Positions 1 to 64,000 of a stretch of 64,000 nucleotides of DNA are shown here, in pieces. The notes below the pieces were generated by a model, which saw nothing but the letters and a program-made list of their open reading frames with translations, was not told the DNA's origin and did no database searches. The stretch covers positions 1,364,001 to 1,428,000 of the forward strand of contig NZ_CP014223.1 of the NCBI RefSeq assembly GCF_001561955.1, in the 5' to 3' direction. The translations under genes were made by a program, and so were the position numbers. Source of the stretch: Anaerotignum propionicum DSM 1682. GTDB taxonomy: Bacteria > Bacillota > Clostridia > Lachnospirales > Anaerotignaceae. Each line of letters starts with the position of its first letter. Position 1 is the first letter of the stretch.

Positions 1-282
1 CGAGAAGTCAATTTTATTGCTCTCTAAATTTCGCACTTTATTATACAAACTTCTGAAGAGTCGTTCTTGGAACAGGTAGTATGAATCCATTCCCCAAAAG
101 ATAATTATCGGTACGTAAGCAATAAGAAAATAACTCTTGTCCGCTTCTTTGCTAGCTAAAGCAAAAATACCTGCTACGAGAGTGACTGCCCATCCTTTTA
201 ACATAAATGAATTATTAGCCATCCTATTAATAATACCCTGAATCATTTCAAGATAACGTATTTTTCCTCCAATTTCACTCAT
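1..282 (-). CDS. Partial small membrane protein, downstream partner of the TIR gene
   Basis: Five-prime part of a leftward gene that runs off the window edge. It reads MSEIGGKIRYLEMIQGIINR, then a segment around ANNSFMLKGW, a hydrophobic helix (VTLVAGIFAL) and a second one (FLIAYVPIIIFW) followed by an aromatic, charged stretch. This two-helix layout resembles small membrane proteins I remember beside bacterial TIR-domain genes, but I cannot name a family with certainty. It starts 8 nt after the TIR stop codon, so the two genes are probably one transcription unit and translationally coupled. The AAAAAGG just before the ATG is too close for an ideal ribosome binding site. A membrane effector fed by a TIR-made signal is an inference, not something the sequence proves. 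Confidence 0.6.
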   Translation of the reverse strand, partial: MSEIGGKIRYLEMIQGIINRMANNSFMLKGWAVTLVAGIFALASKEADKSYFLIAYVPIIIFWGMDSYYLFQERLFRSLYNKVRNLESNKIDFS

Positions 283-290
283 CCTTTTTA

Positions 291-863
291 TTATTTAGAA
301 TTAAACCATTCACTCAATGGTGTTATGTAATTTCCTGTTTCCTTAAATTCTCCAATATAGTATCCTTTAGATATAGATGTCCCATTTGTATAGCGTTCTG
401 TTCCATCGAAATAACATATATATGGATAAATTCGCATATACTCATTTCCTTTGTATGAGCTATCATATGTTCCTTGAGGCTTCATTGGAAATAAAGCAAT
501 ATGATTTTTGTATTTTTTCGCATCCCCAAATCCTAATTCCCAATTACACCACTTAGATTCTATGGCTCCATTTGTTGCAAGCAAAATAAATTTATCACAT
601 TTTTCAATTCTAGATTTTATATTGTTTGCAGTAACTTCGGAAGTAATAGCTGGCATAGAGGAATCTCGGCTATCAATATATACTTTTACATTATAGTGTT
701 TTTCTAGAAAACCTAATACACCTTGCAAATCACCAAGATCATCATGCTTGTGTGAGATAAAAACTGTGGTCTGTGCAGAAAATCTTACAACTTCATTCAT
801 TGCATGTTGTAAACTACGCTCTTGGTATGCGTTAAATGTTCCTTGTTCAAATATAGTTTTCAT
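291..863 (-). CDS. TIR-domain protein, possible anti-phage sensor or NADase
   Basis: 190 aa. Residues about 30-120 form a TIR-like domain: the first strand TTVFISHKHDD, a central KVYIDSRD stretch, the strand FILLATNGA, and the SKWCNWELGFGD motif. Its Glu sits where TIR NADases carry the catalytic Glu. There is no membrane segment. TIR proteins of this size act in Thoeris-like systems, making or acting on NAD-derived signals; that role here is inferred from family resemblance. The ATG at 863 is preceded by AAGGGGGATAATT, a good ribosome binding site. The gene lies 24 nt after the Fic gene and 8 nt before the membrane-protein gene, all leftward. A plain Thoeris ThsB is possible, but no ThsA is visible in the window. 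Confidence 0.75.
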   Translation of the reverse strand: MKTIFEQGTFNAYQERSLQHAMNEVVRFSAQTTVFISHKHDDLGDLQGVLGFLEKHYNVKVYIDSRDSSMPAITSEVTANNIKSRIEKCDKFILLATNGAIESKWCNWELGFGDAKKYKNHIALFPMKPQGTYDSSYKGNEYMRIYPYICYFDGTERYTNGTSISKGYYIGEFKETGNYITPLSEWFNSK

Positions 864-887
864 AATTATCCCCCTTAAATATAGTTT

Positions 888-1802
888 CTAATTTAACAAC
901 TTCAAATACTTCTGTAACCTCTCATTCACATACCCTGCAACCATTTCCACCATTGGTATCTCATTCTGATTACGATAATAATCATCAAAAGCCTGATAGT
1001 ATTTACGTCTATCTGAGAACTTCACGTCAATAGCAGGGTAGCCATGCTGCATCAGCTCAAAGTTAATGAGAAGTCTGCCAGTACGTCCGTTGCCATCAAT
1101 AAAAGGGTGGATACCCTCGAAGTCAAGGTGGAATAGTGCAACAGCTTCTACAAGGTGCATTTTCTCTTTCCTCTGACTGTGATTAACTATTAAATCATTC
1201 ATCATAGGCTCAACCATATAGGGCTGTGGTGGTTCGTGAAAAGCACCCATGATGCGTACTGGGATACGCCTATAAGTCCCTCTATCTTCAGGTCTATCTA
1301 TCAAAACTAAGGAATGGATATTTTTAATTACATATTCTGAAAACTCTACCTTGTCACTGACAAGGCTTTCTACATATTGAAATGCATCTCGATGTCCGAT
1401 AATCTCTAAATGCTCTTTTAACGGCTTTTGGTCAATGGTGACACCCTCTAAAACCATGGCTGTTTCTTGCAAAGTGAGAGTGTTACCCTCAATAGCATTA
1501 GAGTTATAAGTGAACTCAATTAAAAATTCATGTCGCAAACGCTCAACTTCTCCTTTTGTTAAAGGACGCATACTAGAGAGCTTTTCAAGATTTTCATCTA
1601 TATTTTTCAGTAGCTTTTTCAGTGCTGTGCGACTTCTACCTTTGCTACGAGCATCTTCAGGCTTTTTAGCATCGGTTGGTATCATATAAAGATTGCCCTT
1701 ACGGATGACACCTTCTATACGATTTTCTTGACAGAGTATTCGTACTCTGCGAGCAGATAGTTCCCATTTTTCCGCTGCTTCCGATACTTTCATGTAATCC
1801 AT
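888..1802 (-). CDS. Fic-domain protein with N-terminal helix-turn-helix
   Basis: 304 aa. Residues about 1-50 look like an excisionase or MerR-type HTH (MKVSEAAEKWELSARRVRIL). The Fic core carries the catalytic motif HPFIDGNGRTGR near residue 230. An inhibitory-helix motif SNAIEGN (S/T-x3-E-G/N) lies near residue 100, so it is probably a self-inhibited, class II type Fic. Fic proteins usually transfer AMP from ATP to protein hydroxyls; the target here is unknown. I chose ATG 1802 because GAGGTG sits 6 nt upstream; a GTG at 1811 would overlap that site. It leads the Fic-TIR-membrane gene run and may share its promoter. It could also be ordinary cargo unrelated to the TIR pair. Confidence 0.88.
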   Translation of the reverse strand: MDYMKVSEAAEKWELSARRVRILCQENRIEGVIRKGNLYMIPTDAKKPEDARSKGRSRTALKKLLKNIDENLEKLSSMRPLTKGEVERLRHEFLIEFTYNSNAIEGNTLTLQETAMVLEGVTIDQKPLKEHLEIIGHRDAFQYVESLVSDKVEFSEYVIKNIHSLVLIDRPEDRGTYRRIPVRIMGAFHEPPQPYMVEPMMNDLIVNHSQRKEKMHLVEAVALFHLDFEGIHPFIDGNGRTGRLLINFELMQHGYPAIDVKFSDRRKYYQAFDDYYRNQNEIPMVEMVAGYVNERLQKYLKLLN

Positions 1803-1923
1803 ATTGTTCACCTCGTGGAAATATTTGTATAGGAATAGTATAACACAATATTAGGAATAAATACAGGACTGAATGAGAAGTATATTTCTTGTGATTTATT
1901 GTTTTGTTCCTATTTTAAAATAG

Positions 1924-1948
1924 AACTCCCCACAAAATGCAGGGAGTT
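1924..1948 (-). terminator. Intrinsic terminator after the DUF6809-like genes
   Basis: Read leftward, AACTCCC and GGGAGTT form a 7-bp stem around an 11-nt loop, followed by CTATTTT. It lies 18 nt past the stop codon of the gene at 1966 and probably separates it from the Fic-TIR run. Confidence 0.6.
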
Positions 1949-1965
1949 GTACTATTGATAGATTA

Positions 1966-2274
1966 TCATTCAATATCACGAATGACACTTTGCTGTGGAA
2001 CTACAAAAGTATCTAATACAAACCTTGCACCTAATCGAAATCCTTCTATAAACTTCTCACGACCCTCAAAGAGATTGATTTCACTCTGGGCATTCATCAT
2101 CTGAGAAAGTAAGTGTTGTTCCTGCTCGGAATTGGGTAGTGCCTGTAAAAACTCTGTGATCTTTTCTTCATTCTCGCTAACGATTGCAACAAACTTTGTA
2201 TAGTGAGAAGAACGAGAAAAGCACTTTTCATTGGTGTGAATATTGCCATGATACAGTTCTTCAATAATGTTCAT
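1966..2274 (-). CDS. Small protein of DUF6809 type
   Basis: 102 aa, no membrane segment, acidic and helical. MNIIEELYHGNIH at the start and FIEGFRLGARFVLD near the end match my memory of the DUF6809 family, found repeatedly in mobile elements of gut Firmicutes. Function is unknown. The ATG overlaps the stop codon of the preceding gene (ATGA), so the two are translationally coupled. Confidence 0.6.
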   Translation of the reverse strand: MNIIEELYHGNIHTNEKCFSRSSHYTKFVAIVSENEEKITEFLQALPNSEQEQHLLSQMMNAQSEINLFEGREKFIEGFRLGARFVLDTFVVPQQSVIRDIE

Positions 2275-2546
2275 TCTAACACCCCCAAGTTCTTTAAAAT
2301 AATCACACAGTCCTTCATGCCTTGTGCGTACATACGGTCTGCGTTAGCTTCTTCCATCGAGCCAAACTCATAGATGATTTCTTCAATCATGGTCTTTTGA
2401 CTGGTACTCAATTCGTTTTCCATCAATTCATTTAAGTACAGTTTTCTTTGGTGCAAATACTCATGTTCTTTTGTTTGTTGAAATGCATCAAAATTCGCTC
2501 GAATCAAGGTCTCTAAAATCTCATTCCATACTTTGGTTTTATCCAT
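2271..2546 (-). CDS. Small hypothetical protein coupled to the DUF6809-like gene
   Basis: 91 aa, mostly helical and charged, with a C-terminal GMKDCVIILKNLG stretch like that of the next gene; both may belong to the same broad family. I start it at ATG 2546 because AAGGAAAGGAAG lies just upstream; the longer reading frame to 2600 has no ribosome binding site and would run through the divergent promoter at 2582-2610. Function unknown. Confidence 0.6.
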   Translation of the reverse strand: MDKTKVWNEILETLIRANFDAFQQTKEHEYLHQRKLYLNELMENELSTSQKTMIEEIIYEFGSMEEANADRMYAQGMKDCVIILKNLGVLE

Positions 2547-2581
2547 AAAAATACTTCCTTTCCTTGTTTGTAACAACCAAC

Positions 2582-2610
2582 TTGAAAGAAAGTGCAACAT
2601 AGTGTATAAT
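2582..2610 (+). promoter_or_regulatory. Sigma-A promoter of a counter-oriented small RNA
   Basis: TTGAAA (2582-2587), a 17-bp spacer, then TATAAT (2605-2610). It points right, against every neighbouring gene, and no credible coding frame follows before the terminator at 2652-2691. Confidence 0.75.
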
Positions 2611-2616
2611 ATTTAT

Positions 2617-2691
2617 GTCGTAACTGTCTTTTAGATAGTTGCTGCACTGGGAAGTGACGTGTATCTTTGATCGGAGAGCGTCACTTTTTTT
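2617..2691 (+). ncRNA. Candidate 75-nt hairpin RNA, antiparallel to flanking genes
   Basis: The predicted start is about 2617. Hairpin 1 pairs AACTGTC (2622-2628) with GATAGTT (2634-2640), one G-U pair included. Hairpin 2 pairs AAGTGACG (2652-2659) with CGTCACTT (2679-2686) and runs into seven T residues, a clear intrinsic terminator. The U-tract ends on the stop codon of the convergent ribbon-helix-helix gene (2690-2692), while the promoter backs onto the 91-aa gene. I do not recognise an Rfam family. It could be a plasmid-style counter-transcribed regulator of the element, or only an insulator. Confidence 0.6.
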
Positions 2692-2869
2692 ATTTGTTTT
2701 TAAGGTCATTTTCTAACTTCATAACTCCACGTCTAACAGCTTCGGCAGCAGACACTGCTTCTTGCTCCATATATTCATCAAGAATATTCTTTGAAGTGTC
2801 GTCTAATTTGACTGTTACTTTGTGACTTTTTGGGTTGTCAGTTTTAGGACCTCTCTTACCTTTTTCCAG
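2690..2869 (-). CDS. Small ribbon-helix-helix DNA-binding protein, non-ATG start
   Basis: 59 aa. The body HKVTVKLDDTSKNILDEY, followed by SAAEAVRRGVMKL, is a typical RHH (Arc/CopG-type) strand-helix-helix. No ATG, GTG or TTG is available at the proper place. CTG at 2867-2869 lies 7 nt after AGAGGGGG and gives MEKGKRGPKTDNPKS; ATT at 2870-2872 is the alternative. Such proteins bind operators or oriT DNA in mobilizable elements, so a relaxosome or copy-control role is plausible. It is transcribed with the TnpV and Mob genes upstream. The rare start codon may keep its level low. Confidence 0.65.
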   Translation of the reverse strand: MEKGKRGPKTDNPKSHKVTVKLDDTSKNILDEYMEQEAVSAAEAVRRGVMKLENDLKNK

Positions 2870-2937
2870 AATAGCACCCCCTCTAAGAAATAGGTCTGCC
2901 TTAATTATAGAATAGGGCAGACCTATTTGTCAATGAG

Positions 2938-3318
2938 TTAGATATAAATATTTTTTTTCATTATAAGTTCTTCAGCCATCATTTTGTAGTTATTCATTCT
3001 AGCAACCCAAGCCGTTTGATTGGTAGCTTTAAATTTCTCATCACATCCATTGAGTTTTGCCCAGTGAGCAACCATTTTATCAATCTGTGTTTGTGCTTGC
3101 TCGTTGATTTCAAGTAGATGCTTGTTGAGTTTCCCTGATAGATACAAACTCATATACAAGCTGTTTCTATGCTCTCTCAGATAGGCTTCACAAAGTAACC
3201 CATATTTGCCTACCCACACATCTTCTTCCTGTGGCAGAGCTAAATCGGGGTAATACATACTATCTTCAGCTAGGGTATAGTGTAATCCGTTTTTGTCGTC
3301 ATAAATATGCTTTTCCAT
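2938..3318 (-). CDS. tnpV: TnpV-like transposon-encoded protein
   Basis: 126 aa. The stretch GKYGLLCEAYLREHRNSLY, then LYLSGKLNKHLLEINEQAQ and WVARMNNYKMMAEELIM, matches my memory of the TnpV family first named in the clostridial Tn4451 mobilizable transposon. Function is not established; it is a marker of this element type. I start at ATG 3318 behind AGAGG rather than at 3333. Its start lies just before the 3' end of the relaxase gene (3323), so the two are probably translated from one message. Confidence 0.75.
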   Translation of the reverse strand: MEKHIYDDKNGLHYTLAEDSMYYPDLALPQEEDVWVGKYGLLCEAYLREHRNSLYMSLYLSGKLNKHLLEINEQAQTQIDKMVAHWAKLNGCDEKFKATNQTAWVARMNNYKMMAEELIMKKNIYI

Positions 3319-3322
3319 TATT

Positions 3323-4510
3323 TTACCTCTCATAATCTCTCTTTTTAGTTATTGAAGGTACTGGCTTTTGCTGATACTCTTGAATTAAAGCATCAACTTT
3401 GCTTTTACCTAACACTTTTTCAAGTTTCATATAGCTTTCCGCTTTTAGAGCATTTGTGTCATGTAAATTTGGTACCCGATTTGCTTTATCATACCAATAG
3501 TTTTTCTCTTTTAATAAAGTGTTATATTTCTGATTTAGATTGACTATTCTGACCACTAAGCCTTTAATGACTTCCTTTAGGGAATTTACCAGGGGCTGGG
3601 CCTTTTTTTCTTTATACGATTTTGCAGTAGCAAATCCTGTCACTTCAGGGAGCTGCCACTCTGTTTCTTCATAATAAGCATGAATATTCGTCTGAATATC
3701 TTTGTGTTGTTTCATAAGATTATATAACTTAGCTTCAATATGCTTTGCTTTATCTGATTTTTCCTCAATGACAGCATCCATTTTTGTAGATTTATCTTCC
3801 AAAGTATCAATCTTTTCTTCTAGCTGCATTATTTCTTCAGCACGCTTTTCTTTTTTGTAATCAAGAACAGATAAATGTTCTTTATTGGAGCCTATTTTCT
3901 CCCACTCGATATCATGTTCAAGCATAATTTCAGCTAGTTTTTCTTTCTCGGAATCTTGCCATTGGGTAAGCTCAGTACTACCACGAGTACCACCCTTAAA
4001 ACCTAACTTCTCCAATGCACCTTTCAGGGTGTTTTTCGTATCTAAACCACGTTTGTTACCATCTGTATATGGCACAAAATCAATATGTAAATGTGGAGTG
4101 GCTTCATCCATATGAAGGTGAGCAGAAAATACATATAGGGTAGGGTTTCTTTGTTGAAAGTCAGCCATGTATTTATGGAGGATTTCTTCAGCGATTTTTC
4201 CGTTTTCATCAGTAGCACTCATATCTTCAAAGTTACCCACTTGTACAACGATTTCATAGAATAACTTCTCTTGTTTTGAAGTGCGTATTTTCTCATAATA
4301 ATCTGGGATTTTTCTATCATTGCGTTTCTGTTTGGCATTGTAATTTTCAAGGGCAGTATCAAATAATTTGTGATACACTTCTTTTATATCTTCCTTAATA
4401 AAACAGGTGTTTAAATGGATACGAGTAGGGTCAATATTCTCAGCTTTAAAATCTCTAGAATTATGCCCAATAGAGCCTTTGCCTTTTGCAATACTGATTG
4501 TTCGCTTCAA
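3323..4510 (-). CDS. mob: MobV/Pre-family relaxase (plasmid recombination enzyme)
   Basis: About 395 aa. The N-terminal half carries the MobV features: GSIGHNSRDFKAENIDP (motif I region) and the metal-binding motif HLHMDEATPHLHIDF near residue 140. The C-terminal half is a long charged coiled coil (about 215-300) followed by a helical tail. These proteins nick oriT, bind the 5' DNA end and let a helper conjugation system move the element; TnpZ of Tn4451 belongs here. The start is a TTG: the one at 4510 has GGAGG 9 nt upstream, and one at 4516 is closer. No type IV secretion genes are visible, so the element would be mobilizable rather than self-transmissible. Confidence 0.88.
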   Translation of the reverse strand: MKRTISIAKGKGSIGHNSRDFKAENIDPTRIHLNTCFIKEDIKEVYHKLFDTALENYNAKQKRNDRKIPDYYEKIRTSKQEKLFYEIVVQVGNFEDMSATDENGKIAEEILHKYMADFQQRNPTLYVFSAHLHMDEATPHLHIDFVPYTDGNKRGLDTKNTLKGALEKLGFKGGTRGSTELTQWQDSEKEKLAEIMLEHDIEWEKIGSNKEHLSVLDYKKEKRAEEIMQLEEKIDTLEDKSTKMDAVIEEKSDKAKHIEAKLYNLMKQHKDIQTNIHAYYEETEWQLPEVTGFATAKSYKEKKAQPLVNSLKEVIKGLVVRIVNLNQKYNTLLKEKNYWYDKANRVPNLHDTNALKAESYMKLEKVLGKSKVDALIQEYQQKPVPSITKKRDYER

Positions 4511-4583
4511 ATGCAAATTCCTCCTTCTTAACTATTAATACAGGAGCGTGCCACGCTCCTGTATACTGCTGATAAAGAGAAAA

Positions 4584-4817
4584 TCACCACCGCCAATCTT
4601 TATGGTATCCCTTCAAATCTAGGTATTCAATTCTTGCTTTTTCCTGTTCTTCTTTTGTGGGTGCAGTCTTATATTTTGTGTATGTATTTCTGGCAACGAT
4701 GGCTTCGATTTTTTTATTAAGCTCAGTTTCAATTTCTTCCTGCCAAATTTCGTCACCGCCTAAATGGAATTTCACAAGCATTAGAAACAGGTCATAACTT
4801 ATCTGTACGTTTTTCAA
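4584..4817 (-). CDS. Small element-encoded protein of unknown function
   Basis: 77 aa, soluble, no Cys. The pattern VQISYDLFLMLVKFHL, then YTKYKTAPTKEEQEKARIEY and the terminal KDWRW, is one I remember next to relaxase genes in mobilizable elements of gut Firmicutes, sometimes mislabelled complexin-2. Start is TTG 4817 with AAAGGATGG upstream. It lies between the relaxase gene and the hairpin-rich oriT candidate, so a relaxosome role is possible but not shown. Confidence 0.55.
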   Translation of the reverse strand: MKNVQISYDLFLMLVKFHLGGDEIWQEEIETELNKKIEAIVARNTYTKYKTAPTKEEQEKARIEYLDLKGYHKDWRW

Positions 4818-4849
4818 TCTCTCAATCCATCCTTTTACAGTTTTAACTA

Positions 4850-5030
4850 ACTAGAGCGTCAGCTCCTTTTGTGACTTTTGTCAAAAGTAACGCAATAGCA
4901 CTTTCGACACTTCGTATCAAAAGTGCCTGCGCTCTCCGAGGGGCAACGTGCCGTTGCATTGGCATATTGCTACGCAATAAGGAACATTGCAAGGTTGCAA
5001 CACTCTAGAAACCTGCAACCTTGCAACCTA
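4850..5030. other. Hairpin-rich gap, candidate oriT
   Basis: A non-coding stretch of about 180 bp with several inverted repeats: ACTTTTG/CAAAAGT near 4875-4890, GCACTTT/AAAGTGC near 4900-4928, GCAACG/CGTTGC near 4943-4957, and a perfect 13-bp pair TTGCAAGGTTGCA (4987-4999) and TGCAACCTTGCAA (5014-5026). None is followed by a T-run on either strand, which argues against terminators. The position upstream of the relaxase operon fits an origin of transfer. The nick site cannot be fixed by eye. Confidence 0.45.
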
Positions 5031-5033
5031 CCT

Positions 5034-5993
5034 TTAAGAGTCGCTTTTAATAAGTTCCCAGTACCATTTGTTTCCGATTTTCAAGGACTTGATATACATA
5101 TTTTTCTTGACTTCATCAAGTATACGTTTAGAAATTCTATGTTCTTTTGCAATTGACATAATTTCACTTTGAGGTCGTTTACCATCGGCTAAAAGTTCAT
5201 TTAAAAGTTGTTCGGCTAGCTGTGATTTATTATCTTTTTGAATACCATTTAGCAGGTCATCTGCTGTAATGTCGTATTTACCTAGAAAGCGAAAACCAGT
5301 CTCTTTACTTAATTCAAAAGCAATAGAATCTCCTTCAGGTGCTAAGCTTGATTTACCTTGTGCAATTACTCTGATTTCAGGGTTATCTTTCAGCCTTCCC
5401 ACGATTAAAACAGAGCGTGCAACTGCTTGAAAATCAATAGATCCTAAACCACGATAAGATGCTTTACTACCACCTTTATTCATATGGCCAATTAGGATAA
5501 TGGCACAAGAATATTTGTCAGCAATACTACCTAATTTAGACATAACAGAACGTGTTTCATTTGCCACATTCATATTGATATCAGTACCTAAATAAGCTTG
5601 GATGGGATCTAAGATAACCAACCTTGCTTTAGTTTCTACAATGGCTTGCTCCAGTCGCTCGTCAACCATAGAAAGTGCCTGTGTACTTTCATCGATAACT
5701 TTAATTTTGGTGCAGTCAGCATTTGCCTCTACAAGCCTTGGCTTTATGGTATCATTTAGCCCATCTTCTGCGGTCTGATAGATGATGTTAATGGGATCAC
5801 GTTCTCTATCATCGTAGGGTAGTGGTTCACCATTAGAAAGTAGGGCGGCAAGTTTTAAAACTACTGTGGTTTTACCTTCTCCAGGATCACCTTGAATAAT
5901 TGTGATTTTTCCGTATGGTATGTATGGATACCACAACCATTCCACCTCTTTTGTTTCAATATCTTCCATGTTTATAATTTTCAGTTTGCTCAA
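5034..5993 (-). CDS. RepA-like hexameric helicase ATPase (AAA_25 type)
   Basis: 319 aa. Walker A is GDPGEGKTTV near residue 36, the Walker B-like strand ARLVILDP near 125, and a RecA-fold sensor stretch IILIGHMNKGG follows, with the SYRGLGSIDF motif typical of RSF1010 RepA-like helicases found in mobilizable elements and phages. The C-terminal 70 residues look like a winged-helix tail. It would unwind DNA during replication of the excised element. Start is TTG 5993, 8 nt after AGGAGG. The neighbours are a MobC-like gene upstream and the oriT candidate downstream. Confidence 0.8.
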   Translation of the reverse strand: MSKLKIINMEDIETKEVEWLWYPYIPYGKITIIQGDPGEGKTTVVLKLAALLSNGEPLPYDDRERDPINIIYQTAEDGLNDTIKPRLVEANADCTKIKVIDESTQALSMVDERLEQAIVETKARLVILDPIQAYLGTDINMNVANETRSVMSKLGSIADKYSCAIILIGHMNKGGSKASYRGLGSIDFQAVARSVLIVGRLKDNPEIRVIAQGKSSLAPEGDSIAFELSKETGFRFLGKYDITADDLLNGIQKDNKSQLAEQLLNELLADGKRPQSEIMSIAKEHRISKRILDEVKKNMYIKSLKIGNKWYWELIKSDS

Positions 5994-6107
5994 ACGTGTT
6001 TCCTCCTCTTGAATATTGGGTGGAAACCGTGATATACTTAAGTTGTTAATGGGATACCACAGTTTCGCTGTTATCTCAAAAGCTTCTATCTTGCCGGATA
6101 GGGGCTT

Positions 6108-6437
6108 TTATTTTTGCTCATTTTGTAGTCCTTGCAGTGTTAATGTAATTAGGTTAATTGTTTCTAGCAATTCTGTATCTAATCCATCTATCAATCCATC
6201 AATACGGCTTAGTTCTACTAAGACGTTGCTTAGTTGGTCACGCAGAGCCTTATATACTCTTGGATTGCCCTGAACAACAATATCTCTTTCTGATATGCGG
6301 TTTATTAAATAATCTTGCTTGTTCAGTCCTGATAGTTTCACAGCAATTTCGAATTGCTCCCATTCTTCAGGCGATACTCTGAAAGCTACTGTTTTACTAC
6401 GAAAGCGATTTTTCTTATCAAGATTTTTTGCCGACAT
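6108..6437 (-). CDS. MobC-like relaxosome accessory protein
   Basis: 109 aa. The first part FRSKTVAFRVSPEEWEQFEI, then AVKLSGLNKQDYLINRI, is the ribbon-helix-helix arrangement of MobC/MbeC-type proteins that open oriT DNA for the relaxase; the rest is a coiled helix. Its ATG lies inside the last 20 bp of the integrase gene, with GGAGG upstream, so it is coupled to integrase translation. The overlap ties mobilization to the integration module. Confidence 0.7.
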   Translation of the reverse strand: MSAKNLDKKNRFRSKTVAFRVSPEEWEQFEIAVKLSGLNKQDYLINRISERDIVVQGNPRVYKALRDQLSNVLVELSRIDGLIDGLDTELLETINLITLTLQGLQNEQK

Positions 6438-7503
6438 TTTGTAATTCCTCCAATTTGTCTACCATCTCAATCTGCTTACTTGGGAATAGATGAGCATAGC
6501 GGTAAGTAATATCTATTGACTCATGACCAACTCTATCAGCTATAGCAACGGCACTAAAACCTAGGTTAATCAATAGACTTACATGAGAATGCCTGATAGA
6601 ATGCAAAGTTATCTTTTTTACTCCGGTTTCCCTGCAACCTCGTATCATTTCATTGGTTAGATAACTTTTATTTGTGGGGAAGAGCCTATCCTTTGGTTTA
6701 AGTTTGTACTGATGACGGATATACTCCTGTATTTCCTCACACAAGGTATCTGTAATTTTAATAATGCGGTTGCTTTTTGGTGTTTTAGGCTCCGTGATAA
6801 TATCTTTACCCTGTAACCTTTGATAGGATTTATTGATACTTACAGTCCCTTTTTCAAAATCAAAGTCTTTGGGTGTCAGTGCCAATAGTTCACCAATTCT
6901 TAAGCCTGTCCAATACATTAAGGAAAAAGCATAGTAGGACATAGGCTTGTCTCTCATGGCATCAATAAAAATTTCATATTCTTCTTGTGTCCAAAATTCA
7001 ATTTCTTTGGTTTTCTCACTACCCATATTGCCAACCTTAGCCGCAGGGTTGCTTTTGAGCTCATAGAATTTGACTGCATGATTGAATAGGGCAGAAAGTT
7101 GGTTATGTAGGGTCTTTCGATAAGTCATACTATACCCCTTGCCCTTATCATCACGATAGTTCATCATTGCATTTTGCCAAGCCATCACATCGGTGGCTTT
7201 GATTTCGTTCATCTTCTTATCATTGAAGTAGGGTAAAATCTTCTTTTCAATAATATGCTCTTTGGTTAGCCAGGTATTGAGTTTGAGCCTTGCTTTCATA
7301 TCATTTTTGTACAGTTCATAAAACGAGGAAAATGGCATATCCAAGTCCTGTGTTTGCTGTTGTAGAAATACTCGTTCCCACTCTAGTGCTTCCTTTTTGG
7401 TGGTAAAACCACGTTTCATCTTTTTGATACGTTTTCCTTGCCAATCAGTGTAATAAAACGCAGTAAACCAAGTATTGTAGCGTTCATCTTTATACGCTGG
7501 CAT
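6418..7503 (-). CDS. int: Tyrosine recombinase (integrase)
   Basis: 361 aa, full length for the Tn916/phage-type family. An Arm-binding type N-terminus (residues 1-50, WFTAFYYTDWQGKRIKKMKR) is followed by a SAM-like core-binding domain and the catalytic domain. Catalytic residues visible: Arg in TGLRIGELLAL, the HSIRHSH box (H-x2-R), GHES and the nucleophile Tyr in DITYRYAHLF. It integrates and, with the excisionase, excises the element. It starts at ATG 7503 right after the excisionase stop, behind AAGGAGG. The adjacent guaA 3' end is the likely target, although one more gene lies between. Confidence 0.92.
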   Translation of the reverse strand: MPAYKDERYNTWFTAFYYTDWQGKRIKKMKRGFTTKKEALEWERVFLQQQTQDLDMPFSSFYELYKNDMKARLKLNTWLTKEHIIEKKILPYFNDKKMNEIKATDVMAWQNAMMNYRDDKGKGYSMTYRKTLHNQLSALFNHAVKFYELKSNPAAKVGNMGSEKTKEIEFWTQEEYEIFIDAMRDKPMSYYAFSLMYWTGLRIGELLALTPKDFDFEKGTVSINKSYQRLQGKDIITEPKTPKSNRIIKITDTLCEEIQEYIRHQYKLKPKDRLFPTNKSYLTNEMIRGCRETGVKKITLHSIRHSHVSLLINLGFSAVAIADRVGHESIDITYRYAHLFPSKQIEMVDKLEELQNVGKKS

Positions 7504-7692
7504 TTAATTACCTCCTTGTAATCCATAAATTTTTTCTTCAAAATAAGCTCTACTTACCTTTCCAGCAATGACAATATAGCCTTGCTTTTTTAATTCATCA
7601 TTGAGCTGCTGTACCAGCTTGTAAGCGTGGGATTTGGAAGTTCCTAAAATTTCTGCTACTTCCTTTGCGTTAATAAGCGCTGTTTTTGTCAT
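7504..7692 (-). CDS. xis: Excisionase-like helix-turn-helix protein
   Basis: 62 aa. INAKEVAEILGTSKSHAYKL is a winged HTH of the MerR/excisionase class, followed by a short positively charged wing. It is the first gene of the leftward xis-int-mobC run, as is common for recombination directionality factors. AAAGGATG lies before the ATG. Its promoter faces the XRE gene across the operators at 7719-7818, so it is probably repressed by that protein. Confidence 0.75.
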   Translation of the reverse strand: MTKTALINAKEVAEILGTSKSHAYKLVQQLNDELKKQGYIVIAGKVSRAYFEEKIYGLQGGN

Positions 7693-7718
7693 ATCAAATC
7701 ATCCTTTCATCTTGATAA

Positions 7719-7818
7719 GATACTTTTGTATCTTATGTGTGTTTTTAATGTATCATATACTTTTGTATCTGTCAAATATTTTATTTACTTACTTTATTGT
7801 TTCTGATACAATAGTATC
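7719..7818. promoter_or_regulatory. Three GATAC-N4-GTATC operators in the divergent control region
   Basis: Near-identical palindromes lie at 7719-7732 (GATACttttGTATC), 7756-7769 (TATACttttGTATC) and 7805-7818 (GATACaataGTATC). The rightward promoter is TTTACT (7784-7789), 17 bp, TACAAT (7807-7812), so the third operator covers its -10 box and would allow self-repression of the XRE gene. The first two lie upstream of the excisionase start and could block the leftward promoter. The binding protein is presumably the product of 7838-8350. Confidence 0.7.
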
Positions 7819-7837
7819 TATAAGGGTGGTGTGCATC

Positions 7838-8350
7838 ATGAATATAAGTGAGAAAATACAATTTTATCGTAAAGCCAACAAGCTGACCCAAAAGCAACTA
7901 TCCGAGCTTTCAGGAGTTAGTGAGATTTCTATACGCAAATATGAAGCAGGGGACAGGTTTCCTAAACCTGAACAACTTAAAAAAATTGCTTCTGTTCTTG
8001 AAATTGGCGGTAATCAGCTTTTAGAGATAGAACTTGATGCCGTAAAAGTAGAAACTGTTGGTGACGCCATGACATTGTTTTATCTTCTAAAAGAGAAGTT
8101 AGGCATGGACTTTTCCTATGACGTAACATCTGAGGGTAGCATTGATCCAACTTCAATCTATATCCACTTTAAAAACGATAAAATCAATAATTGTCTTGAG
8201 CGTATTGCCACAGAGGAAGCAATGGCAGAGCAGTTAAAGCAGTCGCTTGGCGGTATAGATAACGAAAATACTAAAACTCAGCTTTTAACAGATAAATTTT
8301 TACTTGACCTTACGAAAGAGGAAATGTCTAAGAATGCAGATCTTCTTTGA
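7838..8350 (+). CDS. XRE-family transcriptional regulator
   Basis: 170 aa. Residues about 5-60 are a lambda-Cro-type HTH (KLTQKQLSELSGVSEISIRK, then YEAGDRFPKPEQL); the rest is a helical C-terminal domain of unknown fold. The ATG at 7838 follows AAGGGTGGTG; a longer frame from 7634 would run through the operators. It is divergent from xis-int-mob and is the obvious candidate to bind the three GATAC palindromes and keep the element quiescent. No peptidase or S24-like domain is seen, so induction would not follow the classic RecA cleavage route. Confidence 0.82.
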   Translation: MNISEKIQFYRKANKLTQKQLSELSGVSEISIRKYEAGDRFPKPEQLKKIASVLEIGGNQLLEIELDAVKVETVGDAMTLFYLLKEKLGMDFSYDVTSEGSIDPTSIYIHFKNDKINNCLERIATEEAMAEQLKQSLGGIDNENTKTQLLTDKFLLDLTKEEMSKNADLL

Positions 8351-8401
8351 TATTATTATTGAATAGCTAATGTTTCTATATAATCAGGAAGAAGGATTAA
8401 A

Positions 8402-8716
8402 ATGGATAAATTACTTAATGAATTTGAAACTTATTGCCAAACACCTGGAGTAGATTCTGGAAAAGCAAGATCTTATTCAAAAGCGGTGCAATATCTGTGT
8501 GATTTTTTACACGAAAAAAATATTAATGAAGAAGTTGTAATAAAAATGAAAAGTATCGAACCTTATTTATCTCTTCCTGACAGCCAATTTTATGAAGAAC
8601 TGTTAAGTTTCTTAGATAATCGTAGACAATCATCTTATCTCAGAAAAAGATTTATTAAAGCTGCATTGAAATATTTTTTTGACTTTTGGGATAATAAAAA
8701 TCATCATTCATTATAA
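8402..8716 (+). CDS. Hypothetical helical protein at the element border
   Basis: 104 aa, all-helical by eye. The layout GVDSGKARSYSKAVQYLCDF, then SSYLRKRFIKAALKYF, recalls the small N-terminal domain of integrases or of some restriction endonucleases, so it may be a stand-alone or truncated piece of a larger protein. AGGAAGAAGGAT precedes the ATG. It is the last gene before the guaA terminator and could share the XRE promoter. I do not recognise a family. Confidence 0.5.
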   Translation: MDKLLNEFETYCQTPGVDSGKARSYSKAVQYLCDFLHEKNINEEVVIKMKSIEPYLSLPDSQFYEELLSFLDNRRQSSYLRKRFIKAALKYFFDFWDNKNHHSL

Positions 8717-8735
8717 AGGTTGGTTTTTACAAAAC

Positions 8736-8788
8736 AAAAACCCTCTCGCTAAACTAAGTCATAAAACTTAGCTAAACGAGAGGGTTTT
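8736..8788. terminator. Strong bidirectional terminator between the element and guaA
   Basis: AAAACCCTCTCG at the left pairs with CGAGAGGGTTTT at the right, and an inner CTAAGT/ACTTAG pairing extends the hairpin. T-runs on both strands serve the rightward element gene and the leftward guaA transcript. Between it and the guaA stop (8789-8920) I see no gene; that gap would hold the integration junction. Confidence 0.75.
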
Positions 8789-8920
8789 CCTCTGTTTATT
8801 TTATTAATGGTGACACCTTAAATTATTGGTCAAAATAATTTTTAGTATCATAGCAGTATCACAGACTATTTAAAAGTGCCACAAACCCAGTGTTTAAGCC
8901 ACTTTTAAGCCGTTTAATAC

Positions 8921-10459
8921 TTATTCCCACTCAATCGTAGCGGGGGGTTTAGAAGTAATGTCATACACAATGCGATTAATGTGTTTTACTTCATTTACAA
9001 TACGAACGCTGATGCGGTCCAATACATCATAAGGAATACGCGCCCAGTCAGCGGTCATGAAGTCCGTTGTTGTTACACCACGCAGTGCCAAAGTATAATC
9101 ATAGGTTCTGAAATCACCCATAACACCAACAGAACGAACATCCGTAATTACTGCAAAATACTGATTAATGCTGCGGTCTAATCCAGCATTTGCAATTTCC
9201 TCACGGAAGATAGCGTCGGCATCTCTCAATATGGATAATTTATCTTCAGTCACTTCGCCAATTACACGAATACCTAAGCCGGGGCCAGGGAAAGGTTGAC
9301 GCCATACTAGATTTTCAGGTAAGCCAAGTTCAATACCCATCTGACGTACTTCATCTTTAAATAAAAGACGCAAAGGCTCAATCAGCTCCTCGAAATCAAC
9401 AACGGAGGGCAACCCTCCAACGTTATGATGAGACTTAATCACAGCTGAATCACCCAGACCGCTTTCAATTACGTCAGGGTAGATGGTGCCCTGAACCAAA
9501 TATTGAACTTTACCGATTTTCTTCGCTTCATCTTCAAAAACTCGGATAAATTCTTCACCAATTATTTTTCTTTTAGCCTCAGGATCAGTGATACCTTTCA
9601 GCTTATTCAAAAAGCGTTCTTGTGCATTGGCACGCACAAAATGAGAATCAAAGAAACCGTCAAATACAGATTCTACCTCATCGCCTTCATTTTTACGCAT
9701 TAAGCCGTGGTCAACGAACACGCAAGTCAGCTGTTTACCGATTGCTTTGGAAACCAAAGCAGCAACAACGCTGGAGTCAACGCCACCTGATAGGGCACAA
9801 AGGGCTTTGCCTGTGCCAACCTGTTTGCGGATTTTTTTAATCTGATCGTCAATATAATTTGTCATAGTCCAGTCACCGCTACAACCGCACACTTCATATA
9901 AGAAGTTGTGGATCATATCGGTACCTCTTGGCGTATGGTTTACTTCCGGATGGAATTGTACACCGTAAAAGCCTTTTTCAGGGCATTCAATGGCCGCGGC
10001 AGGGCAGGTTCCTGTTTTGCCTACAATGCGGAAGCCTTCAGGCATTTCTGTTACAAAGTCTGTATGGCTCATCCAGCAGATTTCTTTTTCACTAATACCT
10101 TTAAGCAATTTACTGCTTGTATCGAAGGAAACCTCTGTTTTGCCATATTCACTTTTTTCCTGGGCATTCCCAACTTTTCCGCCTAGGGTATATGCCATTA
10201 ATTGGCAGCCATAGCAAATTCCTAAAACAGGAATGCCAAGCTCAAAAATTTCAGGATCACAGTGAGGGGATTTTTCATCATACACACTATTAGGTCCGCC
10301 GGTGAAAATGATGCCCTTGGGATTTTTAGCCTTGATTTCCTCCATAGGCTTATTCCAAGGCATGATTTCACAATATACATGATGTTCTCTGACACGGCGC
10401 GCAATCAACTGATTATATTGGCCGCCAAAGTCTAATACGATAATCATTTCGTGGTTCAT
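8921..10459 (-). CDS. guaA: GMP synthase (glutamine-hydrolysing)
   Basis: 512 aa, the usual length. An N-terminal class I glutamine amidotransferase domain has [19 protein letters not shown], the GGPNSVYD loop, the nucleophile Cys in [11 protein letters not shown] and the His-Glu of VQFHPEVNH. The ATP-pyrophosphatase domain has the P-loop [15 protein letters not shown]. The dimerization domain ends in KPPATIEWE. It converts XMP, ATP and glutamine to GMP. I take ATG 10459 (6 nt after GGAGG) over ATG 10462. It is divergent from the purine permease. The 3' end of guaA is a known integration site for tyrosine-recombinase islands, and an element lies there. Confidence 0.96.
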
Positions 10460-10509
10460 CATTAACCTCCATACAAATTTCAATGTCATCCGATTTCTTG
10501 AAATGAAAA

Positions 10510-10531
10510 GCCGCCGAAAAATTCCGACGGC
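10510..10531 (-). promoter_or_regulatory. Terminator-like hairpin at the start of the guaA leader
   Basis: Read leftward, GCCGTCG and CGGCGGC form a 7-bp stem (one G-U pair) with an 8-nt loop, followed at once by TTTTCATTT. With the promoter at 10545-10573 the hairpin begins about 10 nt into the transcript and sits about 50 nt ahead of the start codon. It may be a 5' stabiliser or an attenuator. No purine riboswitch consensus is seen. Confidence 0.45.
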
Positions 10532-10544
10532 AGATTCTCTATTT

Positions 10545-10573
10545 ATATTAGCATAGGCCACAAATATTGACAA
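10545..10573 (-). promoter_or_regulatory. guaA sigma-A promoter
   Basis: Leftward TTGTCA (10568-10573), 17-bp spacer, TAATAT (10545-10550). The predicted start is near 10538. Confidence 0.75.
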
Positions 10574-10639
10574 GAGAAAAAACCATGAAATATATTGCCT
10601 GTTATTTGGAATCTTTGTAGAATATACAGTTGTAAACCG

Positions 10640-10668
10640 TTGACAGGTCAGCTTTACTTTGTTATCAT
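10640..10668 (+). promoter_or_regulatory. Sigma-A promoter of the purine permease gene
   Basis: TTGACA (10640-10645), 17-bp spacer, TATCAT (10663-10668), pointing right toward the ATG at 10730. The roughly 55-nt leader shows no riboswitch that I recognise. Confidence 0.75.
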
Positions 10669-10729
10669 CTTAAAGTCATTGTCTTAATTTTACTTTTTTT
10701 ATTCATACCTACTATAAGGAGGGAAAAAC

Positions 10730-12067
10730 ATGGGTTTTTTCGAAAAATGTTTTAAGCTAAAACAGAATAACACTACAATGAAAACTGAAATTTTTGCTGG
10801 ATTAACTACATTCATGACAATGGCATATATTTTGGTGGTTAACCCCAGTATTTTAAGTGCATCGGGAATGGACGCCAATGCTCTTCTAACTGCTACCTGT
10901 CTTGCTTCTGCACTGGGTACATTTTTTATGGCCTTTTTTGCCAACTATCCTTTTGCATTGGCTCCTGGTATGGGGCTGAATGCATATTTTGCTTTTACTG
11001 TTTGCGGACAGTATGGTTACAGCTGGCAAGTGGCTTTAACGGCAGTATTTGTGGAGGGTATAATTTTTATTTTGCTTTCCGCTGTAAAAGTGAGAGAAGC
11101 AATTTTTAACGCAATACCATCTAATATGAAAAAAGCAACCAGTGTTGGTATTGGTATGTTTATTGCCTTCATTGGATTACAAAATGCAGGTGTTATTGTT
11201 CCAAACAGTACCGTTTGTGTTGCATTAGGGGACATTAAAAATATTTCTGTGGCATTATCCTTAATTGGTACAATTATTACATTGGCGCTGGTGGTAAAAA
11301 AAGTAAAAGGCGCTTTGTTTTTGGGAATTATTTTAACTTGGGTTTTAGGTATTATCTGTCAGCTTACTGGAATTTATGTAGTAGATATTGATGCAGGAAT
11401 GTATTCCTTAATTCCTCAGGGAATTATTTCGGCACCTCCAAGTATCGAACCTATCGCAATGAAGCTGAGTTTTCAAGGTGTAAATATTTTGGATTTTATA
11501 ACTGTTGTATTTGCATTTTTATTTGTTGATTTATTTGATACCCTGGGTACCTTAATCGGTGTATCCACAAAAGCTGGTTTTGTTGATAAAGATGGCAAAT
11601 TGCCTCATATCAAAGGAGCTTTATTTGCAGATGCATGTGCAACAACAATTGGTGCGACATTAGGTACTTCCACAGTTACCACCTTCGTGGAAAGTGCTTC
11701 CGGCGTATCTGATGGCGGACGTACAGGTATGACTGCATTTACCACTGGCGTACTATTTTTAATTGCATTGTTATTTTCCCCAATTTTAACAACAATTCCA
11801 TCCTTTGCTACAACGCCTGCTTTGGTGGTAGTAGGTCTATTTATGGTTGAAAACATCAGAGAGATTGATTTTAGCGATTATACAGAGGGATTCCCTGCAT
11901 TTATGACAATACTGATGATGGTTGTTGCATATAGCATATCTGAAGGCTTGGTTTTTGGTGTAATTTCTTATGTATTGTTGAAGCTGCTCAGCGGCAGACA
12001 AAAAGAACTGAATCCAGTTATCGTTATTATCGGAATTTTATTCTTTATTAAGTTGATTTTAGGATAA
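10730..12067 (+). CDS. pbuG: Guanine/hypoxanthine permease (AzgA/PbuG, NCS2-related)
   Basis: 445 aa with about 12 to 14 membrane helices. Family motifs: EIFAGLTTFMTMAYILVVNP near the start, PGMGLNAYFAFTVC, the central FVDLFDTLGTLIGVSTKAG and GTSTVTTFVESASGVSDGGR, which are hallmarks of AzgA-type transporters taking up guanine, hypoxanthine or adenine by proton symport. AAGGAGGG precedes the ATG. Position next to guaA fits purine salvage feeding GMP synthesis. The exact substrate cannot be read from the sequence. Confidence 0.9.
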   Translation: MGFFEKCFKLKQNNTTMKTEIFAGLTTFMTMAYILVVNPSILSASGMDANALLTATCLASALGTFFMAFFANYPFALAPGMGLNAYFAFTVCGQYGYSWQVALTAVFVEGIIFILLSAVKVREAIFNAIPSNMKKATSVGIGMFIAFIGLQNAGVIVPNSTVCVALGDIKNISVALSLIGTIITLALVVKKVKGALFLGIILTWVLGIICQLTGIYVVDIDAGMYSLIPQGIISAPPSIEPIAMKLSFQGVNILDFITVVFAFLFVDLFDTLGTLIGVSTKAGFVDKDGKLPHIKGALFADACATTIGATLGTSTVTTFVESASGVSDGGRTGMTAFTTGVLFLIALLFSPILTTIPSFATTPALVVVGLFMVENIREIDFSDYTEGFPAFMTILMMVVAYSISEGLVFGVISYVLLKLLSGRQKELNPVIVIIGILFFIKLILG

Positions 12068-12400
12068 AAGGCAGTTTGAGCAATATTTATTTTGTATGGA
12101 ATATCTTCGTTCGTTTCGTTAAAGTGAGATTATAACAGCTTAGGAATGATCAAATGAGACATACAATAATGCGCAAACTCATAATATATTTTTCTTGAGA
12201 CTATTCATTAGACATAAAATAGGAATCCTATGGGTAACCGTAGATAAAATGATTCTCTTCTGGGACATGTATAGTGGATGCGTGATTGAAGCAGAAAGGG
12301 CGACTGTTCATTTGAGCAGTAGTCCTTTTGTTGCATTTTGGAAATAGGGAGCCTGAGAACGTGTAATATATGGAAGCAATGGAAATCGTTAAAATTCTTA
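12068..12400. other. Intergenic stretch with one long hairpin, no gene seen
   Basis: No convincing coding frame. The main feature is a 15-bp hairpin with one mismatch and two G-U pairs: AAAGGGCGACTGTTC (12295-12309) with GAGCAGTAGTCCTTT (12314-12328) around an ATTT loop, without an immediate T-run. Both G-U pairs form only in the rightward RNA, so an RNA on the + strand is more likely. ATAGG-AAT-CCTAT at about 12219-12231 is a small palindrome. I recognise no known RNA family. Confidence 0.4.
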
Positions 12401-12429
12401 TTGTTTCTTAGAGAAATAAAATCTATAAT
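12401..12429 (+). promoter_or_regulatory. Sigma-A promoter of the phosphofructokinase gene
   Basis: TTGTTT (12401-12406), 17-bp spacer, TATAAT (12424-12429). A palindrome ATACT-TGT-AGTAT (12428-12440) overlaps the end of the -10 box and the likely start site, a good place for a repressor. Confidence 0.7.
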
Positions 12430-12475
12430 ACTTGTAGTATCTATCATGAGATAAATTTTGGAAAGGCGGATAGCA

Positions 12476-13699
12476 ATGAAAAACTTACTGGTCGCGCAAT
12501 CGGGCGGCCCATCTGCAGCAATTAATGCCACATTATGCGGTGTGGTTGAAAAAGGATTGGCTGATAAAAATATTGATAAGGTTTATGGCGCACAAAATGG
12601 TATCATTGGAATTTTGGCTGAACGAATGGTTGAACTGAATGCGCTGCTTTCTAACCCTCAATCCTTACAGCTGTTATGTCAAACACCTTCTTCGGCATTG
12701 GGCTCATGTAGAATGAAGCTTTCACATTGGGAGGAAAGTACCTTTGAATTTGAAAAAATAATTTCTATTTTCAGAAAATATAATATTGGCTATTTTATTT
12801 ATATTGGTGGAAATGATTCCATGGATACAGTGCATAAGCTTTCAGAATATTGCCGCTTGCGCAAGATAAATGATATTTGTATTATGGGCGCTCCAAAAAC
12901 CATTGATAACGATTTGATGGAAACGGATCATTGCCCGGGCTTTGGCTCGGCAGCAAAATATATCGCCACCACTTTTTCAGAAATTGCCTGCGATTGCAAT
13001 GTGTATGCTCTACCTGCTGTCACCATTGTGGAAGTAATGGGGCGAGATGCAGGATGGCTTACTGCTTCTTCCGTTTTGGGTAGAATAAACGGAGACTCCG
13101 CACCTGATTTAATTTATCTTTGTGAAAAGCCTTTTTCCGTAGACGGATTTTTACGGGATGTAAGAGAAAAGTTAGGGGAAAAACATGCTGTGGTTATTGC
13201 GGTAAGTGAGGGAATTAAAAATGAGGCGGGAGAATATATTACCGATTGCCTTCAGGATAGAACAACAGATGCCTTCGGGCATAAAATTTTGGCAGGTGCG
13301 GCAAAGTATTTAGAAGAAATCGTTCGCCAAGAGATTGGGTGTAAGGTCAGAAGTGTAGAGCTGAATTTGATGCAGCGTTGTGCATCCCACGTGGCAAGTG
13401 CAGCGGATATTTATGAATCCAGACTGCTTGGCATGGCAGCGGCGGATTATGCTATGGCAGGCGGAAGTGGAAAAATGGCAGCAATCAAAAGAATATCCAC
13501 CAAGCCGTATCAATTTGAAATTGAATTTGTAGAAATTGAAAAAATTGCCAACCAAGTGAAAACCGTTCCTTTGAAATGGATTCATGAGCAGGGGAATGAT
13601 GTTACTCAAGAAATGATTGATTATTTGCTTCCGTTGATTCAAGGAGAGCTGCCTTGTACCTACGAAAATGGGGTTCCTGTGCATTTTAGACTGTTTTAA
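12476..13699 (+). CDS. pfp: 6-phosphofructokinase, probably pyrophosphate-dependent
   Basis: 407 aa, longer than the 320-aa ATP-type enzyme. It has AQSGGPSAAINAT at the nucleotide/PPi site, YIGGNDSMDT where the GGND replaces the GGDD or GGDG of other types, the catalytic GAPKTIDNDL and VEVMGRDAGWLTA. It phosphorylates fructose 6-phosphate; the K in PKTIDND and the length favour PPi as donor. I start at ATG 12476 behind GGAAAGGCGG rather than at 12458. It has its own promoter (12401-12429) and is followed by a separate sporulation-type gene. Confidence 0.88.
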   Translation: MKNLLVAQSGGPSAAINATLCGVVEKGLADKNIDKVYGAQNGIIGILAERMVELNALLSNPQSLQLLCQTPSSALGSCRMKLSHWEESTFEFEKIISIFRKYNIGYFIYIGGNDSMDTVHKLSEYCRLRKINDICIMGAPKTIDNDLMETDHCPGFGSAAKYIATTFSEIACDCNVYALPAVTIVEVMGRDAGWLTASSVLGRINGDSAPDLIYLCEKPFSVDGFLRDVREKLGEKHAVVIAVSEGIKNEAGEYITDCLQDRTTDAFGHKILAGAAKYLEEIVRQEIGCKVRSVELNLMQRCASHVASAADIYESRLLGMAAADYAMAGGSGKMAAIKRISTKPYQFEIEFVEIEKIANQVKTVPLKWIHEQGNDVTQEMIDYLLPLIQGELPCTYENGVPVHFRLF

Positions 13700-13747
13700 A
13701 AGGTTCTTTAAAGAAAAAATCAATGAATTCAAAATTTTTCATGTTTT

Positions 13748-13778
13748 TGTATAAAATTTTCCAAAAGGGTACATACTT
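13748..13778 (+). promoter_or_regulatory. Possible forespore (sigma-G/F type) promoter
   Basis: TGTATA (13748-13753), 18 bp, CATACTT (13772-13778) resembles the sigma-G pattern and lies just ahead of the BofC-like gene. The leader would be very short, which lowers confidence. Confidence 0.35.
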
Positions 13779-13795
13779 TTTTCGAGGTGGAAATT

Positions 13796-14335
13796 ATGAA
13801 GAAAAAAGTTGTACTTCTGGCCCTTGCCGGCTTTTTTCTATCGTTGGGGCTAGGTTATGTTTTAACAGCGAAAGAACAAGAAAAGCAAAAGCTTCCAACA
13901 CAGGAACATACCGTTTTGGTTGGAAAAAAAGAAGTTACTGTGAAAAAAGAGGGTAAAATAATTTACCAATATTACTATACAAAGGACGCAATCACAAAAG
14001 AGGTTACTGAGCCAGTTCCGGATTTTCTTGAAGGGTTGAACCGCCGGCAGATGCAAAGCATTTATAACGGGTGGCAAATTGTTTATTTTTCACCTGAAAA
14101 GGTAATACTGCGGTGTTCTGTTGAGGGAAAAAGCAGTGAGGTCTTTGTTTTAAAAGAGTATGAAGGCAATTTAGCTGTGTTTACAGAAGATATTGATAAA
14201 AAGATGAGATTAAAGGAATTGACGAAAGTTCCGATTTCTGTCTTGCCTGATCCGGAGCGGCAACAGCTCATAGAGGGCATCTATGTTTTAGGCGAAGAAA
14301 ACTTAGTGAAGCTACTTTCAGATTTTACAAGTTAA
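13796..14335 (+). CDS. BofC-like C-terminal-domain protein, membrane-anchored or secreted
   Basis: 179 aa. Residues 1-25 are an N-terminal signal or anchor (KKKVVLLALAGFFLSLGLGY). The domain at about 55-110 has QYYYTKDAITKEV, PVPDFLEGLNRRQMQSIYNG and WQIVYFSPEKVILRC, which I associate with the BofC C-terminal domain of clostridial sporulation proteins. BofC in Bacillus tunes forespore-to-mother-cell signalling; a like role here is inference. GAGGTGG precedes ATG 13796. Confidence 0.7.
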   Translation: MKKKVVLLALAGFFLSLGLGYVLTAKEQEKQKLPTQEHTVLVGKKEVTVKKEGKIIYQYYYTKDAITKEVTEPVPDFLEGLNRRQMQSIYNGWQIVYFSPEKVILRCSVEGKSSEVFVLKEYEGNLAVFTEDIDKKMRLKELTKVPISVLPDPERQQLIEGIYVLGEENLVKLLSDFTS

Positions 14336-14363
14336 TTTTTGTTAAATTTTTATTATTTTTTCC

Positions 14364-14392
14364 TAGACATTTTTTGTCCCACATGATATAAT
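14364..14392 (+). promoter_or_regulatory. Sigma-A promoter of an intergenic small RNA
   Basis: TAGACA (14364-14369), 17-bp spacer, TATAAT (14387-14392). About 105 bp later there is a strong terminator with no coding frame between. Confidence 0.75.
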
Positions 14393-14398
14393 GAGCAT

Positions 14399-14503
14399 GT
14401 GAAAACTCCCCAATATTTTCACATTGCGGTAAATCCGTAATCCCAATAAGAAATACCTTCTCTTTTTGAAAGAAGAGCAGTCATCGGCAGACTGCTCTTT
14501 TTT
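14399..14503 (+). ncRNA. Candidate regulatory sRNA with C-rich loop
   Basis: About 105 nt from predicted start to U-run. The 5' hairpin pairs GTGAAAA (14399-14405) with TTTTCAC (14416-14422) and shows CTCCCCAATA in its loop. A small TTGCGG/CCGTAA hairpin follows, then an exposed TCCCAATAAG. The terminator pairs AAGAGCAGTC (14473-14482) with GACTGCTCTT (14490-14499) and T residues to 14503. Exposed CUCCCC and UCCC are complementary to Shine-Dalgarno sequences, as in RsaE/RoxS-like Gram-positive sRNAs, so a trans-acting role is plausible. I do not recognise the family. The gap 14504-14601 shows no further gene. Confidence 0.65.
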
Positions 14504-14601
14504 CCATGCATGGAAAAAATTAAGTTTATTTGAATTATTTTTCCTGATTCAAATGAATTTATGAGGGGAATCTTATTTTTACTTTTATTTTCAATTGTTT
14601 A

Positions 14602-14610
14602 TGGTATAAT
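14602..14610 (+). promoter_or_regulatory. Extended -10 promoter element for the GH13 gene
   Basis: TGGTATAAT (TGn-TATAAT) about 70 bp ahead of the TTG start at 14676; no good -35 box is seen, as expected for the extended type. Confidence 0.5.
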
Positions 14611-14675
14611 TACCGCAATGAAAATCCGTTTCGGCTATTATAAGCCATATCAAATACAACAAAGGTGGTGGGTTT

Positions 14676-16724
14676 TTGCCAAATTATGATAATTTTTCTT
14701 GGTTAGTAAATATTCCTTATTTTTGTTCCCAAGCAATTTTCAGCGATGAAACTATAAATTATAGAATACCGCCGGAGCCTTCCAGGTTTGATACAGTTAC
14801 AATTACTTTAAGGACGGGCAGAAATCTTCAGCTGCGGCCTTTTTTATGTAGGGAAGCAGAGCGCCTTCCCATGAAAAAAATGTGGTCAAGCTTTATATTT
14901 GAATTTTATCAAGTAGAATTACCCCCAACTGACGAGAAGGAATGTTATTATTTTTGTATCGAGGGGGAGGGATTCACCCTTTATTATACAAAATTTGGTG
15001 TGTTTGACAGCTATCAGGGGGAGGGATGGTTCGAAATTCTGAGGGACTATCATACACCCCAATGGGCAAGGGGAGCGGTAATGTATCAAATATTCCCCGA
15101 TCGTTTTTTTGATGGAGATGAAAAAAATGATGTTCTGAGCAATGAATATATGTATTTGGGTAAACCGGTGAAAAAAATTGTAGACTGGAACAAAAATCTG
15201 GAATCAGAGGATATTCGGAATTTTTATGGCGGTGACTTGCAAGGCATTTTGACGAAGATTAACTATCTGGAAAGTTTGGGCATAGATGCAATATATTTAA
15301 ACCCAATCTTTCTTTCCCCCAGTAATCATAAATACGATATTCAGGATTATGAGCATATTGATCCTCATCTTGGTGTGATTGAGGTGGATGAAGGAGCATT
15401 GGTTTTTGGTTCGGAAAAGAATCAAGAAGCAACCAGATATATCACTCGTATTACTAATGAAACAAATCTGCAAAAAAGTGATTTGCTTTTTGCTTCCTTG
15501 GTTGCAGAGGCGCATAAAAGAGGAATGAAAGTAATCCTTGACGGTGTCTTTAATCATTGCGGTGCATTCCATAAATGGATGGATCGAGAGGGGATTTATA
15601 AGGATAAATTAAAAGGTGCCTTTCAAGATAAAAACAGTCCATTTCATCCTTATTTTATATGGAATCAGGATGGAACTACCTATGAGGGGTGGTGGGGATA
15701 TGAAAACCATCCTAAGCTAAATGTTGAGGGCTGTTTGGAGTTAAGAAATAAAATTATGGAGATTGGTGCAAAGTGGGTTTCGTCTCCTTTTTGTGCAGAC
15801 GGATGGCGGCTGGATGTGGCGGCAGATTTAGGAACCACAGAGGAATTTAACCATACTTTCTGGCGGGAATTTCGGGAAACCGTGAAAAAAGCCAATCCAA
15901 ATGCTTTAATTTTAGCAGAGCATTACGGAGAGGCAAAAGCTTGGTTACTTGGCGATCAATGGGATAGCATTATGAATTATGACGCCTTTATGGAGCCGTT
16001 GACTTGGTTTCTTACAGGGGTATCAAAGCACAGTACAGACGCCAGAGATGATTTGTACAATAATGCTGATGTATTTTGGGGCAGTATGATTTATCAAATG
16101 TCAAAGCTGCCTATTCAGGCCTTAACTACAGCAATGAATGAGCTTTCTAATCATGACCATTCTCGTTTTTTAACAAGAACAAACCGCCAATTGGGTAGAT
16201 TGGAGCATGATGGCGCAGAAAGAGCCTCGGAGGGTATTCAACTTTCTGTGATGCGGGAGGCAGTCTTGTTCCAAATGACTTGGCTTGGTGCACCCACCAT
16301 CTATTATGGGGATGAAGCTGGAGTTGCGGGATGGACTGATCCTGATAATCGCAGACCTTATCCTTGGGGCAGAGAAAATAACGAATTAATTGCATTCCAC
16401 AAAGCATGCATTTTTTTGCGAAAAGAAAATGAAGCTTTACGATTGGGTTCCTTAAAGCAATTATTTGGAGAATATGGTATCATAGGATATGGAAGGTTTA
16501 CGGAACAAAACCACTGTGTAGTTGTATTGAATAACAGCGATCATTTTAAAGAAATTTTTGTGCCTGTATGGCAGATTGGCGTTAGAGAAAAAGGCAGAAT
16601 GAAACGCTTGATTTTGACGGATGAGAGGGGATATCATTTGGAAAGCGTGGACTTTAGTGTGGAAAACGGGCATATTTGTTTGCCATTGGAGCCTAAGAGT
16701 GGAATTCTTTTAAAGGAAGTGTAA
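14676..16724 (+). CDS. GH13 alpha-glycosidase, neopullulanase/cyclomaltodextrinase type
   Basis: 682 aa, cytoplasmic (no signal peptide). An N-terminal beta domain (about 1-120) precedes the TIM barrel that starts near GAVMYQIFPDRFFDGD. The four conserved regions are present: DGVFNHCG (I), DGWRLDVA with the nucleophile Asp (II), ILAEHYG with the acid/base Glu (III) and ELSNHDHSRFL (IV). The C-terminal beta domain follows. It should hydrolyse maltodextrins, pullulan or cyclodextrins. Start is TTG 14676, just after AAAGGTGGTG; no in-frame ATG fits. The next gene overlaps its stop codon (TAATG). Confidence 0.88.
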   Translation: MPNYDNFSWLVNIPYFCSQAIFSDETINYRIPPEPSRFDTVTITLRTGRNLQLRPFLCREAERLPMKKMWSSFIFEFYQVELPPTDEKECYYFCIEGEGFTLYYTKFGVFDSYQGEGWFEILRDYHTPQWARGAVMYQIFPDRFFDGDEKNDVLSNEYMYLGKPVKKIVDWNKNLESEDIRNFYGGDLQGILTKINYLESLGIDAIYLNPIFLSPSNHKYDIQDYEHIDPHLGVIEVDEGALVFGSEKNQEATRYITRITNETNLQKSDLLFASLVAEAHKRGMKVILDGVFNHCGAFHKWMDREGIYKDKLKGAFQDKNSPFHPYFIWNQDGTTYEGWWGYENHPKLNVEGCLELRNKIMEIGAKWVSSPFCADGWRLDVAADLGTTEEFNHTFWREFRETVKKANPNALILAEHYGEAKAWLLGDQWDSIMNYDAFMEPLTWFLTGVSKHSTDARDDLYNNADVFWGSMIYQMSKLPIQALTTAMNELSNHDHSRFLTRTNRQLGRLEHDGAERASEGIQLSVMREAVLFQMTWLGAPTIYYGDEAGVAGWTDPDNRRPYPWGRENNELIAFHKACIFLRKENEALRLGSLKQLFGEYGIIGYGRFTEQNHCVVVLNNSDHFKEIFVPVWQIGVREKGRMKRLILTDERGYHLESVDFSVENGHICLPLEPKSGILLKEV

Positions 16725-17395
16725 TGATGGATTGGAAAATAATATTTGAGGATGGGGAAATGTTGGTGGCGGAAAAGCCTCAAGGTATGCCAACACAGGC
16801 AGATAAAACAGGAGATTTGGATTTACTTTCTGCGTTGGAACAGCATTGCGGTCATCCATTGGGTTTGATTCACCGCCTAGATAGACCGGTAGGGGGTCTC
16901 CTTGTTTTCGCAAAAACAAAAAGGGCAGAGGCTGCTTTTGCAAAACAAATGCAGGAAGGGATTTTGGAAAAACGTTATCTTGCCGTTCTATTGGGTAAAA
17001 TGCCTGAAGAAAAAGGTACCTTGATTGATTACTTGAAAAAAAATACGCGTACCAATCTTTCAGAGGTAGTTTCCCCCAAGGATAAGATGGGAAAAAAGGC
17101 TGTATTGCATTACGAGGTTTTCCAAACTAAGGTTGAAGAAAATCAGATTCTAAGTTTGGTGGAAATCCAACTGGAGACAGGCAGACATCACCAAATTCGG
17201 GTACAAACTGCACATGCAGGAGCACCAATTTGGGGAGATAAAAAATATAACTCCCAGTTTCAAAGAAGAGGACGCACGGAAATCGCTCTTTGGGCGTATT
17301 CTTTAAAAGGATTACATCCTGCAACAAATCAGCCATGGTCCTTCGTAAATATGCCTAAGGATGGCATTTTTCAGTTTTTTTATGGAAATTCATAA
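16724..17395 (+). CDS. RluA-family pseudouridine synthase
   Basis: 223 aa, short for the family, with no S4 domain. The catalytic motif GLIHRLDRPVGGLLVFAKT holds the active Asp, the LEKRYLAVL stretch follows, and RHHQIRVQTAHAGAPIWGD is the conserved substrate-loop region. It isomerises uridine in rRNA or tRNA; the position cannot be told. It begins at the overlapping TAATG, with a second ATG at 16727, downstream of AAAGGAAG, so it is coupled to the glycosidase gene. Confidence 0.85.
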   Translation: MMDWKIIFEDGEMLVAEKPQGMPTQADKTGDLDLLSALEQHCGHPLGLIHRLDRPVGGLLVFAKTKRAEAAFAKQMQEGILEKRYLAVLLGKMPEEKGTLIDYLKKNTRTNLSEVVSPKDKMGKKAVLHYEVFQTKVEENQILSLVEIQLETGRHHQIRVQTAHAGAPIWGDKKYNSQFQRRGRTEIALWAYSLKGLHPATNQPWSFVNMPKDGIFQFFYGNS

Positions 17396-17403
17396 AACAA
17401 GCT

Positions 17404-17432
17404 TTGCATTTTCTCTTTGTGTGTATTATAAT
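17404..17432 (+). promoter_or_regulatory. Sigma-A promoter upstream of clpC
   Basis: TTGCAT (17404-17409), 17-bp spacer, TATAAT (17427-17432). No CtsR-type heptad repeat is seen around it. Confidence 0.65.
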
Positions 17433-17550
17433 GTGTGTATCAATTTATGGTGAGTGGTGAAAATATTCTGTGTTTCTTTTGAGAAACGATTGATTTCAGG
17501 TATCCTCTTATCATTTCTTTCGTATAATTAAGTATATTTGGAAAAAGAAT

Positions 17551-17576
17551 AAAGAACTGAAAAGTTCTTTTATTTT
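17551..17576 (+). terminator. Intrinsic terminator or attenuator in the clpC leader
   Basis: AAAGAACT (17551-17558) and AGTTCTTT (17563-17570) form an 8-bp stem with a GAAA loop, followed by TATTTT. It lies 60 bp before the clpC start and about 110 nt after the predicted start site, so either a short leader RNA ends here or transcription is attenuated. Confidence 0.55.
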
Positions 17577-17635
17577 AAACATACAATTAGCAATCACAAG
17601 CTTTGATGGCTAACAAGCTAAGGAAGGTGAAAAAC

Positions 17636-20083
17636 ATGGAAGGAAGATATACGAAAAAAGCGCAAGAGGTTTTGGCAAGAGCTCAAGAGGCTGCGTTAAA
17701 ACTGGGAAATAAGTACGTTGGAACAGAGCATATTTTACTTGGGCTAACCCTAGTACAAGAAAGTGTAGCGGCAAAAGCCTTGGAAATCCAAGGGGTAACC
17801 TATCATCAGGTTATGGATCGCATTGTTACGTTAAATGAGCACAACAGAACCTTTTATGTCCCCGTAGACTACACACCCAGAGCAAAACGGGTTGTGGAAT
17901 TTGGTCTTCAGGAAGCGGTAAAAATGGGTATGGGTTATGTTGGAACAGAACATATGTTGATATCCTTGATTCGAGAAGAAGACAACATTGCAACAAAAAT
18001 TCTGATGGATCTAAATGTAAATCGTCAGCAAGTATACGCTGATATTATGAGCATGCTGGGTGCAGGTGAAAATGAAACCTCAGGTATTCGAGGTATGAAT
18101 ACAAACGGCGAGACACAGGAAAAAAGCCCAACGGAAACGCTGGATAAATTCAGCCGTAACCTAACGGAAATGGCGAAAAACAATAAGTTTGACCCCATTG
18201 TCGGCAGAGATTTGGAAATTGAACGTATCATACAAATTTTAAGCAGAAGAACGAAAAATAACCCTTGTCTTGTGGGGGATCCTGGTGTGGGAAAAACTGC
18301 TATTGTGGAAGGCTTGGCACAAAAAATTGTAGATGGAAACATTCCTGAAGTATTAAAAAATAAAAAGATTATCAGCCTTGATTTGTCTGCTGTCATTGCG
18401 GGTTCAAAATATCGTGGTGAATTTGAAGACAGAATGAAAAAAGCTTTGGCTGAGGTTCGAGCAGATGGTAACATCATTCTTTTTGTTGATGAAATTCATA
18501 CCATAATCGGCGCAGGTGCTGCGGAAGGAGCTATTGATGCTTCCAATATTTTAAAGCCTTCTCTTGCACGAGGTGAAATACAGCTGATTGGTGCTACAAC
18601 ACTGGATGAATACAGAAAATATATTGAAAAGGATGCGGCCTTTGAACGCCGTTTCCAGCCTGTAAAGGTGGAAGAACCAACGGAGCAGGCTGCCATTGAT
18701 ATGCTTCGTGCCCTACGGGATAGATATGAGGTGCATCATAAAGTAACCATTACTGACGAAGCGGTAGAGGCGGCGGTAAAGCTTTCTATGCGTTATGTTA
18801 CGGATCGATTTTTACCGGATAAGGCAATTGATCTGATTGATGAAGCTGCTTCACGCCTGCGTTTAAAAACCTATGGAGCACCCCTAGCGGTAAAGGATTT
18901 GCAAAAGAAACTGGCGGAGATGGAGAAGGAAAAAGAGGAATCTATCAAAACAGAAGATTTTGAAAAAGCATGTGAAATTAAAAAACAACAGGATGCTTTA
19001 CGTACCCAATTGAAGGAAGCCCAAAAAGATTGGGAGCAGAATAACGACATCAATGCCCATACAGTAACACCGGAGGAAGTGGCAGAAGTGCTTTCTCGTT
19101 GGACGGGAATTCCTTTACAGAGTATAAAAGAGGAAGAGACGGCTAGATTGCTCGCCCTTGAAGATACACTCCATGAACGGGTAGTGGGTCAGCATGAAGC
19201 GGTAAAGGCAGTGGCAAGAGCAATTCGCCGTGGCCGAGTTGGTTTAAAAGATCCAAATAGACCCATTGGCTCCTTCTTGTTTTTAGGACCAACAGGTGTG
19301 GGCAAAACAGAGCTTTCCAAAGCTTTGGCTCAGGCACTTTTTGGTGACGAAAGTGCAATGATTCGTATTGATATGTCTGAATATATGGAGAAGCACAGTG
19401 TAGCCAGAATGGTGGGTGCACCTCCTGGATATGTTGGTTATGAAGAAGGGGGTCAGCTCAGCGAAAAGGTTCGCAGAAACCCTTATTCGGTAGTACTTTT
19501 TGATGAAATTGAAAAGGCTTCCCCAGAAGTGTTTAATGTCCTTTTGCAGGTGCTGGATGACGGACATATCACGGACGGTCAAGGGCGTAAGGTGGATTTT
19601 AAGAATACAGTTATTATTATGACATCCAACGCCGGAGCAAGAAGCATTGCCGCACCGAAAAGAATGGGCTTTACCAGTGTGGAAACGGCAGAACAAAGCT
19701 ATGAAGTTATGAAAAAGGGTGTTATGGATGAGGTGAAAAACATCTTTAAGCCGGAGTTTATCAATCGTATTGACGACATCATTGTGTTCCATCCTTTGGA
19801 ACAGGAGGATATAGTTGAGATTGTTAAGATTATGGCAAAGACACTTTGTAAAAGAGTTGAGGAAAACATGGATATTACGTTAACCTTTACAGATAAAGCC
19901 ATTGAAAAAATTGCGGAGGTTGGCTACGATAAAGCGTATGGCGCCAGACCTTTACGCCGTGCTCTGCAAACAAAGATTGAGGATGTTTTTGCAGAGGAGT
20001 TTTTGAGTGGAAACTTCCAAAAGGGAAGTAAGGTTTCTGTTGGGGTTAAGACAAATGGATTTTCTTTTAGAACTGTAAAATAA
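17636..20083 (+). CDS. clpC: ClpC AAA+ protease-chaperone ATPase
   Basis: 815 aa. Two Clp_N repeats (from [20 protein letters not shown]), AAA+ domain 1 with Walker [10 protein letters not shown], a middle domain with a UVR-like motif ([18 protein letters not shown]), and AAA+ domain 2 with GPTGVGKTE and [16 protein letters not shown]. It unfolds proteins for ClpP. I start at ATG 17636 behind AAGGAAGG; the upstream ATG at 17603 lacks a site. Unlike in Bacillus there is no ctsR-mcsA-mcsB operon in front, and I see no CtsR box, so control may differ. radA lies downstream, as in many Firmicutes. Confidence 0.96.
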
Positions 20084-20240
20084 TTGAAATTTTTCCTATT
20101 GAAATAATGAATTTAGCTATATACCAAAGTCATGTTTTGTGTTATAATCAACCTAATCCAAATGAAGAGAGAAATTTGGCGATATTTCGGATTTTTTATC
20201 GAAAGTATACTGTGAAAGTGATATTTTGGGAGGTAGCGAA

Positions 20241-20654
20241 ATGGCTGTAATCGAGGAATTGATTCGTCAGGAAGAAGATGGAAGTATCAGCTTCGGCAAT
20301 TATTTGATGGATGAAAAGAAAAAGGTTTTGGATTTTGAGGTAAAAGGCGATCTTTATAAGGTTAAAACATACAATGAAATTACAAAGCTTGAGAAAAACG
20401 GTAAAATGCTTATGGAGGTAGTGCCCGGCGCTACCATACATAAATTTTCATTAAATGAAAAGGGTGCATTTTTCATGATAGAGGGTCACGAGGATGTTCA
20501 GTTGACTTTGGAAATGGAACCTTCTAGTGAATATAAAATTTTAATTGACGATGTAAATGTAGGCAAGGTAAAAACAAATATGGCAGGCAAGGTAACCATT
20601 GGTGTTGAATTGCAAAATAATATGCCCTATGTAAAGGTTGAAAAGATAGGTTGA
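20241..20654 (+). CDS. Conserved protein of the group often labelled endosialidase
   Basis: 137 aa, beta-rich and acidic, no signal peptide. The start MAVIEELIRQEEDGSISFGN and the stretch ILIDDVNVGKVKTNMAGK are conserved in a group common near radA in Lachnospirales. The endosialidase label comes from automatic annotation; no catalytic motif is seen and I would not assume that activity. ATG 20241 follows GGGAGG. A perfect 13-bp palindrome follows the stop codon. Confidence 0.65.
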   Translation: MAVIEELIRQEEDGSISFGNYLMDEKKKVLDFEVKGDLYKVKTYNEITKLEKNGKMLMEVVPGATIHKFSLNEKGAFFMIEGHEDVQLTLEMEPSSEYKILIDDVNVGKVKTNMAGKVTIGVELQNNMPYVKVEKIG

Positions 20655-20664
20655 TAAAGCTAAG

Positions 20665-20690
20665 GTGGACTGTATAATTATACAGTCCAC
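20665..20690. repeat. Perfect 26-bp palindrome after the endosialidase-like gene
   Basis: GTGGACTGTATAA followed directly by its exact complement. There is no clean T-run (CTTCAGATT follows), so it is a weak terminator or a protein site. Its left arm is repeated in the hairpin at 20847. Confidence 0.6.
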
Positions 20691-20846
20691 TTCAGATTAT
20701 AGGCCGATTTTTTTAGCTTGATTGTTATTTAATTATAGCTTTCCTGATTTCAGGTTATGTCGGAGGGGCGGGGAAGGATTGGCATCAAAAAGATTGCTGA
20801 TTTTCCCTAACTACTATGAAAATGCAAAAAAATTGGGTTTCCTCAG

Positions 20847-20878
20847 GTGGACTGTATAAGCGTGCAGCCCACTTTTTT
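20847..20878 (+). terminator. Terminator-like hairpin upstream of radA
   Basis: GTGGACTGTATAA repeats the left arm of the palindrome at 20665, but the right arm has diverged (GTGCAGCCCAC) and six T residues follow. A GTGG-CTG/CAG-CCAC stem remains. It ends 30 bp before the radA ATG. Between the two hairpins (20691-20846) I see no gene. Confidence 0.5.
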
Positions 20879-20908
20879 CTAATGATAGAATAGGCTGGGA
20901 GTGGAGAT

Positions 20909-22309
20909 ATGAAGACAAAAACGGTATTTGTTTGTTCTGAATGTGGATATAAAAGTCCGAAATGGGCTGGTAGATGCACCAGCTGTGGAGCATGGAATAC
21001 ATTTGAAGAACGAGAAGAGACAAAAAGCCAAAAGGGACAGGCTTTTGCAAGGACTGTGGCGAAAAGCTCTTCCAATCAAGTGGTGTCTCGATTGTCTGAG
21101 GTTGAAATCATAGGGGATGAGCGACTTTTAACTGGTATTACTGAGTTTGATAGAGTGATGGGTGGAGGTATAGTAAGAGATTCCGTGTCAATTATCACGT
21201 CTCCTCCTGGTGGTGGCAAATCAACCTTATCCCTTATGGTGGCAAGCCAATTGGCCAAAAGCGGTAAGCGGGTGCTTTATGCTTCCGGTGAGGAAAGCGA
21301 CAGCCAAATTAAAAGCCGTGCTGACCGAATATTGGAAAAGGTGGAGGATAATATCTGGATTTTGGCAGATACTTCTATGGATCGGGTTTTGGAGGCAATT
21401 TCTGAGGTGGACGCTGATTTTATCATTTTAGACAGTATCCAAACCTTTGCTTTATCGGAGTTTTATCCATCCAGAGCAGGAAATCCAACCCAAACCATGG
21501 AATGCGCCTCAGCCTTAGTGCAAAGTGCAAAAAACAAAGTCAGACCTAGGGCTGTATTTATGATTGGACAGATGAATAAAAACGATGAAATTGCAGGTCT
21601 TAGAGCCTTGGAGCATTTAGTAGATACCGTTTTGGTTCTGGAAGGGGAAGGAGCAGAAGAGCTGAGAAGTTTAATTGCTACAAAGAACCGCTTTGGTAGC
21701 ACTGGGGAAATGGGCTTCTTCGCTATGACAGAAAAGGGGCTTACTTCCATAGATAATCCATCAGAATATTTTGTTACTAAAAGAAAAAAAGAAGATGCTG
21801 TTTCAGGTAGTGCCATCACTGTTTTGCGGGAAGGTTCCCGCGCGGTTGTGGCTGAAATTGAAAGTCTGGTTTCCAATTCTTTTACGGCATATCCGTTAAG
21901 AATCAGCGAAAATATGAAAAAAGATACTTTAAATACTCTTTTGTCTGTATTGGAACAGCGTGGCGGGTTAAAACTATATGATAAAAATGTGGTTGTGAAG
22001 ACAACAGGTGGTCTGTTTTTAAAGGAGCAGGCAGCGAATTTGGCTGTGCTGATGAGCATAGTTTCCGGGGTAAAAGACATTCCGTTGCCCTCCGATTGGG
22101 CATTCATTGCCGATGTTGGTTTAACAGGAGAATTAAAAAAAATTCCTGCAATGGAAGGGCGAATTCGAGAACTAGACAGAATGGGCTTTACAAAGGTGTT
22201 TCTGGCCTCTGAAGGTGCCAGAAAAGTAAAATTGGATAATTTGGAAGTGGTTGAATGTAAAAACCTCACACATTTATTAGGAAAAATTTTCCCTAAGGGG
22301 AAAAAATGA
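20909..22309 (+). CDS. radA: DNA repair protein RadA
   Basis: 466 aa. An N-terminal four-Cys zinc ribbon (CSECGYKSPKWAGRCTSCG), a RecA-like core with Walker A SPPGGGKST, the RadA-specific motif TKNRFGSTGEMGFF, and a C-terminal Lon-protease-like fold without the active site. It is a helicase promoting branch migration during recombination. GGGAGTGGAGAT precedes the ATG. It follows the clpC region, as commonly in Firmicutes. Confidence 0.95.
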   Translation: MKTKTVFVCSECGYKSPKWAGRCTSCGAWNTFEEREETKSQKGQAFARTVAKSSSNQVVSRLSEVEIIGDERLLTGITEFDRVMGGGIVRDSVSIITSPPGGGKSTLSLMVASQLAKSGKRVLYASGEESDSQIKSRADRILEKVEDNIWILADTSMDRVLEAISEVDADFIILDSIQTFALSEFYPSRAGNPTQTMECASALVQSAKNKVRPRAVFMIGQMNKNDEIAGLRALEHLVDTVLVLEGEGAEELRSLIATKNRFGSTGEMGFFAMTEKGLTSIDNPSEYFVTKRKKEDAVSGSAITVLREGSRAVVAEIESLVSNSFTAYPLRISENMKKDTLNTLLSVLEQRGGLKLYDKNVVVKTTGGLFLKEQAANLAVLMSIVSGVKDIPLPSDWAFIADVGLTGELKKIPAMEGRIRELDRMGFTKVFLASEGARKVKLDNLEVVECKNLTHLLGKIFPKGKK

Positions 22310-22354
22310 CGAAGCATATAAGTTTTACTTATATAAATCTCTACAGATTTTTAG

Positions 22355-22383
22355 TTTACGAATAAGCTATCGTATATTATAAT
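22355..22383 (+). promoter_or_regulatory. Sigma-A promoter of the pyruvate carboxylase gene
   Basis: TTTACG (22355-22360), 17-bp spacer, TATAAT (22378-22383), about 65 nt ahead of the start codon. Confidence 0.65.
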
Positions 22384-22453
22384 AGAGAACAAGGTTTTTA
22401 ATTGTAAACTTTGGGTTTTGAATGTAAAGCATAATGATTAAGGAGGTATAAAG

Positions 22454-25400
22454 ATGCAGGAAGTACAAATTAAGAAGTTTAAAAAGGTGCTTGTGGCAAA
22501 CCGTGGCGAAATTGCAATTCGCGTATATCGTGCTTTGAATGAGCTGGGGATTCAAACTATAGGTATCTTTTCCAAAGAAGATAAATACTCTCTTTTCCGT
22601 ACCAAAACCGACGAGGCATATTTGCTAAATCCCGAAAAAGGGCCTATTGACGCATATTTGGATATTGATAATATCATTAAGATTGCCAAGGCTAAGGGGG
22701 CAGATGCAATTCATCCCGGCTATGGCTTCCTCTCCGAAAATCCTGATTTTGTTTCTGCTTGTAAAAAGGCAGGCATCGCTTTTATCGGCCCAGAGGTTGA
22801 AGTTATGTATGCCATGGGTGATAAAATTTCATCCAAGCAAATGGCAATTGAATGTAATGTGCCTATCATTCCAGGTGTAGACCATGCAATTCGTGATTTG
22901 GATGAAGTGATGGCTGTTGCCGAAAAAGTTGGCTATCCCGTAATGCTGAAGGCAAGCAACGGCGGGGGCGGTCGCGGTATGCGTATTGTGAACGGACCTG
23001 AGCAAATGGCAAAGGAATTTGAAGAAGCAAGAAATGAAGCAAAAAAAGCATTTGGTGACGATAAAATTTTCGTTGAAAAATATCTTCGTAATCCTAAACA
23101 CATTGAGGTTCAGGTTTTGGGTGATAAATACGGCAACGTGGTTCATCTCTTAGATCGTGACTGTTCTGTACAAAGACGTCATCAGAAGGTAGTGGAATTT
23201 GCCCCTGCCTTTACTATAAGCGATGGTGTTAGAGAAAAGATTTTTGCCGATGCAGTGCGTTTGTCAAAGCATGTAAGTTACAAAAACGCAGGAACACTGG
23301 AGTTTTTGGTGGATGCCGATGAAAATTATTATTTCATTGAAATGAACCCAAGAATTCAGGTTGAGCATACCGTAACGGAAGAAGTGACTGGTATCGATAT
23401 TGTTCAGGCTCAGATTTTGATTGAAGAAGGGTATCCTTTGAATTCCCCTGAAATCGGAATTGCTTCTCAGGAAGATATTAGCTGTAACGGTTATTCCATT
23501 CAGCTTCGTATCACAACAGAAGATCCTGCAAATAACTTCTTACCTGATACAGGAAAAATCAATGTTTACCGTTCTCCCGCAGGAAATGGCATTCGTTTGG
23601 ATGGTGGCACTGCATACACAGGTGCGGAAATTACACCTTATTATGACAGCTTGCTGGTAAAAGTGATTGCCCATGACAGACGATTTGAGAACGCAACCAA
23701 AAAAGCAATTCGTGCGTTAAAAGAAACTAGAATTCGTGGTGTAAAGACCAACATTCCTTTCCTGATTAATGTGTTGCAGAGCCAGATTTGGAATGATGGA
23801 AAGTGTACAACAACATTTATTGAAAGTACACCTGAGCTGTTTCATATTGTGCCCGGTAAAGACCGTGCTACGAAAATTGCAGAATTTATCGGTAATAAAA
23901 TTGTGAATGAGTCTAAGGGTAATAAACCTGAATTTGATAAAATTCCAGTACCTTCCTTTGGTAAAAATGAGGATGGCTCTACAATTGAAGTAAACGGCGC
24001 AAAGAATGCTTTTTTAAAGATGGGTGCAAAGGATTATACCCAGAGTTTAATGAAGGAAAAACGCCTTTTTGTTACAGATACAACCATGCGTGATGCCCAT
24101 CAGTCCTTAATGGCAACACGCTTACGTACCAACGATTTAATCGTAGCGGCACCCGCTACCAATATGGCAATGGAAAAAGCTTTTTCCGTGGAAGCATGGG
24201 GCGGCGCAACCTTCGACGTTGCATATCGTTTCTTAAAAGAGTCCCCTTGGATTCGTTTACAGCAGCTCTCAAAGGCTATGCCAAACACATTGATTCAAAT
24301 GCTTTTGCGTGCTTCTAATGCAGTTGGATACGCAAACTATCCTGATAACGTGGTACAGGAATTTATCAAAATTTCTGCGGAACGAGGGGTAGATGTATTC
24401 CGTATTTTTGATAGCTTGAACTGGGTAGAAAATATGAAGATGCCCATTGAAGAATCTTTGAAAACAGGAAAAATTGTTGAAGGCGCAATTTGCTACACTG
24501 GTGATATTTTGAATCCCAAAGAAACAAAATACACTTTGGATTATTATGTGCGTAAGGCAAAAGAGATGGAAGCATTGGGCTGTCACATTTTTGCCATCAA
24601 GGATATGGCAGGTTTGATGAAGCCTTATGCTGCAAAAGAGCTGTTCACTGCTTTAAAATCTGAATTAAACATTCCTTTGCATCTCCATACTCATGATACA
24701 ACAGGCAATGGTGTTAGCACAGTTTTAATGGCAGCAGAAGCAGGCGTAAATATTGTGGATTTGGCAATTCAGTCTATGAGTTCCTTAACCAGCCAGCCTT
24801 CCATGAATGCTGTAGCTGAGGCGCTGAAAGGAACAGAAAGAGATACAGGACTGGATACTGACCAGTTGACAGAATTAAGCCATTACTACGAGGGTGTTCG
24901 TCAAATTTTCACTGGTTTTGAAAGCGAAATGAAAACACCAAATACTGAAATATATAAATATGAAATTCCCGGTGGTCAGTATTCAAACTTACTGGCACAG
25001 GTAAAAGCCATGGGTTCTGCTGATAATTTTGAAGAAATTAAGCAGTTGTATAAGCAGGCAAATGACCTTTTGGGCAATATCATCAAGGTAACTCCTTCTT
25101 CTAAGGTTGTTGGCGATATGGCAATCTTTATGTCCAAAAACGGTTTGACCCAGGATAACATTTTGACAGAAGGTAAGGATTTATCCTATCCTGACTCCGT
25201 TGTGGATTACTTTATGGGGAATATTGGTAGACCAGAAGGCGGTTTCCCTGAAGAATTACAAAAAATTGTATTAAAAGGCAAGAAACCAATTGAGGGCAGA
25301 GCGGGTGCTTTACTACCTCCTGCTGACTTGAAGGCAATTGAGAAGCATTTGCTTGAAACCCATACAATGAAACGTATTAACCCCAGAAATATTATCAGCT

Positions 25401-25915
25401 ACGCTATGTATCCTAAGGTATACGATGACTATTGCTTCCATTGGGAATACTACACTGACGTTTCTAAATTAACCAGCGATGTATATTTCTTTGGTTTAGC
25501 AAAAGGGGAAGAAACTTCAATTGAAATCGGTGAAGGTAAAAACATTCTGATTAAGTATATTGATATGTCTGACCCTGATGCTGAAGGTTTCCGCACACTC
25601 ACTTTTGAAATTAACGGTGCAGTGCGTGAGGTGAAGGTGCTGGATCAGAACTTGGAAGTAAAGAGTGACCGCAAATTAAAGGCGGACAAAAATAATCCTT
25701 TCCACTTAGGTTCTTCCATTCCAGGAACAATCAGTAAGGTTTTTGTAAAAGAAGGGGATACAGTAAAGAAAAATCAACCTTTGCTTACTGTTGAGGCCAT
25801 GAAAATGGAAACCTCAATTGTTGCCAAAGAAGATGGCGTGATTGATAAGATTTATGCTGTTGAGGGTGAAAAGGTTAGCCAAGGAGATTTATTGGTTTCC
25901 TTCGTAAAAGAATAA
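22454..25915 (+). CDS. pyc: Pyruvate carboxylase
   Basis: 1153 aa, full single-chain enzyme. Biotin carboxylase domain (about 10-460; ASNGGGGRGMRIV, FIEMNPRIQVEHTVTEE), carboxyltransferase domain (about 540-830; TDTTMRDAHQSLMATR, the metal ligands in HLHTHDTTGNG), tetramerization region, and a C-terminal biotinyl domain with the acceptor Lys in VEAMKMETS. It makes oxaloacetate from pyruvate, bicarbonate and ATP. ATG 22454 follows AAGGAGG. It is a single-gene unit with its own promoter and a strong terminator. It suits an anaerobe feeding oxaloacetate to a partial TCA or propionate route. Confidence 0.96.
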   Translation: MQEVQIKKFKKVLVANRGEIAIRVYRALNELGIQTIGIFSKEDKYSLFRTKTDEAYLLNPEKGPIDAYLDIDNIIKIAKAKGADAIHPGYGFLSENPDFVSACKKAGIAFIGPEVEVMYAMGDKISSKQMAIECNVPIIPGVDHAIRDLDEVMAVAEKVGYPVMLKASNGGGGRGMRIVNGPEQMAKEFEEARNEAKKAFGDDKIFVEKYLRNPKHIEVQVLGDKYGNVVHLLDRDCSVQRRHQKVVEFAPAFTISDGVREKIFADAVRLSKHVSYKNAGTLEFLVDADENYYFIEMNPRIQVEHTVTEEVTGIDIVQAQILIEEGYPLNSPEIGIASQEDISCNGYSIQLRITTEDPANNFLPDTGKINVYRSPAGNGIRLDGGTAYTGAEITPYYDSLLVKVIAHDRRFENATKKAIRALKETRIRGVKTNIPFLINVLQSQIWNDGKCTTTFIESTPELFHIVPGKDRATKIAEFIGNKIVNESKGNKPEFDKIPVPSFGKNEDGSTIEVNGAKNAFLKMGAKDYTQSLMKEKRLFVTDTTMRDAHQSLMATRLRTNDLIVAAPATNMAMEKAFSVEAWGGATFDVAYRFLKESPWIRLQQLSKAMPNTLIQMLLRASNAVGYANYPDNVVQEFIKISAERGVDVFRIFDSLNWVENMKMPIEESLKTGKIVEGAICYTGDILNPKETKYTLDYYVRKAKEMEALGCHIFAIKDMAGLMKPYAAKELFTALKSELNIPLHLHTHDTTGNGVSTVLMAAEAGVNIVDLAIQSMSSLTSQPSMNAVAEALKGTERDTGLDTDQLTELSHYYEGVRQIFTGFESEMKTPNTEIYKYEIPGGQYSNLLAQVKAMGSADNFEEIKQLYKQANDLLGNIIKVTPSSKVVGDMAIFMSKNGLTQDNILTEGKDLSYPDSVVDYFMGNIGRPEGGFPEELQKIVLKGKKPIEGRAGALLPPADLKAIEKHLLETHTMKRINPRNIISYAMYPKVYDDYCFHWEYYTDVSKLTSDVYFFGLAKGEETSIEIGEGKNILIKYIDMSDPDAEGFRTLTFEINGAVREVKVLDQNLEVKSDRKLKADKNNPFHLGSSIPGTISKVFVKEGDTVKKNQPLLTVEAMKMETSIVAKEDGVIDKIYAVEGEKVSQGDLLVSFVKE

Positions 25916-25974
25916 GGAAAATTCTATTGATTTAAGTAAAAAGTATCAATTTTTTTGCAACATCTATAAAAATG

Positions 25975-26019
25975 AAAAAGGATATCTCGAAAGTGAAATA
26001 CTGCAGAGGTATCCTTTTT
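25975..26019 (+). terminator. Terminator of the pyruvate carboxylase gene
   Basis: AAAAAGGATATCTC pairs with GAGGTATCCTTTTT (14 bp, one G-U) and runs into T residues. Confidence 0.8.
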
Positions 26020-26095
26020 TTCGTTGAAAAAAGAGAGAAGTATTTGTAATGGATTCCAATAGACTTGGGACTATAGAAATTTAAAAAGACGTAAA

Positions 26096-26140
26096 AAAGG
26101 TTATTGCAAAATGTTGAAAACATAAATTGCAATAACCTTT
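26096..26140 (-). terminator. Terminator of the leftward gene at 26183
   Basis: A perfect 14-bp stem (AAAGGTTATTGCAA at 26096-26109 and its complement at 26127-26140) with a T-run when read leftward. It faces the pyruvate carboxylase terminator. Confidence 0.75.
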
Positions 26141-26182
26141 CAATGTGCCCTATTGGGCATTCTAAGCTCACTGACGGGGATT

Positions 26183-26758
26183 TTATCTGCCGATTGACTT
26201 TTTGTACGCAGCAACATCAGCATCTGTCAAAGGCTTTAATTCGTCTGGATTTCTCCATCTAACCCAAATTCGGTCTTTCAAAGATGGAATATCTAAGGGG
26301 GCATCCATAGAGTCCTTATCGATGCCGATTACGGTATCATTGTCACCGTTGAACATGATTTCAAAGGGCTTCTCAACGCCATTTTCAAATACAAACATTT
26401 GTGTGCTGTAAAAATTCAAATATCCAGCCTCACTTAAAAGGTATTCCTCCAATTTCTCAACAGTAGGGAATGTAATCAGATACCAGTTTCCATCTGCATC
26501 TGAAAAATCATATAATTGAAGACCTGTGAATTCCAATTCCTCTTCACCGGTAGCTCCCTTGTCTGTATTCGCAGCACCTTTTAATGTTAAGGGCTTGCCG
26601 TTTTTACCGTCGCTTAATATTTCTGTTCCCGGAAGGAAACAGTCTACAAAGCCTTTTACTTCATTTTCTTTCACTTTAATTTTTAGAATGGCGTAGTCAC
26701 CATTATCGTAAGATAGACTGCCAAGCTCATAAAAAAAATCCTTTAGTGTTTTAACCAT
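26183..26758 (-). CDS. Hypothetical protein of unknown function
   Basis: 191 aa, acidic, soluble, beta-rich, no Cys cluster or membrane helix. Features: a helix MVKTLKDFFYELGSLSY, a stretch LQLYDFSDADGNWYLITFP, and a terminal KDRIWVRWRNPDELK, LTDADVAAYKKSIGR. I do not recognise a domain. I start at ATG 26758, 5 nt after GGAGGTACT; the frame to 26794 lacks a site. It is monocistronic between its own terminator and yunB, which is upstream in the same direction. Confidence 0.6.
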   Translation of the reverse strand: MVKTLKDFFYELGSLSYDNGDYAILKIKVKENEVKGFVDCFLPGTEILSDGKNGKPLTLKGAANTDKGATGEEELEFTGLQLYDFSDADGNWYLITFPTVEKLEEYLLSEAGYLNFYSTQMFVFENGVEKPFEIMFNGDNDTVIGIDKDSMDAPLDIPSLKDRIWVRWRNPDELKPLTDADVAAYKKSIGR

Positions 26759-26824
26759 TTCCAGTACCTCCAAAAAATAGTAAATCCTAATCAACTAACA
26801 TTTAATAATATTTTGCACAATCTG

Positions 26825-27478
26825 TCAATAGATATTCTTGTTTTGTCCTGTACCGAAGAAATAATCTGGTACTTTTCCGCTAATAATTGTGTCAATCAAC
26901 ATTATTTTTTTTGAAAATACTATTTTTTCTTTAAAAAGAGGGTTTGCAATTTGCAATTCAAAAGATAAATTTACCCAAATTTTATAGTTTATTTGATTAA
27001 TGCCTGCGGATGTAAATGAAGTTTCATAATCCGATGTAACTGCACCTACAGGCATTAGGGTAAAGGGAATTTTAGGCCCGTGGTTTGCGAAAAAAGCACT
27101 GTCTAATGCTGCTCCCAAAGGAATTAATATTCTTTCATTGGGCAAAGTTTGCATAGCAGCATTTATTTCATTATTTAATTGGGTGCAAAACAGATTAATC
27201 TGTTGTGTGTTTGCGGTATATGTGTGGTTTGTTTCGGTTATGGTCAAAAAGTCTTCCGTGGATAAAGGCAAATCTGTCAGTACAGTTTGAACGCAGTGAT
27301 TAATGATTTCGTTGGCAATTGCCATGGAACGGGTATGGGAAATCTCTTGCAGAGAAGGCACTATCTGTTTTTCAAATTGCTTTAAAGACAATATAGTAAT
27401 AAAAAAAACAAAAACAAATGTGAAAAGCAGAATTAGAGCTCCACTTTTTTTATTTTTTTTTCGAAATTTTTTCTTCAA
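26825..27478 (-). CDS. yunB: Sporulation protein YunB
   Basis: 217 aa from the TTG at 27478 (220 aa from ATG 27487). One N-terminal membrane helix (GALILLFTFVFVFFITILSL), then the YunB domain with the SMAIANEIINHCV stretch, PLGAALDSAFFANHGPKIPF and PVGAVTSDYETSF. YunB proteins are made in the mother cell and help complete the spore. AAGGAG abuts ATG 27487, so TTG 27478 (9-nt spacing) is the better start; it also fits the predicted promoter start. A sigma-E-type promoter lies just upstream. Confidence 0.82.
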   Translation of the reverse strand: MKKKFRKKNKKSGALILLFTFVFVFFITILSLKQFEKQIVPSLQEISHTRSMAIANEIINHCVQTVLTDLPLSTEDFLTITETNHTYTANTQQINLFCTQLNNEINAAMQTLPNERILIPLGAALDSAFFANHGPKIPFTLMPVGAVTSDYETSFTSAGINQINYKIWVNLSFELQIANPLFKEKIVFSKKIMLIDTIISGKVPDYFFGTGQNKNIY

Positions 27479-27499
27479 TTTTTTCATCTCCTTAAAACA

Positions 27500-27527
27500 A
27501 GAGTATGTGGGAAAGCCTTAGAATATC
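27500..27527 (-). promoter_or_regulatory. Possible sigma-E-type promoter of yunB
   Basis: Leftward GATATT (27522-27527), 14 bp, CATACTCT (27500-27507) matches the mother-cell sigma-E pattern (ATATT-N14-CATACA-T) with one mismatch. The predicted start near 27493 leaves a leader just long enough for the AAGGAG site. Confidence 0.5.
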
Positions 27528-27670
27528 AAAAGAACGAATATCACAAATTTTTTTTTGTTTTCATTTTGCGTCAGCAGAAAAGGGGATTAAGATTGTTGTA
27601 ATGAAATTTTTCTTTTCCTCTTTGTTGATTTCTGCTATAATCATATTGAATTTAAAGGGGGTTTATGTAC

Positions 27671-30367
27671 ATGAGTGAAACGCATCAAAGGAGACGCCCA
27701 CCTGAAGGCGCTCCGAGAAGCAGTTCGTCATCTCGTTCAACTAGATCAAATCCGAGAAAGAAAAAAAGACGCAAACGTAAAGGAGGAAGCAGTGGTTTTT
27801 TTAAAGTGCTTCTGGCGATTGCTGTAATTGTCGGTTTTGCAGTTGTGGGTGCCGGACTGGGCACGGTGTTTGGAATTCTAAATGGCACAGATATGCTTAA
27901 TACAGAGGATGTTACGCCGGAATCATATACTTCAATTATATATGATGCTAAAGGAGATGAATTCGATAAGCTTCATGGGGATGAAAATAGAGAATACGTT
28001 AAGTTAGCTCAAATTGCCCCATATATGCAGGAGGCTGTAATAGCTATTGAGGATGAACGTTTTTATGACCATAACGGCATTGATATGCGGGGGATTATGA
28101 GGGCTACGATACAAAATATTAGGCATCTTAGTTTATCTCAGGGTGCAAGTACACTTACCCAGCAGTTGATTAAAAACGAAGTATTAACCAACGAAAAAAC
28201 ATTTGTGAGAAAAGTAAAAGAGCAATATTTAGCTGTTTCCTTTGAGAAGTCTTTGGCAAAGCAACTGGGTAGCAAGAAAGCGGCAAAGGACTATATTCTG
28301 GAATTGTACTTAAATACAATTGGCCTAAGCCATGGACTCAATGGTGTTGAGGCGGCGGCGCAGTATTACTATGGAAAAAATGCCAGCGAGCTTACCTTGG
28401 CAGAGAGTGCAGTCATAGCGGGGATTACAAAAAATCCGAGCCAATATGCACCTGATACGAAGCCAGAAAAAAGTAAAGAGAGACAGACAACAATTTTGAA
28501 GAAAATGCTGGATTTAAGCTATATTACCCAAGGAGAGTATGATCAAGCTGTTGCTGAAGATGTTTTTTCTACCTTAGTTTGCAGTAAAACAGAAGATGAT
28601 ACGAAAAAAGCAAATCATAATTATTTTGTTGAGGCAATGATTGCTCAAGTTGCCAACGATTTGGTTGAGAAGAAAGGGTATAAAAAGGCACAAGCATACG
28701 ATTTAATTTATAGTGGTGGCCTCCAGATTTATTCAACCATGGATGCAGCCATGCAAAATACCATGGAAGTTGCATTTACTGATGATTCGTTATTCCCTGC
28801 ATCCGATGGTACCCTAGATGTTACTTATTTGATTTCGGTTATGGATACAACAAACCCGGATACAAAAAGTAATCAGTCTCATTATGAAAGAAAAACCACG
28901 GTTACCAGTGAGGATCAGGTAGATGCATTTGTTGAGTCTGTGAAAAAAGAACTTTTAGATGATACTCATGTTAAGGTTTTGGATAAGGTTACCACATCTA
29001 GGTCCTTACAGGCTGCAATGGTAATTATGGATCAACATAACGGACAAGTTAAAGCTTTGGTTGGTGGCAGAGGGCAAAAGCCCGGAGATTCTGTTTTTAA
29101 CAGAGCAACCCAAGCCCTGCGTCAGCAGGGATCAGCAATGAAGCCATTGGCTTCTTATGCACCTGCAATTGATATGGGGCTTTTAATGCCCGGTTCTGTT
29201 ATTATTGATGAGCCGGTTACCTATGGCAGTTGGTCACCAAGAAACTGGAATGGCAGATTTTTAGGTCCTTGCACTGTAAGACAGGGTATTCGTGATTCCA
29301 TGAATATTTTGGCGATTAAAACATTTATGATGGTTGGGGCGGAATCCTCTTTCAAATATATGGAGAGCTTCGGCCTGTCAACCCTGGTGGATGCAGATAA
29401 GGCCGCAACAACAGCATTGGGTGGTTTAACCCAAGGTATTTCTGTTTTAGAAGGAACTGCTGCCTATGCAGCAATAGCAAATGGCGGTATTTATAATGAG
29501 CCACAGTATTATACGGTTGTATATGACCACGATGGCAATGTTTTGTTGGATAATTCAAAAATAGATACCCATCGAGTAATCAAGGAAACAACGGCATATA
29601 TGTTGACGGATATGATGAAGGACGTAATTACAGGTGGCGGTAGTGCTACAGGTCATAGAGCTGCAATCAGCGGCATGACTGTTGCAGGTAAAACGGGTAC
29701 CACCAATGATACCAAGGATTTAACCTTCTATGGGTATACGCCATATTATACTGCAGGTATTTGGATGGGGTATGATACTTCAAAAGTCATTGCAAATGGA
29801 GGAAGTGCCCACTTAAACATTTGGCGCACAGTTATGAGTCAGGTGCATCAGGGGCTTTCTAATAAGGGCTTTACAAAACCAAGTGGTCTTGTCAACCAGT
29901 CGTATTGCTCTGCTTGTGGGGGAATAGCAACTGATCTATGTGGTCAGGACTATTATGGACTCACAGCCCATACGGATATCGCCGCGGCAGATTTTAAAGG
30001 ACCCGGTGAAGTTTGTACCGTGCACAAGGTGTTTAGTATTTGCAAGGAATCTGGTAAGCTTGCTTCTGACAATTGCCCTGCTTCCAGCCGTATGGATGTT
30101 GTCCTTGCAGTTGATGAAAAGGGTAAAATTTTAAGTAAGCCTTCTAAAATACCGGAAGGCAAAATGGACATTAATATCAAGGAGACTTGCGATTATGACC
30201 ATACCAATTCACCTCCGCCCTTCGAAGATAATCTTCCTATTGACAATGGTGGATGGGGTGGTAATAATGGGAATAGTCCGGGTACAAATACACCCGGAGA
30301 TACTAATTATGATGATGGAATTCCTGATGAAAATACTTGGCAGAACAATAACTTTGGAATAAATTAA
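27671..30367 (+). CDS. Class A penicillin-binding protein (PBP1A type)
   Basis: 898 aa. A basic cytoplasmic tail (PRKKKRRKRKGGSSG), one membrane helix (FKVLLAIAVIVGFAVVGAGL), a GT51 transglycosylase domain (EDERFYDHNGID, GASTLTQQLIKN) and a transpeptidase domain with S-x-x-K (GSAMKPL), S-x-N (DSMNIL) and GKTGTT. A Cys-bearing tail (CSACGGIATDLCGQ and further Cys) and an Asn/Gly/Pro-rich end follow. It polymerises and crosslinks peptidoglycan. I prefer ATG 27671 (9 nt after GGGGG) over 27665. An extended -10 (TGCTATAAT) lies near 27632. Confidence 0.93.
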   Translation: MSETHQRRRPPEGAPRSSSSSRSTRSNPRKKKRRKRKGGSSGFFKVLLAIAVIVGFAVVGAGLGTVFGILNGTDMLNTEDVTPESYTSIIYDAKGDEFDKLHGDENREYVKLAQIAPYMQEAVIAIEDERFYDHNGIDMRGIMRATIQNIRHLSLSQGASTLTQQLIKNEVLTNEKTFVRKVKEQYLAVSFEKSLAKQLGSKKAAKDYILELYLNTIGLSHGLNGVEAAAQYYYGKNASELTLAESAVIAGITKNPSQYAPDTKPEKSKERQTTILKKMLDLSYITQGEYDQAVAEDVFSTLVCSKTEDDTKKANHNYFVEAMIAQVANDLVEKKGYKKAQAYDLIYSGGLQIYSTMDAAMQNTMEVAFTDDSLFPASDGTLDVTYLISVMDTTNPDTKSNQSHYERKTTVTSEDQVDAFVESVKKELLDDTHVKVLDKVTTSRSLQAAMVIMDQHNGQVKALVGGRGQKPGDSVFNRATQALRQQGSAMKPLASYAPAIDMGLLMPGSVIIDEPVTYGSWSPRNWNGRFLGPCTVRQGIRDSMNILAIKTFMMVGAESSFKYMESFGLSTLVDADKAATTALGGLTQGISVLEGTAAYAAIANGGIYNEPQYYTVVYDHDGNVLLDNSKIDTHRVIKETTAYMLTDMMKDVITGGGSATGHRAAISGMTVAGKTGTTNDTKDLTFYGYTPYYTAGIWMGYDTSKVIANGGSAHLNIWRTVMSQVHQGLSNKGFTKPSGLVNQSYCSACGGIATDLCGQDYYGLTAHTDIAAADFKGPGEVCTVHKVFSICKESGKLASDNCPASSRMDVVLAVDEKGKILSKPSKIPEGKMDINIKETCDYDHTNSPPPFEDNLPIDNGGWGGNNGNSPGTNTPGDTNYDDGIPDENTWQNNNFGIN

Positions 30368-30373
30368 ATTTAA

Positions 30374-30412
30374 AAATCTTCCTAGCCCCTAGGGTGTGAG
30401 GAAGATTTTTTT
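30374..30412 (+). terminator. Terminator of the PBP gene
   Basis: AAATCTTCC pairs with GGAAGATTT, with an inner CCTAG/CTAGG, followed by seven T residues. Confidence 0.75.
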
Positions 30413-30516
30413 GTTTTTTAATACCTAAAGAAAGGGATAGATTTTCTCATTTAATAATGGTAAAATAAAAGCAAATTTTACGAAAGAAATGGCTTCTGGC
30501 CAGAGGAGGAATCAAT

Positions 30517-31509
30517 ATGTCAATGGTTTATTTAAAATCACCCAGTACGGATCCAGCGTTTAACTTAGCGTTGGAGCAATTTGTTTTTGATAAGATGGAT
30601 CGCAGCAAAGAGTATTTTATGCTGTGGCAAAATAATAATGCGGTAATTGTTGGTAAAAACCAAAATACTTTTGGGGAAGTGAATCCCAAAGTAGTTGAAG
30701 AAAAAGGGGTAAAGGTTATTCGTCGTCTTTCTGGCGGGGGAGCAGTTTACCATGACTTAGGGAATTTGAATTTTACATTTATTATGGATGCAAAAGAAGC
30801 AAGTGATTTGGATATTAAACTGTTTTGTCAGCCGGTTGCCTCTTTACTACAGGAATTAGGTGCTGATGCACAAGTAAATGGCAGGAATGACATCACAATT
30901 GACGGAAAGAAGTTTTCGGGCAATTCGCAATATTTAAAAGAAGGCAGAGTGATGCATCATGGAACAATTATGTTCAATTCTGATTTGGATGTGGTAGCTG
31001 CTGTACTTAATGTTGCGGGGGACAAATTTCAGTCTAAGGCATCAAAATCGGTAAAAAGCCGCGTAACAAATGTGAAACCTTATTTAAAACCGGATTTAAC
31101 GTTAGAGGAATTTCAAAATCAGCTGGTTTCCTACGTTTTTGGGAAAATGCCTGTGGAGACCTATAGTTTGACTGAAAAAGATATAGAGGAAATCGAAAAA
31201 ATTAAGGTGGAACGCTATGCCCAGTGGGATTGGAATTATGGAAAATCACCTGAATATACTGTGCAAAAGGAACGTCGTATTGATGGTTGTGGTAAAATTG
31301 AGGCACATATGAATACGAAGGATGGTAAAATTGTTGAGGTGAAGTTCTATGGAGATTTCTTTGGGGTAAGTGACCATGGAGAGCTATCAAAGTTATTGGA
31401 GGGCTGTGAATTAAAAAGGGAGGCTTTAGAAAGAATGTTGGTAAATACAGAAATTGAAAAGTATTTCCATGGGATTTCCGTAAATCAATTTATAGATATT
31501 TTGCTTTAA
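30517..31509 (+). CDS. lplA: Lipoate-protein ligase A
   Basis: 330 aa. The catalytic domain has NLALEQFVFDKMDR, the lipoyl-site RRLSGGGAVYHDLGNLNFTF, and the Lys of GKKFSGNSQY; a C-terminal accessory domain (about 250-330, ERRIDGCGKIEAHMNTKDGK) completes the bacterial LplA layout. It attaches free lipoate to carrier proteins using ATP. ATG 30517 follows GAGGAGG. Single gene with its own terminator. Confidence 0.92.
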   Translation: MSMVYLKSPSTDPAFNLALEQFVFDKMDRSKEYFMLWQNNNAVIVGKNQNTFGEVNPKVVEEKGVKVIRRLSGGGAVYHDLGNLNFTFIMDAKEASDLDIKLFCQPVASLLQELGADAQVNGRNDITIDGKKFSGNSQYLKEGRVMHHGTIMFNSDLDVVAAVLNVAGDKFQSKASKSVKSRVTNVKPYLKPDLTLEEFQNQLVSYVFGKMPVETYSLTEKDIEEIEKIKVERYAQWDWNYGKSPEYTVQKERRIDGCGKIEAHMNTKDGKIVEVKFYGDFFGVSDHGELSKLLEGCELKREALERMLVNTEIEKYFHGISVNQFIDILL

Positions 31510-31513
31510 ACGC

Positions 31514-31559
31514 AAAGAATGCATCAAAATGAGAATTACAACATTTTGGTGCATTCTTT
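31514..31559 (+). terminator. Terminator of lplA
   Basis: An 18-bp stem (AAAGAATGCATCAAAATG with CATTTTGGTGCATTCTTT, one G-U) followed by six T residues. Confidence 0.8.
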
Positions 31560-31678
31560 TTTAATGTTTTAAAATTGTATATCCCATTAGAATCAATATA
31601 TGTAATCGTTTACATCAATTGCTAAATAAAAGGGTAGAATGTTTAGGCAAATGTTCCACATTTTTCGTTTGCGCAAAT

Positions 31679-31930
31679 TTAGGATGCCTTGACGGTTTTT
31701 CTTTGTCTACCCTCATGATCCATTTCAAAATTATCTCTAAGGATGAGTTGAGAAATGGGAACGATTTCGTAACCCTTTTCTTTCAATCCCTTGATGATGG
31801 TATCTAAAACCTCAGGTGTATATTTGGCATCATTATGGAAAAGGACGATTGAACCATTGCCAAGATGCTTATGATTTAAAACTTGGTTTATTTCATGGTC
31901 TGCTCCTAATTCTTTCCAGTCTAAGCTGTC
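31679..31930 (-). pseudogene. 3' fragment of a polysaccharide deacetylase gene cut by the prophage
   Basis: Reading leftward from about 31930 to the TAA at 31679-31681 gives about 83 codons: DSLDWKELGADHEINQVLNH, then KHLGNGSIVLFHNDAKYTPE, VLDTIIKGLKEKGYEIVPIS and QLILRDNF. This is the C-terminal part of a PdaA-like polysaccharide deacetylase (the DSLDW and LFHNDAKYT regions). Upstream of the Asp codon at 31928-31930 homology ends, and a stop comes 11 codons later. The N-terminal half should lie at the far prophage end, outside the window. If the phage excises precisely, the gene would be restored. Confidence 0.8.
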
Positions 31931-31960
31931 CCTGTTAGAAACAAAAAGAAAAGTCGATTA
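31925..31960. other. Left prophage attachment junction (attL), approximate
   Basis: Deacetylase homology stops here and phage-side sequence begins, about 500 bp from the end of the large serine recombinase gene. The exact crossover dinucleotide cannot be set without the other junction. Confidence 0.55.
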
Positions 31961-32041
31961 TTGACTAGATACTATATAAATTATAATTTCAATTTTAATC
32001 TAAATATGTTATTGTATATTTATTGAAAGTTAATATTTTCC

Positions 32042-32368
32042 ATGAAAATAGGGGGGATACTTATTACTTTTCTGATGCGCAATAATTTGATTTTTATTTT
32101 TTTAGCAAGCATTTTAATTTGTGTTTTATTGTTCTTATATAAAAAATTTAAGACTAATAACAATAATAGAAAAACGTATTATTTTTTATTTGCATTTCTA
32201 GGAATAGTACTATTTTGGATTTTATTTCTTTTTGTATTTATCAATTTGAGGGTATCAATGTATCATGCTGAATATTTTGATTCTGGTTTAGTTTATGCTT
32301 GTTTCAGTTCTGCTGTATCAGCTGTAGTTGTAATTATGGTATTTCTAATTAATTATTATCGAAAATAG
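32042..32368 (+). CDS. Small membrane protein at the prophage left end
   Basis: 108 aa with three membrane helices (about 14-32, 45-69 and 84-104) and a short basic loop (KKFKTNNNNRK). It lies between attL and the recombinase gene and is convergent with it, so it is probably expressed in the lysogen. No good ribosome binding site is seen before ATG 32042; a later start behind AGGGGGG is possible. Function unknown; exclusion or abortive-infection roles are typical of such cargo but not shown. Confidence 0.5.
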   Translation: MKIGGILITFLMRNNLIFIFLASILICVLLFLYKKFKTNNNNRKTYYFLFAFLGIVLFWILFLFVFINLRVSMYHAEYFDSGLVYACFSSAVSAVVVIMVFLINYYRK

Positions 32369-32411
32369 AATGTCCCAAACACTGTATTGTGTTAGAAGAC
32401 ATTCTATTTTT
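32362..32411. terminator. Terminator between the small membrane gene and the recombinase gene
   Basis: AAAATAGAATGTC pairs with GACATTCTATTTT, with T or A runs giving termination in both directions. Confidence 0.75.
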
Positions 32412-32416
32412 ATACT

Positions 32417-33895
32417 CTATTTAAAAACGATCTCAACATTATTCTTAGTTAAAATTACCTTCTCTATAAAGCTTCTTGCCACCTTATTTTTCTCTTCAAT
32501 GGATAAATTCTCCCAGTCGAAATCGCTAAAATTGGCAATCTCATTTTGTTTTTGTGGGATATGAGTAAAACTTTTCATGATATCCTGTTTCTCTTGGTGT
32601 AAGGCTTCAATTCTTGAATTAATATATTCAGCGGTGACGCTACTTGCATTTTCAAGAGAGAGAATTAAATTATTTATTTTCTCTTCGATAAGCATAAGTT
32701 TTTTATTCTGGTCTTTTTGATTGTGATTTTCGGTATTTTCATTCCGCAGTCTTATATTTTCAGCTTCGTTTACAAGCTGGTTTTCTACAAAGGCCTCTAC
32801 ATCGTAAACACGGTGTGTCTGTATTGCATCGCAACTTTTATGGAGGTAGCGGCCAGAACATGCAAAGTAGGGGATACGTCCTTCTTTAACGGCACCAAAG
32901 CGAACAGAAAAGGAATATCCGCAGTAACCACACTTTACAAGCCCTGTCAGCCATGAATATTTGCCCTTGTAGGTGTTTTTAATCTGACGGTTGGATGCTA
33001 GTTTAGTTTGACAAGCTAAGAAGGTTTGACTGTCTATAATGCCATCGTGGGTACCAATGGCCAAGAGGTGCTCTGACACGTCTTTATATTTTCGCTCATT
33101 TCCATCTCTTTTACCTACCAGGATACAACCATGCACACCGTCAAACTCTTCAACATCGTTTGCCATAATGGCTCCTTTGGATTTATAAAAGTTGTAAATA
33201 GCGATATCGGCTTTTACATATGCAGGATTCTTTAAAATAGAGGATAATTTAGCACTGTCAAAATTAACACCACCAGCAGAGAGTATACCCTCAGAGACAA
33301 GAAATCTTTGCACGTCTGCCAAAGAAGTATATTGTTGCCTGTACAACTCAAATATCTTGACCACATTGGCTAATTGTTCATTAGGTTGATAAGATGTTGC
33401 CTTCTTGCCATCAATAACCGTACGCACCAAATTAAAGCCGTATGCGGCGGGTCCGCCTCCCCATGCACCTTTCCTCACTCGTGCATAGTAATTATCCTTA
33501 ACACGTTCGGCAATCGTTTCACGTTCCAACTGGGCAAAGACAATAACGATATACAGCATTGCACGTCCCATTGGCGTTGAAGTATCGAATTTCTCCGTAG
33601 CAGACACGAAGGAAATACCTTTTTCCTCCAAAGAATTAATGAAGTCACCAAAGTCAACGATGGAGCGGCTAACTCTATCGAGACGATAAACAACTACTTT
33701 TGAAACTTCTTCGATGTCCATATCCTTCATCATTTGTTCAAAAGCAGGGCGGTTCGTATTTTTTCCGCTGTAGCCCTTATCTTCATAAATCTTGAACTCT
33801 TCATTGAATACTTCACGTTTTGCATATTCAATTTGCGTTTCAATGGAGATACTATCTTTTTTATCAATGGATTGTCTCGCATATATATATATCAT
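32417..33895 (-). CDS. Large serine recombinase (prophage integrase)
   Basis: 492 aa. The resolvase domain has IYARQSIDKKDSISIETQ with the nucleophile Ser, YRLDRVSRSIVDF and FAQLERETIAERV. The recombinase domain follows (about 150-260), then a zinc ribbon (CGYCGYSF with the later CSGR and CDA) and a coiled coil (about 400-450) typical of large serine integrases. It joins attP and attB and, with a directionality factor, reverses this. GAAAGGTG precedes ATG 33895. It lies at the left prophage end, next to the split deacetylase gene. Confidence 0.92.
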   Translation of the reverse strand: MIYIYARQSIDKKDSISIETQIEYAKREVFNEEFKIYEDKGYSGKNTNRPAFEQMMKDMDIEEVSKVVVYRLDRVSRSIVDFGDFINSLEEKGISFVSATEKFDTSTPMGRAMLYIVIVFAQLERETIAERVKDNYYARVRKGAWGGGPAAYGFNLVRTVIDGKKATSYQPNEQLANVVKIFELYRQQYTSLADVQRFLVSEGILSAGGVNFDSAKLSSILKNPAYVKADIAIYNFYKSKGAIMANDVEEFDGVHGCILVGKRDGNERKYKDVSEHLLAIGTHDGIIDSQTFLACQTKLASNRQIKNTYKGKYSWLTGLVKCGYCGYSFSVRFGAVKEGRIPYFACSGRYLHKSCDAIQTHRVYDVEAFVENQLVNEAENIRLRNENTENHNQKDQNKKLMLIEEKINNLILSLENASSVTAEYINSRIEALHQEKQDIMKSFTHIPQKQNEIANFSDFDWENLSIEEKNKVARSFIEKVILTKNNVEIVFK

Positions 33896-34010
33896 GTTAG
33901 GACACCTTTCATTTTCTATTTAACTACTCTAAAAAAAACGGTCTTGCAGTACAACCAATTTTATAAAGGTTTTAGTACCAAGCATGACCGCAGCTTTCTT
34001 AATAAATAAA

Positions 34011-35195
34011 TCAATATACACACTTTTTACAAGGTGTTAATCCTCTTGAAAGCGCTTCCTCTAATGTAGATTCTGTATAGTGGCCACCATTACATGAGTC
34101 GTCGTAGTGATATCTTTTACCGGTTGGAGTTACATAAATGGTTCGACCATTACTTTTTTGAGTATTAGTAACACGAACTGTCTCACTTGCAGCTTTTTGT
34201 TCTGCAGCAAGTCTTTCAGCTTCAGCCTTTTGTTCAGCGGCAATTCTTTCTTCCTCGGCTTTTTTTTCTGCCACAAGTCTCTCTTCTTCAGCTTTTTTCT
34301 CAGCAGCAATTCTTTCTTCCTCGGCTTTTTTTTCAGCGGCAAGGCGTTCGGCTTCCTGCTTTTCCTTATCTACAATTGTGACAAGTAATTCATTACTTTT
34401 AATATCCGATGTTTCAGCCAGGATAGATAAATCCCCCTCATTGCTGAATGTTTTCAGCTCAAGTTCTCCGTTTTCCAGCTTGGAGATCTCAGCTAAAGAA
34501 TCGTCAGTTACCTCAAAACGGATTTCGGATATATCTGCATTTTCAGGAGTATAGTGCAACTGGACAAATTGATTTTCATTTATATCCATGGTGTCATTAC
34601 CAACTGAAAGTGCAATTGTTTCAACCGGTATGGAAGGGGATGCAAAGGTATGTACAAACAAACCAATTGTTGAAAATATAATTACACCGATTGTAATGAA
34701 AGTATATCTTTTACTATTTGGGTGATTCAATAAATCTTTTTTTACATGTAGCAAATGGAAAATACTTTGAATAAAGACGGCAGGAAAAAATAACCGTACG
34801 TTTATCAATGTGGCAATCAAAGTAATGGCAACATATATCATCCAACGCTTGAACTTTTTAGGCGGAAGATTGCCTCCACCTGAAAAATTTGAATATATCT
34901 CTGTAGGTGTAGCGTTGTTTTCATTTGAATATGGCGAATAACTATAATTATTCTCTGAAAGAGCAGATCCTCCTTCTTTTGCCTTTTTCTCTTTCTTTTT
35001 AGAAGGCTTTAAAGAAGTGGTTGTTACATGAGAAATACCGGTACCAGGGATGCTAAAAGATTTTGTAACTTTCCCTTTCGAATTGAGGGAAACTCTAGCA
35101 CCTTTTGTGCCCACACTCATTCCTACACCACGTTTACTTAAATTAAGTTTTATGCCTGGAGCAATTTTTATACTCTTTCTAAACCTAAAACCCAT
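34011..35195 (-). CDS. DUF4236-type membrane protein with long coiled linker
   Basis: 394 aa. Residues 1-55 are a DUF4236-type domain (MGFRFRKSIKIAPGIKLNLS, then VGTKGARVS). Two or three hydrophobic segments lie at about 118-180. A beta-rich, Ig-like region (ETIALSVGNDTMDINENQFV) follows, then a tandem coiled repeat of the form AAEKKAEEER (about 283-335), and a C-terminal domain GKRYHYDDSCNGGHY with CKKC, a likely metal site also found in nuclease-type proteins. AAGGGGG precedes the ATG. Function unknown. It is carried in the lysogeny arm. Confidence 0.7.
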   Translation of the reverse strand: MGFRFRKSIKIAPGIKLNLSKRGVGMSVGTKGARVSLNSKGKVTKSFSIPGTGISHVTTTSLKPSKKKEKKAKEGGSALSENNYSYSPYSNENNATPTEIYSNFSGGGNLPPKKFKRWMIYVAITLIATLINVRLFFPAVFIQSIFHLLHVKKDLLNHPNSKRYTFITIGVIIFSTIGLFVHTFASPSIPVETIALSVGNDTMDINENQFVQLHYTPENADISEIRFEVTDDSLAEISKLENGELELKTFSNEGDLSILAETSDIKSNELLVTIVDKEKQEAERLAAEKKAEEERIAAEKKAEEERLVAEKKAEEERIAAEQKAEAERLAAEQKAASETVRVTNTQKSNGRTIYVTPTGKRYHYDDSCNGGHYTESTLEEALSRGLTPCKKCVY

Positions 35196-35211
35196 ACAAA
35201 TTCCCCCTTAA

Positions 35212-35240
35212 TTGACAAAATATTCTATAAAGTTTATAAT
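35212..35240 (+). promoter_or_regulatory. Sigma-A promoter of sRNA copy A
   Basis: TTGACA (35212-35217), 17-bp spacer, TATAAT (35235-35240): a perfect consensus, pointing right, away from the DUF4236-type gene. Confidence 0.8.
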
Positions 35241-35246
35241 GTATTA

Positions 35247-35311
35247 AGGGTTTGTAGCATGACAAATCTGTTTTTTACCCTCACAGTATTTGCGGTACTG
35301 TGGGGATTTTT
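35247..35311 (+). ncRNA. Counter-oriented hairpin RNA, copy A
   Basis: About 65 nt. Hairpin 1 pairs TTTGT with ACAAA around AGCATG. Hairpin 2 pairs CCCTCACAGTA (35278-35288) with TACTGTGGGG (35296-35305), one bulge, then five T residues. It is a diverged duplicate of the unit at 36594-36661. The same stretch also reads as a frame from ATG 35259 behind AAGGG (see findings), so a small coding transcript is the alternative. Confidence 0.6.
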
Positions 35312-35372
35312 AGTTTCGGAAAAATATCTGATAGTTCCTTTAAGGCTTGCATATGAGAAGTGCAAACTCTAA
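35259..35372 (+). CDS. Possible 37-aa hydrophobic peptide over sRNA copy A
   Basis: ATG 35259 lies 8 nt after AAGGG and gives MTNLFFTLTVFAVLWGFL, then a charged tail ending at TAA 35370-35372. One membrane helix with a basic end resembles type I toxin peptides. Against it: the terminator hairpin sits inside the frame, and copy B has lost the frame through single-base length changes. I hold this as an alternative reading of the RNA. Confidence 0.25.
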   Translation: MTNLFFTLTVFAVLWGFLVSEKYLIVPLRLAYEKCKL

Positions 35373-35377
35373 TAAAA
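35311..35377 (-). pseudogene. Degenerate copy of the hepT 3' end
   Basis: The stretch is closely similar to 36661-36730, the 3' end of the hepT gene. Read leftward it still gives CTSHMQALKELSD before losing the frame. With sRNA copy A it forms a duplicated segment of about 130 bp that flanks the exonuclease gene. Confidence 0.65.
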
Positions 35378-36532
35378 TCATTCTAAACAATTTATCAAGT
35401 CTTTTTCCTTCAATATTAAAATAGTGTGACCTTTTTCTTGCATTTCAAGAGCTTTTGCGACCTTACCACCATAATTCCCATATTTCCAATTATCACTCCC
35501 AGCACCGCCAACAATAAGATAATCCGCCTTTTTAGTAAGGTTGTCTTTGCAGGAACCACCTTTTGAAATAATCATTTCTGTGATATCACTTTTAGATCCT
35601 GAGTCGAAGTCTCCCGTTAATACAAATAATTTCTCTTCAAATATAATCGAGCATTCCGTGCAAGATGTTTCTATTGGGTTTACGAATTGTGATAATAGGC
35701 AAAGCATCTCATCAGCTTCAGAATCGGTTAAAATACCATCCTCCAGTATTAGAGAGCAAAGTGCGGAAATTTTATCGAATGGATAGTTTCCAGCTAACGA
35801 CTGGTGCTCTTGAATCCAATCCTTAATGAATATTATTTCATCAATCTCAATTAAATTGTCACTGATTATTTGTTCAGCTAATTCCTTTAATTCTTGCATA
35901 GAAATAGTATTATTTGAGTATTTAATTCTATTTTTGGAAGAAATAAAAAAGTTTGTGCAGTTAAGTTCATAAAAATTTTTAATTGTAAAGTTTCTATGAG
36001 CTGCAAGTAATATAAAGCTTTCATGTCTATGAGTTTTAAGTATATTGATAATAATGTTTGCCACGGCTAATGCATCGCTAAGTGCATTGTGGTGGTTGTC
36101 GATATCAACGCCATAGAGATCTGCTGCTGTCTTTAGTGTATTGTTTTGTAAATTGCCAGGAGAGCACAGATGCGTAATGTGGATATTGTCTATGTAATGA
36201 AAGTTATGAATATCAATTGAATATTCATTAAAGCAACATTTTAATACAGACATATCAAATTGAGCATTATGGGCAATTACAAAATGTGTATTAGCGAAAT
36301 ATTCTTTTAATTGCTCCCAGACTTCAAAAAAGTTACTCTCAGTTTTCACCATTTCAAAGGTTATTCCATGAATGTCGACATTCTTCATTAAGAATTCAGC
36401 TGTAGGAGGCTTTATTAAGAAATATTCAGTTTTTACAATTTCCTGATTTTTAACCGCAACTATTCCTATGGAGCAGGCACTATTCAAATTATTATTTGCA
36501 GTTTCAAAGTCAATCGCTATAAAGTCGTACAT
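35378..36532 (-). CDS. DEDDh exonuclease with C-terminal BRCT domain
   Basis: 384 aa. DnaQ-like exonuclease domain at about 1-165 with motif I DFIAIDFETAN, motif II HNAQFDMSVL and motif III NHHNALSDALAVANI (H-x4-D). A helical middle region with an acidic tellurite-resistance-like stretch follows (KIYS to CLLSQF region, about 215-290). The C-terminal BRCT domain (about 305-384) has FVLTGDFDSGSKSDITEMI and ADYLIVGG. Similar fusions occur as DNA-polymerase-III-epsilon-like repair or defence proteins. I start at ATG 36532, 6 nt after AAGGGGTG. It lies between two copies of a duplicated sRNA/hepT-end segment, which suggests it arrived as a cassette. Confidence 0.82.
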   Translation of the reverse strand: MYDFIAIDFETANNNLNSACSIGIVAVKNQEIVKTEYFLIKPPTAEFLMKNVDIHGITFEMVKTESNFFEVWEQLKEYFANTHFVIAHNAQFDMSVLKCCFNEYSIDIHNFHYIDNIHITHLCSPGNLQNNTLKTAADLYGVDIDNHHNALSDALAVANIIINILKTHRHESFILLAAHRNFTIKNFYELNCTNFFISSKNRIKYSNNTISMQELKELAEQIISDNLIEIDEIIFIKDWIQEHQSLAGNYPFDKISALCSLILEDGILTDSEADEMLCLLSQFVNPIETSCTECSIIFEEKLFVLTGDFDSGSKSDITEMIISKGGSCKDNLTKKADYLIVGGAGSDNWKYGNYGGKVAKALEMQEKGHTILILKEKDLINCLE

Positions 36533-36558
36533 AAACAACACCCCTTAAAATTCAAAAT

Positions 36559-36614
36559 TTGACAATATAATACATATTACTTATAATAATATTAAGGGGT
36601 TTGTGGCATGACAA
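36559..36614. promoter_or_regulatory. Overlapping divergent promoters, exonuclease gene and sRNA copy B
   Basis: Rightward: TTGACA (36559-36564), 17 bp, TATAAT (36582-36587). Leftward: TTGTCA (36609-36614), 17 bp, TATTAT (36586-36591). The two -10 boxes share two bases, so polymerase cannot use both at once. The leftward -35 lies inside the sRNA sequence. Confidence 0.7.
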
Positions 36615-36661
36615 ATCTGTTTTTACCCTCACAGTATTTGCGGTACTGTGAGGGATTTTTT
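36594..36661 (+). ncRNA. Counter-oriented hairpin RNA, copy B
   Basis: About 68 nt. Hairpin 1 pairs TTTGT with ACAAA around GGCATG. Hairpin 2 is a perfect 11-bp stem, CCCTCACAGTA (36626-36636) with TACTGTGAGGG (36644-36654), then a T-run that ends on the hepT stop codon (36660-36662). It reads against both neighbours. AAGGGG followed 8 nt later by ATG is kept, but no in-frame stop comes before the terminator. No known RNA family is recognised. Confidence 0.65.
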
Positions 36662-37052
36662 AGTTTTCCGAAAAATATTCTGATAGTTCCTTTAAAGCTT
36701 GCATATGTGAAGTACATATTCTAACAAAGATTTCATCTGCTGTTTTTTCATCGTAAACATGTGAGGTTAGGTTACGGTCATTTAATATCTGAATCCAAGT
36801 ACGTTCATCATTGATGATTTTATATGAATATGCTTCACGCATGACGGTTTTTGGGCTATTCAGATCAAGAAAGCCTTGTTCTATAAGATACTCTCTCGCT
36901 GTTTTCCATGCAAGTTCCACTGAGAACTCAAATCTTTGGATCGCGCCATCACGAACTGTAGTGCTTTTATTCAGATTATACTCCTCTAACGCTTCCTGCA
37001 AACGAGATACTGATTTTTCAAAGTTTTCAGCTTTCTTTTGAAAATTACTCAT
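36660..37052 (-). CDS. hepT: HepT-like HEPN toxin (type VII toxin-antitoxin)
   Basis: 130 aa, helical. The R-x4-H-x-Y motif of HEPN RNases is present as RNLTSHVY near residue 90. The family is also known as HI0074-type nucleotidyltransferase-substrate-binding proteins. In type VII systems HepT is a tRNA- or mRNA-cleaving toxin silenced by AMPylation of the Tyr by MntA. Start ATG 37052 overlaps the mntA stop (ATGAGTAA), so the antitoxin gene comes first and the two are coupled. Its 3' end has been copied to 35311-35377. Confidence 0.8.
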   Translation of the reverse strand: MSNFQKKAENFEKSVSRLQEALEEYNLNKSTTVRDGAIQRFEFSVELAWKTAREYLIEQGFLDLNSPKTVMREAYSYKIINDERTWIQILNDRNLTSHVYDEKTADEIFVRICTSHMQALKELSEYFSEN

Positions 37053-37320
37053 AGAGCAGCACACCATCCTTTTCAATATTTTTAATTAGTTCCTGGTCTG
37101 TAGTCTCACTTATAAATACCAGATCAAATTTCAAAAGAGTAGGAAGATCATCAACATCAGACCAAAACCGAGATTGGTTACAATCCTTCATACCGTAAAT
37201 AGCCAAATCAATGTCACTTCGTGAATGATTATCCCCACGGGCACGAGAGCCAAAGAGAACAATTTTTTGTGCTTGATATTTTTTGCCTAGGGCTTTTATT
37301 TCTTGGTAAATTGTTTCCAT
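37045..37320 (-). CDS. mntA: MntA-like minimal nucleotidyltransferase antitoxin
   Basis: 91 aa. The GS-x10-D-x-D active site is visible as GSRARGDNHSRSDIDLAI. The length fits MNT-fold antitoxins that add AMP to HepT. I start at ATG 37320, 8 nt after AAAGGA; ATG 37329 overlaps that site. It is the first gene of the pair and may share a promoter with the repressor gene upstream, from which it is separated by about 75 bp. In a prophage this pair probably acts in stabilisation or in defence against other phages. Confidence 0.82.
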   Translation of the reverse strand: METIYQEIKALGKKYQAQKIVLFGSRARGDNHSRSDIDLAIYGMKDCNQSRFWSDVDDLPTLLKFDLVFISETTDQELIKNIEKDGVLLYE

Positions 37321-37394
37321 AGGGAGCATCCTTTCTTATTTCATAGTAATACCATCTTTCATGTCTTATGAATATTGAAATAACTTTTTCGCTT

Positions 37395-37898
37395 TTAGGC
37401 GTCTTTTGCGGAGATGGAAGCTATAGACGTTATGCCCTTTTTCTCGGCCAGCATTTCTTGCTTTATCAATTCTAATTCTTTTTCATCCTCAGCGGTAAGC
37501 TTCGTCACTGAGGCGGGGAAAAGCTCTTCTGCTATTTCTTCGTTCCTATTTGTAAGATTACTGCGTTCATATTCCTTTTCTAAAACTAAATTAACCATAT
37601 CTTTGCCAGATTCATTTAAGCATCGATATTTAGAAATTAGTTTTATTTCGTTGTGGTCTAAATCAAAATTACATACTCTACCAAAATTAATATCTGTTAT
37701 TTCGTCCTTCATTAAATAATCTAGAGTGGTATCAAAATATTCAGCTAATTTTTTGATAGTAGATAACTTAACGTTTTGATAACCTTTTTTATAAAATCCA
37801 TCAATGGTTGTATATGGTATTCCACTTTCTCTTGATAAAACATTTTTGTTTATGTCATTTTTGTTCATTAGGAAATCAAGTTTTTCTAGGAAATTCAT
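37395..37898 (-). CDS. Prophage repressor, XRE family
   Basis: 167 aa. The HTH covers residues about 8-66 (NDINKNVLSRESGIPYTTID, TIKKLAEYFDTTLDYLM). The C-terminal part is acidic and helical, with no S24 peptidase motif, so induction would not be by simple RecA-stimulated self-cleavage. It is divergent from the Cro-like gene across three operators. Its promoter, read leftward, is TTGACT (37945-37950), 17 bp, TACTAT (37922-37927). Confidence 0.82.
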   Translation of the reverse strand: MNFLEKLDFLMNKNDINKNVLSRESGIPYTTIDGFYKKGYQNVKLSTIKKLAEYFDTTLDYLMKDEITDINFGRVCNFDLDHNEIKLISKYRCLNESGKDMVNLVLEKEYERSNLTNRNEEIAEELFPASVTKLTAEDEKELELIKQEMLAEKKGITSIASISAKDA

Positions 37899-37921
37899 AA
37901 TACTTCCCTCCTTACTTTTCC

Positions 37922-38035
37922 ATAGTATATCTGTTTTATTATCTAGTCAAGTAAAAAATTACCCTGCAACGGAAAAAAGTATTGACAATTTACGATGCAG
38001 GGTATATTATGTGATTGTAAATACCTTGCGGGGTA
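37922..38035. promoter_or_regulatory. Lysogeny switch: three 14-bp operators at 31-bp spacing
   Basis: Sites: TACCCTGCAACGGA (37960-37973), TACGATGCAGGGTA (37991-38004), TACCTTGCGGGGTA (38022-38035); the ideal is the palindrome TACCCTGCAGGGTA. Centres are exactly 31 bp apart, about three helical turns, so bound dimers lie on one face. The rightward early promoter is TTGACA (37982-37987), 17 bp, TATTAT (38005-38010), and the middle site fills its spacer. The leftward repressor promoter is at 37922-37950; the first site lies just upstream of it, where a bound protein could activate. Confidence 0.8.
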
Positions 38036-38050
38036 AAAGGAGGGGAGAGT

Positions 38051-38269
38051 ATGATGAAAAATTTAAGAAATGAATTACAAAAGAAAAACATTACGATAGT
38101 TGCATTTGCAAGTTTTTTAGGAGTATCTGAAAAAACAGCTCAAAACAAATTAAATGGAGTTACGGATTTTACTTATCCCGAGGCAATAAAAATTAGTTCA
38201 CTTTTGTTTCCAGAATATACAATGACATATTTATTTAGAACAGAGGAGGAAGAAAAAACCGCTAGCTAA
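38051..38269 (+). CDS. Cro-like helix-turn-helix protein
   Basis: 72 aa. LRNELQKKNITIVAFASFLG with VSEKTAQNKLNG is a small HTH, then an acidic tail. It is the first gene of the rightward early operon, directly after operator 3, the place of Cro in temperate phages. AGGAGG lies 7 nt before ATG 38051. It probably binds the same TACCCTGCAGGGTA sites to shut off the repressor. Confidence 0.72.
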   Translation: MMKNLRNELQKKNITIVAFASFLGVSEKTAQNKLNGVTDFTYPEAIKISSLLFPEYTMTYLFRTEEEEKTAS

Positions 38270-38282
38270 GGAGGGGGGAGCA

Positions 38283-38453
38283 GTGACTAAGTATAGTGAA
38301 GTTTTTAAAACCAAAAATGGGACGGAGGTGAAAATGGAAATAACAACTGAGTGTTCCACAGATGAAGAAATGAGAGAAACACTCAGTTTCATTGCATGCA
38401 GCGCACACCAATTTTATCTTCAAGCGGGAAGAGCAATTAGTAGTACGCTTTGA
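38283..38453 (+). CDS. Small early phage protein, GTG start
   Basis: 56 aa starting with GTG 38283 behind AAGGAGGGGGGAG: MTKYSEVFKTKNGTEVKMEI, then an acidic middle (TDEEMRETLSF) and a helical end. No known domain. It follows the Cro-like gene by 13 bp and overlaps the convergent gene at 38437 by 17 bp. Confidence 0.5.
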   Translation: MTKYSEVFKTKNGTEVKMEITTECSTDEEMRETLSFIACSAHQFYLQAGRAISSTL

Positions 38454-38718
38454 TAAGCTCGGGTTTGCCATCATAATGGTCATACTCAATATTCTTTACA
38501 GTATATGTATTGAGTTTATCTTGGGTTGTAATTGTATTTCCAACTTGAATATTGGGTTTGTCTTCAACTAAAAATTCTATATGTTTGCCTGATTCATCGG
38601 TATTTTCTAAGCCTTTAAATACACCAATTTGCTCTTGCAAATTAAAAATTTCATAAGTGAGCAAATCGTTAGAAAAATCTTCAAAAAACAGTTTGGCAGG
38701 GACTGGTAATATACCCAT
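38437..38718 (-). CDS. Hypothetical protein, leftward inside the early region
   Basis: 93 aa, soluble, beta-rich; contains VEDKPNIQVGNTITTQDKLN and YTVKNIEYDHYDGKPELI. I choose ATG 38718, 8 nt after GGAGG, over 38724. It is the only leftward gene among the early genes and its end overlaps the small gene at 38283, so it may be expressed in the lysogen. Function unknown. Confidence 0.55.
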   Translation of the reverse strand: MGILPVPAKLFFEDFSNDLLTYEIFNLQEQIGVFKGLENTDESGKHIEFLVEDKPNIQVGNTITTQDKLNTYTVKNIEYDHYDGKPELIKAYY

Positions 38719-38850
38719 TGGCATTACCTCCTTTCTTAATTACTCGGCATTGCAGTGCTTGTACAGAAAGGATAGCACGATGTGACAAAATATTCCACAA
38801 TAATTACAAGCTACTTAAGGTATGTGAGATTAGAAAAAGAACCTATTTTT

Positions 38851-38882
38851 AGAATAGGACAAATATGCAGAATAGGACAAAT
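38851..38882. repeat. Two 14-bp direct repeats upstream of an early gene
   Basis: AGAATAGGACAAAT occurs at 38851-38864 and 38869-38882, 18 bp apart. It lies 37 bp before the gene at 38919 and may be a tandem protein-binding site. Confidence 0.5.
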
Positions 38883-38918
38883 TCTATAAAGCATAGCTTT
38901 TACTAGGGGGTGTTTAAG

Positions 38919-39098
38919 ATGCCAAGAGAGGCTAAGAAAACTGAATACACTGTAACGGTACGCCATAAGGAAAAGACCAAAGAGGAAGCGGAGATTCACG
39001 AAAGAAATTGTGCTCGTGTACTTATTGAAGCAAAGATGAAAGCGGCGGAAGCTATAAAAGCCAAAGCGGCACAATCTATTAATGTAGTTAGTAAATAG
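38919..39098 (+). CDS. Small basic early phage protein
   Basis: 59 aa, MPREAKKTEYTVTVRHKEKT then a Lys/Ala-rich helix. It follows AGGGGGTG by 6 nt. No domain recognised; the charge suggests nucleic-acid binding, which is only a guess. Confidence 0.5.
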   Translation: MPREAKKTEYTVTVRHKEKTKEEAEIHERNCARVLIEAKMKAAEAIKAKAAQSINVVSK

Positions 39099-39145
39099 GG
39101 GCGCAAGCCCTTTGATAAGGACAAGCTTTAAGAAAGGATGAATTT

Positions 39146-39433
39146 ATGAAATCAACGGGGATTACACGCAAAGTAGATGATTTGGGCAGGGTGGTTCTGC
39201 CCATAGAGCTTCGGAGGAATTTAGGTATTGGCATTGGTGACACCCTAGAGATATTTACAGACAAAGAAATGATTGTGTTGAGACGGTATAATGCCGTGGA
39301 TGATTTGCTTACCATGGCAGTTCGGCTAAAAGATAGAGTCGTTGTTGAAGATTGTGGCGAAATGAAGCCTGTTTTATTGGACAAGCTTTCTGAGGTTGAA
39401 AAATTGCTTATGAGTGAAGTGGACAAGTATTAG
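39146..39433 (+). CDS. AbrB/SpoVT-type transcriptional regulator
   Basis: 95 aa. The swapped-hairpin domain at the N-terminus is clear: STGITRKVDDLGRVVLPIEL, then LGIGIGDTLEIF and VLRRY. The C-terminal half is a helical dimerization tail. AAGAAAGGATG lies upstream. Phage copies of AbrB-like proteins can alter host transition-state or sporulation control; what this one binds is unknown. Confidence 0.82.
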   Translation: MKSTGITRKVDDLGRVVLPIELRRNLGIGIGDTLEIFTDKEMIVLRRYNAVDDLLTMAVRLKDRVVVEDCGEMKPVLLDKLSEVEKLLMSEVDKY

Positions 39434-39459
39434 TATTACATAAAAATAAGGAGGTAGCC

Positions 39460-39732
39460 ATGGACCCAAGGGAAATAGAGGAGGTTGAGCAAATATTTGA
39501 CTTAAAAACAAGGAAAGAAAAGCGAGGCAAGCGGAAGAATAGGAAACAGTTTTTTTCAGAACTTTTTAAGTGTGTTTTTTTGATGGTTGTTGCAATGCTT
39601 TCAGCGGCGATTATTGTGCCGAAGTCGGAAGCGGCACCCGAAAAGGCTCTGATTATTTATGAGTTCTGCGCTGTCTTTGCAATCATTATTTTAGTTAGTT
39701 TTTGGTTGGACAAGCCAAGGAGAAAGAAGTGA
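39460..39732 (+). CDS. Small two-helix membrane protein
   Basis: 90 aa. An acidic, then very basic N-terminus (TRKEKRGKRKNRKQ) is followed by two hydrophobic helices (CVFLMVVAMLSAAIIV and YEFCAVFAIIILVSFW). AAGGAGG precedes the ATG. Function unknown; it lies between the AbrB-type gene and a counter-oriented RNA. Confidence 0.55.
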   Translation: MDPREIEEVEQIFDLKTRKEKRGKRKNRKQFFSELFKCVFLMVVAMLSAAIIVPKSEAAPEKALIIYEFCAVFAIIILVSFWLDKPRRKK

Positions 39733-39757
39733 GAAACCAATGAGGAATTTATGCAAT

Positions 39758-39789
39758 AAAAAAGGCACTGGGAAACCCAGCACCACCAC
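39758..39789 (-). ncRNA. Very short counter-oriented hairpin RNA
   Basis: Promoter TTGTCC (39819-39824), 17 bp, TATAAT (39796-39801), all leftward. The RNA, about 32 nt, is essentially one hairpin: GGUGCUGGG-UUU-CCCAGUGCC plus six U. Two of the nine pairs are G-U on this strand and would be C-A mismatches on the other, so the leftward RNA is the functional one. It ends about 25 bp short of the stop codon of the gene at 39460. Confidence 0.6.
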
Positions 39790-39795
39790 AAAATT

Positions 39796-39824
39796 ATTAT
39801 AGCATAGATTCTATTTTGGGACAA
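39796..39824 (-). promoter_or_regulatory. Sigma-A promoter of the 32-nt hairpin RNA
   Basis: TTGTCC, 17-bp spacer, TATAAT, pointing left against the early operon. Confidence 0.65.
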
Positions 39825-39857
39825 GCATATTCTCTATATAGATGCTAGGAGGTTATT

Positions 39858-39992
39858 ATGAGTAAGTTTGATATATGCCCTTTTTGTGGCGCAACGTTAG
39901 ACCATGGGGAAACCTGTGATTGTAGATGTAAATCTATTAAGGAAGAAACGCAAGAAATCTGTGTTTGCCAAAATGAAGAGAAAATGGAATAG
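39858..39992 (+). CDS. 44-aa zinc-ribbon-like protein
   Basis: MSKFDICPFCGATLDHGETC followed by DCRCK and a later CVC: a CPFCG knuckle with further Cys suggests a small zinc site. GGAGG lies 5 nt before ATG 39858. It sits between two counter-oriented RNA units. Function unknown. Confidence 0.55.
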   Translation: MSKFDICPFCGATLDHGETCDCRCKSIKEETQEICVCQNEEKME

Positions 39993-39996
39993 ATGC

Positions 39997-40064
39997 AAAA
40001 AAAGTGCCCCTCTCTTGCGGTAACAAGAGGGGGGCAAGGTTTTAGATAAAACCCAAGATATAGT
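39997..40064 (-). ncRNA. Counter-oriented hairpin RNA of about 68 nt
   Basis: Promoter TTGTAA (40094-40099), 17 bp, TATAAT (40071-40076), leftward. The terminator pairs GCCCCCCTCTTG with CAAGAGAGGGGC (11 of 12 pairs) and is followed by AC and seven T residues. It ends 5 bp from the stop codon of the zinc-ribbon gene (39990-39992), the same geometry as the other units. Confidence 0.6.
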
Positions 40065-40070
40065 ACTTAT

Positions 40071-40099
40071 ATTATACAACAGAGTACATTGTTTTACAA
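40071..40099 (-). promoter_or_regulatory. Sigma-A promoter of the 68-nt hairpin RNA
   Basis: TTGTAA, 17-bp spacer, TATAAT, pointing left. The gap from here to the gene at 40231 shows no other clear feature. Confidence 0.65.
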
Positions 40100-40230
40100 G
40101 TATTTTGGGTTGCTTTCCATGAAAAAGCCTTTTTCTAAAACCTAGGAATTTAGGGGCAGAGTTGCCCTTTAACTCCTCGATAACAAGATTAACATTAGGG
40201 CTATGGTTATTTATTGAAAGGGGTAAAGCA

Positions 40231-40959
40231 ATGCCAAGATATAGAAAACACATATGGGCAGGAGACGTTTATGAGTGTGAGGAATATTACTCACCAAGAG
40301 CCATAGGAAAAAAATATAACAGAGGGCAAAATGAACTGCTTACCTCTGAGGAACAGAAAGAACGAAATCTGAAATTAGCGAGAAGGAAATTATCCAGATT
40401 GATTAATGCGAATTTCAGGCAGGGGGATTTGTTTATTACTCTTACATACCGTAAACGATTATCCAGAGAAGAAATCAAAAGGGAGCTGCGGAACTTTTTG
40501 AGCCGCTTGAGACGGTGGAGAAAGAAAAAAGGTCTTTCGTCTGTGAAGTACATCGTTGTGACAGAGTCAGAAAGTGGCCGTGAGCACCATCATCTTTTGG
40601 TAAATGCCATGGATATTACCCTTAAGGAATTAACGGAGCTGTGGGGAAACGGAAGAGTTATGATTTCCCAATTAGAGCCAGGCGGAGATTATACAGGTCT
40701 GGCCAGATACATAACCAAGGAAAATATAAAAGAGTATGAAAAAAGATGGTCCACAAGTAGAAACTTGGTACAACCAAAAGTTGTTGTAAAAAAAATAAAT
40801 TCAGCTAACCCGAAAAAGAAGCCCAAACCTCCCAAGGGGTATCTGGTTGTAGAAAGCAGTGAATATTTTTCAGAGGAAATTGGCCCTATAAGATATTTAA
40901 AAGCGATTAGATTAGGCGGTGATGATTATGGAACAGGAAAAGAAAAAACTGAATTGTGA
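40231..40959 (+). CDS. HUH-type replication initiator-like protein
   Basis: 242 aa, very basic. It has FITLTYRKRLSREEIKRELR, then YIVVTESESGREHHHLLVNA, whose HHH-x-LV strand fits the HUH metal site of rolling-circle Rep proteins, and ARYITKEN with a possible catalytic Tyr (RYITKE) about 45 residues later. I start at ATG 40231 behind AAAGGGG; the frame to 40162 is unsupported. P2-like phages use an HUH protein (gpA) for replication, which suits the P2-like tail genes here. Endonuclease activity is inferred. Confidence 0.65.
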   Translation: MPRYRKHIWAGDVYECEEYYSPRAIGKKYNRGQNELLTSEEQKERNLKLARRKLSRLINANFRQGDLFITLTYRKRLSREEIKRELRNFLSRLRRWRKKKGLSSVKYIVVTESESGREHHHLLVNAMDITLKELTELWGNGRVMISQLEPGGDYTGLARYITKENIKEYEKRWSTSRNLVQPKVVVKKINSANPKKKPKPPKGYLVVESSEYFSEEIGPIRYLKAIRLGGDDYGTGKEKTEL

Positions 40960-41092
40960 AAAATGCTTGTGCTGGAGGTATTTCAGCAAGGAAGATGGTA
41001 CTTGCATGAACTGTGAACGATGTAAAGAAAACGGTGGAGCCAATAAGGTTTGGTGTTTGATGGATTGTGATTTTATTGGGAGGCAGCCATGA
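40928..41092 (+). CDS. 54-aa Cys-rich protein
   Basis: Eight Cys, beginning MEQEKKKLNCEKCLCWRYFS and with CMNCERCKEN, so a small zinc-binding protein is likely. ATG 40928 lies about 8 nt after AGGCGG; ATG 40922 is also possible. It overlaps the end of the Rep-like gene and the start of the methylase gene (ATGA), so it is translated within the operon. Confidence 0.55.
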   Translation: MEQEKKKLNCEKCLCWRYFSKEDGTCMNCERCKENGGANKVWCLMDCDFIGRQP

Positions 41093-41889
41093 AAGCTGTT
41101 ATGAAGTATCCAGGAAGCAAGTGGTCTTTGGCAAAAGAAATAATCTCTCTTTTCCCTGAACACCACAGTTATTTAGAGGCTTTTTTCGGGAGCGGAGCCA
41201 TTCTTTTCAATAAACCCAGAAGCAATATTGAAACGGTGAATGATTTGGACGGTGAAGTGATTAATCTTTTTGATTGTATCAGGCGTGATCCAGAACAACT
41301 TGCCAGAGAGGTTTATTTTACACCATATGCACGGCAAGTATATGAGAATGCATTTGAAGAAAAGCCATTAAACAATTATGAACGTGCTAGAAATTTTTAC
41401 ATAAAGCTAAACATGGGGCATGGTTATAGAACCACAGGGGGGAAAGTTGGCTGGAAAAATGATGTCCAGGGAAGGGAACGAGCCTATGCAGCTAGTGACT
41501 GGTGTAATCTTCCTGAAAAAATTATTGAGTCCGCTGAAAGGTTACGGGGTGTGCAAATAGAAAATCGCCCTGCAGTTGAATTGATAAGAAGGTTTAACAA
41601 CCCAAAGGTTTTAGTGTATTGTGATCCTCCCTATATTTTGGGTACCCGATATGGAAAACAGTATCATTGTGAAATGTCAGATCGTGACCATGAGGAATTA
41701 TTGAATGTATTGATAAACCATAAGGGGTCGGTTGTAATAAGTGGCTATGAGTCGGAACTATACAATCGTTGTTTAAAGGGATGGAATAAGGAATATTTTC
41801 AAGTAAGAACAAGAGCGGGAACAAAAGGGAAAGAAGTCGTTTGGATGAATTTTGAACCTAAAGGACAATTGGAATTGGAGGAAAGGTAA
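41089..41889 (+). CDS. dam: D12-class DNA adenine methyltransferase
   Basis: 266 aa. The AdoMet motif is PGSKWSLAKEI with FFGSGAILFNKPRS, and the catalytic motif is DPPY (VYCDPPYILGTRYG). Layout is that of Dam-type N6-adenine methylases. A lone phage methylase normally protects against host restriction or marks DNA for replication; the target site cannot be read. Its ATG overlaps the previous stop codon. Confidence 0.88.
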   Translation: MKAVMKYPGSKWSLAKEIISLFPEHHSYLEAFFGSGAILFNKPRSNIETVNDLDGEVINLFDCIRRDPEQLAREVYFTPYARQVYENAFEEKPLNNYERARNFYIKLNMGHGYRTTGGKVGWKNDVQGRERAYAASDWCNLPEKIIESAERLRGVQIENRPAVELIRRFNNPKVLVYCDPPYILGTRYGKQYHCEMSDRDHEELLNVLINHKGSVVISGYESELYNRCLKGWNKEYFQVRTRAGTKGKEVVWMNFEPKGQLELEER

Positions 41890-42419
41890 TGGCTTACAAT
41901 CAGCTAACAGCGAAGCGGCAACATCAAAATGCAGTAAATAATGCCCAAGGGCATTTATTTGAAAGTGCAATTCTGGCGGGGTGCAATACATACAGAGAAA
42001 ACGGTCGGGCAGAAATTAATAAAACGCCTGAGCCATTTCGGGTTTTGAATAAAGGTATTGATGGAATGTTCATGGGGAGATTTACCGCACATGCTCAACC
42101 GGATTTTCAAGGAACCCTTGAGGATGGAAGGTCTATCGTATTTGAAGCGAAGACCACAACTTCCGACCGGATGAAGAGGGACGTATTAACTGCAGAGCAG
42201 CAGAATGCTTTAGAAAGCCATATGAGTTTGGGAGCGGTTGCGGCGGTATGTGTTGGGCTTGAAGATAATTTTTTCTTCATCCCTTGGAAGGTATGGCGGG
42301 ATATGAAAGAGCATTTTGGCCGGAAATATATCACTGCAATTGATGTTGAGGAATACCAGGTTAAGTTTAATGGAGCTGTGATGTTTTTAGATTACATTAA
42401 GGGGGTAAATGCGAAATGA
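41889..42419 (+). CDS. RecU-like Holliday junction resolvase
   Basis: 176 aa. NNAQGHLFESAILAGC, the acidic DGMFMGRFTAHAQPDFQGTL and the strand VFEAKTTTSDRMKRD (E-x-K) form the RecU/PD-(D/E)xK nuclease core. The last part has FFIPWKVWRDM as in RecU. It probably resolves branched DNA before packaging. Start overlaps the methylase stop (TAATG). Confidence 0.78.
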   Translation: MAYNQLTAKRQHQNAVNNAQGHLFESAILAGCNTYRENGRAEINKTPEPFRVLNKGIDGMFMGRFTAHAQPDFQGTLEDGRSIVFEAKTTTSDRMKRDVLTAEQQNALESHMSLGAVAAVCVGLEDNFFFIPWKVWRDMKEHFGRKYITAIDVEEYQVKFNGAVMFLDYIKGVNAK

Positions 42420-42757
42420 ATATTTATAATGCAATTCTTCATACAGAAAACCATTTAGATAAAGGCGATAAGATTATAAATGATTTTTATAAGCTGTTGG
42501 ATGGGGTGAAGTGCGTTGTTGCAGAAAATATCTTTGCCAGTGTGTTTTCTATTATAGGGAGTGATGATCCAAAATATAAAGAAGCTATATATTTGTTAGA
42601 GCAAGATGAAATGGATGGTTCATATATAGACGAAAGAGAAAGATTTGATAAAGATTGGGAAGACGGGGAATATTTTTCTGACGAAAGCATCCTCATAGAA
42701 AAAGAATTTGTTGAGATTGTGGAGCTAATTGGATGTATGGGAAATGACTTGTCATAA
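42416..42757 (+). CDS. Acidic hypothetical phage protein
   Basis: 113 aa, strongly acidic, helical. Contains YLLEQDEMDGSYIDERERFD and VEIVELIGCMGNDL. It overlaps the RecU-like gene by 4 bp. No domain recognised. Confidence 0.55.
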   Translation: MNIYNAILHTENHLDKGDKIINDFYKLLDGVKCVVAENIFASVFSIIGSDDPKYKEAIYLLEQDEMDGSYIDERERFDKDWEDGEYFSDESILIEKEFVEIVELIGCMGNDLS

Positions 42758-42788
42758 ATCTTTTTTGACAAGTGAAGGGAGGTATCTC

Positions 42789-43244
42789 ATGAAAAAAGAT
42801 AATATAAGGGATTACGCAACGGAAGCCTTTCGCTACTATGCAGCTTGTGGGCAAAGAACGTCAGAGGAATTAAAACAGCAAGTGAAGAAACAAATTTATG
42901 ACCAGTCGAAGCGGGAAAGAATCCGCTCTGGAAGCGGCGCACACTCTGACTATACAGCATATTCAGTTATGGCGGCAGATGATGAAATGTATGAAATGGC
43001 AGCTGAGTTCTTAGATATTATTGCAGTGGAAAAAACAATGAAACAATTGACATGTGATCAAAAGAAAGCTGTCGAGATTGTTTATTTTACAGATGCGGGA
43101 AGAGAATTGGAGAAGGGAGATATCAGCAAAAGAGTACATAAGGCTGAAATTGAAATTCCTGCAAGTAGTATGTCTATTTACAGATGGCTACGAAATGCAA
43201 GATATATTTTCTCAAAAGAAAGAGGGTTGCGCATTATAAAATGA
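42789..43244 (+). CDS. Probable late-gene transcription regulator
   Basis: 151 aa from ATG 42789, behind GGGAGG. The C-terminal half (KQLTCDQKKAVEIVYF, GDISKRVHKAEIEIPASSMS, YRWLRNARYIFSKERGLRII) looks like a sigma-4-like HTH, the class of ArpU/LmaC-type phage late regulators. It is the last early gene and lies directly before the gap leading to the terminase genes, the expected place. Confidence 0.62.
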   Translation: MKKDNIRDYATEAFRYYAACGQRTSEELKQQVKKQIYDQSKRERIRSGSGAHSDYTAYSVMAADDEMYEMAAEFLDIIAVEKTMKQLTCDQKKAVEIVYFTDAGRELEKGDISKRVHKAEIEIPASSMSIYRWLRNARYIFSKERGLRIIK

Positions 43245-43307
43245 ATGTTGTTAGTAGTGGGGGTAAATTCTGTGGTAATATAGTATCATCGAAAGAGTAG
43301 CAAAGAA

Positions 43308-43333
43308 AAAAGACCGAGATTATTCGGTCTTTT
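43308..43333. terminator. Bidirectional terminator after the early operon
   Basis: AAAAGACCGA pairs with TCGGTCTTTT around GATTAT. Confidence 0.75.
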
Positions 43334-43409
43334 CTTCATTAGTGCACACTGTTAATTCAATTAAACATTTAGAACCGTTGCAAGCTTAATTGCAGTATAT
43401 CCTTTAACT

Positions 43410-43598
43410 TCATTTTTCCTTCCTGATTCTGTACATGAGAAGTGCTATCCAGGCAGCTATAAGAAAAAATGCAAAGTAAGTAGTTGGAGTTAGGTTACTG
43501 TAATCTGTTTTAAACATAAACAAAACAGATAATATTGCAAAAGATATATCAAGTAAGTATTTTTTCATTTGTACTAGATGTGGTTTGTAGTATCCCAC
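43410..43598 (-). CDS. Small two-helix membrane protein, moron-like
   Basis: 62 aa: two hydrophobic helices (YLLDISFAILSVLFMF and YFAFFLIAAWIALLMY) with a basic end (RIRKEK). Start GTG 43598 lies 9 nt after GGAGG; an overlapping ATG would give only an 8-aa peptide. It reads leftward against the phage operons, has its own promoter and is flanked by terminators and direct repeats, the profile of a lysogenic-conversion moron. Superinfection exclusion is a common role for such proteins but is not shown here. Confidence 0.6.
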   Translation of the reverse strand: MGYYKPHLVQMKKYLLDISFAILSVLFMFKTDYSNLTPTTYFAFFLIAAWIALLMYRIRKEK

Positions 43599-43622
43599 AT
43601 CTTCTCACCTCCTTTTTATGAT

Positions 43623-43651
43623 ATTAGAGCACATTGTGGCGTGCTAGTCAA
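43623..43651 (-). promoter_or_regulatory. Sigma-A promoter of the moron gene
   Basis: Leftward TTGACT (43646-43651), 17 bp, TCTAAT (43623-43628). Confidence 0.65.
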
Positions 43652-43693
43652 TAGATGAAAAGTAACTATTAATCGTTGTAGTATCATTGAAAG

Positions 43694-43931
43694 TGTGTGC
43701 GAATGAAGTGGCAGGCTGGTCGTTCTCTTCTTGTTTCTCATAGGTGGTTAGGTGACAGCAGGAGCGGTATGAGGCAGAACCCTTAGAGGGAAACGTTAGG
43801 TACTACCGGGGCCGTAATAGACTGCGGGTCCATGTGACCGCGGCATTTTGCTCTAAAAAATAAAAATTTTCTTGGTACTTCCTTCCGCTATCGAAGGAAA
43901 ATGGAGGGCGGAAAGGGGGTAAGAACATTAT
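43694..43931. other. Non-coding gap before terminase, candidate cos site
   Basis: About 240 bp, visibly more G/C-rich than its surroundings at 43720-43850, with short inverted repeats such as GCGG/CCGC around 43827-43844. No coding frame is supported. A lambda-type terminase pair follows directly, so a cos or pac site, or the late promoter, is the likeliest content. Confidence 0.4.
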
Positions 43932-44468
43932 ATGGAAGTCAATCAAAAGCAATTATCCACAATTTTAGGTGTGACGGATCGGAGAATTCGCCAGCTAATC
44001 AATGAATTTGGGCTTTTTCAAAGCTATGAGCATGGTGGAAAAAGGGAAAAACGATACGACCTTGGAAAATGCGTTCAAGAGTTCATCCAATACCAGGTGG
44101 ATGCGGAAACGAACAGGGGGGCATCTTTAAACAAGGAACAGGTTTCAACGGAGCACGAAGAAATCAAAAAAAAGATCTCCATGTTGAAGCTAAAACGCCT
44201 CCGCCGACAACTCCATGCTGCCGGAGATGTGGAGGAATTTTTAACGGATATGCTGGTTAATTTTCGTGACCGTTTATTGTCTATACCCCAAAAGACCGCC
44301 CCGATTTTAGCAGCAGAGGATGATGTAAATAAAATTTTGTCCTTATTGGAGGGGGAGGTTTGCGAGGCTTTGGATGAGCTTTCCGAATACGATCCCTTGA
44401 AGATTGAGAAAGAAAAGGACTATATGCGGCTGGAAGAAATGGAAGAGGATGAGGAGGAGGAATCATAG
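43932..44468 (+). CDS. Terminase small subunit, Nu1-like
   Basis: 178 aa. An N-terminal winged HTH (VNQKQLSTILGVTDRRIRQL) for site recognition, a middle coiled coil (KKKISMLKLKRLRRQL) and a very acidic tail. It marks phage DNA for cutting. AAAGGGGG lies upstream. It overlaps the large-subunit gene by one base. Confidence 0.78.
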   Translation: MEVNQKQLSTILGVTDRRIRQLINEFGLFQSYEHGGKREKRYDLGKCVQEFIQYQVDAETNRGASLNKEQVSTEHEEIKKKISMLKLKRLRRQLHAAGDVEEFLTDMLVNFRDRLLSIPQKTAPILAAEDDVNKILSLLEGEVCEALDELSEYDPLKIEKEKDYMRLEEMEEDEEEES

Positions 44469-46303
44469 TGCCTACGGCAGACAAACGGAGATCCCGCCAA
44501 AGGACAAGGAATTTATTTGTTACTGTGCTGAAAAGAGCATTGCGAAAGCCTGAAAAACTGACAGTTTCCTCATGGGCTGAAAAATATAGAGTGTTGGATG
44601 AAAGCAGCAATTTCAAGGGGCGTTGGTCAAATATGATCACGCCCTATTTGATTGGAATTATGGACGTTTTCAATGATGCCTATGTGCAAGAAATTAATTT
44701 TGTTAAGCCCACCCAGGTAGGCGGCACTGAGGCTTTACTGAATATGTTAGGTTATATCATTATGCAAAGCCCTGCACCCACCATGATTGTTTACCCTACG
44801 GACGATTTGGCCAAGGATACTTCCAGGGATCGCTTGCAGCCGTCCTTGCTGAAAACAAAAGAAATTGCAGAAAAATTTCGGAAGAATGAATCCAAGGAAT
44901 TGGCGTTGAAATTTTATGGCATGAACTTATATCTTCGTGGAGCGGGTTCACCGTCTAAGCTAGCATCCAAGTCTATTAAGTATCTGTTTTTTGATGAAAT
45001 TGACAAGCTTGGTGGCGCAAGCAAGAAAGAGGCTTCCCCTTACAATTTGGCGAAAGAAAGAACAAGGACATTTACCTTTTCCAAAAAAATATTTACTACA
45101 TCCACACCAACGTTGAAAACAAACTATGTTTGGATGCTCCATGAAAATGCCGATGAACAAAGACAGTATTTTGTTCAGTGCCCTCGTTGTGGGAAATGGA
45201 TAACCCTATTTTTTAAGCAGATTATTTTTCCTAGCGAAGAAAATATGTCACCCACAGATCGTGCCAAAGAGGCGGTTTATCTTTGCCAGGAGTGCGGAGA
45301 ACAAATTTCAGATAAAGAAAAGTATCAAATTATCCAGAAAGGGGAATGGCGCACCACAAATAAAACCTGTAGCGGCAGAGCGAGAAGTGTTTCTTTTTGG
45401 TTGAATGCTCTATACAGCCGATTTTTAACATGGGAGGAAATTGTACTCGAGTTTTTGAGCAGTAAAGACGATCCGGAACGGTTGCAAAACTTTGTCAACT
45501 CATGGCTTGCTGAGCCATGGGAAAATACAAAACTAAAAACCAGCGAGGATTTGGTTATGGAATGTCAGACCGAATATGAAGAACTGGAAGTGCCGGATTG
45601 GGCGAAATTACTGACTGGAGGGATAGATGTTCAAGAAAACTGTATTTACTGGACAATTCGTGCTTGGGGTGATTTTATGACTTCGCAAAATATTGCCCAT
45701 GGACAAGCGCTGAGTATGGAAGAAGCAGAGCGGATTATGGGTATTCCTTACCGTAAGCGAAACGGAGAGGGGTATTTGGTGAGCTTGGCCTTAATGGACT
45801 CCGGTGACCAAACAGATCAGGTATATGATTTCTGTGTAAAGAATCAGGAATGGGTTCTACCTTGTAAGGGGCGCAGTGCTATGTTAAGCAATTATAAATT
45901 AAGCACCATCAATAAAGCCGGTTCTGCGGCCATGGGTATGACCTTGGTTTTAATTGATGTTGGGAAATACAAAGATATGATTGCTGCCAGGATGCAGAAA
46001 AAGCAGGGGAGTGGTGCTTGGATGGTTTATCAAGGCTGTGATATGGATTATGCTTTTCAAGTTACATCAGAGCATAAAGTTACTGAGCGTGGAAAGGGGC
46101 AAAGTACTCAAGTTTGGGTGAAGAAAACCACACATGCAGACAACCACTATTTAGACACAGAGGTTTATGCGGCAGCAGCGGCAGAAATCATGGGGGTTCG
46201 TAGCCTTTTTCTTTATAACGAGGAACAAAAGGAAACACCGGAAAAACCGGAAGAAACACAACAGGAAAATAGCTGGATTTCCGGTGATGGCAGTTGGATA
46301 TAA
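44468..46303 (+). CDS. Terminase large subunit, lambda gpA family
   Basis: 611 aa. ATPase part: TKPTQVGGTEALLNM-like P-loop region (VKPTQVGG), YPTDDLAKDTSRDRLQPSL, and KYLFFDEIDKL as Walker B. A zinc ribbon (CPRCGKW and CQECGEQ) lies at about 240-280. The nuclease part carries GGIDVQENCIYW and ADNHYLDTEVYA. It cuts and pumps DNA into the prohead. Start is GTG 44468 after GAGGAGGAATCATA. Confidence 0.92.
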   Translation: MPTADKRRSRQRTRNLFVTVLKRALRKPEKLTVSSWAEKYRVLDESSNFKGRWSNMITPYLIGIMDVFNDAYVQEINFVKPTQVGGTEALLNMLGYIIMQSPAPTMIVYPTDDLAKDTSRDRLQPSLLKTKEIAEKFRKNESKELALKFYGMNLYLRGAGSPSKLASKSIKYLFFDEIDKLGGASKKEASPYNLAKERTRTFTFSKKIFTTSTPTLKTNYVWMLHENADEQRQYFVQCPRCGKWITLFFKQIIFPSEENMSPTDRAKEAVYLCQECGEQISDKEKYQIIQKGEWRTTNKTCSGRARSVSFWLNALYSRFLTWEEIVLEFLSSKDDPERLQNFVNSWLAEPWENTKLKTSEDLVMECQTEYEELEVPDWAKLLTGGIDVQENCIYWTIRAWGDFMTSQNIAHGQALSMEEAERIMGIPYRKRNGEGYLVSLALMDSGDQTDQVYDFCVKNQEWVLPCKGRSAMLSNYKLSTINKAGSAAMGMTLVLIDVGKYKDMIAARMQKKQGSGAWMVYQGCDMDYAFQVTSEHKVTERGKGQSTQVWVKKTTHADNHYLDTEVYAAAAAEIMGVRSLFLYNEEQKETPEKPEETQQENSWISGDGSWI

Positions 46304-46315
46304 GGAGGATGAATT

Positions 46316-46534
46316 ATGGATTCAAAAGAACCAGCGGCTTTGTTGAATGAAGTGGAAGCGGCAATTTCCACAATTCTGAAAGGTGGGCAAAGCTATAAAA
46401 TCGGTTCCCGAAGCCTTACCAGGGCAGATTTGGGAACGCTGACAAAATTGAGGAATGAATTATTGATGCAAGTGCAGGCTGGTGGAGGACAGCTACTTGC
46501 AAATACAAGCGTAGTTTTTTTTGAGGGAAGGTGA
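46316..46534 (+). CDS. gpW-like head-tail joining protein
   Basis: 72 aa: QSYKIGSRSLTRADLGTLTK and a helical end, as in the lambda gpW family, which completes heads before tail joining. AAGGAGG precedes the ATG; its end overlaps the portal frame. Confidence 0.75.
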   Translation: MDSKEPAALLNEVEAAISTILKGGQSYKIGSRSLTRADLGTLTKLRNELLMQVQAGGGQLLANTSVVFFEGR

Positions 46535-46539
46535 GGCCT

Positions 46540-48006
46540 ATGGGGGCATTGGAAAGTTTAATCAGCTGGATTTCGCCGGAAACCGCCTGCCGCAGAGAAG
46601 CGTGGCGGCAAGAATATGAGGAAATGAAATCCTATGATGCAGGGGGCTTTGGTAGACGGAATGCACGATGGGGTGTTTATAATCAATCGGCGGAAATGAC
46701 CGACCGCTATGACAGGGACACCATCAGAGCCAGAGCCAGAGATTTGGAACGAAACAGCGATATGGCGGCAAGCATTATTCGTGCGTACAAAAGAAATGTC
46801 GTAGGCCGAGGCTTCGGCTTGCAGGCAAGAACGAATGATGAAAATTTCAACAATTCTGTTGAAAAATTGTGGAAAGCTTGGTGCAAAGCCAAAAATTGTG
46901 ATGTGACAGGACAGCAGAGCTTCAATCAGATGATGCGAATGTCAGCGGTTCGCAAAATGGTAGACGGCGGCATTCTGTTTAAAAAATGCTATACCGAGGG
47001 CGGTTTGGTGCCGTTTAAATTGCAGGCAATCGAAGTGGATGAGCTGGACATTTCCATTACAACGCCCATGAAAAAAGGGAATAAGGTGGTTGGCGGTGTG
47101 GAGTACAACGAATATAACAAGCCAGAGGGTTTTTGGATTACCCAATATTCCATTGATGGGTTTGTCATTCCTGAAGCCCAGTATGTTCCTGCCAAGGATA
47201 TGATTTATTATTTTGACAAGAAGCGTCCTTCTCAAATCAGAGAAATTTCAGACTTAGCAAGCACCATCCCAAGAATTCGAGATACCAATGAATTTATTAC
47301 AGCGGTTTCCGTAAAAGAAAGAATTGCTGCTTGTTTGGCTGTCTTTGTAAAAAAAGTTGCGCCCCCAGGCGGCGGATATGGTCGGGGTGCTGTAGAATCC
47401 ATAGGCAGCTCAAAAACTTATTCGGGGAAAATGCTTACCCCGGGTATGATTACAGAGTTAAATGCCGGGGATGAAATACAGGTAGTTGATCCGAAGGGAA
47501 GCAGTGACGATGCAACTGCGCATTTAAAAATGCAGCTTCGTTTGATGGGTGCAGGCCAAGGGCTTAGTTATGAAGCGGTTTCTAGAGATATGTCGGAGAC
47601 AAATTACAGCTCTGCAAGGCAGGCAAGTATTGAAGACGAATTGACCTTTGTGGAGGAAATTGAATTATTACAGGAGAATGTCATGTCGGAGATATACGAA
47701 ACTTTCGTGATCTCCGTTTTTTTATCGGGCTTAATCAGCATTCGTGATTTTTGGAGCAACAAGCAGGAATACCTGTATCATGAATGGGTGGCAAGCCCTA
47801 AGAAATGGATTGATCCATTGAAGGAAGCCAATGCAAACCGTATCGCCTTGGAAACAGGGCAAAAAACCTTTAAGCAGATTGCGGCAGAGGGCGGTCGGGA
47901 TTGGAAGGAACAAATTGACGATATGGCAGAAGTGTTTCAATATGCCCGGGATATGGGCGTTCAGTTAGGGGGTGAGCTATTTGAGCCAAAAAAAGATAAA
48001 AAGTAG
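46540..48006 (+). CDS. Portal protein, lambda family
   Basis: 488 aa from ATG 46540 (a GTG at 46531 is possible). TDRYDRDTIRARARDLERNS, DMAASIIRAYKRNVVGRGF and ETNYSSARQASIEDELTF are lambda-B-type portal motifs. It forms the ring at the packaging vertex. Confidence 0.9.
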   Translation: MGALESLISWISPETACRREAWRQEYEEMKSYDAGGFGRRNARWGVYNQSAEMTDRYDRDTIRARARDLERNSDMAASIIRAYKRNVVGRGFGLQARTNDENFNNSVEKLWKAWCKAKNCDVTGQQSFNQMMRMSAVRKMVDGGILFKKCYTEGGLVPFKLQAIEVDELDISITTPMKKGNKVVGGVEYNEYNKPEGFWITQYSIDGFVIPEAQYVPAKDMIYYFDKKRPSQIREISDLASTIPRIRDTNEFITAVSVKERIAACLAVFVKKVAPPGGGYGRGAVESIGSSKTYSGKMLTPGMITELNAGDEIQVVDPKGSSDDATAHLKMQLRLMGAGQGLSYEAVSRDMSETNYSSARQASIEDELTFVEEIELLQENVMSEIYETFVISVFLSGLISIRDFWSNKQEYLYHEWVASPKKWIDPLKEANANRIALETGQKTFKQIAAEGGRDWKEQIDDMAEVFQYARDMGVQLGGELFEPKKDKK

Positions 48007-48562
48007 TGGAGAGCGTTGTTTTTGCGCACAGATTCGAGCCGCAACGGAGGAGGAAAACGAAAGGAAGTTTATTATAAGTTTTTCCAGTGAAGAACCATAC
48101 TTGCGGTGGTTTGGTCCCGAGATTTTATCCCATGAAGAGGGAGCCATGGATTTAGGCCGTCTGAATGAAATGGGTGTGCTGCTGTTTAACCATCACAGAG
48201 ATCAGGTTGTGGGAAAGGTTTTGCGTGCATGGATTGAAAATGGTCGTGGTATGGCTGAGGTGGAATTTGATGATGATGAATTTTCAGAAACCATACGCAA
48301 GAAAGTTGCCAGCGGCACCTTAAAAGGGGTGTCCGTTTCTTACCGTGTCAGTGTGTGGGAGGAGGTTGAAGCTGGTGCCACTTCCTCAAATGGAAAGCAC
48401 GTAGGTCCATGCAGCATTGCGAAAAAGTGGGAGGCTTTTGAAATTTCTATTGCTACGGTACCTGCGGATCCATCCGTAGGCGTTGGCAGAAGCTTAGAAG
48501 AAATGGAATTGAAAATGTGGCACATGGAGCGGCAGTTGGAGATCAATCGAAATTATTTATGA
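47981..48562 (+). CDS. Prohead protease, HK97 family
   Basis: 193 aa. FIISFSSEEPYLRWFGPEIL, the catalytic His in LLFNHHRDQVVGKV, the Ser in GTLKGVSVSYRV and ATVPADPSVG are the HK97 prohead protease hallmarks. TTG 47981 follows AGGGGGTGA by 5 nt; GTG 47972 is an alternative. It overlaps the portal end by 26 bp. Confidence 0.88.
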   Translation: MSQKKIKSSGERCFCAQIRAATEEENERKFIISFSSEEPYLRWFGPEILSHEEGAMDLGRLNEMGVLLFNHHRDQVVGKVLRAWIENGRGMAEVEFDDDEFSETIRKKVASGTLKGVSVSYRVSVWEEVEAGATSSNGKHVGPCSIAKKWEAFEISIATVPADPSVGVGRSLEEMELKMWHMERQLEINRNYL

Positions 48563-48573
48563 GGGGGAAGAAC

Positions 48574-50025
48574 ATGAAAAAGGAACTTTTAGAAAAAATC
48601 AGCCGTCAGCAGGCAATTTTAAACCAAGCTAAGGCAGAGGGCAGGGTGTTAAATGCTGAGGAAGCAAGAGAAATGGAAGATCTGCAAAAAGAAATTGAAA
48701 AAATGAAAAATCCTGAACCCACAGGAGGTGACGATGCCCAAAGAGCTGTGGAAGCGGAACGCCAACGAGTAGGGGAAATTGCAGATTTGTGCAGGGAGTT
48801 TGGAATGGACGCAGGGGACTTTATCAAAAAAGGGGATACCGTGGAAAGCGTGCGCCAAGCAGTTATTGAAAAGCTGAAGCAAAATGGTTCTCCTTTACGA
48901 AGCAGTGCCAGAGTAAGCAATACAGGGGAAGAAGCGTTCCGTCAGGATTTGTCTGATGGAATTTTAATCAGAACAGGGCAGAGCTTGAAAAACGCCACCC
49001 CGGAGGCAAGAAGCTTTTCCAATATGAGCCTGCGGGATATGGCCATTGTTTGCTTAGGCAGAGATGGGGAAAGTGAGGGCAGTTTGCTCCGTAAGAGCAA
49101 TGAGGAAATTTTGGAAATGGTAAGTAGACGAGCCTATAACCCCGAAGCGGCTTTTCCTGCCATTTTGGACAATGCTGTACAGAAAAGCATCGTCAAGATT
49201 TATGAGGAAGAGGAAACTACCTTCCAGCTTTGGACAGGTAAGGGGAGCGTAAAGGACTTTAAACCTACAAAGGACCGTCAGTATCTCATTGGTGGTTCGG
49301 GTAGTTTTGAGTTGGTACCCGAAAATGGGGAGTTAAAAGCAAGTAAGCCTTTCACAAAAGAACTTCCTACCAGAAAAATTGATACTTACGGTACCACCTT
49401 CTCCATGACTAGACAAGCTTTTATTGATGATGATATTGGCTTTATTACCGAAGTGCCTGCGTATTATGCCAAAGCGGCAAAAAGAAAAATCAATCGTCAA
49501 GTTTACGAGGTTTTGTATAAGAACGGCACTATTTACGATGGGAAAACCCTGTTCCATACAGACCACAATAATTTAATTGCCACAGGTTCAGATCCCACGG
49601 CAAAGGCAATTCAAGAGGCCATCTTGAAAATGAAGATGCAAAAGGATCCATTCGAACAGGCAATTAGAATAAACCCCAAATACATCATTACCCCTGTTGG
49701 GTATGAGTTTGATTTGTATACCATTTTCAATTCCGCAGGAATGCCGGGAACAGCCAACAATGATGTAAATCCTCTTAGAAATTATAAGATGGAGATCATT
49801 GAGGATGCTGAATTGAATGCTTTGGCGGGTACGGGTGCCCTGCCTTGGTTTATGGCAGGGGGCAAGCACATCTATGTGGATTACTTGAACGGGAAAGAGG
49901 TTCCTACCATCATGCGCATGGAAAAAGCGGGGGTTTTAGGCTTTTCTTGGGACATCTATCTGGATTGGGGCGTAAGTGTGGTTGATTTTAGAGGTTTAGT
50001 TAAAAATCCAGGTAAAACCGTATAA
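48574..50025 (+). CDS. Major capsid protein with N-terminal scaffold domain
   Basis: 483 aa from ATG 48574 behind GAGGGGG. Residues 1-50 are a scaffold-like coiled coil (LLEKISRQQAILNQAKAEG) likely removed by the protease. The body has SIVKIYEEEETTFQLWTGKG, TYGTTFSMTRQAFIDDDIGF and KYIITPVGYEFDLYTIFNSA, typical of Mu gpT/HK97-fold capsid proteins. Confidence 0.86.
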   Translation: MKKELLEKISRQQAILNQAKAEGRVLNAEEAREMEDLQKEIEKMKNPEPTGGDDAQRAVEAERQRVGEIADLCREFGMDAGDFIKKGDTVESVRQAVIEKLKQNGSPLRSSARVSNTGEEAFRQDLSDGILIRTGQSLKNATPEARSFSNMSLRDMAIVCLGRDGESEGSLLRKSNEEILEMVSRRAYNPEAAFPAILDNAVQKSIVKIYEEEETTFQLWTGKGSVKDFKPTKDRQYLIGGSGSFELVPENGELKASKPFTKELPTRKIDTYGTTFSMTRQAFIDDDIGFITEVPAYYAKAAKRKINRQVYEVLYKNGTIYDGKTLFHTDHNNLIATGSDPTAKAIQEAILKMKMQKDPFEQAIRINPKYIITPVGYEFDLYTIFNSAGMPGTANNDVNPLRNYKMEIIEDAELNALAGTGALPWFMAGGKHIYVDYLNGKEVPTIMRMEKAGVLGFSWDIYLDWGVSVVDFRGLVKNPGKTV

Positions 50026-50045
50026 TTAAGAGAGGAGAATTGAAA

Positions 50046-50375
50046 ATGGCAAAGGCAACGTATGTGCAAGAAGGAAATTCCCTTGACTACAGAAATGTAG
50101 GAAGTGAGAAAATTGAGGCAGGGGATATTATCAGTTTAACCACCCGTGTTGGTGTGGCCGGTACGGATATGGAAGTGGGTTCTCTTGGGTCAGTAGCTGT
50201 AACAGGCGTGTTTTCCATGCCAAAGGCAACGGGCGCTATTGCCCTTGGTGCGTTGGTGTATTTCAATACTACCCAAGGCAAGATTACAACAACCAACACA
50301 GATGTTCCTGCGGGTTTTGCAATTGCAACGGCGACAAGCAGTGACGCTACAGTACTGGTGAAGCTGCTAGGTTAA
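50046..50375 (+). CDS. DUF2190 protein, probable capsid decoration
   Basis: 109 aa, all-beta. YVQEGNSLDYRNVGSEKIEA, SVAVTGVFSMPKA and GFAIATATSSDATVLVKLLG match the DUF2190 family, often next to capsid genes as head decoration proteins. ATG 50046 follows AGAGGAG. Confidence 0.75.
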   Translation: MAKATYVQEGNSLDYRNVGSEKIEAGDIISLTTRVGVAGTDMEVGSLGSVAVTGVFSMPKATGAIALGALVYFNTTQGKITTTNTDVPAGFAIATATSSDATVLVKLLG

Positions 50376-50386
50376 GGAGGCGGACT

Positions 50387-50737
50387 ATGAAGTATAGAGC
50401 GAATAGTCTTTTTTATGATGGTGAAAAGGAGTATCGCCCCGGTGAGATTGTTATGGCCGAGGAAGAAAAAACAAAGCGGTGGGAAGAAAAAGGCTTTGTA
50501 ATTGGGGAGGAACTGACACCGGAGGAAAAGGCGGCTGCGGAAGCAGAAAAAAAGGCAGCTGAGGAAGCAGAAAAAAAAGCAGCTGAGGAAGCGGAAAAAA
50601 AAGCGGCTGAGGAGGAAGCACAAAAAGTAGCTGAAGAGGTGAAAAGAAAGGCGGCAGAGAAGGCGGCCAAAAAAGCGGCAGAGAAAGCAGCCAAGGAGGC
50701 CACCAATAAAACCGATGAAAATGGTGAGGAAAAATGA
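50387..50737 (+). CDS. Small protein with Ala/Glu/Lys tandem repeat
   Basis: 116 aa. Residues 1-40 look folded (YRANSLFYDGEKEYRPGEIV); residues 45-105 are a near-perfect helical repeat of the AEKKAAEE type, encoded by tandem DNA repeats. It lies between decoration and connector genes; perhaps a head-associated protein. AAGGAGG precedes the ATG. The repeat number is likely to vary between strains. Confidence 0.55.
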   Translation: MKYRANSLFYDGEKEYRPGEIVMAEEEKTKRWEEKGFVIGEELTPEEKAAAEAEKKAAEEAEKKAAEEAEKKAAEEEAQKVAEEVKRKAAEKAAKKAAEKAAKEATNKTDENGEEK

Positions 50738-51078
50738 GCGAGTCATTTAATTTCAAGGCCATTTTGTTAAATGATTTAAAAGAAACATTTTTCCTTACTG
50801 AGGAATTTTCGGAGCGGCATATGGTAAACGGCACAGAGATGGATGTGCTTTTGGATGATTACGAGCTCATGGAGCGAAAGGGAAGCCGAAAGGAAAACGA
50901 GCATTTTGACGGGATATTTTCTGCTGACGTTTTGATGTATGTAAAAGCGGAAGATTTCGGGGTGTCTCCAAAGGTGGGGGCGCTTTTAATTTTGGATGGA
51001 AGCAAGGTGTATCGTGTGCGTGAGGTGACGGAAGAAATGGGTGTATATGCCCTTGCACTGGGGGCGAATAAAGTTTGA
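50734..51078 (+). CDS. Head-tail connector protein
   Basis: 114 aa, beta-rich: FFLTEEFSERHMVNGTEMDV, LLILDGSKVYRVREVTEEMG. Size, fold pattern and position fit the lambda gpFII-like head-tail joining group. ATGA overlap with the previous gene. Confidence 0.6.
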   Translation: MSESFNFKAILLNDLKETFFLTEEFSERHMVNGTEMDVLLDDYELMERKGSRKENEHFDGIFSADVLMYVKAEDFGVSPKVGALLILDGSKVYRVREVTEEMGVYALALGANKV

Positions 51079-51686
51079 TTAAAATTGAAGTGAAAAACAG
51101 TGATGTAATTGTCAGAAGCATTGCAGAAAAACTAGGGAACCTCTCCAAAGATGCTCCTGTTGTTTTGAAGTTGGCTATCAATGAAACGGCAAACAAAACA
51201 AGAACCCTTATGGGCAAGGAAGTACAAAAAGCTTATACTACGAAATTGGGAAGCGCCAAAAAATATATGAGAATCAAAAAAGCAACGGCTAAAAAGCTTG
51301 TGGCTGTGATTTCTTCCAAGGGAAGCCCCACCATTATAAGTGACCATAAAATCAGTCCTGCCAAAATGCAAACAGGAGAAAACAGACCCAAGATTCTAAA
51401 GGCAAAAGTTCTAAGAAAAAGCAGAATGAAACCGTTGGAAAGAAATGAAATTAAGGCTTTCCTTACCAAGTTTACAGGGTCGGGTTTACACAATTATGGT
51501 GTGGTGGAGAGAGTGGGTAAAGAACGCTATCCCATCAAACCTCTTTATTCCCCTGCCATTTCTCAAATGTTAGGCAGTGAGAAGAATGTATTAAACGTCA
51601 TTCGGCCAGAGGTAGGTAACTTTCTGCAAAAAGAAATTCTTCGCCAAATTGACCGTAGAAAACGAAAGGAGATGTATGTGAAATGA
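51075..51686 (+). CDS. Minor tail protein Z-like
   Basis: 203 aa, basic. LAINETANKTRTLMGKEVQKAY and HNYGVVERVGKERYPIKPLY match the prophage minor tail protein Z group, involved in tail completion. The start is TTG 51075, overlapping the previous TGA. Confidence 0.72.
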   Translation: MIKIEVKNSDVIVRSIAEKLGNLSKDAPVVLKLAINETANKTRTLMGKEVQKAYTTKLGSAKKYMRIKKATAKKLVAVISSKGSPTIISDHKISPAKMQTGENRPKILKAKVLRKSRMKPLERNEIKAFLTKFTGSGLHNYGVVERVGKERYPIKPLYSPAISQMLGSEKNVLNVIRPEVGNFLQKEILRQIDRRKRKEMYVK

Positions 51687-52150
51687 CACCTATCTTCTTA
51701 CAAAAGAGCTTGGTTGAGGAATTAAAGGCGTTGTTTGCTGGTTTTTGCTCTACGGATGATGTTGTGGGAAAGTGTGGCCAGGTTAATATCTTTCCCCAAG
51801 ATTTGCCCATAGCTTTTGGCGGTGATGAAGAGGAACGGGTACCCTATATCATTGTGCGGATAGACAGCGGAAATATACAGGAGTTGAACCAGCAGGAGAG
51901 GGTGGAAATGATTCTTGTTTTCTGTGTGAAGTCAACCAATGAAAACCGCCAGGGCTACCTTGATGTAATGAACATGATTCAACGAGTGAAAGACCGATTT
52001 TTTAGAAAATTCCGTCTGGGAGAGTATTTCTTTTTTGAGCCGCCTTTTGAATGGGCGGTACAGGAGGAAGATACTTTCCCATATTTTTATGGGGCAGTAA
52101 AAATGAATTTTTATTGTCCCGCCATTATATTGGAGGGTGATTTGTGTTGA
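51683..52150 (+). CDS. Tail terminator-like protein
   Basis: 155 aa. YIIVRIDSGNIQELNQQERV and VMNMIQRVKDRFFRKFRL suggest the gpU/tail-terminator class that caps the tube; position between Z and sheath genes agrees. ATGA overlap with the previous gene. Confidence 0.55.
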   Translation: MTPIFLQKSLVEELKALFAGFCSTDDVVGKCGQVNIFPQDLPIAFGGDEEERVPYIIVRIDSGNIQELNQQERVEMILVFCVKSTNENRQGYLDVMNMIQRVKDRFFRKFRLGEYFFFEPPFEWAVQEEDTFPYFYGAVKMNFYCPAIILEGDLC

Positions 52151-52434
52151 AAAAAGAGGATGTCATGAAGAAAGCAGGACGAAAAACAACAATTATTTAT
52201 TGTGGGCCGTCCATTCCTTTTGTGGCAAAGGAGGGAACAGCTTTTCAAGATGGCGTTCCCTTGCGGCTGACAGAATTAGGAAAGCGATGCCCTGCCATTG
52301 GGGCGTTGCTTGTAAAAATGGAGGACTACGCTGAAACAAGGAAGATGCTCCAAAAGAAAGGCTCTGCGGAGAGCATTCTCTACGAAAAAGCAAAAGAATA
52401 TATTCAAAAGGGGGTAAAGGAATATGGCCTATAA
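52144..52434 (+). CDS. Small phage protein between connector and sheath genes
   Basis: 96 aa. KTTIIYCGPSIPFVAKEGTA and CPAIGALLVKMEDYAETRKM; the position matches a conserved small protein of Mu/P2-like tails in Firmicutes. GTG 52144 lies 6 nt after GGAGGG. Function unknown. Confidence 0.55.
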   Translation: MLKKEDVMKKAGRKTTIIYCGPSIPFVAKEGTAFQDGVPLRLTELGKRCPAIGALLVKMEDYAETRKMLQKKGSAESILYEKAKEYIQKGVKEYGL

Positions 52435-53878
52435 ACATGGTGTGTATGTGGGAGAAGTGGCAACCAGCATTACAGCACCCATTGAGGGAACGGCAGGCTT
52501 ACAGGTGATTTTAGGCACGGCACCGGTACATCTTGCCAAGGATCCATATGCTTGCAGTAATAAGCCTATTTTGTGCTACAGCTTTGCGGAAGCGGCGGAG
52601 CAGGTGGGGTATTTAGATGATTTTCAGAAATACACCCTGTGCCAGAGTGTAGATGCCAGCTTTCGGGTGTTTAACATTGCACCCATCATTTTGATAAATG
52701 TTTTGGATCCTACGAAGCACAAAAAGACATTGGCAGCAAGAGCACTGTCTGTGCTGAAAAAACAGGCGGTTTTGCAAGAAGACGGCGTGCTTTTGGATCA
52801 GCTGGTTGTAAAGTCAGAGGATGGACAAACCACATTGGCAAAGGACACGGATTATGTTGCAACCTTTGACGATGATGGATTTGTAACGATTACCCTAATC
52901 ACAAGCAGTGAAATTTCTGCCATTCAGGTCTCGGGGGTTGCCATTGATCCCGCAGCGGTGGAAGCGGTAGACTTGATTGGAGGTATTCAAATCAGCACGG
53001 GGGAAGAAACAGGCATGGAGGTCATTCGTCAGATTTACCCCAAGCTTGGTATGACAGCGGGGCTTTTATTGGCTCCCGGATGGAGTCAGGATGCTAATGT
53101 AGCGGCGGCGTTACAGGCGAAATGTGAAGCAATCAACGGTGTTTTTTCCTGCGAATGCTTTTTGGATATTCCCTGTGGCACGGATGGGGCGAAAACTTAT
53201 ACCGATGTGAAGGAAGCCAAGGAAAGCCTTGGGGCAAGTTCAAACCATGCTTTTGCATTATGGCCGAAAGGTGCAGTGGGCAGTAAGCACTATTATTTGT
53301 CAGCTCTAGCGGCAGCTTGCACTGCCTATACCGATGCAAATAATGAGGATGTTCCGGCTACCTCCCCATCCAACAAAAACATTCGCATTACTGCAACAAT
53401 TTTGGAGGATGGTACGGCGGTAGATCTTGACCAAGAGCAGGCAAATACCATCAATAGCTTTGGTGTGGCCACAGCATTAAATATGAACGGCTTTAAGTTA
53501 TGGGGGAACAATACGGCGGCTTATCCCTCCACCACAGATCCAAAGGACCGTTGGCTTGCTTGCAGGCGGTTTTTTAGTTGGTGGGGAAACACCTTTATTC
53601 TCACTTATTTTCAAAAGGTGGATAGTCCTGCGAATCCTCGCTTAATTGAAAGCATTGTGGATAGCGAAAACATTAGGGGAAATAGTTTTGTTGCCAGAGG
53701 GTTTTGCGCTACAGCCCGAATTGAGTTTATTGAGGCAGAAAATCCTCGTACCGATATTTTAGGTGGGAAAATTCAGTTTCATATGTACTTGGCACCCTAT
53801 ACCCCTGCGGAGGTATTGAAAACCCTTTTGGAATTTGATGTGAATGCTTTAGAAACAGCTTTAACCGGAGGTGAATAA
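52424..53878 (+). CDS. Contractile tail sheath protein
   Basis: 484 aa. GVYVGEVATSITAPIEGTAG, TAPVHLAKDPYA, LLLAPGWSQDANVAAAL and FFSWWGNTFIL are P2 FI-type sheath motifs; the C-terminal ARIEFIEAENPRTDILGGKI packs on the tube. It proves a myovirus-type tail. The ATG lies inside the end of the previous gene. Confidence 0.92.
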   Translation: MAYKHGVYVGEVATSITAPIEGTAGLQVILGTAPVHLAKDPYACSNKPILCYSFAEAAEQVGYLDDFQKYTLCQSVDASFRVFNIAPIILINVLDPTKHKKTLAARALSVLKKQAVLQEDGVLLDQLVVKSEDGQTTLAKDTDYVATFDDDGFVTITLITSSEISAIQVSGVAIDPAAVEAVDLIGGIQISTGEETGMEVIRQIYPKLGMTAGLLLAPGWSQDANVAAALQAKCEAINGVFSCECFLDIPCGTDGAKTYTDVKEAKESLGASSNHAFALWPKGAVGSKHYYLSALAAACTAYTDANNEDVPATSPSNKNIRITATILEDGTAVDLDQEQANTINSFGVATALNMNGFKLWGNNTAAYPSTTDPKDRWLACRRFFSWWGNTFILTYFQKVDSPANPRLIESIVDSENIRGNSFVARGFCATARIEFIEAENPRTDILGGKIQFHMYLAPYTPAEVLKTLLEFDVNALETALTGGE

Positions 53879-53880
53879 GA

Positions 53881-54399
53881 ATGGACAAAAACATTCCAGA
53901 TAAGATTACAAATTATAACGTCTATGCATCGGGCACCAGATTAATTGGCATGGGAGAAGAAATGCCCATTCCGGAGCTTTCATCAAAAACAAGTACTCTT
54001 ACAGGGGCGGGAATTCTTGGGGATATTGAGACCGCCACCTTAGGACAGTTTGACAGCATGGAGCTTGAGGTGCCATTTCGTATGCCTATGGATGATTTTT
54101 TCAGCATTTTCAAGCCCGATGAACCCGTAGACTTAACGGTACGAGGGGCAATTCAAGCTATGAGAGGTGATGGCTCCTTAAAACAGGTAGGGGCAAGAAT
54201 GGTGGTTCGTGGCGGCTTAAAGGGGGCTGCCTTCGGAAAGTTCAAAATTGGTGAAGCGGCAGAATCCTCTGTAAAGGTGGAAGTTTACTATTTCCTTTTA
54301 GAAATTGACGGAAAAAAGAAATTAGAGCTGGATAAATTGAATTCTGTTTTCGTTGTTGATGGTAAAGATATTTTAGAGAAAGTGAGGTCGTTGTGCTAA
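53881..54399 (+). CDS. Major tail tube protein
   Basis: 172 aa. NVYASGTRLIGMGEEMPIPE, TSTLTGAGILGDIETATLGQ and KFKIGEAAESSVKVEVYYF match the P2 FII tube family. It lies directly after the sheath gene behind GGAGG. Confidence 0.9.
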   Translation: MDKNIPDKITNYNVYASGTRLIGMGEEMPIPELSSKTSTLTGAGILGDIETATLGQFDSMELEVPFRMPMDDFFSIFKPDEPVDLTVRGAIQAMRGDGSLKQVGARMVVRGGLKGAAFGKFKIGEAAESSVKVEVYYFLLEIDGKKKLELDKLNSVFVVDGKDILEKVRSLC

Positions 54400-54974
54400 T
54401 GAAAAGGACTTGGGATGAAGCAATGAGTGTGGCAAAAGCCATGTGTGAGGGGCAGGAGGTTTCTGAAGAGCAGTTGGAGATTTTTGCAAAGAAAATCATG
54501 GGTTATGACGATGCAACAACAGACACTTCCGAAAACTACACAGAAAGCCAAGAAGATATACAGATAGTTAAAAACAACACTGACGATGGAGAAATCGCCA
54601 AAGGAGAATTCCAAGAGGACAATATAATCATTGGAAGCGGCATTGTTGCGGAGCCGGAAGAGGAGAAGAAGGTAAATGAGGAGGAAGACTTCATCATCCG
54701 TTTCCAAAAGCCTTATCATTTTGAAGGAAAAACCTATGCAGGAGTTGATCTTTCGGGGCTAAAGAGCTTGAGGGCAAAGGATGTTTGGAAAATTAATAGA
54801 AACTACCGTAATGCTGGGAATATCGGTTTGCTTCAAGAAATGGACAGTGAGTACACCGCTCGTGTGGCGGCCAGAGCTTCTGGAATGCCGGTAGAATTTT
54901 TTGAGTGCATGGAGCTACCTGACATGATTAAAGTAAGGACAAAAGTGAGCGATTTTTTTTACCCAAGGGAATAA
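54399..54974 (+). CDS. Tail assembly chaperone, gpE-like (zero-frame product)
   Basis: 191 aa from ATG 54399 (TAATG overlap). A long acidic N-terminal half (about 20-90) precedes the gpE-like domain: FIIRFQKPYHFEGKTYAGVD, LSGLKSLRAKDVWKIN, VSDFFYPRE. It ends 15 nt after a run of eight T residues, where ribosomes can slip to the next frame to add the E' part. It helps assemble the tape measure and tube. Confidence 0.78.
   Translation: MKRTWDEAMSVAKAMCEGQEVSEEQLEIFAKKIMGYDDATTDTSENYTESQEDIQIVKNNTDDGEIAKGEFQEDNIIIGSGIVAEPEEEKKVNEEEDFIIRFQKPYHFEGKTYAGVDLSGLKSLRAKDVWKINRNYRNAGNIGLLQEMDSEYTARVAARASGMPVEFFECMELPDMIKVRTKVSDFFYPRE
54953..54959 (+). other. -1 ribosomal frameshift site, T TTT TTT
   Basis: In the gpE-like frame the codons are GAT TTT TTT TAC. 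The heptamer T TTT TTT lets both tRNAs re-pair one base back; the next codon is then TTA and the -1 frame is open for 58 more codons. P2 makes gpE+E' by the same kind of -1 slip on a T-rich heptamer. Confidence 0.72.
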
Positions 54975-55135
54975 AATCCCACTCCGACGTAAAAAAGCTT
55001 CGTAAAATCTGTATGGATTTGGGGCGTATTACCGGCGCCGGAATTGACTATTTCATGGATCTAACCTTGGAAGAACTCTATGAAGTTGCGGAAGAGGTTG
55101 CAGACGAGGTGGTGAAAAATGGCAGGAAAAAGTAA
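54959..55135 (+). CDS. E' extension reached by -1 frameshift
   Basis: From the slip the frame gives LPKGIKSHSDVKKLRKICMD, LGRITGAGIDYFMDLTLEEL and YEVAEEVADEVVKNGRKK, ending at TAA 55133-55135. The helical FMDLTLEELYEVAEEVADE stretch resembles gpE' of P2-like phages. It has no start codon of its own and overlaps the tape measure start by 17 bp. Confidence 0.68.
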   Translation, partial: LPKGIKSHSDVKKLRKICMDLGRITGAGIDYFMDLTLEELYEVAEEVADEVVKNGRKK

Positions 55136-57194
55136 AACCTATGAAATGATGGTGGAAATTGCAGGCAGGGTTAATAAGAATTTCGGTTCCTCCGTGGGAA
55201 AGGCGCAAAAGCAGTTAAATGGTCTGAAAGATACCATGAAAAAGGTTGGTGTTGCGATTAGTGTGGCTTCCATTACTTTGGGAGCTGCAAGCTTTTTAAA
55301 GGATAGCGTTACCCAAGCCATAGAATACGAAAGCACCATGGCAGATGTGGCTAAGGTGGTGGATGGGCTACGGGAGAAAAATGGAAAATTTACCGAGAGT
55401 TACTATGAAATGTCCGATGCACTAATAGACATGTCAAAGTATATTCCTATGACGGTTTCTGAAATGGGAGAAATCACAGCGGCGGCAGGGCAGGCTGGAA
55501 TTGCCAATGAGGACTTAATGCAGTTTACCAAAACTGCCGCAAAAATGGGAATTGCTTTTGATACCACTGCGGAACAGGCGGGGGAATGGATGGCCACGTG
55601 GCGAACCTCCTTCCGCATGAGCCAAACAGAGGTAGAAACGCTCGGTGATCAAATCAACTATCTAGGAAATACAACCTCGGAAAACACCCAAAAGCTATCA
55701 GGCGTTGTAACAAGAATTGGTGCACTAGGAAAGACCTCAGGCTTGAGTGCGGCAGAAATTGCAGCGATGGCTGCCAGTATGACAGGTGTTACAGAAGAAA
55801 TCAGCGCAACAGGTATTAAAAATTTGATGTTGTCCATGACGGCTGGAAAAGCGGCAACGGATAAACAAAAGACCTTATTAAAATCTCTTGGGTTTTCAGC
55901 AACGAATATGGCAAAGAGAATGCAAAAGGATGCCAAAGGGGCAATTCTAGATTTACTGGGTGCGATCAAAGCTATGCCAGAAGCGGAGCAGGCAGCGGCT
56001 TTAACCCAGTTTTTCGGCAAAGAGTCCGTTGCCGCCATTGCGCCACTATTGTCAAATTTAGATGTATTAGAAGAGCAATTTCAAAAAGTGGGGGATGCTT
56101 CCCAATATGCAGGATCCATGGAGGACGAATATGCCACACGTTCTGATACCACCGCAAATAAGATACAGATTGCACAGAATCAAATCAATGCTTTGAAAAT
56201 AGAAATAGGGCAAAAGTTGCTTCCTGCGGTTGGTGCTGCAGCAGAAAAGGTTGGTGCACTTGTGGATGCCGCACCGGAGTTTGTAAGTAAATATTCTACA
56301 GTGATTAGGGTGGTAGGTGCATTCGCCGGTGTAATTGCGGCAGTAAAACTGGTTGGCTTTGCCATCAATATTGGGAGGGTTACCAAGGCACTCATGCTTC
56401 AAAAAATTGCAACAACAAAAAGTATCATAGAAACCGCAATTTTACAAGGCATGTATGCCAAAGATGCCGTTGTGCGAGGTGCTAGCATCATCGCAACAGG
56501 GGCGCACACGGTGGCACAGACTGTATGGAACGGTGTAACAGCAGCGGGTGCCGCCATTGCCAAAGGCTTTGGTGCCGCAGTTACTTTTATGACAAGCCCT
56601 TTGGGGATTGCCATTATTGTGATTGGTCTTTTAGTTGCAGCAGGGGTTCTTTTATATAAAAACTGGGATAAGGTAAAGGCGAAAGCCTCGGAGCTTTGGG
56701 AAGCAACGAAAACCGTTTTTTCAGGGATAAGAGATGCTATTACCGGAGCCTTTGATGCGGCGAAAGAAAAGGTTGCTGCTTTTTTTAGCTGGATTGGTGG
56801 AAAGCTTTCAAGTTTGGATGAAAAAATCTCTTCTATTCCTGTAGTAGGAACTCTATATAAAGGTTTCAAAAGTGGAGTTGGAGCCGTTGGAAATGCTCTT
56901 TCAGGAAACTCCAAAGTGCCTGCGTTGGCATCAGGAGGCGTGGTCACAGCCCCAACCCTTTCTCTGATTGGTGAAGGTGGTGAACCGGAAGCGGTTATTC
57001 CGTTATCAAAGCTTGAAAAAATATTAGGGGGTGCATCTTCCTCTGTTGGGGGCGGCGTTACTTTTGCCCCTGTGATACAAATTTCGGGAGAAGCAAGTAA
57101 AAAAGATGTGGATGAGGCGTTAAGCAACGCCTATGAAAAATTCAAGGGTTTTATGGCACGTTATGAAAAGGATAAGCGTAGGTTTGCATTCTAA
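55119..57194 (+). CDS. Tail tape measure protein
   Basis: 691 aa. The first third is the TP901-type domain (AKVVDGLREKNGKFTESYYE, MSKYIPMTVSEMGEITAAAG, LMLSMTAGKAA). Hydrophobic segments lie at about 395-415 and 495-515. The end has GGVVTAPTLSLIGEGGEPEA, usual for tape measures. It sets tail length (a short tail, at roughly 0.15 nm per residue). The ATG sits inside the E' frame. Confidence 0.88.
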   Translation: MAGKSKTYEMMVEIAGRVNKNFGSSVGKAQKQLNGLKDTMKKVGVAISVASITLGAASFLKDSVTQAIEYESTMADVAKVVDGLREKNGKFTESYYEMSDALIDMSKYIPMTVSEMGEITAAAGQAGIANEDLMQFTKTAAKMGIAFDTTAEQAGEWMATWRTSFRMSQTEVETLGDQINYLGNTTSENTQKLSGVVTRIGALGKTSGLSAAEIAAMAASMTGVTEEISATGIKNLMLSMTAGKAATDKQKTLLKSLGFSATNMAKRMQKDAKGAILDLLGAIKAMPEAEQAAALTQFFGKESVAAIAPLLSNLDVLEEQFQKVGDASQYAGSMEDEYATRSDTTANKIQIAQNQINALKIEIGQKLLPAVGAAAEKVGALVDAAPEFVSKYSTVIRVVGAFAGVIAAVKLVGFAINIGRVTKALMLQKIATTKSIIETAILQGMYAKDAVVRGASIIATGAHTVAQTVWNGVTAAGAAIAKGFGAAVTFMTSPLGIAIIVIGLLVAAGVLLYKNWDKVKAKASELWEATKTVFSGIRDAITGAFDAAKEKVAAFFSWIGGKLSSLDEKISSIPVVGTLYKGFKSGVGAVGNALSGNSKVPALASGGVVTAPTLSLIGEGGEPEAVIPLSKLEKILGGASSSVGGGVTFAPVIQISGEASKKDVDEALSNAYEKFKGFMARYEKDKRRFAF

Positions 57195-57245
57195 AAAAAT
57201 ACCAAAACCGCAATCACCTGCGGCTTTAGGGGAAAGGGGGAAGCG

Positions 57246-57446
57246 GTGGTGCAGTATATCACAAAGGCAGGAGATCAATGGGACATCATTGCCAAAAATG
57301 TATATGGTGACGAATACAAGGCGGATCTATTAATGGCGGCGAATTTTCCGCTATTGGATATTTTTCAGTTTGATGCGGGAATAGTGGTAGAATGCCCTGA
57401 GTTGACAGAAACACTTAATGAGACTATGCCGCCGTGGAGAATATGA
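57246..57446 (+). CDS. Tail protein X, LysM-like
   Basis: 66 aa: TKAGDQWDIIAKNVYGDEYK and LLMAANFPLLDIFQFDAGIV, the gpX family, a small LysM-like baseplate hub protein that touches the tape measure or cell wall. GTG 57246 follows AAAGGGGGAAGC. Confidence 0.82.
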   Translation: MVQYITKAGDQWDIIAKNVYGDEYKADLLMAANFPLLDIFQFDAGIVVECPELTETLNETMPPWRI

Positions 57447-58432
57447 AGGCACGTAGGTCAGGAGCCACACTAAAGTATAACGGTATTGAGATTACGCCGT
57501 CCATTACAGGTTTCTCTTTGGAACTTTCCGCAGAGGGCACCGCTGACAATTGTTCTTTTCAAATTGCGGATCGAGGCGAGCGGTGGTTGGGGGATTTATT
57601 CCCCAAAAAAGGGGATGCCATAGAAGCAACAATATCTGTATATGACTGGGAAGGGGACGGGGATAACCGTTCCCTCTCTTGTGGTACCTTTACCGTTGAT
57701 AGCGCAGGAATAAATGGTGAGCCTGTAGCGATTTCTGTGGGAGCGGTAGCAAAGCCTGTTAAGGCGGCTTTTTCTGCTACCCAGAGAACCCAAACATGGC
57801 AAAAGGCCACATTGCAAAAGATAGCGGAAACCATTGCAGGGCGGTATCAGCTAAAATTATTTTATGATGCCCCTGAAATCACGATAGCGGCCAAGGAGCA
57901 AAGTGAACAGGAAGACGGTGCATTTTTACAAGAGTTATGCCAAAGCTATGGCTTAATTCTAAAAATATATCGAGATAAGCTGGTTATTTTTGACCGTGAA
58001 GTTTATAAAAAGAAAAAAACTGTGAAAAAAATTTCACGCTTTGCAATCAAGCGAGAAGTAGGATGGAATTACCAAACAGATTTAGAGGGCAGTTACACTG
58101 GGGGTGTAATAACCTACACCGATGCCAGGACAGAAAAGGACATTTCCTATGAGGTGGGTACCAAAGAACGCCCTTTGAAGCTAAATGAACAGGCGGACAG
58201 CATAGGAGATGCAAAGCGGAAATTAGAAGCGGCCATTGCCAATGCAAACCATGGTTTATTTCGTTTAAGCCTTAGTGTCATGGGAAACCCTGACTTGGTG
58301 GATGGGGTAGTTTTAGAAATAGTGGATTTTGGCGTGGAAATATCGGGACGTTATTTTGTTGATAAGGCGGTGCATTCCCTTTCCAGAGGGGAGGGATATG
58401 TGACTGCTTTGGAAATGAGTAAGATCATCTGA
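57443..58432 (+). CDS. Baseplate hub protein gpD (late control D type)
   Basis: 329 aa from ATG 57443 (ATGA overlap); GTG 57434 is an alternative. RRSGATLKYNGIEITPSITG, RGERWLGDLFPKKGDAIEA and LQELCQSYGLILKIYRDKLV match the gpD/VgrG-like hub domain. It forms the trimeric base of the tail tube. Confidence 0.85.
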   Translation: MKARRSGATLKYNGIEITPSITGFSLELSAEGTADNCSFQIADRGERWLGDLFPKKGDAIEATISVYDWEGDGDNRSLSCGTFTVDSAGINGEPVAISVGAVAKPVKAAFSATQRTQTWQKATLQKIAETIAGRYQLKLFYDAPEITIAAKEQSEQEDGAFLQELCQSYGLILKIYRDKLVIFDREVYKKKKTVKKISRFAIKREVGWNYQTDLEGSYTGGVITYTDARTEKDISYEVGTKERPLKLNEQADSIGDAKRKLEAAIANANHGLFRLSLSVMGNPDLVDGVVLEIVDFGVEISGRYFVDKAVHSLSRGEGYVTALEMSKII

Positions 58433-58445
58433 AAGGGGTGTCATT

Positions 58446-59051
58446 TTGGAGGGAATGAGAGTGGGAAGGATTTCTTCTGTTAATTATGAAGGGGGAACCG
58501 CCCAAGTGGTTTATATGGATAAGGACAAAGCGGTAACTACAGAGTTACCCCTTCTTTCCAGCGAGTATTGCATGCCTGAAGCGGAGGACATGGTTTTGGT
58601 TTGTCATTTGCCCAACGGAGCGGCGGCAGGGGTGATTTTAGGTCGATTCTGGTCACAGAAAAACATACCACCCGAAAGTGGTCGAGGGTTATACCGCAAG
58701 GATATAAGCCGAGAAGCGGGCAAGGCAATGCTTCGTTACAAAGAGGGAGAAGATATTGTGCAGCTTTCAGGACCAAAAATAAAATTACTGACAAACACCC
58801 TTTTCATAGAAACACAAAACGTTTCTGGAACAGGTGAGGAAATTGGCTTTGCGGGAAACCAAGTTACCATTCAAGGAAACGGCGTATCTCTTCTAGGAGA
58901 TTCTGTTGTGATGAGTGGTTCGCAGATTACGATTTCTGCTGGTTTGGTGCAAATTTCGGGAACAGGGGATGTGATTTTGGATGGGATTTCCTTAAAGAAC
59001 CATACCCATACTTGTAGTGCACCGGGAACGGAAAGCTCAAAGGCCAATTAA
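58446..59051 (+). CDS. Baseplate spike protein gpV
   Basis: 201 aa. An OB-fold start (MRVGRISSVNYEGGTAQVVY) is followed by a repeated beta-helix region and a tail with HTHTCSAPGTESSKAN, whose H-x-H motif may bind the metal of the spike tip as in P2 gpV. Start is TTG 58446 after GAAAGGGGTG. Confidence 0.82.
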   Translation: MEGMRVGRISSVNYEGGTAQVVYMDKDKAVTTELPLLSSEYCMPEAEDMVLVCHLPNGAAAGVILGRFWSQKNIPPESGRGLYRKDISREAGKAMLRYKEGEDIVQLSGPKIKLLTNTLFIETQNVSGTGEEIGFAGNQVTIQGNGVSLLGDSVVMSGSQITISAGLVQISGTGDVILDGISLKNHTHTCSAPGTESSKAN

Positions 59052-59063
59052 GGGGGGGATTTT

Positions 59064-59453
59064 ATGATTGGATCCTATGGCCCTATCATTTTTATTGTAT
59101 CGGATAAAATGGCATTGACTTTTTCCAGACTATCCCGATCAGCAGGCAGTGAATGGGCTACCCATGAAACCCTGAGGGGAAAGAAGCGATCAGAATATAT
59201 CGGCCCTGTGTTACAGACCATTTCCCTAGAAATCACTTTATCCGCCATGCATGGGGTACGCCCAAGACAAACAGCGGAAACCTTGGTTCAAATGGCGGAG
59301 AATGGGGTGGTGTATCCCTTTGTTGTAGGCGGAAAACCTGTGGGGAATAACCTTTGGAAATTACTTTCCGTATCTGACGATTGGAAGGGGATTTATTCCA
59401 AAGGTGAGGTTTCGGAAATTACGGTATCACTGTCGATAGAGGAATATGTGTAG
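59064..59453 (+). CDS. Phage tail protein gpU
   Basis: 129 aa. YGPIIFIVSDKMALTFSRLS, WATHETLRGKKRSEYIGPVL and YPFVVGGKPVGNNLWKLLSV are clear P2 gpU motifs. In P2 gpU lies before D and X; here it lies after V, so the order is shuffled. Confidence 0.85.
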   Translation: MIGSYGPIIFIVSDKMALTFSRLSRSAGSEWATHETLRGKKRSEYIGPVLQTISLEITLSAMHGVRPRQTAETLVQMAENGVVYPFVVGGKPVGNNLWKLLSVSDDWKGIYSKGEVSEITVSLSIEEYV

Positions 59454-59465
59454 GGGGTGTGCGGA

Positions 59466-59756
59466 TTGGCGCAAGTGAAAATTGAAATGTCAGGTACATC
59501 AACAGCGGCGGAGAATATTCGCCGCTGTCTTACGATTTTATACGGAACACCTGTGGGATCTGTTGCATTAGACCGAGAATTTGGGCTGGATTGGAATTTT
59601 GTAGATTTACCCACGGAGGTTGCCAAAGCAAAAATGTCAGCGGAGATTATTGGGAAAACGAGAAAATATGAGCCAAGGGTTATGGTGCAGGAAGTGCAGT
59701 GGGAAACCAGTGGTGAGGGGGAGCTAAAGCCAAAGGTGGTGATTCAGATTGTCTAA
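59466..59756 (+). CDS. Baseplate wedge protein gpW/gp25
   Basis: 96 aa from TTG 59466, 6 nt after AGGGGGTG (GTG 59457 would overlap the site). RRCLTILYGTPVGSVALDRE and FGLDWNFVDLPTEVAKAKM are gp25-like wedge motifs. It overlaps gpJ by 8 bp. Confidence 0.82.
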   Translation: MAQVKIEMSGTSTAAENIRRCLTILYGTPVGSVALDREFGLDWNFVDLPTEVAKAKMSAEIIGKTRKYEPRVMVQEVQWETSGEGELKPKVVIQIV

Positions 59757-60897
59757 TATTGATTTATTGAAAAATGTTCCTGAGATTTCTTTTATTGAGA
59801 ACATGACACTAGCAGCCTTAAAGGAGGAAATGCTTGCGGATTATAATCAGGAAATGAAAGCGTTGACGGGAGAAAGTCAAGAGCTTCCCCAAGGGGATCC
59901 TGTGCGGTTGGTTTTAAATAGTGTTGCCATGGCGTTGTATCAAGCAATGCAATATGTTGACCGAGCGGGGAAAATGAACCTTTTAAAATATAGCTATGGG
60001 AATTTCTTAGACAACGTGGGGGCATTGAAAAAGCTTATCCGGAAAGAACCGTCATTTGCTACGGTAACCTTACAATTTTCCATGGATAGTGCTCGAGGAC
60101 AAGCAACGTCCATTTCGGGGGGGACTAGGGTTGCAACACAAAAGGGTGTTTATTTTATGACTGACCAATATGCCGAAATTCCTGCAGGGGAAACCGCTGT
60201 TTTCGTGAAGGGAACAGCCCTTGAGGCAGGGGTGAGAAGCAACGAGATTCCTATTGGCGTCATTACGGAAATTGTGGATCCTATTCCCTATATCAAAAGT
60301 GTGAAGAATATCACGGTTTCTGAGGGTGGTGCAGAAATGGAAAGTGATGCCGCCTTTACAGAGCGGATTTATAATTCACCATCGGGCTACAGCACTGCAG
60401 GGGCAACGGAAGCTTATGAGTATCATGCTAAGGATTACCATACCAATGTTTCCGATGTGAAAGCATATAGCCCTTCTGAAAATCAAGTTGTCATTGTATT
60501 TTTGATGAATGATGGTCGATTGCCTACGGAAACAGAGCGGGCGGGAATGTTGGAACATTTGAGTAAGGATAAAATCCGCCCTTTGACGGATCATGTGACG
60601 GTGTCCCCGCCCCAGGAAAAAGAATATACCGTCAGTCTGAATTACTTTATCAATCGCTCTGATCAAGGGCAGGCGGTAGCAATTCAAACCTCAGTGACCC
60701 AGGCGGTAGAGGAGTATTTAAAATGGCAGCGGAAATTAGGGCGTGATATTAATCCGTCAGAATTAATTAAGCGTGTGATTTTAGCGGGAGCCAAGCGGGT
60801 AGAGCTGACAACGCCTACATATGGGGCGGTGAATGATTATGAAGTTTCAAAGTGTACAGGAAAGACATTAAACTTTGGAGGGGTGGAGGATGATTAA
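59749..60897 (+). CDS. Baseplate protein gpJ
   Basis: 382 aa. LADYNQEMKALTGESQELPQ-like start, LLKYSYGNFLDNVGALKKLI, GTALEAGVRSNEIPIGVITE and the TERIYNSPSGYSTAGATEAY box are gpJ/Mu gp47 motifs. It forms wedge arms. Start is TTG 59749. Confidence 0.9.
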   Translation: MSNIDLLKNVPEISFIENMTLAALKEEMLADYNQEMKALTGESQELPQGDPVRLVLNSVAMALYQAMQYVDRAGKMNLLKYSYGNFLDNVGALKKLIRKEPSFATVTLQFSMDSARGQATSISGGTRVATQKGVYFMTDQYAEIPAGETAVFVKGTALEAGVRSNEIPIGVITEIVDPIPYIKSVKNITVSEGGAEMESDAAFTERIYNSPSGYSTAGATEAYEYHAKDYHTNVSDVKAYSPSENQVVIVFLMNDGRLPTETERAGMLEHLSKDKIRPLTDHVTVSPPQEKEYTVSLNYFINRSDQGQAVAIQTSVTQAVEEYLKWQRKLGRDINPSELIKRVILAGAKRVELTTPTYGAVNDYEVSKCTGKTLNFGGVEDD

Positions 60898-61453
60898 GCT
60901 ATATGATGCATTGATTACCCAAAGCCTTCCTGACATTCTGGGAGAACAGCCTTGGTGTATTGCCCTTGCCAAAGTGATTCGGAAGCAAATCAGAAAAACC
61001 ATGCTTGCGGGGGAGAAAAGCAGAACCTACAGCGCCATAGACCAGGGGGATCACAAAGTTTTGGATGTGTTGGCGGCAGAAATGCGCACACCGGGGTATT
61101 CTGAAAGCTTCAGCTTGCAAGTAAAGCGCAGCTTAGTAAAAGGGACGCTTGCGTATTATTCCCATGCAGGGACGGCAGAGGCATTAAAAGTGGTTTGTGC
61201 GGAAATATTCGGAGATGCGGCGGTGCTGGAGTGGTATGAGTATAATGGGCGCCCTGGATACTTCAAAATTACCACAAACAGCCCTTCGGTAACCGATAAT
61301 ACCATAAATGAGTTTATTAAAACGGCGGAGAGAGTAAAAAGGCTTTCTGCTAAGTTAGATGGTATTGAGGTTGCGTTGTCAGCGAAACAAGAGATTTTTG
61401 TGGCGGCTGTACTGCATACCGGAACAAGATACACGTTCCGTTTTATAAATTAA
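60890..61453 (+). CDS. Tail protein I
   Basis: 187 aa from ATG 60890 behind GGAGGGGTGGAGG. LYDALITQSLPDILGEQPW and VKRSLVKGTLAYYSHAGTAE, GDAAVLEWYEYNGRPGYFKI are P2 gpI motifs, completing the baseplate wedge. Confidence 0.86.
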   Translation: MIKLYDALITQSLPDILGEQPWCIALAKVIRKQIRKTMLAGEKSRTYSAIDQGDHKVLDVLAAEMRTPGYSESFSLQVKRSLVKGTLAYYSHAGTAEALKVVCAEIFGDAAVLEWYEYNGRPGYFKITTNSPSVTDNTINEFIKTAERVKRLSAKLDGIEVALSAKQEIFVAAVLHTGTRYTFRFIN

Positions 61454-61466
61454 GGGGGAGAGCTGA

Positions 61467-62135
61467 ATGAGTTTTGATTCGGTGCAATTTACTGCCAGCG
61501 GCAGGAGAATGATGCAGGAAGCGGTAGCGGGAAAGGTTTTGACCTTTACCAAAATACAGCTAGGGGATGGCAGATTAACAGGTCAGGCAATAGGTGCATT
61601 GACTGCTTTAATAAACCCTATTAAGAATATCAGTATTTCATCCATTACAGCAAAGGAGAAGTATGCGAATGTACAAGGCTCTTTTGACAATGGCCAGCTG
61701 AGCCAAGGATTTTATTGGCGGGAGATTGGTATTTTTGCAAAGGTAGGTGAAGAAGGTACAGAAGCGTTATATGCCTATGGTAATGCATATGAATTGGCGG
61801 AGTACATCCCTGCTGGGGGGAGTGAAATTGTAGAAAAAGTGGTTAGTGTTCCGATTTTCGTAAGCAATGCAAGTCAGGTTACAGCATTGATTGATGGCAG
61901 TCTGATTTATGTTTCAGTTACAGACTTCACAAGTCATCAGCAAGAGAATGCCAGTATCACAAATTATGGACATACCAAGTTGAGTAGTGCCATAGATTCC
62001 GACAGAGAGGATTTAGCGGCCACACCAAAAGCTGTAAAGATGGGTGTTGCGGAGGCGAAATTCATTATTTCACCCACAGGGGAAAAGTACAAATGGGGAA
62101 TGGATGCAGTTGGATTATTTTTAGAGGAGGTGTAG
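61467..62135 (+). CDS. Tail fibre protein, N-terminal attachment type
   Basis: 222 aa. SFDSVQFTASGRRMMQEAVA, LTFTKIQLGDGRL and GFYWREIGIFAKVGEEGTEA are the fibre-N domain that docks on the baseplate. It ends in a short shaft (SPTGEKYKWGMDAVGLFLEE). The receptor tip is probably the next gene product. Confidence 0.8.
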   Translation: MSFDSVQFTASGRRMMQEAVAGKVLTFTKIQLGDGRLTGQAIGALTALINPIKNISISSITAKEKYANVQGSFDNGQLSQGFYWREIGIFAKVGEEGTEALYAYGNAYELAEYIPAGGSEIVEKVVSVPIFVSNASQVTALIDGSLIYVSVTDFTSHQQENASITNYGHTKLSSAIDSDREDLAATPKAVKMGVAEAKFIISPTGEKYKWGMDAVGLFLEEV

Positions 62136-62138
62136 GCC

Positions 62139-63437
62139 ATGGCCAGTGGAGACAAGTTTTATATAGCGGATAAGGCCACCCTGGATGAAGTGAAAGGGAA
62201 AATAGGAAATACCGCAGACACAGGGGGGAGTAGTACCGCCGGAAGTGTTTTTGGGAAGTTGAATTATTTGGTTTCACAGCTACAAGCAAGTTATATTGCA
62301 AATATATATAGTTGGTGCAGTGCGTTGATAAGCAGAATTGGTAGTAACAGCGATGTCGCAAATAGTGCCATCGGTGCTACTGCCCATGGAAAATTAAACT
62401 GGTTTTTAAATTTGTTCGGCAAAACGGATGATACAGGTGGGAGTACAACAGCTGGGACGGTCATGGCCAAAGAGAATGCCATTTTGAATAAGATCGGCTT
62501 GTTTAGTGATAAATCTGATTTAACTGTTTTTGGAAAATTAAATGCATTGTCTTCTAATTTATCTTCTAAGTTGGCATGTTGCGGAGACATTGGTACTACT
62601 TTTTCTATAAAAGATACAAAAGGCTACTTTGCAGAAATTTTAGTTGAGATAACAGAAAATTCTATTTTGATGCCTTCAGGGTATTATGTTGAATTTGTCG
62701 ATGTTCCACTTAGTATATACGACATCATCATCAAAAACTCTTCAATTTCGGTGAATTCAAACACAGTAACGATTGATGTTGATACCTTGGGCAAGATATA
62801 TACTTTTGAGTATTATATTTTAACTCAAAAATTTATAAATTCCGGGACATATACTTTTCCTGTGAAAACTATGTATATTACTGCCGCTGGGTGTGGTGGC
62901 GGAGGGGGCGGCGCAAGTAGTAGTAACAGTACTGGTGCTGGCGGCGGTGGTGGCGGCGGTGGTGCTTGCATTCATCTAGCTAAATATACAAAATCGGTGG
63001 GTTTTAGCACCGACATTACAATTACTAATTATGGTGGTAGTGGTGGCAATGTTAATACAAATGGTATTGCTGGAAACCCGACCATTCTTAGCAATTTGAT
63101 TACCTTGGCAGGTGGTGGTGCGGGAGGTGCAGGTAGTGGCTATGACAGAGGCAGTGGCGGTTTAAATGGATCTGGCGGAGGTGCTGGCGGTAGTAAAAAC
63201 AGTATTAATGGTACAAACAGTGTCATTCCTACCGGCAAAGGAGGCAGTGGTGATTCTGGTTGCGGCGGCGGCGGTGGCTATGGTGTAGGCGGCGCAGGTG
63301 GTGCAATTGGTGGAAAAGGAAGTCTTGGCGGTTATGGAGCAGGTGGTGGTGGCGGCGGTAGCAGTAGTGCTGGGGGCAATGCGGGTGCTGCTGGTGGCGG
63401 TGGAATAGTTGAGTTTTATATAGGCTATAAAATTTAA
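62139..63437 (+). CDS. Receptor-binding fibre with Gly-rich C-terminal domain
   Basis: 432 aa. Residues 1-145 carry repeated helical units with the motif TADTGGSSTAGSVFGKLN and TDDTGGSTTAGTVMAKEN. A beta region follows to about 240, starting a domain YTFPVKTMYITAAGCGGGGG. The last 180 residues are dense in Gly with blocks such as GAGGGGGGGGA and GGAGGAIGGKGSLGGYGAGG, ending in GGIVEFYIGYKI. This is like the Gly-rich domains of phage adhesins folding as polyglycine helices. GGAGG precedes the ATG. Confidence 0.72.
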   Translation: MASGDKFYIADKATLDEVKGKIGNTADTGGSSTAGSVFGKLNYLVSQLQASYIANIYSWCSALISRIGSNSDVANSAIGATAHGKLNWFLNLFGKTDDTGGSTTAGTVMAKENAILNKIGLFSDKSDLTVFGKLNALSSNLSSKLACCGDIGTTFSIKDTKGYFAEILVEITENSILMPSGYYVEFVDVPLSIYDIIIKNSSISVNSNTVTIDVDTLGKIYTFEYYILTQKFINSGTYTFPVKTMYITAAGCGGGGGGASSSNSTGAGGGGGGGGACIHLAKYTKSVGFSTDITITNYGGSGGNVNTNGIAGNPTILSNLITLAGGGAGGAGSGYDRGSGGLNGSGGGAGGSKNSINGTNSVIPTGKGGSGDSGCGGGGGYGVGGAGGAIGGKGSLGGYGAGGGGGGSSSAGGNAGAAGGGGIVEFYIGYKI

Positions 63438-63451
63438 ATGGGGGCGATTTT

Positions 63452-63784
63452 ATGTTATACGCTATGGTGTTAAAAAACAGAGTAATAGATATTGTTGGAT
63501 CTAATGTAATTCCTGAATACCCTCCCGATGCGAATAACAATGCTGTTTTTGCTGTCAATTGTGATGAGGATGTGGCAATTGGCATGCACTATGATAAACA
63601 AAATAAGAAGTTCTATGAATACGCAGAACCAGAACCAGCCATGGCACAACCAACAGATTTAGAATTGCTCATGCAAGCTCAGGCGGATTCTGAATTGCGT
63701 GACTTGGTAATTCAGCAAAATCAGGAGTTGTTAGCACAACAGATGACAGATATCGAAGTGGCACTATTGGGGGGTGACAGATAA
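63452..63784 (+). CDS. Small tail-associated protein upstream of XkdX
   Basis: 110 aa. YAMVLKNRVIDIVGSNVIPE, a linker rich in Glu/Pro, and a helical Gln-rich end (QQNQELLAQQMTDIE). The position before XkdX is conserved in Firmicute myoviruses. GGGGGCG precedes the ATG. Function unknown. Confidence 0.6.
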   Translation: MLYAMVLKNRVIDIVGSNVIPEYPPDANNNAVFAVNCDEDVAIGMHYDKQNKKFYEYAEPEPAMAQPTDLELLMQAQADSELRDLVIQQNQELLAQQMTDIEVALLGGDR

Positions 63785-63924
63785 TGAGTCCTATGTTTGA
63801 GAATTTAAAGCTAAGGTTTGAAAAGAATTTTGTTAGGAAAGACCAGCTTCAAAAGTTTGTTGGATTTGGCAAGATTACTACAGAGGAATACAAAGAAATC
63901 ACCGGTGAAGATTTGCCGGAATAA
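63784..63924 (+). CDS. XkdX-family protein
   Basis: 46 aa: MSPMFENLKLRFEKNFVRKD, then KFVGFGKITTEEYKEITGED. It matches the short XkdX family found after fibre genes. ATGA-type overlap with the previous stop. Confidence 0.72.
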   Translation: MSPMFENLKLRFEKNFVRKDQLQKFVGFGKITTEEYKEITGEDLPE

Positions 63925-64000
63925 TAACTACATAGGGCATTGAGTGGTTCGGAGCATATCCGGGTTTTTTTATTGCAAAAAAGGAGTGATTTTATTGCGT
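63925..64000 (+). other. End of window: leader of the next phage gene
   Basis: A TCCGGG followed by seven T residues near 63957-63971 may be a weak terminator. AAGGAGTG then lies 7 nt before a TTG at 63995, probably the start of the next gene (holin or lysin by position), which is cut by the window edge. Confidence 0.35.

What the first reader, a model, noticed from the sequence alone, without database searches (positions are those of the whole stretch)
2582..40099. Recurring counter-oriented promoter-hairpin-terminator units in mobile DNA
Five intergenic gaps hold the same design: a near-consensus sigma-A promoter with exactly 17-bp spacing, a 32-80 nt RNA of one or two hairpins, and an intrinsic terminator that ends at or near (0 to 26 bp from) the stop codon of the upstream gene. 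All read against the flanking genes. Sites: 2582-2691 (+), 35212-35311 (+), 36559-36661 (+), 39758-39824 (-), 39997-40099 (-). They occur in both unrelated mobile elements. Except for the duplicated pair the sequences differ, so the geometry is what is kept. They could be antisense regulators, promoter decoys or insulators between horizontally acquired gene units.
Basis: partly seen in the sequence, partly recalled or inferred. Interest (0 to 1): 0.72.

Follow-up and report, generated by a model that had tools for sequence, protein, structure and literature searches.

The report
Antisense RNA genes in prophage operons
Short RNA genes that read against their operons sit just ahead of cargo genes and of a replication gene in a bacterial virus; they look like the antisense RNA brakes that plasmids use to control their copy number.

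Summary
Shuffled windows average 0.2 units. In 920 kb of chromosome 0 of 11 units read against both neighbours; in 320 kb of stretches holding mobile DNA, partly picked for holding relatives, 13 of 17 do. Units 2/3 belong to an RNA family (17 matches in 12 of 392 genomes, the weakest doubtful), often between a lysogeny gene's stop and a cargo gene's start. In six close members -35 and -10 are invariant while the spacer drifts; the terminator stem's wobble pairs favour the antisense strand (40 G-U, 3 A-C). Unit 5 lies in the leader of a rolling-circle-type Rep gene; 13 of 28 Rep leaders, down to 33% protein identity, hold such a unit against 0.03 expected. Best reading: counter-transcribed RNAs regulating the next gene, as in plasmids pMV158, pT181 and pSK41, here in prophages. 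No transcript is shown, the sign of regulation is inferred and not uniform across leaders, and unit 4 is the weakest case.

The parts
2582..2610 (+). Unit 1 antisense promoter, TTGAAA-17-TATAAT
   Evidence: 11 of 12 consensus bases
2617..2691 (+). Unit 1 predicted antisense RNA, two hairpins and T tract (start inferred about 7 nt after the -10); T tract overlaps the stop of the RHH-like ORF
   Evidence: fold z -4.8; scan
2690..2872 (-). RHH-like 60-aa ORF upstream of unit 1 in the sense direction (start ATT or CTG)
   Evidence: phrog_876 transcriptional repressor E 1.9e-10; DUF6290 E 0.007, below cut-off
2271..2546 (-). 91-aa gene whose leader unit 1 covers; predicted target
   Evidence: ORF (start by eye); no Pfam family at E 0.001; phrog_28204, unknown function, E 1e-4
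35212..35240 (+). Unit 2 antisense promoter, TTGACA-17-TATAAT
   Evidence: 12 of 12
35247..35311 (+). Unit 2 predicted antisense RNA and terminator (start inferred)
   Evidence: fold; model R1 105.7 bits, a member it was built from
34011..35195 (-). DUF4236 cargo gene downstream of unit 2 (predicted target)
   Evidence: PF14020 E 5e-23
35314..35376 (.). Remnant repeat of the HEPN gene's 3' end next to unit 2, 83% identical to 36666-36728
36559..36587 (+). Unit 3 antisense promoter, TTGACA-17-TATAAT
   Evidence: 12 of 12
36594..36661 (+). Unit 3 predicted antisense RNA, two hairpins and terminator (start inferred)
   Evidence: fold z -5.7; R1 112.7 bits, a member it was built from
36541..36548 (.). 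CCCCTTAA, complement of the cargo Shine-Dalgarno region; inverted repeat with TTAAGGGG at 36592-36599
   Evidence: sequence; sense-leader fold
35378..36541 (-). Exonuclease-BRCT cargo gene downstream of unit 3 (predicted target; likely ATG at 36532)
   Evidence: PF00929 E 5e-17, PF00533 E 1e-6
36660..37076 (-). HEPN (NTase substrate-binding, HI0074/HepT-like) gene, last gene before unit 3
   Evidence: PF08780 E 1e-36; TIGR01987 E 3e-32
39796..39824 (-). Unit 4 antisense promoter, TTGTCC-17-TATAAT with TG before the -10
39758..39790 (-). Unit 4 predicted antisense RNA, one hairpin and T tract (start inferred)
   Evidence: the stem has two G-U pairs that exist only on the - strand
39740..39802 (+). 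Tiny ORF through unit 4's hairpin, MRNLCNKKGTGKPSTTTKLL (20 aa)
   Evidence: its first 45 nt are identical in 5 of 6 prophages found by similarity (one change in L035), plus two viral contigs found by an exact pattern inside the block
40071..40099 (-). Unit 5 antisense promoter, TTGTAA-17-TATAAT
   Evidence: -10 6/6 and -35 4/6 invariant columns in 7 sequences, spacer 5/17
39997..40066 (-). Unit 5 predicted antisense RNA and terminator (start inferred)
40052..40063 (+). Arm 1 of the Rep leader (CCCAAGATATAG), covered by the 5' end of the antisense RNA; shares CCAAGATATAG with the Rep start
40100..40116 (+). Arm 2 of the Rep leader, can pair arm 1 or the Rep start
   Evidence: duplex with the start region -26.3 kcal/mol, 1 of 2000 shuffles as good; arm1-arm2 67 of 2000
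40176..40193 (+). Nick-site-like motif CTCGATAACAAGATTAAC after a G+C hairpin, possible rolling-circle origin
   Evidence: motif (pattern set after seeing the leaders) in 11 of 30 Rep leaders, background 0.043 per leader
40231..40959 (+). Rep gene (replication initiation protein), predicted target of unit 5
   Evidence: PF23343 E 2e-16; phrog_3584 E 1e-61

Best explanation
Each unit is a gene for a short cis-encoded antisense (counter-transcribed) RNA lodged in the leader of the next gene of a mobile-element operon. A near-consensus sigma-A-type promoter on the downstream gene's side of the gap fires backwards and stops at an intrinsic terminator near the upstream gene's stop, so the RNA is complementary to read-through mRNA between the two genes. 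Pairing changes the leader fold and so the translation (or transcription) of the downstream gene. For unit 5 the steps would be: without antisense RNA, leader arm 1 pairs arm 2 and Rep is made; antisense RNA takes arm 1, arm 2 then closes the Rep start region, and Rep falls as copies rise. Seen in sequence: promoter and terminator patterns, position, conservation, recurrence before diverged Rep genes. Inferred: that the RNA is made, that it pairs in the cell, and the direction of the effect. For units 2/3 the sign is open, since their antisense RNA would free the Shine-Dalgarno rather than hide it.
For: Blind scan and controls. Promoters: -35/-10 invariant at 12 of 12 columns in six close family A members and 10 of 12 in seven unit 5 sequences, spacers 5 of 17 in each. 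Antisense-strand RNA: 40 G-U against 3 A-C cells in the family A terminator stem, 13 related members; both-sided changes at 4 of 13 terminator pairs. Recurrence: family A in 12 of 392 order genomes; same geometry, other sequence, between ImmA and integrase in L136 and L137, both from one other family; antisense units in 13 of 28 Rep leaders, 9 of 24 without the four closest, expected 0.03, 0 of 28 on the sense strand; 8 other units in 89 kb of the same loci; 3 of 5 named phages looked at, of 26 with a Rep match. Rep identity. Leader switch: blocking the antisense-covered part moves arm 2 from arm 1 (0.74 to 0.00) to the Rep start (0.09 to 0.81) in the window, same direction in L034, L035, L036, L037. 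Positive control: one of the 13 mobile-DNA units lies beside a holin-like toxin gene (PF16935 E 4e-11), the anatomy of a type I antitoxin RNA. Published parallels: pMV158 RNAII (PMC4485353, passages); pT181 and pSK41 RNAI (PMC5703833, passages).
Against: No transcript evidence. The switch is not general: in two of seven close Rep leaders (L033, L112) arm 2 pairs the start already without antisense, and the start codon itself changes little on blocking (window 0.56 to 0.46 unpaired; L034 0.34 to 0.40), the Shine-Dalgarno more (0.43 to 0.08); of 10 diverged leaders L210 and L196, and weakly L199 and L189, lose start access, while L186, L187, L188, L190, L191 and L201 do not. In family A the Shine-Dalgarno is buried more than in shuffles at 2% or better in only 3 of 11 leaders, and the wider access measure shows no consistent shift. 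The promoter fades in diverged family A members: L045-L049 and L054 lack a TATAAT with 16-18 bp to a good -35. Unit 5's terminator stem has more pairs on the sense strand. 15 of 28 Rep leaders have no detectable unit, and thresholds and several Rep starts there were set by hand. No Rfam family matches at threshold.
Confidence: 0.7

Rival explanations
1. Transcriptional insulators: the backward promoter blocks RNA polymerase reading through from the lysogeny or early operon, and the terminator only keeps the backward transcript short. The RNA itself does nothing; the next gene uses its own promoter.
For: Near-consensus backward promoters; terminators end near the upstream stop. Read-through leaders hide the cargo Shine-Dalgarno in 9 of 11 family A leaders tested (0.20 free or less), as for T4 genes whose sequestering hairpin forms only on transcripts from upstream promoters (PMC2988022, passages). 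A sense promoter-like site overlaps unit 3 (36614-36586, TTGTCA-17-TATTAT, 10 of 12) and weaker ones unit 2 (9 of 12). The G-U asymmetry is what a terminator alone would show.
Against: In Rep leaders the units recur about 90-235 nt before the start (hand-set starts), with a structured leader between that can pair the start; no good sense promoter was recognised in the diverged family A members (by eye, not scanned).
Confidence: 0.15
2. Cargo-gene (moron) boundary sequences: units are recombination joints at which genes are gained and lost; expression is secondary.
For: Units 2 and 3 with copies of the HEPN gene end flank the exonuclease gene; unit 5 terminator copies flank an extra 185-192-aa gene in 4 relatives and not in the window or L036; the gene after unit 4 differs in L036 and L106.
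Against: Promoter hexamers are kept while spacers drift, which recombination joints do not need; only the window's two units are close neighbours among the family A matches.
Confidence: 0.07
3. Type I toxin-antitoxin antitoxin RNAs, with a hidden small hydrophobic toxin opposite.
For: Type I pairs are known in Clostridia and C. difficile prophages (abstracts in a search listing); one such pair is seen in a sister prophage.
Against: By eye no hydrophobic small ORF lies opposite any of the five units; the 20-aa ORF at unit 4 is polar. ORFs under 60 aa were not listed systematically in the five gaps.
Confidence: 0.03
4. Trans-acting small RNAs of the phage whose targets lie elsewhere; complementarity to the leader is incidental.
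For: Discrete RNAs with own promoter and terminator. Targets elsewhere were not searched for.
Against: Position between the same kind of gene pair is kept while the sequence changes.
Confidence: 0.05

Closest known systems
pMV158 RNAII (copG-repB countertranscript)
   Same: Short RNA from the intergenic region of two co-transcribed genes, read against them, ended by an intrinsic terminator; target just before the rep start (PMC4485353 passages). Unit 1 also follows an RHH-like ORF in an element with a Mob_Pre gene; unit 5 precedes a rolling-circle-type Rep.
   Different: In tailed prophages and a mobilizable element, not a plasmid; unit 5 lies about 165 nt from the start and has two hairpins; most targets are not rep genes; no sequence match was found in the plasmid collection for unit 1 (the other units were not searched there).
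pT181 RNAI and pSK41 RNAI leader attenuators
   Same: RNA of 83-87 nt complementary to a rep leader; for pSK41 pairing is proposed to induce a stem-loop in the rep start region (PMC5703833 passages), as predicted here for unit 5.
   Different: No clear sense-strand intrinsic attenuator before Rep was recognised here (by eye); Rfam ctRNA_pT181 is only a sub-threshold match to unit 1 (20.9 of 56 bits, E 1.6).
Phage antisense RNAs: P22 sar and sas, lambda OOP, BTP1 STnc6030
   Same: Phage-borne discrete antisense RNAs acting on phage genes, sar 68/69 nt and sas on the superinfection-exclusion gene sieB (PMC7067206, PMC12197685 passages). From recall, not from a call: sar comes from the short gap between arc and ant and covers the ant ribosome-binding site, so this geometry has a phage precedent.
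   Different: Single cases in enterobacterial phages; here the arrangement recurs across cargo, integrase and Rep leaders in Firmicute prophages with different sequences.
ArrA, antisense RNA to the dnaA 5' UTR of Bacillus subtilis
   Same: Antisense RNA over the leader of a replication initiator in a Firmicute, lowering its mRNA and protein (PMC12112137 passages).
   Different: Chromosomal, longer, and its promoter is repressed by DnaA.

Membership tests
Plasmid-type counter-transcribed RNA (ctRNA) of a rep gene | Own promoter and intrinsic terminator on the strand opposite the rep mRNA leader | tested here: met
   Unit 5; 13 of 28 Rep leaders. Sequence patterns only, no transcript.
Plasmid-type counter-transcribed RNA (ctRNA) of a rep gene | Downstream gene is a replication initiator | tested here: met
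   Unit 5: PF23343, phrog_3584. Not met for units 2 and 3 (DUF4236, exonuclease); unit 1's target has no informative family; unit 4's target was not searched.
Plasmid-type counter-transcribed RNA (ctRNA) of a rep gene | RNA inhibits initiator expression in trans and sets copy number or incompatibility | not testable with these tools
   needs an experiment
pMV158 RNAII | Upstream partner is a CopG-type RHH repressor | tested here: inconclusive
   Unit 1: RHH-like ORF, phrog_876 E 1.9e-10, Pfam DUF6290 below cut-off. Not so for unit 3 (HEPN).
Rfam ctRNA_pT181 (RF00242) | Covariance-model score over the gathering cut-off | tested here: not met
   20.9 of 56 bits for unit 1; no family at gathering in the window
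Type I toxin-antitoxin antitoxin RNA | Small hydrophobic toxin ORF on the opposite strand | tested here: not met
   none seen opposite units 1-5 by eye, unit 4's ORF is polar; met at L145
pT181/pSK41-like leader switch | Antisense pairing releases a sequence that closes the rep start | tested here: inconclusive
   Predicted by folding for the window, L034, L035, L036 and L037 of 7; for 2 to 4 of 10 diverged leaders

The most novel reading that the evidence does not exclude
Temperate phages of Clostridia-like bacteria use counter-transcribed RNAs as a standard control part: one class sets the dose of a rolling-circle-type Rep and so the copy number of the induced prophage, and another class gates lysogeny cargo genes, where the antisense RNA acts as an activator by taking the anti-Shine-Dalgarno arm of read-through mRNA (its 5' end is the anti-anti-SD).
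Probability: 0.2. Interest if true: 0.82.

Novelty: new variant of a known kind. Interest (0 to 1): 0.57.

Why it matters
Antisense control of copy number is textbook plasmid biology. Finding the same anatomy ahead of diverged Rep genes in tailed prophages, and ahead of lysogeny cargo genes, would make how such prophages limit their replication and silence or release cargo directly testable. It also gives a simple search rule: in the sample examined, units reading against both neighbours occurred only in stretches holding mobile DNA.

Tried and rejected
Rfam at gathering score: no match in the window; permissive searches gave only chance-level hits, among them ctRNA_pT181 and RatA over unit 1. 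DNA searches of named phages with the unit 4/5 region and of plasmids with the unit 1 region: no match. Protein search for unit 1's target in viral contigs: none confirmed. Unit 1 in 60 related genomes: the genome itself plus one 31-base match at E 9e-4. The L136 gap itself had no match in phages or plasmids; only a 67-base piece of its integrase matched four Butyrivibrio phages.

Long-range pairing AGGTTTTAGA (about 40031) with TCTAAAACCT (about 40131) in the Rep leader looked like a pT181-type arm pair, but arm changes in relatives are not compensated (by eye): dropped as evidence.

Inverted repeat flanking the antisense promoter as a protein operator: considered; in a gapless test U3 (2 of 40 shuffles as good), L047 (1) and L048 (1) stood out among the 12 leaders scored before the script crashed (not rerun). 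Kept only as possible Shine-Dalgarno pairing in family A.

A first impression that antisense binding opens the family A Shine-Dalgarno (11 of 13 members tested) did not survive the wider access measure with shuffles.

Small ORFs on the antisense RNAs of units 2 and 3 (MTNL...): the frame differs between the two copies and the ATG is absent in L043, so judged not coding (by eye).

Rows dropped: L052 and four weaker or partial R1 matches left out of alignment A4; weak R2 matches L097-L100 only read, L098 and L099 without a clear cargo context; L205 and L208 left out of the 30 Rep loci; L033 but not L035 and L112 among unit 5 relatives; L008, L078, L079 left out of the chromosome control; L132 (a unit 68 nt after an ImmA stop, no next gene recognised) not counted among ImmA gaps. 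One search folded wrong stretches for some loci and is not used. One search named some upstream frames wrongly; only its downstream genes are used.

Full report
Setting. The window is G000:C1:1364001-1428000 of a 3.12-Mb genome. Of four genome records found to hold relatives of its phage Rep gene, three are named Anaerotignum and one is a Clostridia MAG. Units 2-5 lie in a prophage: a serine recombinase at 32417-33895, a Cro/CI-type regulator at 37395-37898, a Rep gene at 40231-40959, and structural genes beyond (by eye). Unit 1 lies in a different element with a Mob_Pre relaxase gene (3323-4516) and a recombinase-like gene at 6418-7503 (by eye).

Is it there, and is it chance? All five units are present at the stated places. 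An earlier, stricter scan without bulges found three of the five plus one other. Block-wise dinucleotide shuffles give 0.20 units on average, at most 1 in 60. In 46 chromosome stretches (920 kb, 186 codirectional gaps of 80-300 nt) 0 of 11 units read against both neighbours; in 14 stretches holding mobile DNA (320 kb, 82 such gaps) 13 of 17 do. Several of those stretches were chosen because they hold relatives of units 2/3 or 4/5, so the window's own 5 of 7 is the fairer figure; genes were called by a simple ORF rule. The scan misses relatives known from other searches, for example in L147 and L153.

Units 2/3 are one RNA family. The DNA of unit 3 finds three further places in its own genome: unit 2 and two others, each beside an ImmA/IrrE gene and an integrase. 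Covariance models find 14 matches in 8 of 58 genomes of the family (R1) and 17 in 12 of 392 genomes of the order (R2); the four weakest R2 matches (L097-L100) are doubtful or only share the geometry. In 8 of the 13 members aligned in A4 the terminator ends within about 5 nt of the upstream stop (U3, L042, L043, L044, L051, L055, L049, L054). The upstream gene is ImmA/IrrE-like (PF06114 for the two own-genome copies; by eye in L042, L044, L054), HEPN (window; L051 by eye) or a CI-like repressor (L049, by eye); for L045-L048 it is unclear. The downstream gene is a cargo gene, often a lipoprotein by its N-terminus. In six close members the -35 and -10 are invariant while 12 of 17 spacer columns vary; in the diverged members the promoter is weaker. 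The terminator stem keeps 97.6% of cells paired, with both-sided changes at 4 of 13 pairs, and its wobble pairs are G-U on the antisense strand in 40 cells against 3 A-C, so the antisense transcript is the one that folds; the members are related, so cells are not independent. An inverted repeat joins the cargo Shine-Dalgarno to the first bases of the antisense RNA; its arms differ yet still pair in L047, L048 and L049, and read-through leaders bury the Shine-Dalgarno (0.20 free or less) in 9 of 11 tested. Against this, only 3 of 11 are buried more than shuffles at 2% or better, and the wider measure shows no consistent response to antisense cover.

Unit 5 sits in the leader of a Rep gene. The gene is PF23343 REP_ORF2-G2P (E 2.4e-16) and phrog_3584 replication initiation protein (E 1.2e-61; phrog_3419 rolling circle initiation 7e-11). 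In seven sequences (window, a second prophage of the same genome, four from three congeners, one viral contig) the -10 is invariant, the -35 at 4 of 6 columns, the spacer at 5 of 17. Arm 2 of the leader (40100-40116) can pair arm 1 (40052-40063), which the antisense RNA's 5' end covers, or the Rep start (40225-40242); arm 1 copies 11 bases of that start (by eye). The pairing with the start is as strong in 1 of 2000 shuffles, that with arm 1 in 67 of 2000. Folding with the antisense-covered part blocked shifts arm 2 to the start in the window (0.09 to 0.81), L036 (0.00 to 0.97), L037 (0.29 to 0.83), L034 (0.41 to 0.89) and L035 (0.73 to 0.98); in L033 and L112 it is there already. The AUG itself changes little (window 0.56 to 0.46), the Shine-Dalgarno more (0.43 to 0.08). 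In a shuffle test of start access, the drop is reached by 3, 10, 0, 20 and 41 of 100 shuffles for window, L036, L037, L034 and L033; for unit 1 by 6, unit 4 by 8, L136 by 0, L137 by 3.

The strongest test is recurrence. Rep homologs were found in 26 of 146 genomes of the order. Of 28 leaders scanned (L205 and L208 of 30 loci dropped; several starts set by hand; thresholds fixed after a first look), 13 hold an antisense promoter-terminator unit, none a sense one, and shuffles expect 0.03; without the four close relatives it is 9 of 24. The most distant with a unit is L196 at 33% identity. Elsewhere in the same loci there are 8 units in 89 kb, either strand. With slightly looser thresholds 3 of the 5 named phages that I looked at, of 26 with a match, have one (Terrisporobacter TPDSL_ph2, Latilactobacillus TMW 1.1381 P1 and TMW 1.46 P2); Butyrivibrio Arawn and Faecalibacterium Toutatis do not. 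A nick-site-like motif, its pattern set after seeing the leaders, lies upstream of Rep in 11 of 30 leaders against 1.3 expected. In the diverged leaders the start-closing switch is predicted in only some (drop reached by 2 of 100 shuffles in L210, 3 in L196, 8 in L199, 11 in L189; the other six 51 or more), so the mode of action may differ between them.

The geometry also recurs without sequence likeness at ImmA-integrase gaps: of 30 ImmA loci (56 genomes searched), 7 have a codirectional next gene 80-150 nt on, and 3 of these hold a unit: the own-genome family A copy, and L136 and L137 from one other family.

A positive control came from the scan itself: the unit at L145:15738-15850 lies beside a 28-aa holin-like toxin ORF on the other strand (PF16935, E 4e-11), the anatomy of a type I toxin-antitoxin pair.

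Unit 4 is the weakest. A 45-nt block over its terminator is identical in 5 of 6 prophages found by similarity (one change in L035), and in two viral contigs found by an exact pattern within it. The stem has G-U pairs found only on the - strand, but a 20-aa + strand ORF runs through it, and the next gene differs in L036 and L106, so the block may be tied to the upstream gene or the tiny ORF instead.

What it is. Sequence evidence supports discrete antisense RNA genes; position and recurrence before Rep genes support counter-transcribed regulators. The closest published anatomy is pMV158 RNAII, encoded in the copG-repB intergenic region and transcribed against it (PMC4485353, passages), with pT181 and pSK41 as leader-switch parallels (PMC5703833, passages) and ArrA over the dnaA leader (PMC12112137, passages). 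Phage antisense RNAs are known (PMC7067206 and PMC12197685, passages); P22 sar, by recall, even shares the gap geometry. RNA-based prophage replicons are known in mycobacteriophages (PMC7157519, passages). My ten literature searches (listings only, apart from the passages named) listed no report that I recognised as these units; most subscription papers are not in that library.

Noticed in passing
L145:15738-15938 (G000:C1 about 2515738): A unit of the same geometry in another prophage lies beside a 28-aa holin-like toxin ORF (15852-15938 -, PF16935 E 4e-11), so it looks like a type I toxin-antitoxin pair.
   Followed up: partly
L033, L034, L035, L037 (unit 5 region): The unit 5 terminator occurs twice, flanking an extra 185-192-aa gene (no Pfam family for the L033 copy); window and L036 lack the gene and have one copy.
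   Followed up: partly
35314-35376 and 36666-36728: A 63-bp remnant of the HEPN gene's 3' end beside unit 2 shows that the exonuclease gene lies between two copies of the same joint.
   Followed up: partly
40140-40200: Possible rolling-circle origin: G+C hairpin followed by CTCGATAACAAGATTAAC in the Rep leader, a like motif in 11 of 30 leaders.
   Followed up: partly
39740-39802: Tiny ORF MRNLCNKKGTGKPSTTTKLL with a good ribosome-binding site in several relatives and almost no base change over its first 45 nt.
   Followed up: no
291-1811: A TIR-domain gene and a Fic-domain gene next to the unit 1 element; possible defence genes.
   Followed up: no
L136 and L137, ImmA-integrase gap: Long inverted repeats around the backward promoter's start whose arms differ between the two loci but still pair.
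   Followed up: partly
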